From NCBI GenBank assembly GCA_009776805.1, contig WRNB01000013.1, positions 1-32,024 of the forward strand: 32,024 bases of DNA, given 5' to 3'. Positions within the stretch are counted from its first letter, which is position 1. Every line of letters begins with the position of its first letter. The position numbers and the translations under genes are program-made. The stretch comes from Candidatus Bathycorpusculum grumuli. Its GTDB lineage: Archaea > Thermoproteota > Bathyarchaeia > Bathyarchaeales > Bathycorpusculaceae. Under the pieces are notes generated by a model. It made no database searches and was not told the origin of the DNA. It saw only the letters and a list, made by a program, of their open reading frames with translations. Of the stretch, positions 1 through 32,024 are shown in pieces.

Positions 1-2310
1 CAAATCACCGACCCCAACGGCAAAGCCACAAACTACACAGGCAAAACATGGTCCACAGGCACAGTCGGAAGAAAAATGTCATTCAGCGAACCAGGAAACT
101 ACACACTACAAACACTATACGACGGAGAATATTATGCCTATGGAACAAATAACAACAGAGTTTATCGTTATATGAAACCAGCTGAAAGCGAACCAATTAC
201 CCTACAAATCATTGAAGGCTACTGGAAACCAGACTACCCAGGACACAACCTCCCCACAGAATACTGGACACGACCAGTCGACTCACAACTACGAGAATGG
301 TACACAATAATGGGAAGCTGGCTATACTCACGAACAGATTACATACAAGTTACTCAAAATGCACCATACAATGATGCCCCTGAAAGTGCACACATTTTAT
401 GGAGCAAGGATATTGGTGACGTTAATGGCGGTTTAGCTGGCGGAGATTCTGGCACTAGCCCTTTCCAAGCCGGTGACGCATATGAGGGCAGATTCAACAA
501 CGCTGTCATCGTTGCAGGTGTTCTATACTATAACAGAGAATTCAGTGGCGGTTCATCAGCCCCTAATCGATCACAAATGGTTATTGCAGTTGATTTACAC
601 ACAGGTAAAATACTTTGGGAACGAAACTTTGACGGCCTAGGCAACGCAAGAATCTCACATGCACAAATACTTACATTTATTAGTGAGAATAACCGTGGTT
701 CATGGTCTTATCTTTGGATTGGCACTTCAGGTAACATGTACGCAATTGAACCAAAAACTGGTGAACTCCGATACAACATGACCGGTGTTCCAGCTGGACA
801 GTTTTTCTATGGTCCAAGCGGCGAAATGCTAAAATACTCAATTACTGGCAACGCAACTGCTGGTTTTCGGTTATTACAATGGAACTCCACGTACACCGCA
901 ACACGTACTACTGAAGGCACTGGAGCAAATGATAGATGGGGCACTCAAGTAAATTCACGAGCTTCTAACGGCGATGTTCGTTCATTCAATGCAACCATGG
1001 GTTATGACATCAACGTTTCAATATCAGGACTGACCGCTAGTGCAGGAAGTTTAGTTGCGGCATTCCCAGGCGATCGTGTTATCTTCTCAACCACCCCCAA
1101 CGCAACTGGCTTCACCCTTACAGGAATCAGCATTAACGAAGAAAATACCGGGTACATGCTTTTCAACCGCCAGTTCCAAGCACCTCAAGAATGGGAAGGA
1201 TTTGTTTATGATGCAACTACATATCAGACAGGCTGGGCAACTTTTAGCCAAGAAGACATGATAGGCATTTTCTGGACAAGAGAAAACAGAGTTAACTATG
1301 CATTCAGTTTAGAATCTGGCAAACTTTTATGGCAAACAGAAACACGTATCTATGCAGATGCATGGGCGGCACGCGAAGGGATCATTGTAGACGGCAAATT
1401 TATAACATCAAGTGTTGGTGGCATTGTACACTGTTACGATGTTACAAATGGGGAGGAAATTTGGACATATGCGAATGCTGACAAATACAACGAGTCTTAT
1501 CACGGTGAAAACTGGTGGTCAGTTATATGTTTCGTCTCAGATGGTAAAGTATACTTGGGACACTTTGTGCACTCGCCTACAATACCTCTAACGAGGGGCG
1601 CGCCATTCTTTGCACTTGATATAGAGACTGGTAATCCTGTTTGGGAAATTGATGGAGCATTCCGACAAAGCCAATGGGGTCAACGTGCAATTATTGGCGA
1701 CAGCATCATTGCAACGCAAGACTACTATGATTCTAAAATTTATGCAGTTGGTAAAGGTCCAAGCGAAATGACAGCTTCAATATCAAACCCTATAGCAACA
1801 GCAGGCACACCAGTAATGATCTCAGGAACCGTTATAGATATTTCACCAGGCACCACAAGCGACGACGCACAACTGCGATTTCCAAAAGGAGTTCCAGCAG
1901 TATCCGACGAAAGCCAAAGCGAATGGATGCTACATGTCTACAAACACTTTGAAAGTCCAAAAATCACTGAAGGTGTTGAGGTAACAGTTTACGCTCAACA
2001 AGAAGGCAGAGACCCAGTAACCATAGGTACAACAACTAGCAATGCAAACGGTAGATATTCAATAAATTGGGTGCCTCCAGCAGATGCTATAGGTGATTGG
2101 GATGTATATGCATACTTTAGCGGTTCAGCAAGTTATTATGGTACATATGCACAAACGGAATTATCAGTATATGCGACAGCAGTAGAACCAATACCACTAG
2201 AACAAAGTCCACCCTACGGATGGTACATTGCAGGTGCAGCAATCGCAATCATTATAGTTCTCATAGTTGGTATATTAGTGATTCTCAGAAAAATAGACAA
2301 AAAACAATAA
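1..2310 (+). CDS. PQQ-like beta-propeller surface protein, 5'-truncated by window edge
   Basis: The frame is open from base 1, and the residues before the first Met (ITDPNGKATNYTGKTW) already match the N-terminal Ig-like part of the second propeller protein at 24336-26969, so the true start lies upstream of the window. Visible parts, counted from the Met at 76: the end of an Ig-like domain, a YWTRPVDS segment around residue 60, then propeller blades marked by GKILWERN, GKLLWQTE, GEEIWTYA and GNPVWEID, a C-terminal Ig-like region from about residue 565, and one membrane helix (about 715-738) followed by the short basic tail RKIDKKQ. The layout indicates a protein displayed outside the cell and held by a C-terminal anchor. 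In quinoproteins such propellers bind PQQ, but archaeal surface versions usually lack a proven cofactor, so ligand and activity are unknown. It shares the motif VSDESxxxWM with the second propeller protein. The first ~330 bases are strongly A+C-rich while the middle is not. Confidence 0.88.
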   Translation, partial: QITDPNGKATNYTGKTWSTGTVGRKMSFSEPGNYTLQTLYDGEYYAYGTNNNRVYRYMKPAESEPITLQIIEGYWKPDYPGHNLPTEYWTRPVDSQLREWYTIMGSWLYSRTDYIQVTQNAPYNDAPESAHILWSKDIGDVNGGLAGGDSGTSPFQAGDAYEGRFNNAVIVAGVLYYNREFSGGSSAPNRSQMVIAVDLHTGKILWERNFDGLGNARISHAQILTFISENNRGSWSYLWIGTSGNMYAIEPKTGELRYNMTGVPAGQFFYGPSGEMLKYSITGNATAGFRLLQWNSTYTATRTTEGTGANDRWGTQVNSRASNGDVRSFNATMGYDINVSISGLTASAGSLVAAFPGDRVIFSTTPNATGFTLTGISINEENTGYMLFNRQFQAPQEWEGFVYDATTYQTGWATFSQEDMIGIFWTRENRVNYAFSLESGKLLWQTETRIYADAWAAREGIIVDGKFITSSVGGIVHCYDVTNGEEIWTYANADKYNESYHGENWWSVICFVSDGKVYLGHFVHSPTIPLTRGAPFFALDIETGNPVWEIDGAFRQSQWGQRAIIGDSIIATQDYYDSKIYAVGKGPSEMTASISNPIATAGTPVMISGTVIDISPGTTSDDAQLRFPKGVPAVSDESQSEWMLHVYKHFESPKITEGVEVTVYAQQEGRDPVTIGTTTSNANGRYSINWVPPADAIGDWDVYAYFSGSASYYGTYAQTELSVYATAVEPIPLEQSPPYGWYIAGAAIAIIIVLIVGILVILRKIDKKQ

Positions 2311-2323
2311 ACCCGTAAATAAC

Positions 2324-2339
2324 TTTTTTTTCTTTTTTT
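2324..2339 (+). terminator. T-run terminator after the propeller gene
   Basis: Sixteen bases, all T except one C, begin 13 bases after the stop codon of the propeller gene. Archaeal RNA polymerase terminates at such T-tracts without needing a hairpin. Confidence 0.6.
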
Positions 2340-2755
2340 AAAAAATAGTAGTGTTTAATGTTTTGTGTGATCTGTATTTTTTGTTTGTTATTGGTATTTT
2401 TTGTATTGTATCTTGGTGTATTGTTTGTAGTTTGTTTGATCATTTTTGTGTTAGATATAAGTAATGTTGGAAGTTAAAAGGGTGTTGAACACAAGCATTA
2501 AATTGTGCGTTAAGAATTTTTAGGTATAATTATTAAAGCAAATTATAGTAATAGTTGATGCACTGTATAGGGTCACTGTATTGCTACTGCAAAAACTGAA
2601 TTTTAATTTGAAAACAAAATTAGGCCTTTATTTTTTGCTTTAGATAAAAAATACACGCTAATACAGTAATTATTAAAAACGAGTATACAAAAACTAAGAT
2701 ACATTTATTAAGATAAAAATATTAACAATTTAACATAATAGAGAAAAATAAACAT

Positions 2756-2962
2756 ATGAAAAAATTAAAAACAAAAAGATTTTTTCAACAATAGCAATAC
2801 TAATGATAATAACATTTGCCACACCAATGGTTACAACACAAACTGCAAACGCACAAAGCACAAAACAAATAGCCACTTGACCATTTGTTGACGCAATCCC
2901 AAACATTGCAGGCGTCGGACAACCAGTACTAATCAACTGGGGACTACTAAACTTCCTAATAT
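2756..2962 (+). pseudogene. N-terminal relic of a propeller-type surface protein
   Basis: An ATG at 2756 opens a short frame that stops after 12 codons. A +1 shift within the A-run restores a signal peptide (STIAILMIITFATPMV, then TTQTANAQS), an in-frame TGA at about 2878, and then the segment PFVDAIPNIAGVGQPVLINW. This resembles the mature N-terminus of the protein at 24336-26969 (FLSVSPSPIGVGQQALVNLW). Similarity ends at about 2962, where the sequence changes abruptly to G+T-rich spacer. With a frameshift, a stop and no downstream gene body, it is a dead fragment, probably left by duplication or deletion within the propeller family. It lies downstream of the partial propeller gene, so a tandem array may once have existed here. 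Confidence 0.7.
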
Positions 2963-3141
2963 TACAGTTGTTATTCGTTTTATTTGTTGTGTTTTGTTGT
3001 GTTTTGTTACAGCAGCAGTAGTGGTGGTTGTTGATGTTGATTGATGTTAGGTTGTAAGTTGTCTATATTTGATGGGTTGATAGCATGTATTGTAGTTATA
3101 TTTGTCACATTTACAACTATAATGTTAGAATATAGCCTCAA

Positions 3142-3383
3142 TATTAATTGCTGAATAAATGGGTTGCACATGTTTTATTTGTTTATTTTTTCGTCAAGCA
3201 TGTTGTTTTTATAATGTTTTTATTTGTTACTGACATTTTGTTTATAAAAAAGTTTTTCCACATTTTATACAACTTTAATCACACTATGCATACAATTTCA
3301 CATCATTCATTCCATCAAATACAATTAGAAATAAATTATGCATTGTTTTACATTTTTGTAATCAATTACCTCAAAAATATTGG
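3142..3383 (+). repeat. Dispersed repeat family A, copy 1
   Basis: About 240 bases that align end to end with 29894-30143 in the same orientation. Shared blocks include TTAATTGCTGAATAAA at the left, GTTGTTTTTATAATG in the middle, and TCAAAAATATTG at the right. Both copies lie just 3' of a minus-strand gene. In the central 105 bases all differences I counted are transitions. An open frame crosses both copies (KFF, VVFIMFLFVT), but its start and end are not conserved, so I treat it as non-coding. Confidence 0.75.
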
Positions 3384-3449
3384 GAAGGGTTATTATTTTG
3401 AGAAAGTAAAAAAAGATAGCCTATTGATATTGCCATAAAAAAAGGGTTA

Positions 3450-4103
3450 TTAGGCTTCTAAACTTTTACGGTTTTGTACCCCATACATAGGCATAACTTC
3501 AGGCAAACGATCACTTAATTTGCTTTCAGCAGCAAATTCAGCTTCTTCAAGAATCTTTAAGGCTTCCTCATTTGCAACTTGAGTGCCCACACTAGAAATA
3601 TTTGAATATTGATTAGTTGTTGAAGAACAAATTTCTGTAAGCATACCACCAATATTATCTAACTCTTGACTTGCCTCAGGCATAATACTGCACATTTCTG
3701 AACGAACACTATTTAGCATTGTTGTTGCCGGACTTAAAATAGCTACTAGGTCACCCATCTCAGAAACGGTACTCAAACGCATCGACACACTCTGCAATGC
3801 CAAAGAAGCATGAGTAAGCATTTTTTCAACTTTACGAATTTCACAAAGCTCAGTAGCATAAATATTGGCACGTGCCTGATCTCTATTTTCCATAGCACGA
3901 ACCACTTTTCTAAAAAGTTCACCATCACGCATTTCAAAACGTTTAACAGCAGTATCAAGCGATCTTGATTGAATCTCAAGCCGCTGAGTAACAACAACAA
4001 TTTGATCTTTTATGCCTTCCTGTGGCTTACTTGTATTCATAACTTTTGTTATTACATTCTCTTTGTCTTGATTCCGCTTAAAAGGATTGCCCAAATTTAA
4101 CAC
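3450..4103 (-). CDS. CdvB/Snf7-family ESCRT-III-like protein
   Basis: This 217-residue protein has the helical, charged make-up of the archaeal CdvB (Snf7) family, which polymerises on membranes during cell division and vesicle budding. After a short basic leader (NPFKRNQDK), residues 30-125 form long amphipathic helices (VVVTQRLEIQSRSLD, ELFRKVVRAMENRDQARA, CEIRKVEKMLTHASLALQ), followed by a second helical block to about 185. An acidic, proline-containing tail (SDRLPEVMPMYG) resembles an MIT-interacting region. There is no C-terminal winged helix, so it is closer to the shorter CdvB paralogues than to full CdvB. No cdvA or cdvC/vps4 is adjacent. The longest frame begins with GTG at 4103, but a GGAG at 4104-4107 is better spaced for the TTG at 4094, so the protein may start three codons later. 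Confident on the family, less on the paralogue. Confidence 0.85.
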   Translation of the reverse strand: MLNLGNPFKRNQDKENVITKVMNTSKPQEGIKDQIVVVTQRLEIQSRSLDTAVKRFEMRDGELFRKVVRAMENRDQARANIYATELCEIRKVEKMLTHASLALQSVSMRLSTVSEMGDLVAILSPATTMLNSVRSEMCSIMPEASQELDNIGGMLTEICSSTTNQYSNISSVGTQVANEEALKILEEAEFAAESKLSDRLPEVMPMYGVQNRKSLEA

Positions 4104-5159
4104 TCCAAATATTTTAAAACATATATAACAAATAAAAATAAAAGGGTGTTCGCCAAATTAAACTAAAACTCACAACATGTAACAAGGCTTTTTTTAATTT
4201 AATAGCTAAACATTAGCACGACCTAATTGTAATACTCCACTAATAATTTAAGAAATACACGGAAAAATTAGTGGATTCAATTCTTAGCTACTTAAATAGT
4301 GCCAAAAAAACTTTGTGAAAAACAAATCAAAAAATGTTTTTGGGACAAAAATCACAGGTTTTCTCCCATCAAACCACACAAACTCAAACACACAAAATAG
4401 GCATTACATACAACATTTAAGTTACATAAATATTATAACAATTACATATTAGCCACATAATATAATATAAAACATATAAATTATGATCGTGAGGCATTAT
4501 GTATAAAATGGTAATCAAATAAATAAGTAAAAGAACTAAAATAATGGCTAAAACAAGGCACACAATATTCAAAAATCATGAAACACAAGGTTATACACAT
4601 AATGGGTATTGTGTGTAGTGAGGGGGGTAATAGTTTGGTAAGACCGTCTGAAAACTAGATTACAAAATTTTTATTGATGTAAATAATTCTAGAAATTTAT
4701 GTTTTGAAAATATTTCTAGGGTTTAAATATTTTTAATTATGCAGTTTTTAATTTTTGTTTATAGTTTCGACTATTTTTTAGACAACCTGCAGGGGTTTTG
4801 TGGTGTATGTGTTTGTATGGGTTAATTAATAAGGTGTCTCGTTGTTCTAAGTATTATTTGACTGTTAGTCGGTGTGTTTTGTTGACTGGTTTGAAGCTTA
4901 TGGGAGTTTATTGTAATTTCTTCGCTGATGGAAGTATTAGTTTGATTCATTTTTCTATACCATTTACAAAAAATTCAATTTATAAAATATTAACCTGTAA
5001 TTTATTAACATCTAACACTCACTATGAATTACAATAGATTACATTTCATCTTTTTATTTTTAAAGTAATTAAACAGTTACCATGTTTACATAATTTATTA
5101 TTAGTGTCACGAAAATGTTTAATTAACGAATCTTAAAGCAGTATACAAGTGAAAATAGT
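4104..5159. other. Long AT-rich spacer between cdvB-like gene and 5160 ORF
   Basis: About 1.05 kb without a convincing gene. It holds one copy of the MITE-like family D (4643-4786). The plus strand around 4790-4920 is G+T-rich. A 79-codon frame at 4798-5037 lacks recognisable features and changes composition along its length, so it is not called. Confidence 0.5.
4643..4786 (+). repeat. MITE-like repeat family D, copy 1
   Basis: About 144 bases homologous to 17948-18102. The ends ACCGTCTGAAAA and TTTTTTAGACAAC form imperfect inverted repeats that are perfect in the other copy. Internal matches include TTACAAAATTTTT, a GTAAAT followed by ATTCTA, and AGTTTTTAATTTT. It contains no frame of useful length, so it would be non-autonomous. 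Confidence 0.6.
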
Positions 5160-5486
5160 ATGTCTAAAAATTTACCGTACTGGTTTATCAGAGAAGGAGA
5201 TAAACTTATTCAGTGTAGTAAAACAGATTTTGACCAAGCAATTCGAGATGGCAAAAGCATTAAATACCGTACTTATGCCAATAAACGTGTTGAACGCATT
5301 GCGGAGTTACTTGAAATATCCCGTATGGCATTACTAAATAATCCTCAAATCCCAACAAAATTTAGACAAATTTTAACAGATCCTATGAAAGTTATTCAGG
5401 TTCAAATTATTGATGCTGATGACCCTGATTTTTGGAATAAAGAGTCTAAACGCCAAAAATATCAAACTATTATAAAAGAAAAATAG
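5160..5486 (+). CDS. Small conserved-looking protein of unknown function
   Basis: This 108-residue soluble protein has no membrane segment or signal peptide. It starts at an ATG and has balanced amino-acid composition, in contrast to the skewed spacer on both sides, which is the main reason to accept it. The N-terminus (LPYWFIREGDKLIQCSK) looks like a small beta fold. The centre (KRVERIAELLEISRMALLN) is a predicted helix pair with helix-turn-helix character, and the C-terminus is acidic then basic (DADDPDFWNKESKRQ). I do not recognise the family. It stands alone, with repeats on both sides and no operon partner. A short overlapping frame starting at 5149 is out of phase and is disregarded. 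Confidence 0.65.
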   Translation: MSKNLPYWFIREGDKLIQCSKTDFDQAIRDGKSIKYRTYANKRVERIAELLEISRMALLNNPQIPTKFRQILTDPMKVIQVQIIDADDPDFWNKESKRQKYQTIIKEK

Positions 5487-5534
5487 TGCGTATCTTTTGT
5501 TTTAACATATTTGTGTGTAATAACTTGTTTTGTA

Positions 5535-5650
5535 TGTATTTAGTTCGCGCGGTTATATATGCATAAACATGGTTATGTGTTATGATTTGTTAAACAAAAC
5601 GTCGCAAAAATTTAATCCATAGTTCTCTGCGAGTTTTTCTAATTACAAAA
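5535..5650 (-). repeat. Dispersed repeat family B, partial copy 3 (inverted)
   Basis: Read on the minus strand, this matches the right end of copy 1 (about 9467-9540). The terminal block ATGTTTATGCATA is followed by a CGCGA and CTAAA core and an ACATA end, with a TTTTGTT-AACA block further inside. Similarity fades towards 5650. The left part of the family (the TTTGTGAACTAGG block) is absent. Confidence 0.5.
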
Positions 5651-5764
5651 AAAACAAGACCATAAACAACGTATTCTGAAAAAACGCCACAAAGTAATTA
5701 CAATGCAATTATAATTACAAACAAACAAACTAAAACAAACATGTACATCGAATACGATAAAAAA

Positions 5765-5938
5765 CATATGCCTATAACCTGCACACAAACATTACAGTGC
5801 AACTTTTTTCGCAACATCACAGCAAATATTTTGGTTACAAAAACCCCATAAACACATCAGTACAGACACACAATAATTCAAATCATTGTGAAAAAACAAC
5901 CTACAAAACATATGCGATGACTATGGACCCATGGTTTT
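5765..5938 (+). repeat. Dispersed repeat family C, copy 1
   Basis: About 174 bases matching 23481-23660 in the same orientation. Shared blocks: ATAACCTGC, CAACTTTTTTCGC, AAATATTTTGGTT, ACAGACACACAATA, TTCAAATCAT and GTGAAAAAACAACCTACAAA. It includes a small inverted repeat, CACAAT/ATTGTG. Frames crossing it do not stay open in both copies. No terminal inverted repeat was seen. Confidence 0.7.
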
Positions 5939-6225
5939 TTGCTAATAAGACACTATCTTTAGGTGTCTTGAGGTTCATTATGTGCCTAAGCAGGTAATTG
6001 GTTTAATGTTTTGGGTGTTTGTTGTGTGCTTTAAGCAGGTAGTGTTTGGTATGTGGGTTCCAAATATTGAAACTCTTAATGAGTTGGTTGTTTGGGAGAA
6101 AGATCGAAATAATGAATGTAAAACAAGTAAATTGGCACTTTACTACCGAACAAGAAGGAGCAAACTAAAATATTTATACCCCAACTTATAATGTTGTCAA
6201 AGCAATATCTTAAATTTGTTAATTT

Positions 6226-6894
6226 TTAGTGTTCACTTTTTGGAGTCAGCAGTTTAGTTTCAACAATACTCCAAATATCTTCAAAAACTGCTGCAGGAGA
6301 ACGTTTGTCATTGTTTTCAATAATTTTCACATACTTGCGATCAGAAAAAGATTTAAAAATTTCCCGAGACTGTTTCAAAAGTTTTATTTTTTCAAACGCG
6401 TTAGTACCTTCTTCACGATTTTGTCTAATACGTTGTAATGATACAGATGGTTTTATGTCTAAAATTATCAATAAATCTGGTTCAGGCGCGAATTCTATGT
6501 TGCATTTTTCAATATATTCCAAATTTAGTCCACGAGCACCTTGATATGCAATGTTTGAAAAATAGTATCGGTCCATAACAACAATTTTGTTAGCTTCAAG
6601 AGCTGGTTTAATATTAAATTTTACATTTTCAACACGATCTTCAACAAAAAGTTTGAACTCTTCTTCAACTGTAACATTTTTTCTTCCATGTATTGCCATT
6701 TTTCTGATTTGTTGACCAAAAACGCCGTCAGTAGGTTCATGTAAAGAAACTACAGGATACCCCTTGCTTTTTAATTTTTCAACAATCATTTTTACTTGTG
6801 TTGATTTTCCAGCACCATCAATACCCTCAATCACTAAAAGAAGCCCTTTTTCCAATTTTTTTGTCGCAATTTTTTTTGACAATATCTTAACCAA
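6226..6894 (-). CDS. tmk: Thymidylate kinase (dTMP kinase)
   Basis: Phosphorylates dTMP to dTDP with ATP, in the cytoplasm, for dTTP synthesis. The 222-residue protein carries the thymidylate-kinase P-loop EGIDGAGKST at residues 23-32, the HEPTDG segment that contacts the substrate, the DRYYFSNIAYQG motif around 108-119, and a LID region with RQNREEGTNAFE around 158-169. Length is typical, with a slightly long N-terminal leader (about 16 residues before the first strand). The frame has no ATG before the P-loop. It begins at TTG 6894, with other TTG codons shortly downstream, so the exact start is uncertain. The gene is alone on the minus strand. Family assignment is firm. Confidence 0.95.
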   Translation of the reverse strand: MVKILSKKIATKKLEKGLLLVIEGIDGAGKSTQVKMIVEKLKSKGYPVVSLHEPTDGVFGQQIRKMAIHGRKNVTVEEEFKLFVEDRVENVKFNIKPALEANKIVVMDRYYFSNIAYQGARGLNLEYIEKCNIEFAPEPDLLIILDIKPSVSLQRIRQNREEGTNAFEKIKLLKQSREIFKSFSDRKYVKIIENNDKRSPAAVFEDIWSIVETKLLTPKSEH

Positions 6895-7423
6895 CAGTTG
6901 TAATACTATAACACAGTTAAATAAAGAGTTTTAGACTATTGAATAATGCATTGACAAAGTTATAATTAGAGGTAACTAACAAAATTAGATGCAATTAAAA
7001 CTAAAATTTAACTATGTCAACGTACTACTGCGACTAAATTATAAATAAATGTTAACTGTGTATTATTACTGTAAGATACAGATATGAACAAAAATACACA
7101 GACCAGTTAACCAAAGATAAACACACACCAATTTTTATAACACTAAATAAAAAAACTTCTAAAAACGTAACCCTCATGAAAATCTACCATAAACACCTTA
7201 TAACAACCACGTAAAACACATAAAAATTAAACAACAAACTTACAAACAACAAAAACCCCACAAACAGCAAACACAAAAAACACAAACAAACCCACAACAT
7301 TCACCAAACCCACAACATTCACCAAACCCACACAAAACAACACACGTATCAATTATTTTTGATTTTTTGATTTTTAGCAAAGAGTTAAATTTATTGTTTG
7401 TTAAGATTTTGTTACGGGATTTG
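6895..7423. other. Spacer, strongly A+C-rich in its right half
   Basis: No gene is seen. From about 7090 to 7335 the plus strand is nearly free of G (runs of aac, aca, cca), ending abruptly near 7336, where the upstream region of the glycosyltransferase begins. It contains an 18-bp tandem repeat (7288-7333). Confidence 0.6.
7288..7333 (+). repeat. 18-bp tandem repeat, 2.5 copies
   Basis: The unit AAACCCACAACATTCACC occurs twice exactly (7288-7305, 7306-7323), followed by a partial third copy (AAACCCACA). It sits at the right edge of an A+C-rich patch. Confidence 0.85.
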
Positions 7424-8134
7424 ATGATTAACTATTGCGATATTCTTACACCAATAGGCGGAACGGATTTACCTACAGTGTGGATGAAAAGTAACAAAAA
7501 ATGGTTAAACACCTATACATGGTATACTTCAACGGTTAAAGGTATTGGAAATGCCCGAAATGAACTGTTAAAAAAAGCTAGTGCACAATTACTGCTATGG
7601 TTAGATTCAGATGTTGAATTAACATTTGATCCTATACCTGCGTTGTATGAGGTTATGCAGAAATTTAATGTATCAGGTGTTTGTGCTGGTCAATTAACTG
7701 TTGGTCACAAATGGTTTCTTAAAGTTGCTGCTGAAATGGATAACTTAGAAATAGAACGACATAGGGGTATAAAGATTGTTGAATCCCGCGCTTTTCAATG
7801 TGCACTTTATAAACGTGATGATTTGCTTAAAGTTGGCGGGTTTGATCCATCTTTTAACACTGCAGGCGAAGACAATGATATAGTAAGGCGTATGATTGCT
7901 AATGGCATGTTAATTTTGCAGTGTAATAATTTAATTGTCAGGCATCATGTTAATGAGCAAACATATTGGCATAAATTTAAAGATTACCATAAAGGGTTTA
8001 GCCAACTTGCCGCAACCATGAAAAATGAATACCAACCAGAAGTTCAAAATTCCGCCATTGATGTTACTATGTTAAAGCGTATGCCTATAAAATATCCACT
8101 CTATAAATTAAAAGAAAAACTTGCTCTTCTGTGA
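7424..8134 (+). CDS. Family 2 (GT-A fold) glycosyltransferase
   Basis: Transfers a sugar from a nucleotide-sugar donor; acceptor unknown. In the 236-residue form the first strand is YCDILTPIGG, then GIGNARNELLKKA leads to the metal-binding DSD in LLLWLDSDVEL, and the acceptor-side FNTAGEDNDIVRRM carries the ED pair typical of GT2 enzymes. No membrane helix is present, so it acts in the cytoplasm or at the inner face of the membrane. The frame extends back to a TTG at 7367, but the ATG at 7424 fits the family N-terminus better and removes a stretch without function. It is short for GT2 (many have 250-300 residues). Its stop overlaps the start of the radical SAM gene (GTGA at 8131-8134), so the two are probably translated together and act in one pathway. 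Confidence 0.85.
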   Translation: MINYCDILTPIGGTDLPTVWMKSNKKWLNTYTWYTSTVKGIGNARNELLKKASAQLLLWLDSDVELTFDPIPALYEVMQKFNVSGVCAGQLTVGHKWFLKVAAEMDNLEIERHRGIKIVESRAFQCALYKRDDLLKVGGFDPSFNTAGEDNDIVRRMIANGMLILQCNNLIVRHHVNEQTYWHKFKDYHKGFSQLAATMKNEYQPEVQNSAIDVTMLKRMPIKYPLYKLKEKLALL

Positions 8135-9144
8135 AGTGGAAGACAATGATTGTGCCTAAAATTTTAACTTTCTTTGTAACAAACCGTTGTAACGCCAAAT
8201 GTAATCACTGTTTTAACTGGAAAAATATTCGCGTAAATGAGTTAACTCTTGAAGAAATTCAAAAAATAGACTTTAGCATTTTTAATTCTGTCTCCATTAC
8301 AGGCGGCGAACCAACTATGCGAGAAGATCTTGCAGAAATTTGCCGACATGTAGCTAAAACCAAAATTTACCTAAACACTAACGGCTTAAACCCTCAATAC
8401 CTCAAAGAAGTTATAGATAAAAATAATGCAAACAGAATTAATGTTACAGTTTCACTTGACGGAACAAAAGACATACACAACCAAATCCGAGGTATAAATT
8501 GTTTCGACCAAGCTATTGAAACTATAAAACAATGTAAAAAAACCAGTACCAACACCACAATCCTCACAACAATATCTCGTACTAACATGGCAGACATTCA
8601 CGCATTCATAAACTATCTCAAAACAGAAAACTTGTACACAAAAAAAGGTGATGTAATTTTTAATATTGCACGCGGACTTCAACACGTCTTCAACCTAAAC
8701 CCAACAATTAGTTTCTACCACAACCCAAAAGACAACAATGCAATATTGACACCCACAGAATTCAAAACAATATTCAACCAAATCAAACAATACATGACAA
8801 ATCAAAATCGTATAGTCTGGGAATACTCTCTCAAAATACTCAATCAACAAAAAAAAGCTGTCACCTGCTATGCAGGAAACATAGACATGGTGCTTCACGC
8901 CAACGGCGATATTGCTGCTTGTGAATACACAAAACCCTTCACAAACATCAAAAATCACAATTTTGATCCAACTGTAGCATGGAACAGTAAAAACGCACAG
9001 ATAACAAGAAAAGAGCTTACCAACTGTTATTGTATCCATCCTTGCAACCTAAACACGTCAATTCCTAGAACATTAACAGGTATCATCAAGCTCGCACCTG
9101 ACATAGCCAAAAATAAAACAAACAAATTCAAAAACAAAATATGA
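8131..9144 (+). CDS. Radical SAM enzyme with SPASM-like C-terminal cysteines
   Basis: Cleaves S-adenosylmethionine at a [4Fe-4S] cluster to start radical chemistry; substrate unknown. The cluster motif is C20-C24-C27 (CNAKCNHC), followed by GGEP at 58-61 and the strand VTVSLDGTKDIHNQIRG. The C-terminal part has cysteines at about 246 (TCYAGN), 263 (AACEYT) and a C299-Y-C301-xxx-C305 group, the pattern of a SPASM/twitch-like auxiliary cluster seen in peptide-modifying and MoaA-like enzymes. GTG at 8131 overlaps the upstream stop; ATG at 8146 is an alternative. The first ~200 bases have ordinary composition, but from about 8330 to the end the coding strand becomes strongly A+C-rich, so codon use changes inside the gene. 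No precursor-peptide gene was found beside it, so a RiPP role is open. Superfamily is certain; pathway is not. Confidence 0.88.
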   Translation: MKWKTMIVPKILTFFVTNRCNAKCNHCFNWKNIRVNELTLEEIQKIDFSIFNSVSITGGEPTMREDLAEICRHVAKTKIYLNTNGLNPQYLKEVIDKNNANRINVTVSLDGTKDIHNQIRGINCFDQAIETIKQCKKTSTNTTILTTISRTNMADIHAFINYLKTENLYTKKGDVIFNIARGLQHVFNLNPTISFYHNPKDNNAILTPTEFKTIFNQIKQYMTNQNRIVWEYSLKILNQQKKAVTCYAGNIDMVLHANGDIAACEYTKPFTNIKNHNFDPTVAWNSKNAQITRKELTNCYCIHPCNLNTSIPRTLTGIIKLAPDIAKNKTNKFKNKI

Positions 9145-9237
9145 CATACGTTTTCTATTTTAAATCTTTAAATTAAATTCTTGTTAGGTGTGTGCGCATA
9201 CACTAGAAAATTGTGAAAAAAATCCAAACACCAAACA

Positions 9238-9540
9238 TCAAACAAAAAAACCATACATCCATAATTAGCCTACAAGTTTGTGAACTAGGTGTTTTGACAC
9301 GATTAATAGTTTGTAGAGATGTTGATGAACTGACTTTGTTACACCACTTTTCTAGTCTTGCTATGGTTCGTGTAATTGTGGAAGTACTTTTCAGAATTTG
9401 TATGTGTTTAGTTCTTAGTGAAAAAATGGTTTTTCTTGTTCGTTTTAAGCTGAAATTTAAATTTAGGTTATTTTTGTTCAACAGATATAGTTACACACAT
9501 ATGTTTATGCATACATGTTCACGCGAGCTAAACACATACC
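9238..9540 (+). repeat. Dispersed repeat family B, copy 1 (longest)
   Basis: The left ~140 bases (9255-9410) match the reverse complement of 24115-24290. Shared blocks include ACAAGTTTGTGAACTAGG, TTAATAGTTTGTAG, ATGGTTCGTGTA and GTGGAAGTACTTTT. The right end (TATGCATACATGTT, then CGCGAGCTAAAC) recurs at 24110-24130 and 5535-5575. About 90 bases in the middle of this copy are missing from copy 2. Both strands have open frames here (VCELGVL and LLHHF in one), kept partly between copies, so it may be a relic of a mobile element's coding part. Confidence 0.7.
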
Positions 9541-9692
9541 AATAAGGTATTAGAGTTTGGAAATAAACTAGTTTGAAGCATGACCTGATTTTGTCATTGA
9601 ATTGTTGGCCTTTTTGATACTTGCCAGACTTTGAGGCAAATGTCCTGTCAATACTTTTTTATGTACATATGCACTTAATAAGTTGAAATTAT

Positions 9693-10085
9693 ATGGTTCG
9701 TTTCATACGTGGGATTCAGACATCACCTAAAACAATGGATGTAAAAAAGTTAGTTGCTTTTGTTACAGTGGTATGTCTGTTTTTTTCGTTTATAGTCATT
9801 GCTGAAAAATGGTTGTCTTCTTCTACAAATAATTCTCAATCATCAGATGATTATGTTGTTTTAACTTTAGCGTTATATCAAACCTTTGATTACACACAAA
9901 ATGGTGTTAGATATGAATTTAGATATGTCTCTGGAGGTCAAGGAAATCTGGTACAGGTTTCCTTAGATGGACAAACAGTAAGTTATGCCGCAGTTTCAGG
10001 TGCAAAGTATGATTTATTTGATTTGACAATCACAATTTATTCAGCTACTGATCAAATGCTTGTTTTGCATGTAACATCAACGTAG
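9693..10085 (+). CDS. Small membrane-anchored extracytoplasmic protein, unknown function
   Basis: This 130-residue protein has one N-terminal hydrophobic segment (LVAFVTVVCLFFSFIVIA, about residues 20-37) followed by a Ser/Asn-rich linker and a compact beta-rich domain (DYVVLTLALYQ, VRYEFRYVSGG, VQVSLDGQTVSY, FDLTITIYS, MLVLHVTST). It is probably anchored with the domain outside. The ATG at 9693 gives a 14-residue leader; the ATG at 9735 (MDVKKLVAF) would give a more normal signal-anchor start and may be the true one. It is monocistronic, between a repeat and the ECF-S-like gene. I do not recognise the family. Confidence 0.6.
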   Translation: MVRFIRGIQTSPKTMDVKKLVAFVTVVCLFFSFIVIAEKWLSSSTNNSQSSDDYVVLTLALYQTFDYTQNGVRYEFRYVSGGQGNLVQVSLDGQTVSYAAVSGAKYDLFDLTITIYSATDQMLVLHVTST

Positions 10086-10114
10086 ACTGCAAAAATCTAG
10101 TTAGGTGAAGAGGC

Positions 10115-10135
10115 AAAACATGCGTGCAATGTTTT
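10115..10135 (+). terminator. Hairpin downstream of the 9693 gene
   Basis: A 7-bp perfect stem (AAAACAT/ATGTTTT) with a 7-base loop lies 30 bases after the stop, followed by T-rich sequence. It could aid termination, but this is not certain in archaea. Confidence 0.35.
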
Positions 10136-10383
10136 ATGCATTTTATAGTTTTTAACACGTAATTTAGGTTTAAACTCTTGTTCAAACATGTTTATAGGTT
10201 AATTATTGAATTTGACTGTTTTTTTAGGTTTGTGTTGTGTGGTCAAAGTTTTTGTGTGCTTGTTGACGTATTGATGAGAGTAAAATAATGATTTTTGTAA
10301 CATAAAAATCGCGGTTAAACTATATGTTTTTATGTGATGATGTATTGTAAAAAATTACATGACGATATAAATGTTTACAAGCG

Positions 10384-11370
10384 GTGTTAGAAGTGAATTT
10401 AAAAATAAACAGCAGGACAACCACAAAACATATTGCACTAATAACAATATTTTCAGCACTCTATGCAATATTACGTTACTTACCATTAGGTCCAATGATT
10501 GGATTAGCCGGTACATTCTCATTTTCAGACGCTTTAGCACCACTGATAGGCATAGTATTAGGACCGTTTGCTGGCGGCATAAGTGTAATAATTGGAACAT
10601 TCACAGCTGCCGCAATAAGTAAACCAATAGTATTCTTTGGATTAGATTTTCTACCCGGTTTTATTAACTGTGTAGCAATGGGTTTTCTTATAAAACGTAA
10701 ATGGATTCCCATTATCGTTCTGTACGCACTTCTTCTTGGAGTTTTTATAGTTAGTCCATACTCTTTGCTGTATGTGCAAATTGGTTCTTTAACCATACCA
10801 TTTACTTGGCTACATATTGTAGCATTCATCGTATTTCTTTCACCACTAAGATCCAAAGCAGTAAATAACATCAAAAAATTCAACACAAATAAAACTATTA
10901 CAAACCAACAATCCCAATCCAACAAAAACATGACAATAGGCATAATTTCTGGCATAATCTTAGGCATAATCTTAGGCATAATTACAGGTAAAATTTTACA
11001 TCTAAACACAACCAATAGCATAATCTTAGGCACAATCACAGGCACAACTTTAGGTATAATCTGGAGTATAACTATAAAAATTGCCAAAAAAATCAATATA
11101 CACAACATAACTTGGAGCATAGCTACTTTAATATTCATAGGAACAATGTTACAACATTTAACCGGCAGTTTGCTCACCCAACTTACATTAGGCGTTTTTG
11201 CAGAAGGCACAAACTTTGCAGACATGTGGACAGCAATATTCTATGTTTACCCATTCGAGCGCATCTTGATGGTCCTATTCACAACATGCATTGGCGTACC
11301 GCTCATAATTGCAATAAAAAAATCAATGCTACCCTTTGAAACACCAATTAATGAAAAAGAAAAACCTTAA
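10384..11370 (+). CDS. ECF-type transporter S component-like membrane protein
   Basis: A 328-residue polytopic membrane protein. The first ~150 residues resemble the substrate-binding S subunit of energy-coupling-factor vitamin transporters: LITIFSALYAILRYL, SFSDALAPLIGIVLGP, GGISVIIGTF and FLPGFINCVAMGFL match the usual helix order with a conserved early Ala-rich helix. The middle (about 165-235) is a low-complexity hydrophobic stretch with repeated GIILG/GTITG units, and the last ~90 residues add helices (FADMWTAIFYVYPFERIL). That makes it longer than typical S components (about 180-200). No EcfA or EcfT gene is nearby, so it would need a shared energising module. Start codons are GTG at 10384 or 10393. 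The second half is A+C-rich, unlike the first. Substrate is not predictable from what is visible. Confidence 0.72.
   Translation: MLEVNLKINSRTTTKHIALITIFSALYAILRYLPLGPMIGLAGTFSFSDALAPLIGIVLGPFAGGISVIIGTFTAAAISKPIVFFGLDFLPGFINCVAMGFLIKRKWIPIIVLYALLLGVFIVSPYSLLYVQIGSLTIPFTWLHIVAFIVFLSPLRSKAVNNIKKFNTNKTITNQQSQSNKNMTIGIISGIILGIILGIITGKILHLNTTNSIILGTITGTTLGIIWSITIKIAKKINIHNITWSIATLIFIGTMLQHLTGSLLTQLTLGVFAEGTNFADMWTAIFYVYPFERILMVLFTTCIGVPLIIAIKKSMLPFETPINEKEKP
10939..11064 (+). repeat. 12-bp periodic repeat inside the ECF-S-like gene
   Basis: Units of the form GGCATAATCTTA repeat in register at 10939-10986 and, more diverged, at 11017-11064. They encode a four-residue period (G-I-I-L, G-T-I-T) that forms an internal hydrophobic segment, suggesting local expansion by slippage. 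Confidence 0.75.
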
Positions 11371-11404
11371 TCCTTCTACCCAAATTTTTAGACTATTTTT
11401 TCAA

Positions 11405-12982
11405 TTAAAACGTCTTTCTGAAAAGACATTCATCTTGAATATATTCCTTACCTGTTTTTAGTGCTATTTCAGCTTTTTCAAGTTCACTACCCAAATATGC
11501 AGCATGATCTAAACGTGTAACTAAACCCAACTCCACAATTTTTGTATAAATAGTCTTGGAAGTTTTGCCTTTGATGATCATAACAGGGTTATCCATTGAA
11601 ATATCAGAAAACAACAAAGCAACAACATCTTTATTTTTTCGATCAATTACAATTTTAAACATTCCAACACTATCAAATTCTGACTGCACAATTTCACTTT
11701 TCGCAATTACAACTGTAGACTTTTTTTCCACAGTCTCATCATAAACTTCTTCCCGGGAACGTTTATCCTTAAGAACTAATAAATCCAATCCTAAATCTTT
11801 AGGCACAGAATCACGCTTTTTTGCGAGATACATCATTTTGGCCGCTATAACTTCTTCTTTGACAGTTCCTTGAGCTTTAGTACTTTTTTCAGTAGCAAGC
11901 ATTACACTTGCACCTACTTCATCTGACAGACGAGCAAGCAACGCATTTAAACCAACAGAATCTGCGTCAAAAAGTTCCGTAACATTAGCAACACCTACAA
12001 ACAAAGGCACAGTAGGATTCCGCATGCTAAAGTCTTTGAAAGCTATAAAAGATTCCAACACATTTAAAGGATCTAAAATTAAATCAACCAAAATTTTATG
12101 GAACCCACATTTTTTTGCTTTAACAACCAATTCTTCAGCTAATTGTACACGCTCTTGAGCTTTTTTTGGGAAATATCCGTCACACTGATTAGTTGGAATA
12201 ATCACTACTGGAACATCAATAGTGAAAGCAGAAAGTTTATCAATATTTCCTGCATCCAAACTTAAAATTAAATCGACACCAGCACATGTAGCAGCTTTTA
12301 TTTCTTCAGAGTCAAGTGTGTCAATACTCACTGGCAAATCAACTACTGCTTTAACAGCTTTTATTATGCGAACAGCATTTTCAGGATTGCTTTTACCCGC
12401 AACCATGCCTACATCAATAATGTGCGCACCCTCAGCAGCAAATTTTTTTGCGAAATACTGAATTTCCTCGTTACTCATTAAGGCAGCATCCACTATTTCT
12501 GCCATAACGCGCATAGGAAAATTTTTTCCTATAACTAAATTTTTAATCAACATACTGCTTGGTTGCTTTAAATATTCATCAGATTGTTGTTCAATTTTTT
12601 CGATTTCTGTTAAAGCTTTTTCCGTGAGAATATCACGTAACAGATCGCATGCGGGTATGGTTGTGGAAAGGGCAACTTTGTTTAAAACTTCAAGTGTTGT
12701 TGGCAAATCAGCAGCATATCGCGGACCCTTAAATGTGGGTATACCAAGCGCGTTAGTTAGAGTTTTTGTATCACCACGACTTAAACCAGGTGTAATAATT
12801 ATATCAACATCTTTTAGGTCATAATTTTTTAGACCTTCCAGTATTGTTTCAGAATTTAGAAAAGCAGCTACAGGAACATTTAGTGCAATAACTTCAACTT
12901 CAACACTATTTTGTTGAGCATAATTTTTTACTATATTTTCTGCAAGTCGTCCTGTAACTAAGAGTACTTTCAATTTTGCCAC
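11405..12982 (-). CDS. Dihydropteroate synthase-like protein (archaeal, MJ0107 family)
   Basis: Probable methanopterin-pathway enzyme related to dihydropteroate synthase, proposed for this family to join the pterin and the ribofuranosyl-aminobenzene moiety. The 525-residue protein has an N-terminal ~100-residue domain (KVLLVTGRLAE, then DIIITPGLSRGD), a linker, and a TIM-barrel region from about 165 with pterin-binding-like motifs: AEGAHIIDVGMVAGKSNPE, DLPVSIDTLDSEEI, GVDLILSLDAG, and KILVDLILDPL. The C-terminal 120 residues are a separate domain. The start is GTG at 12982, one base after the stop of mptG, so the genes are co-transcribed. Pairing with mptG supports the pathway. The exact reaction of this family is less settled than that of mptG. 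Confidence 0.9.
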   Translation of the reverse strand: MAKLKVLLVTGRLAENIVKNYAQQNSVEVEVIALNVPVAAFLNSETILEGLKNYDLKDVDIIITPGLSRGDTKTLTNALGIPTFKGPRYAADLPTTLEVLNKVALSTTIPACDLLRDILTEKALTEIEKIEQQSDEYLKQPSSMLIKNLVIGKNFPMRVMAEIVDAALMSNEEIQYFAKKFAAEGAHIIDVGMVAGKSNPENAVRIIKAVKAVVDLPVSIDTLDSEEIKAATCAGVDLILSLDAGNIDKLSAFTIDVPVVIIPTNQCDGYFPKKAQERVQLAEELVVKAKKCGFHKILVDLILDPLNVLESFIAFKDFSMRNPTVPLFVGVANVTELFDADSVGLNALLARLSDEVGASVMLATEKSTKAQGTVKEEVIAAKMMYLAKKRDSVPKDLGLDLLVLKDKRSREEVYDETVEKKSTVVIAKSEIVQSEFDSVGMFKIVIDRKNKDVVALLFSDISMDNPVMIIKGKTSKTIYTKIVELGLVTRLDHAAYLGSELEKAEIALKTGKEYIQDECLFRKTF

Positions 12983-12983
12983 T

Positions 12984-13937
12984 TTACGTTGTTACCTTAA
13001 TTGTTGACCCTTTGTTGTTTGCTTTTGCCACAAAAACATTGCCACCTACACTTTTTGCAAGATAAGTTTTAACTTTTTTAAAGATCTCTTTGGTTTGGTT
13101 CTGTTTTACTATACAATAAACTGTTGGTCCCCAAGAACTTTGGCCAAATCCACAAACTCCAAGGCGTTTAATGAATTTTAAAATCTCTGCAATTTCTATG
13201 TTTGAATATGTGCCACTTTGTACATGTGCAAAATAGTTTCCTGTAATTATTTGTATGGCTGTTAAAGCTTCACCGAAACTTTCAATGTCTTTTTCTGCAA
13301 TAGCTGGTAGGAGTTTAAGCATTGTCAGACGACAAATTTTGGCAACTTCTGTGGCTTGCATTGGAGGTAATTTGTTGAAAGCTGATGTTTCCTCAGAATT
13401 AGATAGTCCTTTTTGTACATTAGGTGAGGCTATGATGAAACGCCATTCTTCTGGGAAGGGTTGTTGATAAATTAGCGGAGGAAAAGCAGTGTTTTGGGTT
13501 ATTTTTTTGCCGCCGTCAACTACGAAGCCACCGTGTTGGAAAATTGCTGTACCGACGCCTGTTCTTTGTGCACGTCCCATTGCAAGTGCAAGTTCTGGTG
13601 TTGAGGCTTTAGTGTCTGTTAATTTTGCCAGTGCAGTGGCAATTGCAAGAGCGAATTGAGTACCTGAGCCAAGACCGGCGTGGGCGGGTATTGTTTTTTC
13701 GATATGAAGATGTATATTAGAGTTGGTTTGGTAGGTTTTGAAGAAACGATTTACAAGGGTTGTTGCTAATGTGGTTTCTTCTCCGGTAATTGTAAGGTTG
13801 TTTGCGTGTTGGGCGTGGATAATTATATTTGGCTGGTTTATTGCAACGCCTAAGCCTCCAAATATTCTCCCTAAGTCACCGTTTAAATCTATTAAACCAA
13901 GATGTAGACGTGCGGGAGTTCTAATGTAAACTTTCAT
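12984..13937 (-). CDS. mptG: Beta-ribofuranosylaminobenzene 5'-phosphate synthase
   Basis: Catalyses the first committed step of methanopterin synthesis: condensation of 4-hydroxy- or 4-aminobenzoate with phosphoribosyl pyrophosphate, with loss of CO2 in the aminobenzoate case. The protein belongs to the GHMP-kinase fold. TPARLHLGLIDLNG is at the N-terminus, the glycine-rich HAGLGSGTQFALAIA loop is at about residues 86-100, and GVGTAIFQHGGFVVDGG and GFGQSSWGPTVY follow, all as in the family. Length 317 is typical. The frame runs back to a GTG at 13952, but ATG 13937 has a GGAG Shine-Dalgarno nine bases upstream and gives the standard N-terminus MKVYIRTPARLH. It is the middle gene of a three-gene operon with DUF447 upstream and the DHPS-like gene downstream. 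This indicates the cell makes a tetrahydromethanopterin-type C1 carrier. Confidence 0.92.
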   Translation of the reverse strand: MKVYIRTPARLHLGLIDLNGDLGRIFGGLGVAINQPNIIIHAQHANNLTITGEETTLATTLVNRFFKTYQTNSNIHLHIEKTIPAHAGLGSGTQFALAIATALAKLTDTKASTPELALAMGRAQRTGVGTAIFQHGGFVVDGGKKITQNTAFPPLIYQQPFPEEWRFIIASPNVQKGLSNSEETSAFNKLPPMQATEVAKICRLTMLKLLPAIAEKDIESFGEALTAIQIITGNYFAHVQSGTYSNIEIAEILKFIKRLGVCGFGQSSWGPTVYCIVKQNQTKEIFKKVKTYLAKSVGGNVFVAKANNKGSTIKVTT

Positions 13938-13939
13938 GT

Positions 13940-14572
13940 TTATATTCTCCACGTTTCAATTTTTTTCTGTAGATTAGACATTAATTTAGTGTAATGTGAA
14001 TTGGGTGCAGAGCAGTTAACTATTTCGTTGCATGTTTGGATTAGGTTAACAAGTTTGGTTACATGTTCTTGTTCTTTTTTGATGTTGTTTAAGGCTTTTA
14101 TACGTGTTGTGTGTATTAAAGCTTCAAGGACTGCTGTTTTTGCGCGACAATAACTTTGGGCATATTTTTTTGTGGCTGTTATATGTTGAATGTTTGTTGT
14201 GACTTTTGTTCGTTGATTGTCAAGAGGACTGAAATCTTGTATTGTTACAGCAATTGTTGCGTTGGCCAGTTTTAATTGTGGCGCGTTTATCTTGTATGAT
14301 TTTTTAAACCAATCATTTGGTAGCATTGAGTCTTTTAGTGCTGTTTGAAAGAAAATGTCGATATTGTCTGTAATATTTAATGTTGCAAACTTGTTTGTTT
14401 GCATATTTTTTAAAGTTGTCGTTGAATTATATATCGTTAGATTAATTTGTTGAAAATCGTGCGTTATAGCACCCATAGGTGCCGCGTTAGGGGTTCCATT
14501 TGGATTATAGGTACAGACTATTGTCTCATAAATCATATTTTTGTTAAAGCCTAAATCAGCTAATGTAACCAT
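13940..14572 (-). CDS. DUF447 family protein (flavin-reductase-like fold)
   Basis: A 210-residue protein with the DUF447 signature at its start: YETIVCTYNPNGTPNAAPMGAI, the split-barrel part that in related folds binds flavin. Further on are TLNITDNIDIFFQTALKD, an AVTIQDFSPLDNQRTKV segment and a helical C-terminal half (AKTAVLEALIHTTR). DUF447 genes are often next to mptG and other methanopterin genes, and here the stop is two bases before the mptG ATG, so a role in methanopterin synthesis or handling is likely but unproven. The gene starts at ATG 14572 and is first in the operon. The coding strand is markedly A+C-rich. Confidence 0.85.
   Translation of the reverse strand: MVTLADLGFNKNMIYETIVCTYNPNGTPNAAPMGAITHDFQQINLTIYNSTTTLKNMQTNKFATLNITDNIDIFFQTALKDSMLPNDWFKKSYKINAPQLKLANATIAVTIQDFSPLDNQRTKVTTNIQHITATKKYAQSYCRAKTAVLEALIHTTRIKALNNIKKEQEHVTKLVNLIQTCNEIVNCSAPNSHYTKLMSNLQKKIETWRI
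13947..13950 (-). promoter_or_regulatory. Shine-Dalgarno GGAG that sets the mptG start
   Basis: GGAG on the minus strand lies within the last codons of the DUF447 gene, nine bases before ATG 13937. It supports that ATG over the GTG at 13952, which overlaps the motif. Confidence 0.6.
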
Positions 14573-15139
14573 GTGATTTGCCGATCCTAATTGATGATGT
14601 TGATGTTTTTCAATTGATTGTAAAATTTAACAAGTCATAATAAAGTTTTGCTTCAAATGATCACCCAAAAATTACATAATAGTTAGCAAACATGTCAAAC
14701 AATATTTTTTGAATGTAATATTGCAGGTGAACAAACTTACCTTGTTAATACGTAAAACACATAATTTTGGTTTTTCGCTAAAAAGGCGGGTAGAGTCAGC
14801 AAGTTTCGTTACGACGTAGTAGTTGTATGGAACATACTTGAGAACATAAACAAGTTTAAATAAGAACTGATATGTTCACCCACATGAAATAGCAAAAAGT
14901 AGTATTTTTGATGCTATTTGCTAATTGATTAATTTTTTACACAATATTAAGCACAACTAATATTGTAAATAAAAGTAAAGTGTTAAAAAGTTAAACTGAA
15001 TAATAGTTAAAATAATTATAGTGTATGAGCAGGTATCTGATTAAAAATCACATCCAAATTTTTAAATTTCTTTTTTCATTTTCAGCATAACCTTTTTTCT
15101 GGTTTAATTTTTTAAAACAATCTGGTATATCCTTATAAA
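14573..15139. other. Divergent spacer with a GC-richer island
   Basis: About 570 bases between the methanopterin operon and the Yip1-type gene. Most is very AT-rich, but about 14775-14850 is clearly richer in G and C (including AAGGCGGGTAGAGTC and CGTTACGACGTAG). Short inverted repeats follow (GAACATA at 14830/TATGTTC at 14871, enclosing ACTTG/CAAGT). This could be a structured RNA or a control region. A TATA-like CTTATAAAT lies at 15132-15140. Confidence 0.4.
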
Positions 15140-16465
15140 TTGGAACGTTATTTCTTGAACACGGAGTTTATTGCTTTGGTTGTTAAAGACATAATTGGCG
15201 TTATTTACGCACCACACAAAACATTTAAAAAAATTGCTGAAAACCCAAAATATTTGGCTATACTAATAATCATCGCGCTTTTCGTAGCTCTACAGATTGT
15301 CTATAACTATGATTATTACTCAAAAGTGAATGTTGAACAAACTCTTCCGCCAATAGGTCAACTAAGTGATTTTACTACCACAAACGCTACTCAATGGATT
15401 ACCACATCGGGCACAATTGTGACAAAAAACTCTGAAAACTATATCAACCAAACCTACTATGGGAACAATAGTTTGCAGTTAACATTATTAAATAGTAACA
15501 ACTTATCTGCAGCTATTGAACAATTTGGATACACTGCAGATTGCAGTTCAAATGGTTTCACCGAGTTAAACATAAATATTAACCAAATTTCACCTAATAT
15601 TGCCCCACAAACAGGCATACTAACACTCTACACTACCGATACCACTTCAAACTATTTCACAATTGATATAACATCAATGCTCACAACCAATCCTGGTGAA
15701 TGGAATAACATCACAATTCCTGTAGGAACTTTAGAGTGGCAAAGTACTGGTACACCCGACTGGTCAAAAATAACGGGATTACAACTTACCCTAACATACG
15801 CTCAAACTTCAGACATCACCATTTTATTGCAAGGCATATTTTTCCGTGGACAATATATGACAAACCTTAATCTTTTTGGTACCGGAACCCTCATGGGATA
15901 TCTGACATTTTCTATTGTCCTGCAAGTATTGGCACAATGGATTATACTTGCGGCAGTAGCTTACATAATTATCAAAGGATTAAAAGGTACTAATGTTGTT
16001 TGGCGTAACTTGTTTGTTACGATAGGTTTTACTCTTATAGCTCTTGTTATCACAGCGGTTCTTTTTTGTTTAATCTCTTTTACACTACAAACGGTCTATT
16101 ACCCATATGATTTAATTCATGGTGTAGTGGATTACTCCCCAATTATTGATGCTGTATCGCCGTCATCACAAGTAGCTTATGAATCAATAACTGTGGCAAC
16201 AAATACTTACATTGTACTTAATTATATAGTTAACTTGATGATGTTTGTTATACAAATTGTGTATATTACATTTGCTGTAAAGGCTATTACAGGTGTGTCG
16301 TTAATAAAAAATGCATTAACTTTTGATGCTGAAACAACAGAACAAGCAGTTAACGATGGCAGTGTATCAGAGTTTTCATACAAGAAAAGTATTCTGGTGG
16401 CAATTTGTACAGTACTTGTATCAGCTGTAGTAATTTTCTTGCTACAATATATTGGCATATTATAA
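15140..16465 (+). CDS. Yip1-type membrane protein with inserted extracytoplasmic beta domain
   Basis: A 441-residue membrane protein. The start (VVKDIIGVIYAPHKTFKKIAENPKYL) is the classic opening of archaeal/bacterial Yip1-family proteins, followed by a first helix (about 38-57). Residues 65-240 form a soluble Thr/Asn-rich beta domain (NNSLQLTLLN, ELNININQIS, GEWNNITIPVGT, DWSKITGLQLTLTY, DITILLQGIFFRG) that resembles a carbohydrate-binding-type jelly roll. Four or more helices follow (about 250-280, 288-315, 352-382, 412-436). The family has roles in membrane trafficking in eukaryotes; function in archaea is unknown. The inserted domain suggests binding of an external ligand. The frame opens at TTG 15140, but a TATA-like box overlaps that point, so translation may begin at TTG 15155 or 15176. 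Confidence 0.75.
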   Translation: MERYFLNTEFIALVVKDIIGVIYAPHKTFKKIAENPKYLAILIIIALFVALQIVYNYDYYSKVNVEQTLPPIGQLSDFTTTNATQWITTSGTIVTKNSENYINQTYYGNNSLQLTLLNSNNLSAAIEQFGYTADCSSNGFTELNININQISPNIAPQTGILTLYTTDTTSNYFTIDITSMLTTNPGEWNNITIPVGTLEWQSTGTPDWSKITGLQLTLTYAQTSDITILLQGIFFRGQYMTNLNLFGTGTLMGYLTFSIVLQVLAQWIILAAVAYIIIKGLKGTNVVWRNLFVTIGFTLIALVITAVLFCLISFTLQTVYYPYDLIHGVVDYSPIIDAVSPSSQVAYESITVATNTYIVLNYIVNLMMFVIQIVYITFAVKAITGVSLIKNALTFDAETTEQAVNDGSVSEFSYKKSILVAICTVLVSAVVIFLLQYIGIL

Positions 16466-16492
16466 ATGTGTTTGAGTGCGGTAAAATTTACC

Positions 16493-16510
16493 TTTTTTCA
16501 TTTTTTATTT
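16493..16510 (+). terminator. T-rich terminator after the Yip1-type gene
   Basis: Two T6 runs separated by CA, and a following T3, begin about 28 bases after the stop. Confidence 0.5.
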
Positions 16511-16642
16511 GGTGAGTCGTGTTATAATTTTTATAGTTCCTTTCAACTGCTTGCTGGTTGTTAGCAAGATTTATATTGTTTGAAAACTTTTTGGAAGTGG
16601 ATTATAACCATTCGGTTTAATTGATAATATAGGTGAAAATGT

Positions 16643-16939
16643 TTGAGTATGGAGATAAAAGACCTTCGTGATGGCGCTAAACGCGTCAATGTAGCAGCCA
16701 AAGTTGTAGAGAAAGGCGATGTAAGGGAAGTCCGATCAAAGTTTGGTGATGCAACATACAGGATTGTTGATGCTGTTGTTGCAGATGAAACAGGTAGCAT
16801 AAAGTTGACCCTGTGGAATGAACAAATTGAACAAGTTAATGTCGGTGATAATATAAAAATTGAAAACGGTTACGTTACAAGCTTTAAAGGTGAAATCCAA
16901 CTTAATGTTGGTAAATTTGGTAAATTAACAGTTGGTTAA
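16643..16939 (+). CDS. OB-fold single-stranded DNA-binding protein (archaeal SSB/RPA-like)
   Basis: A 98-residue protein that is essentially one OB fold: IKDLRDGAKRVNVAAKVVEKG (strand 1), then REVRSKFGDATYRIVDAVVADETG (strands 2-3), SIKLTLWNEQIEQV, VGDNIKIENGYVTSFKGEIQLNV. DETGSIKLTLWN and GDxIxIENGYV are hallmarks of archaeal SSB/RPA OB domains, which bind ssDNA in replication and repair. It lacks the acidic C-terminal tail of crenarchaeal SSB, so it may work with partners or bind RNA. AGGTGA at 16631-16636 is six bases before TTG 16643 and twelve before ATG 16649, so TTG may be the real start. It has its own promoter region and hairpin terminator. Confidence 0.88.
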   Translation: MSMEIKDLRDGAKRVNVAAKVVEKGDVREVRSKFGDATYRIVDAVVADETGSIKLTLWNEQIEQVNVGDNIKIENGYVTSFKGEIQLNVGKFGKLTVG

Positions 16940-16956
16940 ACTGTTACAAATTTTTT
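16926..16956 (+). terminator. Hairpin plus T-run terminator overlapping the OB-fold gene stop codon
   Basis: A perfect 8-bp stem (TAACAGTT/AACTGTTA) with a five-base loop spans the stop codon and is followed within five bases by T6, then more T-rich sequence. It has the shape of an intrinsic terminator of bacterial type. Confidence 0.65.
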
Positions 16957-17068
16957 AATTTTTTATTATTTTGTGTGCAACATAGCAATAGTTTGTGATT
17001 GGACAACATCAAATTTTTTACAAAAAAAAAGTTAGGTGTTGAAAAAAATTGAAGGTGTTGGGTTTGTT

Positions 17069-17800
17069 TTAGATTTGATTTCCGCATTGAGAGCAAAAGA
17101 CGGACTTGGATGAGACTGGGGAACCGCAGTGTGGACAATATTTGGCTTCAAGAGGTGTTGTTGGTGTGGTTGATGATGGTGGTATAGTTGATGATGGTTG
17201 CATAGTTGATGATGGTTGTTGGTTATTGTTTTGTGATGTGTTGATGTCTGTTTTAATTAAGGCGAATGCTATTGCTGCGATTATGAATGCTATGTATATC
17301 AGAACTAGCCCTACGAAGAAAAATATTGTCAGTATTGCACCGATAAGTAGCATTGTTTTTGCGACGTTGAATAATCGTTCGCCTGAACGTTTTGCCAAGT
17401 CTTGGAATACTTTGCCAAAGTATATGGCCATTAGCAGATTAAAGACGAATATTATTAACAAAAATGGTAGAAAATAAATGTTATATAGGACGCTTTGTAT
17501 GTCGAACATGTATGCATTTGGGTTTAGAAGACGATTTATGAGATCTGTAACAAAAACGTATGTGATATTTTCGTTGATGAATTCATTTATGGCCATAAAA
17601 ATTAGGTATATTGCACCAAATATTGCGCCTGTAAATCCGTGTCGGTATATATCGCCGTCTCGATAGTGTTCAGCTAAGCCTTTTATGCCGCTGAAAACGA
17701 GAATTATTCCAATAACACCTAAAATTGGAATGAAACTTAAGCAAATTAGTATTGAACCGATTATGGCTAAAATTTTGCTCGATATTGTAGTATCACTCAT
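17069..17800 (-). CDS. DUF996-like membrane protein with C-terminal zinc ribbon
   Basis: The 243-residue product starts at ATG 17800 (an earlier TTG at 17809 is less likely). Two hydrophobic pairs (SKILAIIGSILICLSFIPIL, VIGIILVFSGIKGLA) and further helices (about 45-65, 100-130, 145-185) give at least five membrane segments, in the pattern of DUF996 archaeal proteins. A flexible Ser/Thr/Pro linker with repeated SSTxxP follows, and the C-terminus is a double-CxxC zinc ribbon (YCPHCGSPVSSKSVFCSQCG). The zinc ribbon probably faces the cytoplasm and may bind a protein or nucleic acid. It stands alone. Function is unknown; family call is moderately confident. Confidence 0.75.
   Translation of the reverse strand: MSDTTISSKILAIIGSILICLSFIPILGVIGIILVFSGIKGLAEHYRDGDIYRHGFTGAIFGAIYLIFMAINEFINENITYVFVTDLINRLLNPNAYMFDIQSVLYNIYFLPFLLIIFVFNLLMAIYFGKVFQDLAKRSGERLFNVAKTMLLIGAILTIFFFVGLVLIYIAFIIAAIAFALIKTDINTSQNNNQQPSSTMQPSSTIPPSSTTPTTPLEAKYCPHCGSPVSSKSVFCSQCGNQI
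17169..17222 (-). repeat. 18-bp tandem repeat in the zinc-ribbon protein linker
   Basis: Three consecutive 18-bp units (GTTGATGATGGTTGCATA type on the plus strand) encode three Ser-Ser-Thr/Pro six-residue units. Copy number may vary between strains. Confidence 0.85.
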
Positions 17801-17809
17801 TTTTATCAA

Positions 17810-18422
17810 CTATTCAAATGACGTTGGTACTAGCATAAAAACCTTTTATTAAATTAGTGTACCGTTTGTTATATTGTTAAATAGCAGATTTGGTCTGGAA
17901 GTGGTATTGGTGTACTGTGTTAGTTTTGTTTATTTTTGGCGGGAAAAACTGTCTGAAAAATAAGTTACAAAATTTTTGTTGCTGTAAATGATTCTAAAAA
18001 ATTTACATTTCAAAAGTATTTATGTAATTTTAACGTTTAAACATTTCATGCCAGTTAGTTTTTAATTTTAGACTATAATTTTGACTGTTTTTCAGACAGT
18101 ATGGGGTAACATTTGTAATTAGTTTATGCGCATTTGTCATTGTTTTTTAATAATTTTTTTTCAGTTTTTAATATTTTCAATTCATCCATCTTTACGCTAA
18201 AAACTATGTGAATAATTTACATATTTCACATCATATTTATTTTTTTTAATTTATTGCTTTAAACGTGTATGCTACGTATTTATTAAGGTTGGCTGTAATC
18301 AGGAGTTAAAAAAGAGTGAATAAGTCTTTGATGCTATTAAATGAACTAGAATGTTTCTTTTATACGAGAACTAGTAATTTATCATTGGACTTAACACTTT
18401 TAACACGTTGGACTGTGTCTAG
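17810..18422. other. Spacer upstream of the LeuA-like gene
   Basis: About 610 bases, AT-rich and without a gene, carrying the best copy of repeat family D (17948-18102). Nothing else was recognised. Confidence 0.5.
17948..18102 (+). repeat. MITE-like repeat family D, copy 2, with perfect 13-bp terminal inverted repeats
   Basis: 155 bases beginning ACTGTCTGAAAAA and ending TTTTTCAGACAGT, exact reverse complements. The inside is AT-rich and non-coding. Copies at 4643-4786 and, in part, 31644-31745 share the end and internal blocks. Short length, inverted ends, no coding capacity and multiple copies are what defines a MITE. No target-site duplication was evident. Confidence 0.7.
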
Positions 18423-19754
18423 ATGAGAAAGACAATATTTAAAAAGCTTGAAGCACAGGGGCTAATTGCCAATTACAATAGGTTACGTAAGAACCTACCA
18501 CCTAAACTTTCTGAACGAATATTCATCTGGGATGAAACCTTCCGTGAAGGAATAAAGGCACCCACAGTTTACTTAACTTATGTAGAGCAAGTAAAACTTG
18601 CAAAATTAATGGATGAATCAGGCGTAGCTATAATCAACGTTGGTTTTCCTGCTCTCTCCGACGACATAAAACGTACTGTCAGTCGAATTGTAAACGAGAG
18701 TTTTGAACATGCAAAACTCACTGCATCAGCTGAACCAACTACACAAAGCATTAACGCCTGCCTAGAATGCGGCATAAAAGAAATTACACTTGAAACCCCG
18801 ATTAATGGTTTAAACCTACAATACAGATATAAAATAACAAAAAAACAAGCACTACAAAGAATAACAGACTCCATCATTTACTGCAAAGATCATGGTGCAA
18901 ACGTAAACTTTATGCTCATGGATGGCACAAGAACTCCAATAGACGAAATACTACAAGTATTCCAACAAGCCGCAAATGCTGGTGCAATCAGACTTGGCCT
19001 TGCAGACTCTGTCGGATTCATCAGACCACTCTCAATGAAATATTTAATGTCTCACGTACGAGATGGTTTATCTGATGATATAAAAACGAAAATCCCGCTT
19101 TCCATACACTGCCACAACGATTTTGGACTAGCAACATCCAACACTTTAGCTGCTATGGAAGAAGGCGTATCATACGTCCACACATGCATCGCTGGATTTG
19201 GCGAACGCGCAGGAATAGCACCATTCGAAGAAGTTGTAACCTGCGCCGAACTGTTATACAATATCGACACAGGCATTGACTTGGGAAAAATTTCGCGAAT
19301 CTCACAAACAGCTGAAAAAGCTTTTGCATTACCCATCCAATTCCATAAACCAATCATCGGCGAAAACATTTTTGCTCACGAAGTTGAAGTCGACGTCGAA
19401 GAAATGATGGCTCACCCACTTGTATTCGAACCATTCCCACCTGAAATCGTTGGACGAGAAACTACAGTTTTCATAGGCAGAAACACAGGACAAAAACTAA
19501 TTCAAGAAATGCTTGAAAAAGCAGGAATCCGAGCTTCACCAAGACAAATGGACGAACTTTTCAGACGTATAAAAGGACCACACGAAGGCTTAGATAAAGG
19601 CGAAGCACAAATGACATATTACCAAGTAAAGAAATTGATGAAAGAACTCCAAAAAGGTTATGCAATGGATGAATTCTGGCGACTTGTAGAACAGGTAACA
19701 CGGCAAAAACCCAAAATAACATCCGACAAAAAACTTCCACCTAAAACAATTTAA
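18423..19754 (+). CDS. LeuA/NifV/AksA-like acyl-CoA condensing enzyme (HMGL-like TIM barrel)
   Basis: A DRE-TIM metallolyase that would condense an acyl-CoA with a 2-oxoacid. In this 443-residue protein the catalytic DETFREG is at residues 37-43 and the metal-binding HCHNDFGLA begins at 229, with GVSYVHTCIAGFGERAGIAP after it, all typical of 2-isopropylmalate, homocitrate and citramalate synthases. The LeuA allosteric domain (about 120 residues) is missing. Instead, about 140 residues follow the barrel (FHKPIIGENIFAHE, GRNTGQKLIQEMLEKAGI, KGEAQMTYYQVKKLMKELQKG), closer to AksA/NifV-type ends. A 30-residue extension precedes the barrel. Substrate cannot be told; 2-oxoacid chain extension is one option. 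It starts at ATG 18423 and its 3' end overlaps that of the convergent radical SAM gene by four bases. The coding strand becomes A+C-rich from about 18770. Confidence 0.85.
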   Translation: MRKTIFKKLEAQGLIANYNRLRKNLPPKLSERIFIWDETFREGIKAPTVYLTYVEQVKLAKLMDESGVAIINVGFPALSDDIKRTVSRIVNESFEHAKLTASAEPTTQSINACLECGIKEITLETPINGLNLQYRYKITKKQALQRITDSIIYCKDHGANVNFMLMDGTRTPIDEILQVFQQAANAGAIRLGLADSVGFIRPLSMKYLMSHVRDGLSDDIKTKIPLSIHCHNDFGLATSNTLAAMEEGVSYVHTCIAGFGERAGIAPFEEVVTCAELLYNIDTGIDLGKISRISQTAEKAFALPIQFHKPIIGENIFAHEVEVDVEEMMAHPLVFEPFPPEIVGRETTVFIGRNTGQKLIQEMLEKAGIRASPRQMDELFRRIKGPHEGLDKGEAQMTYYQVKKLMKELQKGYAMDEFWRLVEQVTRQKPKITSDKKLPPKTI

Positions 19755-20755
19755 AAATTTAACTGCCCCAATATCTCCTCTACTTCTTCTACATCCAAAA
19801 CTCTTGGATAATTATACAACGGACCACTTGGTTTTTCATTATAAAACGGTCTATTACAATCAGGACACCCAGAAGTTCGAAACGGTTCACCACTACCAAC
19901 AATGCCTTTCAAAACAGCAAAATCTACACCAAACTTTACTATTCTTCCCACACTATCAAAACCCAAACGCTCCAAACGAGATATACCCCATACAAGTAAA
20001 TACCGTGCAAGCTGCAGACGCCTATAAGACACAACATCTGGCTGAGAACACTTCTCTAAAACCGTACCACAAACAGGCGTAAACGCAAACAATGCCGGTA
20101 AAACACCACTATCAACACACCACTGAACCAAACACATAACATCCCTCTCAGATTCACCTAAACCAACAATCAAATGAGTACTAACTCTACCTGCCCCAAA
20201 AATTGCCAAAGCCTCAACAAGTAACTTAATTTCATCATCCCAACTATAAACACCACCAGTTGCGATACCTTTTATTTTACAGAAAACTGTTTCAGACGCA
20301 GCATCCAAAGCAATTCCAATACGATCAACACCAGCGTTTTTAAGAAGCAAAATATTTTGCCTATTCAATGGTTGGCAGGATACAGAAACACATACATTTT
20401 GTTTTTTAATTTCTCTAACTAACCCATCAAGATTTAAAAATACACCTGGAATATTTAAAGCCTGTATACAAACACGGCTGACTTTTCTCTCTTTGACAGC
20501 ATTACTCAAAGCTGAAATTAATACAGCAGTTGGAAAACGCGGCCAAGTCACTCGCGCAAGCATATCAGCACGGCTGTTGCTATCTCTAGCTTGAGGACAA
20601 AAACTACAATTAGCAGAGCATTTACTTTCTGTATGTATCATAAGATAAGCTGTTGTAGGGTTTACATCATTTTTACCTTCAAGTAAACCTAAAAAAATAG
20701 CTGTACCTAAAGAAACACGGATTTGAGGCGGCAAATTTGAACAAGAGTTAATCAA
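19751..20755 (-). CDS. BioB-like radical SAM enzyme (possibly archaeal LipS-type)
   Basis: A radical SAM protein of 334 residues with the cluster cysteines C46-C50-C53 (CSANCSFCPQA) and a barrel that reads like biotin synthase (VCIQALNIPG, VSVSCQPLNRQ, AGVDRIGIALDAASE, STHLIVGLGES). Near the C-terminus, about 295-311, is a distinctive SGCPDCNRPFYNEKPSG with a CxxC pair, not seen in BioB itself, that could hold an auxiliary cluster. BioB-like proteins of archaea include the LipS1/LipS2 lipoyl synthases; from memory this kind of C-terminal Cys motif suits that group, but I cannot confirm it. The start is TTG 20755, preceded by AAGGT at a suitable distance. It is the last gene of a minus-strand run after a regulator and a small membrane protein. 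Confidence 0.8.
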   Translation of the reverse strand: MINSCSNLPPQIRVSLGTAIFLGLLEGKNDVNPTTAYLMIHTESKCSANCSFCPQARDSNSRADMLARVTWPRFPTAVLISALSNAVKERKVSRVCIQALNIPGVFLNLDGLVREIKKQNVCVSVSCQPLNRQNILLLKNAGVDRIGIALDAASETVFCKIKGIATGGVYSWDDEIKLLVEALAIFGAGRVSTHLIVGLGESERDVMCLVQWCVDSGVLPALFAFTPVCGTVLEKCSQPDVVSYRRLQLARYLLVWGISRLERLGFDSVGRIVKFGVDFAVLKGIVGSGEPFRTSGCPDCNRPFYNEKPSGPLYNYPRVLDVEEVEEILGQLNF

Positions 20756-20772
20756 TGTTTATACCTTGAACA

Positions 20773-21144
20773 CTATTTCGTCTGTTCTTCTTTTTCTTTG
20801 TTTTCGTCATCTGCAAGTAAAGCTTCTTCATAATTATAAATGCGTTTCATACGTTTTTCCCATTGTTTAAAAAATCTGTATTGAGATGTCATTAGATAAA
20901 TTGTATAAATCAAAAAGCCTGCAAAAAATACTAATAAAATTAAAAGATTAATCTCAAAACCATGTGTTTTAGATAGTCGAAAGTACGCAAAAATAAATCC
21001 AATCAATAAAATTGAACAAACAATGGTACTCATGATTGCTCCACGTTTAAAACGATTCCATCCTTTACTTATTTCAGCAAAGAATTCGTGCGTTGCTTTA
21101 ACTGAATATTGATATTCTTCTTCTTTATTATCCATGTTTTTCAT
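20773..21144 (-). CDS. Small two-helix membrane protein, unknown function
   Basis: A 123-residue protein with charged ends and two membrane helices (about 38-57 AIMSTIVCSILLIGFIFAYF; 66-86 LLILLVFFAGFLIYTIYL), so both termini lie on the same side, probably in the cytoplasm. The tail is very acidic and basic (ADDENKEKEEQTK). It starts at ATG 21144 and ends 17 bases before the radical SAM gene, 51 bases after the winged-helix gene, suggesting one transcript. I do not recognise the family. Confidence 0.75.
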   Translation of the reverse strand: MKNMDNKEEEYQYSVKATHEFFAEISKGWNRFKRGAIMSTIVCSILLIGFIFAYFRLSKTHGFEINLLILLVFFAGFLIYTIYLMTSQYRFFKQWEKRMKRIYNYEEALLADDENKEKEEQTK

Positions 21145-21195
21145 CTGTGTGTACTTTTATGTAGTTATATATGTAATGCACCACTGGTGAACTCT

Positions 21196-21510
21196 CTAAA
21201 GCAGTGATGGTAATGAATCTCGAAGATTTATGTAAATTTTTCTTCCCTCTGCAGTTAGCAAGAGACGACCTTGTGGGTCTTCTTTGACAAAATTTTTATC
21301 CTTTAAGTATGCTAGGTGTTTCAAGAAATCATCATATGATATATCGGTTGCTTTACGCCAAACATGAGTGCGTAACTGAGTTTTATCACTAAAGAAAAGG
21401 AACTCTAATATTTCAAATCTTATCTGAACTGAACCTTTTCTTTTAATAGTAATTTCTTGCGCCCCGCTAATCGATTTTTTATTTATGCTCAATAGTTGGA
21501 TGACAAACAT
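21196..21510 (-). CDS. Archaeal winged-helix DNA-binding regulator
   Basis: A 104-residue protein with one winged helix-turn-helix: SVQIRFEILEFLFF (helix 1), KATDISYDDFLKHLAYLKDKNFV (helices 2-3), and the wing EDPQGRLLLTAEGRKIYINLRDS. LTxxGRxxxxxLR is typical of the HTH_45-type archaeal regulators. It would bind DNA as a dimer, possibly at its own promoter. It is first in a probable operon with the small membrane protein and the BioB-like enzyme. ATG at 21510 follows a TTAAATA element by about 20 bases, so the mRNA may be nearly leaderless. Confidence 0.82.
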   Translation of the reverse strand: MFVIQLLSINKKSISGAQEITIKRKGSVQIRFEILEFLFFSDKTQLRTHVWRKATDISYDDFLKHLAYLKDKNFVKEDPQGRLLLTAEGRKIYINLRDSLPSLL

Positions 21511-22183
21511 CGGTTTTACACGTATTTAAGAGCTTGCTAAACTCGTATGTATTTCACATGAAAAATGTTTTCCATATCACTTTAATAAACTATTATTTTA
21601 TGCTTTTAACGCACGTATTTTTATAGTTTTTATCTCAAAATACACTGCATATATGCATAAATAATTCTGTTTGTCGAATAATCGTTATTACTCAGTAGAA
21701 GTGTGTAGTAAATGTCAGTCTTTATTATTGTTTTGATGGTTTTATTGGTGTGGTTGTGTGGTTTTTGTGTTTTTATACATTTGATTTGTCCATTTGGCGG
21801 CGTTTTTGTTCAGTTTTGATGTGCAAAAATAATAATGACTAAAGTATAATGTTATTTTTTACTTGTAAATTGCTATGTATAGTGGTTTTTCTGCAATTTT
21901 TTAGTCGTGGAAAATTGTGAATAATGATAATTGTTGTATGTGTGTAAGATTGGTGTGAAAACACTGCAAGTAGTGGGAATCTGATGAGTAGGTACAACTA
22001 ATTTTTAAAAACGTTAGAATTTAAATTTTTATTTTTGAATTAAAAATTATTTTTCATAGAATTTAGATTTATTTTTGCTATAACCCTACTGTGGAATAAT
22101 AGTCTTAAAAAAATAATCAGTTAAATAAATATTTTATAACATTTAAATTCTACTTTTTACATAATTATACCTGAGGATACTTT
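21511..22183. other. AT-rich divergent spacer before the CBS gene
   Basis: About 670 bases with no gene. The plus strand from about 21700 to 21960 is G+T-rich. The last 150 bases are extremely AT-rich and should contain the CBS-gene promoter (for example ATTTTATAAC near 22130). Confidence 0.5.
22173..22176 (+). promoter_or_regulatory. Shine-Dalgarno of the CBS-HPF gene
   Basis: GAGG seven bases before ATG 22184. Confidence 0.5.
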
Positions 22184-23365
22184 ATGACGTCACAAAATTT
22201 TGTAAGAGATATCTATACAAAAGGAGTTAGTACAGTTAATGAAAACGACACTTTATCTAGGTGTCTTGAATTTTTCAAAACTGAAATGCCGCCTGTATTG
22301 GCAGTTTTAGATGCTAAAGGCAAATACGTCGGTGTAATATCTAGACGATGGATTTTAAGATCACGACTTGATCCGGCGTCAACTAAAGTTAAAAACCTGA
22401 TGAAGTCAGCACCTAAAACTTCACCTGATCATGAAATTTCTAAAATCGCGAAATTAATGATTGAAAGCGGAATAAGGCAGTTACCTGTTTTTGAAGATGA
22501 AAAACTTTTGGGTTTTGTAACTGACGAAAATATTATTAACGCAGCGGTGTGTCAAGAATGGGGTAAAGGTAAAGTTAGTAGCGTTATGACCCGTGCGCCA
22601 TATACTATTGATGCCCATAGGTCAGTTGGTGCCGTATTAACCCTGTTTAGGGAACAAGGTTTTTCTCATGTACCAGTTATGAATGCTGGGAAAATCGTGG
22701 GCATTATAAGCATACGTGATATTCTAGAAAGAATATTTCAACCAAACGAACGTCAAACTGTCGGCGATAGAATGGGTGAAAAAGTTGAGACTTTTAGCAT
22801 ACCTGCAAAAGGTATAATGAGCAGTCCAGTTATTACCATTGAAGCAGACGCAAATTTAAGAGAAGCAGCAAAAAAAATGCGTGAATATAATGTATCATGT
22901 CTAGCCGCAATATTGCACGACCAACTAGTCGGTATCATCACAAAACTTGACTTTCTAGAACCAATTTCACAAATAGAAACTACAACACCCAATCTTACAA
23001 TACAATTTAGTGTAAAAGATACAAGAATAAATAGTGACCAACAATCTTTTATGATAGACGAATTTGACTCATTTTCCCGTAAATACCAAGAAGTTTTCCG
23101 AACAGGCACACTTTTCGTATACATAAAAACACATGGAACAGCTAATACACGCGAAACACCACTAGTTCATTGTAGATTACAATTTAGAACATCAAAAGGA
23201 ACTTTTGTAAGTTCTGGCGAAGGATGGGGTGTTGAACCAACATTCAGAACAGCTATAGATAGAATGAATCGACGACTACTTAGAAGCAAAGAGCTATTAG
23301 CCTATAACCCAAAATATGCCAAAGATTATCTACATAAAATGGGGTTACCATACGAAGAACTCTAA
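22184..23365 (+). CDS. Four-CBS protein with C-terminal HPF/RaiA-like ribosome-binding domain
   Basis: Residues 10-60, 66-118, 130-185 and 207-258 are four CBS motifs (for example ISKIAKLMIESGIRQLPVF, VTDENI, GFSHVPVMNAGKIVGIISI, GIMSSPVITIEADANLREA), forming two Bateman modules that usually sense AMP, ATP or SAM. Residues about 268-370 have the beta-alpha-beta-beta-beta-alpha order of the hibernation-promoting factor domain: LTIQFSVKD, MIDEFDSFSRKYQEVF, TLFVYIKTHG, LVHCRLQFRTSKG, and TFRTAIDRMNRRLLRSKE. HPF proteins bind the small subunit's decoding site and silence ribosomes under starvation, so this looks like an energy-sensing ribosome hibernation factor. CBS-containing ribosome inactivators have been described in archaea, to my recollection; whether this is an orthologue is open. 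The gene stands alone with its own Shine-Dalgarno. The second half is A+C-rich. Confidence 0.85.
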   Translation: MTSQNFVRDIYTKGVSTVNENDTLSRCLEFFKTEMPPVLAVLDAKGKYVGVISRRWILRSRLDPASTKVKNLMKSAPKTSPDHEISKIAKLMIESGIRQLPVFEDEKLLGFVTDENIINAAVCQEWGKGKVSSVMTRAPYTIDAHRSVGAVLTLFREQGFSHVPVMNAGKIVGIISIRDILERIFQPNERQTVGDRMGEKVETFSIPAKGIMSSPVITIEADANLREAAKKMREYNVSCLAAILHDQLVGIITKLDFLEPISQIETTTPNLTIQFSVKDTRINSDQQSFMIDEFDSFSRKYQEVFRTGTLFVYIKTHGTANTRETPLVHCRLQFRTSKGTFVSSGEGWGVEPTFRTAIDRMNRRLLRSKELLAYNPKYAKDYLHKMGLPYEEL

Positions 23366-23370
23366 CATAA

Positions 23371-23380
23371 TCCTTTTTTA
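23371..23380 (+). terminator. T-run terminator after the CBS-HPF gene
   Basis: TTTTTTATTT-type sequence begins about ten bases after the stop codon. Confidence 0.45.
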
Positions 23381-23480
23381 TTTCACAAAACTCTTTGATT
23401 TGTGACATACAAGTTTGTACATAACTTGGTAGTCGCATGTTTTTGTCTACCTTGTTTTTTGTCAGAGTTTATTTTTTTTC

Positions 23481-23660
23481 CATATGTTCATAACCTGCGC
23501 ACAAACACTATAGCAACTTTTTTCGCGACAATATAGTAAATATTTTGGTTGCAAAAACCCTACAAACACACTATTTTTACAGACACACAATAGTTCAAAT
23601 CATGGTGAAAAAACAACCTACAAAACATGTGTGATTGTTATAGACTATAGTTTTTAGTTG
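23481..23660 (+). repeat. Dispersed repeat family C, copy 2
   Basis: Matches 5765-5938 in the same orientation across its length with a few small indels. Most substitutions are transitions, and most put G or T here where copy 1 has A or C. It passes directly into a G+T-rich spacer. Confidence 0.7.
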
Positions 23661-24114
23661 TTTTTTGTGTTGTTGGGTTGTGTGTTTTTGTTTCTTTATT
23701 TAACGATAACCTGATGACTTGGGTTGAACTCTACAATTAGTTCTTTTAAGGTTATATCGGTGTTGCTAGATTTTTTTGGTTATTTGATCCATAGTTTGCT
23801 GTGTTACGAGGATTTTTCGTCACTGTGTTCGGAGTCGTGGTTTTATGAATCCTGTTTTTTGTGCAGAACCCATACTTTTGTGACTACACTTTACTTATTA
23901 TAGCCCGTTGACTATGTATTTTTCATTTACATAGTTTTGCTTATGGCGATTATTTTTTTCTCTAATTTCTTTGGATGTGGAATTGGCAATACAAACACCA
24001 CAAACACAACACACACCGCTAGTTGTTAGTTAACTAAAAGTTGAACTGCTATACGAGTTGTCGGTTTCAGGAAAAGAGTGCGGTTGCCTATAAAGTTATA
24101 TTGACAATTTCACG
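23661..24114. other. Spacer with possible decayed gene on the minus strand
   Basis: No intact gene. On the minus strand, three short coding-like pieces lie in different frames between about 23900 and 23700 (for example MGSAQKTGFIKPRLRTQ, and a tail ITLKELIVEFNPSHQVIVK ending at TAA near 23698). They may be remnants of one gene broken by frameshifts, but could be chance. The rest is featureless. Confidence 0.3.
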
Positions 24115-24290
24115 AGGTATAAAAAAACATGTATGCATAAGTAACATACAAATTCTAAAAAGTACTTCCACAAATACACGAACCATAACAAAGCCACAAA
24201 AATGATGCAACAAAAACAATTTAACAACATCACTACAAACTATTAACCATATCAAAACACCTAGTTCACAAACTTGTATACTAATTATGA
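24115..24290 (-). repeat. Dispersed repeat family B, copy 2
   Basis: Its reverse complement matches copy 1 (9255-9410 plus the terminal block near 9505-9520), lacking about 90 inner bases. It lies just downstream of the propeller gene stop at 24336. Differences from copy 1 are strongly directional: nearly all place G or T on the minus strand. Confidence 0.7.
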
Positions 24291-24335
24291 ATGTATAGAA
24301 AAAAAAGAAAGTGGATTTATTGTTTGTTTGGTTTT

Positions 24336-26969
24336 TTATTGCTTTTTCTTGAGCAATAAAAGGATGCCAATTAACAGCACTGCGACTACTATTATAACAG
24401 TTGAAATGGCAATGTATAATCCAATTGGGGGTATTGTTACGGTGTTGTCTACAACTTCTGGTGCTGCAGATACGCCTATTGTTGTTGAAGCCCATGATGA
24501 TCCATATGCATTGCTACCTGCAAAGGTTGCTGTGACATAGTATGGATTAGCATCATCTGGTATCCAGACGTAACTAAAGCTTCCGGTTGTATCAGTATAT
24601 GTTTCACCTACGTGTATCCATTCGCCGTTTTGGTTCATTGCATCGATTGAAACTGGGACGCCGACTATAGTTTCATTATTGTAGAATCCTCCGATTGGCA
24701 TTTGTAAGTATTTATAATCCATCCAAGTATCCATGCTTTCGTCAGAGACACATGCTATTCCTGCAGGGTCTAAGGCTAGTGAGGCTGGAGCTTGATCAAG
24801 AACTGATCCAGTTAAGACAACACTATTGCCTTTGCTGATTCCAATTTGTGGTCCACTTAGAGAGGTTTTGCTTGGACTTTTACCTAGTACATACATTGTT
24901 CCATCGTAGTTACTTGCTGCTGTTAAGTACCCATATGCTGCTGCACCGGCCTGCATGCGTGTGCCTGAGAGTTTCCATTGTACTTCACCAGTGATTGCAT
25001 CAAGACACATCATACCCCAGCCACGTTGTGGTGGTTGACTTGGTGTGTGTTCATTGTTTGAAACATAGAGTAAGCCGCCAATGACGCGAATGTCCTGCAC
25101 TGTGTAGGATGATTCACCCTCAGTTACGTATGGTGTTTCAAATGGAGGTGCAGGATCCCAGTGTTGCCAAGCTAATTCGCCAGTTGTTTGGTTAATTGCA
25201 TGTATACCTGTGTATCCGACTGCGTAAATCAAATCTTGGTATGCTGCTTCATCATACATCCAAAAGATACCCCAAGGCCAGTCATCAACTTTATATGTCC
25301 ATAGTTCTTTACCGTTCTTTAGATCCCAAGCCTTAATGGAGCCAAGTTCCATTTGAGCCATATATTTGCCGTCTCTTACCCAGACATTAGTTGGTCTATA
25401 GGCAGAAGACATCTCATCCTTGCTTGATTGGTATTCCCAGAGTATTTTACCAGTTTCTAAGTCTAGAGCCTCTAATCTATAACCATAGTAACCACCGTAG
25501 ATGAATCTGTGTTGTTGTACGCTAATCATACTATCCCAATCAACTGCTGCAAGAACGTTCCCGTAATCGCTTACCCCATAGGCAGTTCGATAACTTCTTG
25601 GTAAAGTCATAGAAACATTGCTTTCGATACGGCTAGTAAAGTTAGTTGAGGTGCCTTGAGAAGACCATTTAATCAAGTTGCCAACGTATGCAGATGCAAA
25701 AGAGACATCTGGAGCTGGGTTGTCCATAATTGATTCAAGTCCTTGAAAACTGTAGTAATAACCATCACGGAAAGCGATTTCGTTGTTAGAACCGTTACCT
25801 GTTCCGATAACTGTGCTAATGCTAATGTTTGCGGTTATTGCGCCAGTAGTTGGGTTTACCTTGTATAATCTTCCGCCGCTGATTGTACTTAGTTCTGGTG
25901 TTAAAGCTACGTCTGCAACTGCACCAGGTACAATTGAACTTTCATTTGGATCAAAGTATGAGATGTGGGTCGGAGTAATTCCGCCTTGAGCAATTGGACG
26001 TGCATAGTATAATTCACCAGTACGTAGATCGTAGCATACTGCACAGCTTGTTGGTACACCGTCAATTAATTCGTTTCTTGTTTGATATGCTCTGCCCATG
26101 TAAATTACGTTTGGAGTACCCGGACTCGATAGTGTTGAAAAAGTGAATCCTTCACCGCCAATGAGACCAGCTACATTGCTTTGTCGTTTCCACACGATGT
26201 GTGGAGTGGTAACTGCTGGGATATATGGCCCATAATAATTGTCAGTCCATGCATTGCTTGAAACGCCTACAACGTTTGCTTGTCCCCAAGGATAGTGACC
26301 TAATGCATCCCAAGAGTTACGGTTGTTTGGTTCAACTGGATGCGTCCAGTAGTCATTGGATGGTGTATTTTGCCATACGCCCCAAACAAGATCTTCCTGT
26401 ACGATTAAAGTAACTTCTCGTGATTCTGCTGGTGAACAATACACCGCTGGGTTGTAAATTGCACTTCTAAAATCACCTGTACGTGTCTCTGAGTGTTTGC
26501 CGTTAGTATAGTAGCCTTCTGGGAAGAATTCGCCGGCAAAGTAGAATTTAAGTGTATAGTTGCCTACTTTTAGTGGTGTGTATGAGAACCAGCAAGTGCC
26601 GCTAGCCACGTATGATTTGAGGTTAACTGTTTGAGTTGAACCATCGGGATCAGTAATTACAACTTTATAGCCAGTCATGTATTTTCCTTCACCAGAGGGG
26701 AAGGTAATCCAAAGATTAACTAATGCCTGCTGACCTACACCAATTGGTGATGGCGAAACACTTAGAAAAGCTTGAGGATTAATTGTATACTCTACTGTTT
26801 TGTCTGATGGAATTGTGGATGGCCCTTCGTATCCTCCACCTGGAGGTGACCCGCTTGTATCTATAGTTCCGCTTTTGTTTGATTGTGCAGAAACTGGAAT
26901 AAATATTGACATCACCAGAATACATAGAAATAGCGCCGATATTAATACGTATATACTTTTATTTTTCAT
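24336..26969 (-). CDS. PQQ-like beta-propeller surface protein, complete
   Basis: An 877-residue surface protein. It begins with a signal peptide (YVLISALFLCILVMSIFIPVSA); the Ig-like region (about 60-170) contains SPSPIGVGQQALVNLWITF. A DYWTHPVEP motif opens the propeller domain, with blades marked by GKILWEYQ, GKELWTYK, GELAWQHW and GEVQWKLS. A C-terminal Ig-like domain (GETYTDTTGSFSYVW) leads to one membrane helix (IAISTVIIVVAVLLIGILLLL) and KKKQ. It is thus exported, folded outside and anchored at the C-terminus. Ligand or cofactor is unknown. The frame extends 17 codons upstream to ATG 27020, but ATG 26969 puts the signal peptide at the N-terminus; a GGAG further upstream could also serve the TTG three codons before it. 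It is paralogous to the gene at the window's left edge. Confidence 0.9.
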   Translation of the reverse strand: MKNKSIYVLISALFLCILVMSIFIPVSAQSNKSGTIDTSGSPPGGGYEGPSTIPSDKTVEYTINPQAFLSVSPSPIGVGQQALVNLWITFPSGEGKYMTGYKVVITDPDGSTQTVNLKSYVASGTCWFSYTPLKVGNYTLKFYFAGEFFPEGYYTNGKHSETRTGDFRSAIYNPAVYCSPAESREVTLIVQEDLVWGVWQNTPSNDYWTHPVEPNNRNSWDALGHYPWGQANVVGVSSNAWTDNYYGPYIPAVTTPHIVWKRQSNVAGLIGGEGFTFSTLSSPGTPNVIYMGRAYQTRNELIDGVPTSCAVCYDLRTGELYYARPIAQGGITPTHISYFDPNESSIVPGAVADVALTPELSTISGGRLYKVNPTTGAITANISISTVIGTGNGSNNEIAFRDGYYYSFQGLESIMDNPAPDVSFASAYVGNLIKWSSQGTSTNFTSRIESNVSMTLPRSYRTAYGVSDYGNVLAAVDWDSMISVQQHRFIYGGYYGYRLEALDLETGKILWEYQSSKDEMSSAYRPTNVWVRDGKYMAQMELGSIKAWDLKNGKELWTYKVDDWPWGIFWMYDEAAYQDLIYAVGYTGIHAINQTTGELAWQHWDPAPPFETPYVTEGESSYTVQDIRVIGGLLYVSNNEHTPSQPPQRGWGMMCLDAITGEVQWKLSGTRMQAGAAAYGYLTAASNYDGTMYVLGKSPSKTSLSGPQIGISKGNSVVLTGSVLDQAPASLALDPAGIACVSDESMDTWMDYKYLQMPIGGFYNNETIVGVPVSIDAMNQNGEWIHVGETYTDTTGSFSYVWIPDDANPYYVTATFAGSNAYGSSWASTTIGVSAAPEVVDNTVTIPPIGLYIAISTVIIVVAVLLIGILLLLKKKQ

Positions 26970-27623
26970 ATAATTCAATATATGTTTTTCTCCTTTATAC
27001 ACATAATGAATGGTTGACATATTAATAAAGCTACTTCATGTCACACAGAAATATTTTTATTAAAAACAAAAAAATAACCAATAAATTTAAATTCTTAAAA
27101 TGATTTTACTCGAATTTTTTTTGCGACACAATTAAACCAATAATAACCTTGAAAAAGTTTTGAATAACACAGTTACAACCTATATTAATCCCAAAAACAC
27201 CGAAGCCGAATTTCCCCTGAAAACTTGGTTATTTCCAAAGTTTTTCTAATATCGACTCGACAATAGTGCACTATATAGAAAAAATTATTTGGCCTCAATG
27301 TCATCAAATCATTCAGGTTGAACCATTTAGTTGCATAAATTTATGACGTATGTTGATGGTGTTTTTTGTGATTTTTTGGGAGCGAAGTTGAAACGTTATT
27401 TTGTTTACTAAAAATTAGTAGATGTTATAAAATTATTTCCGTTTTTGCACAGTCTGAATTACACATTTTTTATAATCAGAACTTGTTTTACATAATTAAC
27501 AAAAAATGTTAACACTGTAGTGCCCAAAAATACAGGCTTTTGGAAATTTAATTTAATGAATCAAACATTTTCAGCACCACTGTGTGCTAGCATAAGTTTA
27601 AAAAGTAGTTTATCTGATTAACA
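26970..27623. other. Divergent promoter region
   Basis: About 650 bases between the propeller gene (minus) and the 27624 gene (plus). It is AT-rich, with no gene or repeat recognised; it must contain the promoters of both. Confidence 0.5.
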
Positions 27624-28439
27624 TTGGGTATTAAATTGAATAAACGACTACTCATAATAAGCATAGTTTTATGTCTTGTAGCTTCAATTTTTGTTGGAAA
27701 TATTCAAGCTCAGACAATTGTTCCGGGTGTTACGCCAGGTATGACGTTTAACTATTGTCTTTCCAGTTATTGGTCATCATCTGACCCTTTCGATTCAATC
27801 CCAGTTGAACTTCTTTTAGTTAATCAAACATTATATGTTGAGCTTAGAATTAGTGAAGTAAACTCTACACATGTTGTAACAGATAGTATGTGTTACTATA
27901 CAGATGGAACTGCCACTTTTGAGAGGGGAGCGGTTGATCTTTACACAGGCAATGATCAGGGTTTTTCAGGTGTAATAGGTGCTAACCTTAAAGCAGGTGA
28001 TTTTATTCACCCAATTGGAACAGATAGCTTAACTATTGCAGATACAGTAACAAGAACTTATGAAAAAGGAGATAGGGAAACAAACCATGTTCACATAGTG
28101 GACGGTAACAAAACAGCTGGTTATATCGGTACAAGAGACTTATATTTTGACAAAAAAACAGGTATACTTGTGGAACAGATCGATCAAGTTGAAACTACCG
28201 AGTTCCCAACAGGTATAACCCAAGTTACTTGGAAACTTGATTCCACTCTTAATGTTGAAGACTGGACGGTCACTGGAAAATTCTCAACAATAAACAACAC
28301 GGGATCACCGTCTATTGGTTCTTCACAACAGAGTAAAGATCAAACTATCTCAACAGTTCAATTGTTGCTTGCTGCAGTTATTTTAATTATAATCATAACA
28401 GTTGTAATAATAGTCTACAAGAAAAGAAAACACAAATAA
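27624..28439 (+). CDS. Secreted, C-terminally anchored protein of unknown function
   Basis: A 271-residue protein: signal peptide (LLIISIVLCLVASIFVGNIQAQ, about 9-30), a soluble beta-rich region (MTFNYCLSSYW, VELLLVNQTLYVELRISEV, VVTDSMCYYTDGTATFERG, TAGYIGTRDLYFDKKTGILVEQ), a Ser/Gln-rich linker, one membrane helix (VQLLLAAVILIIIITVVIIV, about 246-265) and a basic tail KKRKHK. It has the same build as the propeller proteins, so it lies on the outer face. The two cysteines in the soluble part might pair. The start is TTG 27624; TTG 27636 is possible. The domain (about 200 residues) is not one I can name. It is transcribed divergently from the propeller gene. Confidence 0.78.
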   Translation: MGIKLNKRLLIISIVLCLVASIFVGNIQAQTIVPGVTPGMTFNYCLSSYWSSSDPFDSIPVELLLVNQTLYVELRISEVNSTHVVTDSMCYYTDGTATFERGAVDLYTGNDQGFSGVIGANLKAGDFIHPIGTDSLTIADTVTRTYEKGDRETNHVHIVDGNKTAGYIGTRDLYFDKKTGILVEQIDQVETTEFPTGITQVTWKLDSTLNVEDWTVTGKFSTINNTGSPSIGSSQQSKDQTISTVQLLLAAVILIIIITVVIIVYKKRKHK

Positions 28440-28903
28440 CAATAAACAACCGTATATTGTTTTGAATAACTCTAACAAAAACCTACCATAAATACCCTAT
28501 GTCAACCCATCATATATCCAAAACTAATAATATAACACAACAAAACCAACACCATTTACCCTTTTTCAAACACCAACAAACAAAACCATCCAAACATCAA
28601 CAAACAAACCCGCCGGATACAGACTCAACTCTTACACTTGATGTCTACAGTGGCATATTCCTAAAAAAACAACACCTCACGTAACCACCAACACCAAACC
28701 ACCAAACAAAACATCAAACCAACTACTCAAACCAGCGACTCACACAACAAACCCACCCAACTTTTTCTCATACAACACCCGATTCACCAATGTCATCAGG
28801 CTATCTTTTTGAAACTTAAAAAAAGTAACACACCAACAAAACAAACAAAAACAACCCCAAACAACAACCCAAAAACAATACAAACAAAACAAAACGTTTT
28901 TGC
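28440..28903. other. Strongly A+C-rich spacer
   Basis: On the plus strand G is nearly absent from 28500 to 28600 and 28680 to 28890. Short open frames (for example 28499-28684) are His/Gln/Asn/Thr/Pro-rich products of that composition and are not called. A 30-base stretch near 28478 resembles 7168-7200. Confidence 0.55.
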
Positions 28904-29092
28904 TTACCACGATATTTCATCAAATGGTGTTTTGTGCACTGGTAAGCGTAACACTTGGCGTATTGGGTGCAAGTGTTTATTATTGTGTGTTTGTGTAGAA
29001 TGGTTGACACGAAAAATTATTTGTTTTTCAAGTCTTTTCAAATGCATAAAGCAGTGTTTGGCATCTGTATAAACATAAAAATCTTCAATCAT
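28904..29092 (-). pseudogene. Possible IS1-like transposase remnant
   Basis: A 62-codon frame whose sequence (FYVYTDAKHCF, NHSTQTHNNKHLHPIRQVLR, LPVHKTPFDEIS) faintly follows the C-terminal part of IS1-type InsB transposases, which read YTDxWxxY, then a Thr/Asn segment, LRxxLxRLxRKTxxFSKS. The expected Ser-Lys end and the rest of the protein are missing and a stop follows. The match is weak and depends on my recall; without a search it is only a suggestion. Confidence 0.25.
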
Positions 29093-29292
29093 CTACTAAC
29101 AACATAAACCATTGTCGAACACTACCAAAAAATCCATATGGACAATTTTGAAAAGTTATGGTTGTATTTTATTTCACCAAGTACAATTGCACTTTCGAGA
29201 TTTTAGGTAGCCAAATATCATAATTGAAACCAATTTTTGTTGAAATAAAATGTGAAAAAGGTTTTTATAAAAAAATTAGAAAACTGGGGAGA

Positions 29293-29673
29293 TTATGCTT
29301 TGGTATATTCTGATCCATCGAGTGTAATTGTCCGTTTATCGGCACTAACTATTCCATTCATAACTTTTGCGTCACTATGACCTAAGAGATTAAAGTCATA
29401 TTCAACTACAATTTGATTGCCGTTTATTGTGTAAGTTCCTGGAACACTTATACCAATATCTGTAAGAAATATTGTAACTTGGTCGTTTTCATTAAATTTT
29501 AGATAATTACCTGAATTATCAGCATATATGCCAGATACTTTCCCGCCTCCACTAGCATTGGAAACGATTATTATCGCCGCTATTATTGTCAACACTAAAA
29601 CAACACTGATAATTATAATACCTGTCAGGTTGGATTTCTTTTTTGAATTTTGTTTTGAAATATTTTGCTCCAT
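29293..29673 (-). CDS. Small N-terminally anchored beta-barrel-like protein
   Basis: A 126-residue protein starting at ATG 29673: basic N-terminus, one membrane helix (GIIIISVVLVLTIIAAIIIV, about 18-37), a Gly-rich linker and an all-beta domain (GIYADNSGNYLKFNENDQVTIFL, then GTYTINGNQIVVEYD, and TITLDGSEYTK). The spaced GxYxxxGxxxxF and GTYxxxGxxI patterns resemble lipocalin-like or small lipoprotein beta domains, but no family is identified. The frame runs upstream to 29781, but that extension puts 36 residues before the anchor and is rejected; a TATA-like TTTATAAAT on the plus strand at about 29729-29737 supports initiation downstream. It stands alone next to a family A repeat. Confidence 0.72.
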   Translation of the reverse strand: MEQNISKQNSKKKSNLTGIIIISVVLVLTIIAAIIIVSNASGGGKVSGIYADNSGNYLKFNENDQVTIFLTDIGISVPGTYTINGNQIVVEYDFNLLGHSDAKVMNGIVSADKRTITLDGSEYTKA

Positions 29674-29893
29674 TTTTATTAATCGCCTTTTTGCCGTTAA
29701 TGCAAACACATAATGTATTGTGTAATTATTTATAAATGGTACATAATTATCTTTTCCCAAAAGTGTTTGTTCTTTGAACATTTTATGTGCATTCCTCGTT
29801 TAGTTATTTACCTAATAAGTTTAGCCAGAACCAAAGCAAACAAAAATTTTTGTACATTTTATACAGAATTTCACTTGTAATAATTTGTCTCCA

Positions 29894-30143
29894 ATGTTAA
29901 TTGCTGAATAAAGTTGGTGTGTGTTTTATCTATTTATTTATTTTTTCATTAAACGTGTTGTTTTTATAATGTTTTTATTTGTCACTAATATTTTGTTTAT
30001 AAAAAAATTTTTCTGTGTTTTGTACAATTCTAATCATAACAACGCACATTGCTTCACATTACTTATTACATTGAATATAATTAAAAATAAACTAGTATTG
30101 TTTCACATTTTTATGTGATTAATTGCTTCAAAAATATTGAAAA
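29894..30143 (+). repeat. Dispersed repeat family A, copy 2
   Basis: Aligns over 250 bases with 3142-3383 in the same orientation. In the best 105-base stretch about 17 differences were counted, all transitions. Like copy 1, it lies in the spacer on the 3' side of a minus-strand gene (30340-30876). Confidence 0.75.
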
Positions 30144-30339
30144 CTGATTCTAAAATATTAACTCAGTTAAACAAAACAAAAAACAAACAAGAAATCCTGC
30201 ATATACTATACAGAATTTCACACGTGAGATACTAACATTTAGAAGGACACTACCATAAAAGGATAGTGAAAATTAAAAAAATATTATAAAGAAAAATGGT
30301 GAAAACTGCGAAGTCTACTGTATCAGTTTTTTGTTTGCA

Positions 30340-30876
30340 TTACTGTTGTTTTGCGGCTTCAATTAATTTAGCGGCAATCTTGGGCGAAATTTTAAGATTC
30401 ATTGCCAGATCTTCAACGGATGCTTGTGCTAATTCTTTAGCATTATTTATACCCAAAGCGTTAAGTTGTATTGCTCTTTTTTCTCCAACACCCTTAACAT
30501 TTGTTAAGGATATTTCTTGTTCAACTTGAACAGGCACTTCAATGTTCTGAATTGTTACCGTTGGCATCTCTTCTTGTTGTGTGTGGGTCGTTATTGTTTC
30601 GTTTGTAAATTCAGCTGTTTCCATTGTTTGTGTGGGTTCAACAGAAACAGGTTTAGTAACTGTTTGTTTTTCACCTAAAATTTCTTCTGATACTGTTTCT
30701 TCAACTAAAACTTCTGTAGTAGGTGTTTGTTGGATTGATGATTCTGTATTGGTGATTGCGTTTGGGGTGGTTTGTATTGTTTTGATGTTTTTCTTTGTTT
30801 TTGGTCGTTGACTGTATCCTACGCCTATTACAAGTATTGCTATAACAATAGCGGCTATTATCCATATGCTATCCAT
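30340..30876 (-). CDS. Membrane-anchored protein with helix-hairpin-helix C-terminal domain
   Basis: A 178-residue protein: N-terminal membrane helix (IWIIAAIVIAILVIGVGY, about 4-21), a disordered Thr/Glu/Gln-rich linker to about residue 122, and a compact C-terminal domain LTNVKGVGEKRAIQLNALGINNAKELA, followed by a second hairpin (SPKIAAKLIEAAK). GVGEKRAxxLxxLGI is a helix-hairpin-helix motif as found in DNA-binding and DUF4332-type proteins. The helix would place the DNA-binding domain on the cytoplasmic side, so it might tether DNA or a nucleic-acid complex to the membrane. It starts at ATG 30876, with GGGA seven bases upstream. Isolated gene. Confidence 0.78.
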   Translation of the reverse strand: MDSIWIIAAIVIAILVIGVGYSQRPKTKKNIKTIQTTPNAITNTESSIQQTPTTEVLVEETVSEEILGEKQTVTKPVSVEPTQTMETAEFTNETITTHTQQEEMPTVTIQNIEVPVQVEQEISLTNVKGVGEKRAIQLNALGINNAKELAQASVEDLAMNLKISPKIAAKLIEAAKQQ

Positions 30877-31286
30877 GTTCGTTCCCTAAAACAGCTATTG
30901 CTCAATTCAACTTAAATAAGTTTTTCCTGACGAAAAATTTCAAAAATAAGCCATATTTTAAGATTTTAACGGCAGATGAAGTTTGTTTTATTAAGCCATA
31001 TTTATCAACGTAACTCGACCATTTTTATCTCATAGATTTTTTTATAGCCTCAAAATATGCCTAATTCACGTTTTAAACTTTTAAAGCAACATTTTTTACA
31101 ACCCAATACCCTTTAGATACAAATAGCATAGATCCACATAGGTCAATCTGTGAACTACCTAAAAACAAATACACCATCTTAAATCTTAAAAATACAATAT
31201 CCAACACAAATTTAAAGACTTTTTAACAGTTATCATAGTTAAACATGTTGCTGAAGTTAAAAACCAACAAAAAATGCTGCAGACAA

Positions 31287-31296
31287 CTTATAAACA
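31287..31296 (+). promoter_or_regulatory. TATA-like box upstream of the 31339 hairpin
   Basis: ACTTATAAAC fits an archaeal TATA element and would place a transcription start near 31315-31320, just ahead of the nested hairpin. Confidence 0.3.
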
Positions 31297-31338
31297 GACA
31301 CTATAGGCATTTATCAGTTTTCCCAGTTAATTTAGGGG

Positions 31339-31392
31339 ATAAAACAACAGAGATGGTTATCAACAATTTGGTTGATAATTTGGGTGTTTTAT
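31339..31392 (+). ncRNA. Candidate structured RNA: nested perfect stems
   Basis: An outer 8-bp stem (ATAAAACA at 31339-31346 with TGTTTTAT at 31385-31392) encloses an inner 8-bp stem (TTATCAAC at 31357-31364 with GTTGATAA at 31371-31378) with a six-base loop, separated by an internal loop. Two perfect 8-bp pairings nested within 54 bases are unlikely by chance, though AT-rich sequence favours them. No known RNA class was recognised. Confidence 0.35.
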
Positions 31393-31643
31393 GCTTGTTG
31401 AAGTGTTCATAATTTTTGTTGACTGGTTTATGATGGCATAAATGGTTTTAGCATACATGACTTTTTTTCTTGAAAATTTTTATCTATATGTTTGTAACAA
31501 AATTTTTCTCATTTAGTTTCATGTTATTCAGTGGTGTTTACAAGTTGTTGATACCTGTATGTATCCGTCTATTTATAGTCTCTTTGTTTTAATGCCAAAT
31601 GGTTCTTGAATATTTTGGAAAAACTAGGTTTGTACAAAAACTA

Positions 31644-31745
31644 AGTCTGAAAAACAAGTAACGAATAGTTTTTCTACTTTTTTTCATTAAAAATTTTTAA
31701 ATATGTAGTTTTTGTGTAGTTAATATGTTGTTATTAGGGAAAAAT
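31644..31745 (+). repeat. MITE-like repeat family D, partial copy 3
   Basis: Begins AAGTCTGAAAAACAAGTAAC, like the left end of the 17948 copy, and continues with a TTTTTAAATATGTAGTTTTT block similar to the middle of the 4643 copy. The right inverted end was not found. Confidence 0.35.
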
Positions 31746-32024
31746 GTTATCATAATAATATTGTTTTTAAGTTGATTTTTTATGTGTAATGCTAAATTTC
31801 TTGATAGGGCTGTAAATGCAAATAATGTAAAGAGTTGTTGTTCTATTTTGTAGTCGTTTAGTTTTGTTTTTGTTTGAACCATGTTTAGAAATAGGGATGT
31901 TATCTGCGTTTTTGACTGTTTTAATTATCCGTAATTCCCGACTTTTTTCTTACCACAATTTACGATGTTGAACAAGAAGACAGTTGCATTAAAATAATGT
32001 TGTTATTTGTGTTTTGTAGTCAAA

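Follow-up and report, generated by a model that had tools for sequence, protein, structure and literature searches.

The window, a stretch of 32,024 nucleotides, is a contig from a MAG of Candidatus Bathycorpusculum, a member of the termite-gut clade of Bathyarchaeia, and along it patches rich in G+T (keto, K) alternate with patches rich in A+C (amino, M), the K value being the skew (G+T)-(A+C). Patches were called by 3-state HMM segmentation, with a Markov sequence as the control, and carry no strand assignment. Genes and copies of dispersed repeats lie among them, and the features are as follows, with patch borders from the HMM.

2324–2487: K patch (C 2%)
2646–2966: M patch adjoining a K patch at 2967
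2967–3243: K patch
4090–4602: M patch adjoining a K patch at 4603
4603–4954: K patch
4642–4791, plus strand: dispersed repeat R4 copy
5645–5931: M patch adjoining a K patch at 5932
5760–5939, plus strand: dispersed repeat R5 copy; transitions 1 K-ward and 11 M-ward
5932–6096: K patch
7087–7345: M patch (composition A.55, C.29, G.03, T.13)
8356–9275: M patch beginning within the radical SAM gene 8131–9144 (plus strand; Pfam PF04055) and extending into the intergenic region
9254–9404, plus strand: dispersed repeat R9 copy; inverted partner at 24145–24294
9276–9478: K patch adjoining the preceding M patch, with a sharp M>K edge at 9275
10841–11111: M patch in the 3' half of the ECF-S-like gene 10384–11370 (plus strand; PF12822, below cut-off)
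13677–13843: K patch in the GHMP kinase-like gene 12984–13952 (minus strand)
13901–14452: K patch over the DUF447 gene 13940–14572 (minus strand; PF04289)
14769–14899, plus strand: dispersed repeat R14 copy; 12 copies in 1.18 Mb
17054–17254: K patch
17948–18106, plus strand: dispersed repeat R4 copy
19478–20258: M patch across the tail-to-tail ends of the LeuA-like gene 18423–19754 (plus strand) and the radical SAM gene 19751–20755 (minus strand)
21701–21957: K patch
23480–23655, plus strand: dispersed repeat R5 copy; transitions 1 K-ward and 9 M-ward
23628–23986: K patch with a sharp M>K edge at 23627
23987–24310: M patch
24145–24294, minus strand: dispersed repeat R9 copy; partner of 9254–9404
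28417–28895: M patch (G 5%)
30543–30810: K patch
31367–32024: K patch reaching the window end

The variance of (G+T)-(A+C) in the window is 4.9, 8.7 and 13.3 times the binomial expectation at 100, 300 and 1000 bp, respectively, compared with 1.6–3.2 times for the purine/pyrimidine axis. The K extremes of 200-bp windows are +0.48 and -0.73, against +0.36 and -0.42 in 100 second-order Markov simulations, and |K| exceeds 0.3 at 12% of window positions but at no more than 0.3% in the simulations. The HMM finds 25 patches in the window and none in the Markov control. Patches of both signs occur, with a median length of about 325 bp, and the sign is not constant over a replichore. Tract lengths lie mostly between about 60 and 800 bases, the longest being 1.5–3 kb. 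Patch edges are sharp within a few bases, and the two orders are about equally frequent (45 M>K, 37 K>M). An earlier, sequence-only reading of the window had claimed alternating segments nearly lacking G or C. The alternation is borne out far above chance by the binomial, Markov and HMM comparisons, with HMM borders near most of those proposed, and the near-absence of one base holds for 7090–7335 (G 2.8%), 28440–28900 (G 5%), 2341–2470 (C 2.3%), 2960–3070 (C 5.4%) and 21700–21960 (C 5.7%); it was overstated for 8330–9140 (G 12%), 10850–11370 (G 13%), 18770–20500 (G 15%) and 13480–14570 (C 14%). The skew does switch within genes near 8330 (K from -0.03 to -0.33) and near 10850 (+0.03 to -0.24), while the switch proposed at 18770 is weak (-0.14 to -0.21). 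The patch placed at 18770–20500 across convergent genes extends only over 19478–20258 in the HMM and spans the tail-to-tail pair ending at 19751–19754.

Genome-wide patchiness beyond the single window is confirmed as real. The genome-wide check suggested by the sequence-only reading, carried out over 1.18 Mb of this Candidatus Bathycorpusculum genome, has shown that 11% of 200-bp windows reach |GT-AC| values of 0.35 or more, whereas the figure for other archaea is 0.05%. The patchiness is directly seen to be restricted by lineage, with 5–12% of such windows in termite-gut genomes and 1.6% in soil members of the same genus. In the literature searched, no paper describing such patches was found, and genome-wide strand-coordinated tract hypermutation in archaea seems not to have been described before.

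As first proposed, the patches ignore genes and coding strand. The K value at 4-fold sites on coding strands has a mean of +0.03 (sd 0.32), the coding-strand patch totals in the HMM are 28.6 kb for K and 32.0 kb for M, and the skew shows no trend around gene starts or stops. Replication strand and gene direction, which the sequence-only reading had named as explanations fatal to its own, were tested and do not account for the skew. The cause is almost certainly not ordinary strand skew from replication or transcription, codon usage, or selection on the structure of proteins or nucleic acids: some in-gene switches fall at membrane helix ends, as read off the sequences, but the sign alternates every few hundred bases, the coding-strand mean is only 0.03, and decayed repeats show the skew in non-coding DNA, so that the coding-strand, gene-end and decayed-repeat data refute this explanation. 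Junction hairpins were also rejected as a cause, folding being -4.8/-4.4 kcal/mol at junctions against -3.1/-3.2 kcal/mol 200 bp away, with no motif; the slightly stronger folding arises because an M arm beside a K arm can pair. An apparent tendency of repeats to lie at M>K junctions in a single orientation did not hold up as copies were added, and flank signs vary. The right flank of R4 is K on average, an exception among the variable repeat flanks.

The direction of mutation was read from decayed dispersed repeats, some of which are IS1 transposase remnants, and each copy diverges along a single strand direction. One 239-base copy has 41 K-ward and 0 M-ward transitions and 13:0 transversions, amounting to 54 amino-to-keto changes and 0 in reverse, and the K-ward:M-ward counts of other copies are 21:1, 13:0, 11:0, 1:13 and 0:11. 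The per-copy direction is overdispersed (p ~ 4e-14). A>G minus T>C and C>T minus G>A have the same sign in 45 of 53 copies (p = 2e-7), supporting the earlier proposal of a local, strand-specific process that strikes both A and C on one strand. When direction is defined from transitions only, transversions are 214 concordant to 60 discordant (p = 2e-21), and within-class transversions are balanced (33:31 and 28:24). Therefore, the raised class is exactly that of keto-keto mispairs on one strand. The spectrum in the major direction is A>G 230, C>T 230, A>T 101 and C>G 11, and that in the minor direction is T>C 34, G>A 36, T>A 12 and G>C 2. The substitutions that dominate, a point on which the sequence-only reading had asked for a check, are A>G, C>T and A>T, all three elevated on the same strand, with A>T strand-coordinated at 101:12 and 45:10. 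C>T is about twice A>G per site, and G>T is not raised in repeat-copy changes. Changed sites carry no strong sequence motif, and the context effect is weak.

Major-direction changes reach 179 per kb in directional copies against 45 in others (about fourfold), while the within-class transversions, which serve as the clock class, are flat at 29 and 25 per kb, indicating that mutations were added and not redirected. Up to about 45% of A/C sites are changed in tracts. Adjacent sites changed together in 116 cases against 88–95 predicted from context, and this tandem excess, 2.4–3.3 sd after context correction, lends weak support to processive error. The changes were apparently laid down as localised bursts ignoring genes, and the added load and sharp edges are compatible with a single-event origin of each cluster.

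The chief competing explanation is that exposed A and C were deaminated. In transient single-stranded tracts, A would become hypoxanthine, which is read as G, and C would become uracil, which is read as T; both would stay unrepaired because the termite-gut lineages lost endonuclease V (EndoV), which repairs deaminated A, and A>T would come from abasic or hypoxanthine bypass. In agreement with this, A>G and C>T occur on the same strand, C>T at about twofold per site; intact EndoV is found in 0 of 11 termite-gut genomes and in 11 of 14 other genus members (p = 1e-4 ignoring phylogeny), one genome (G012) retaining a broken copy; and a UDG match is absent in the own genome. Since the termite lineages TB1 and TB2 are polyphyletic (PMC10684969), two lineages share both patchiness and EndoV loss. 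The EndoV loss in all termite-gut genomes keeps deamination viable, but several observations weigh against it. In G017, a relative free of patches, EndoV gives no match; most termite genomes have UDG, and nearly all have an EndoQ-like protein. Strand-coordinated A>T requires an additional step, A deaminates chemically far more slowly than C, and depurination would be expected to raise G>T, for which no rise is seen. In EndoV+ genomes, A/G makes up no smaller a share of the skew, and the C>T-dominated skew expected there is not seen, although these are weak tests, the windows having been picked by total skew. A PF00383 search for the unusual A or C deaminases that the sequence-only reading had envisaged gave a single ordinary dCMP-type deaminase and no deaminase expansion. 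A deaminase or deamination alone is not supported as the full cause in view of the same-strand A>T (transversions 214:60), the lack of a strong motif and this one ordinary enzyme. Deamination is regarded as a rather unlikely origin of the patches.

The skews are not conserved between species. Their correlation falls from r = 0.98 to about 0 as 4-fold sites saturate, and the skew of the DUF447 gene is -0.35 in the own genome and up to +0.61 in others, with sign flips among close relatives. The direction autocorrelation of interspecies differences is 0.19–0.25 for the termite clades, compared with 0.02 for other archaea. Persistent local strand exposure by stable R-loops or pervasive antisense transcription, with one strand of a given site mutating over the long term, has in its favour that neighbouring species partly share the sign of the skew (own versus G020, r = 0.58); GT-rich displaced strands could also feed back on R-loops. 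However, the loss of sign with saturation, the flips, the lack of relation to gene orientation or ends and the sharp edges make such exposure very improbable.

Biased gene conversion would yield an amino-rich strand if EndoMS/NucS cleared keto-keto but not amino-amino mismatches in heteroduplexes of diverged copies. EndoMS prefers G-T, G-G and T-T and ignores A-C (PMC8228993), a specificity that is exactly the patch axis; NucS is present and MutS absent, and the tract lengths and sharp edges suit conversion. However, donor tracts should bring within-class transversions, a class that is flat (29 versus 25 per kb), near-pure GT or AC tracts would require many same-direction events, and patch-free archaea also have NucS, leaving conversion with little probability. 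Mismatch-repair loss in the patchy clade only was rejected, NucS being present and MutS absent in relatives too, as was PolX, which is absent. A diversity-generating retroelement or mutagenic retrohoming was likewise rejected: G000, G001, G010 and G020 gave no RVT_1 match, and reverse transcriptase is absent in the own genome.

Directly observed are the tracts themselves, their coordination by strand, their spectrum, the mutations added in them, their restriction to certain lineages and their turnover between species. The favoured explanation is that strand-coordinated hypermutation acted locally and left the patches as scars, single-stranded tracts having been filled by low-fidelity keto-keto copying; its probability is judged to fall just short of even. 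One strand per tract would be picked at random, regardless of genes, and exposed in a gap, D-loop or R-loop. Low-fidelity fill-in would then put G opposite T, T opposite G and T opposite T, making the new strand GT-rich and its partner AC-rich, so that amino bases on the chosen strand would become keto (A>G, C>T and A>T strongly, C>G slightly), and one tract may be hit repeatedly. Y-family polymerases can make keto-keto errors, and human Pol iota prefers G opposite T. The observed spectrum is that of keto-keto mispairs, as in Pol iota-like low-fidelity synthesis, and the own genome has one Y-family polymerase gene, a candidate enzyme. Patchwork repair synthesis, the second option of the sequence-only reading, fits the spectrum and sharp edges better than deamination does. 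Nevertheless, relatives without strong patches also have a Y-family polymerase, the change of about 45% of A/C sites requires an extreme error rate or several hits per tract, the tandem excess is just 2.4–3.3 sd, slow, persistent local asymmetry may stand in place of bursts, and EndoV loss favours deamination. In addition, EndoMS/NucS is present and apparently intact, and so keto-keto mispairs should be repaired. A tentative extension, possible but distinctly doubtful, is that tract hypermutation is ongoing genome-wide, carried out by a specific polymerase or error-prone repair with systematic keto-keto mispairing, that it is strong enough to outweigh codon usage and amino-acid composition, and that it grew stronger on two occasions among termite-gut lineages.

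If true, this would be a natural example of a prokaryote whose whole genome is shaped by clustered, strand-coordinated mutagenesis, and its thousands of recorded events would allow spectrum, tract length and turnover to be measured without culture. Since the amino/keto axis coincides with the EndoMS/NucS substrate range, the patches bear on mismatch handling in archaea without MutS. In Bathyarchaeia, local composition also distorts ORF calling, codon statistics, the mapping of origins by strand skew, and phylogenetics.

EndoMS/NucS acts on the same keto-keto axis (G-T, T-T, G-G), but as a repair enzyme it should remove such changes, and it is present and apparently intact here. Transcription-associated asymmetry, a GT excess on coding strands, also shares the amino/keto axis, whereas the patches here have no coding-strand preference. 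Low-fidelity Y-family synthesis of the Pol iota type has the same keto-keto spectrum, although tracts here reach kilobases and the archaeal enzyme is a candidate only. Mitochondrial strand asymmetry raises the same transition pair, A>G and C>T, on one strand, but it is set by replication over the whole molecule; here the sign alternates every few hundred bases and turns over between species, and A>T is raised, the transversions being strand-coordinated (214:60). Kataegis, the strand-coordinated clustered mutation by APOBEC/AID in tumours and yeast, shows the same local clusters of one-strand changes, ascribed to single-stranded DNA. Here, no motif-specific C changes were found, and the PF00383 search gave no candidate DNA deaminase; unlike in kataegis, A and C both change, A>T included, with no strong motif, and a whole archaeal genome has been shaped over evolution.

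Throughout, K is the plus-strand difference (G+T)-(A+C), expressed as a fraction. The analysis went from the skew patches of the window to the remaining genome (1.18 Mb) and then to relatives, and covers about half of the genome, whose assembly, with the window as contig 13, is 2.29 Mb long and 97.6% complete. The patches noticed in the sequence-only reading are real, as window statistics, simulations and a hidden Markov model (HMM) all agree. In 1-kb windows over 432 kb of the genome, the variance of K is 24 times binomial, and that of the purine/pyrimidine axis is 6 times. HMM segmentation assigns about one quarter of the sequence to patches, equally shared between G+T-rich (12%) and A+C-rich (13%) tracts, with lengths of up to 3 kb and a median near 325 bp, and patches of opposite sign may adjoin within a few bases. 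Two large PQQ/beta-propeller-like proteins, probably at the surface, are encoded at 76-2310 and 24336-27020, with a GC content of 0.43 against about 0.32 in the surroundings; the latter gene lacks strong patches, and the former has one, at its start only. At 16643-16939 lies the gene of a small OB-fold protein resembling Ssb (PF21473), which is a candidate for binding single-stranded DNA.

Open reading frames were called mechanically; three genes of the window are referred to below:
13940-14572, minus strand, DUF447 gene
18423-19754, plus strand, LeuA-like gene
19751-20755, minus strand, radical SAM gene
The patches disregard genes, as that reading had held: coding-strand K at 4-fold sites has a mean of +0.03, a standard deviation of 0.32 and a range from -1 to +0.9, and profiles around gene starts and stops and in convergent and divergent gaps are flat. 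The patch said to run across a tail-to-tail gene pair lies at 19478-20258 and spans both genes, so the coding strand is AC-rich in the LeuA-like gene and GT-rich in the opposite radical SAM gene.

Dispersed repeat copies compared with their own consensus are free of coding constraint. At least one family is what is left of an IS1 transposase (match to PF03400 with E 1.3e-9; a decayed family, at 12949-13101 of locus L005). Changes are strand-coordinated, each copy having its own direction: one 239-base copy carries 54 amino-to-keto changes, no reverse change and 3 within-class changes, and long duplicate pairs give 54 against 2, 48 against 2, 27 against 2 and 24 against 2 by direction. The oriented spectrum (major direction: A>G 230, C>T 230, A>T 101, C>G 11; minor: G>A 36, T>C 34, T>A 12, G>C 2) comes from copies selected on all amino/keto changes, the unbiased test being that the direction set by transitions predicts that of transversions, 214 to 60. 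Within-class transversions are unbiased (A>C 33, C>A 28, G>T 24, T>G 31). The directional changes are an added load: per kb, changes in the major direction number 179 in strongly directional copies and 45 in the others, with no rise in the minor direction (20 against 37) or the within-class clock (29 against 25). The skew patches thus arise by mutation. Among the repeats, R5 (5760-5939, 23480-23655 and elsewhere; 22 copies in 1.18 Mb) is quasi-palindromic, intergenic and self-matching on both strands, and R14 (14769-14899), 132 bases long, occurs 12 times in 1.18 Mb; some of these copies are nearly skew-neutral between flanks whose |K| is 0.7-0.9, which would suit a recent insertion.

The skew is local and turns over between species. 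For differences from the relative G020, the direction autocorrelation starts at 0.16 (within 25 bp) and decays to 0.09 by 500 bp and 0.04 by 800 bp (control axes, 0.03 and 0.01). Across groups, it reaches 0.19-0.25 for both termite groups and 0.10 for soil relatives, and other archaea and Bathyarchaeia stand at 0.02. Orthologue skew correlation falls from 0.98 at nearly identical 4-fold sites to about zero at saturation, a relation partly built in because genes alike in skew are thereby more identical. In the DUF447 gene, 4-fold K is -0.35 here and +0.61, +0.52 and +0.56 in G021, G010 and G008, with three distant rows left out (wrong open reading frame picked).

The pattern tracks lineage, as the share of windows whose |K| is 0.35 or more shows. 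This share is 11.2% for this genome, 7.9% for G020, 4.9% for the relative G001 and 12.2% for other termite-gut loci. Soil members of the genus have 1.6%, other Bathyarchaeia 1.0% and other archaea 0.05%; AT-rich Methanovirga, likewise from termites, has 0%. The LeuA-like protein shares 89-93% identity with named termite-gut Candidatus Bathycorpusculum genomes and about 78-84% with congeners from soil, bog and digester; LeuA coordinates also served to match genome handles such as G020 to names. A tree of one gene splits the termite-gut genomes into two clades; the termite lineages TB1 and TB2 are described as polyphyletic (PMC10684969). Some Asgard loci also show raised 1-kb K variance (18.8 in L107, Jordarchaeia; also L105 and L108, Hermodarchaeota), with sharp junctions absent, and might reflect the same process acting more weakly.

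Deamination of A and C in single strands, proposed earlier, accounts for both the A>G and C>T transitions but does not give A>T directly, and the strand-coordinated transversions argue against it. It is kept alive by repair gene content, in which absences are provisional because the relatives' genomes are metagenome-assembled: endonuclease V, which repairs deaminated A and is retained by most soil relatives, is absent from 11 of 11 termite-gut genomes (G012 holds a broken copy), and a UDG (PF03167) match found in close relatives is absent from this 97.6% complete genome. However, G017 lacks endonuclease V and yet has no patches, and nearly all termite-gut genomes retain an EndoQ-like protein. 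A third idea is gene conversion biased by the mismatch endonuclease EndoMS/NucS, whose preference for G-T, G-G and T-T (PMC8228993) lies on the same axis, but conversion should also import within-class differences, and that class does not rise in directional copies.

All raised changes put a keto base in place of an amino base, and so are equivalent, on the strand concerned, to a keto-keto mispair; the mispairs implied are G opposite T, T opposite G, T opposite T and, rarely, G opposite G. A single-stranded tract copied at low fidelity, perhaps in bursts, would produce such mispairs and hence the whole spectrum in one step. Adjacent double changes are slightly in excess, which is consistent with low-fidelity copying. 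The genome has one Y-family polymerase, also present in quieter relatives, and, opposite a template T, human Pol iota incorporates G in preference to A (PMC3031609).
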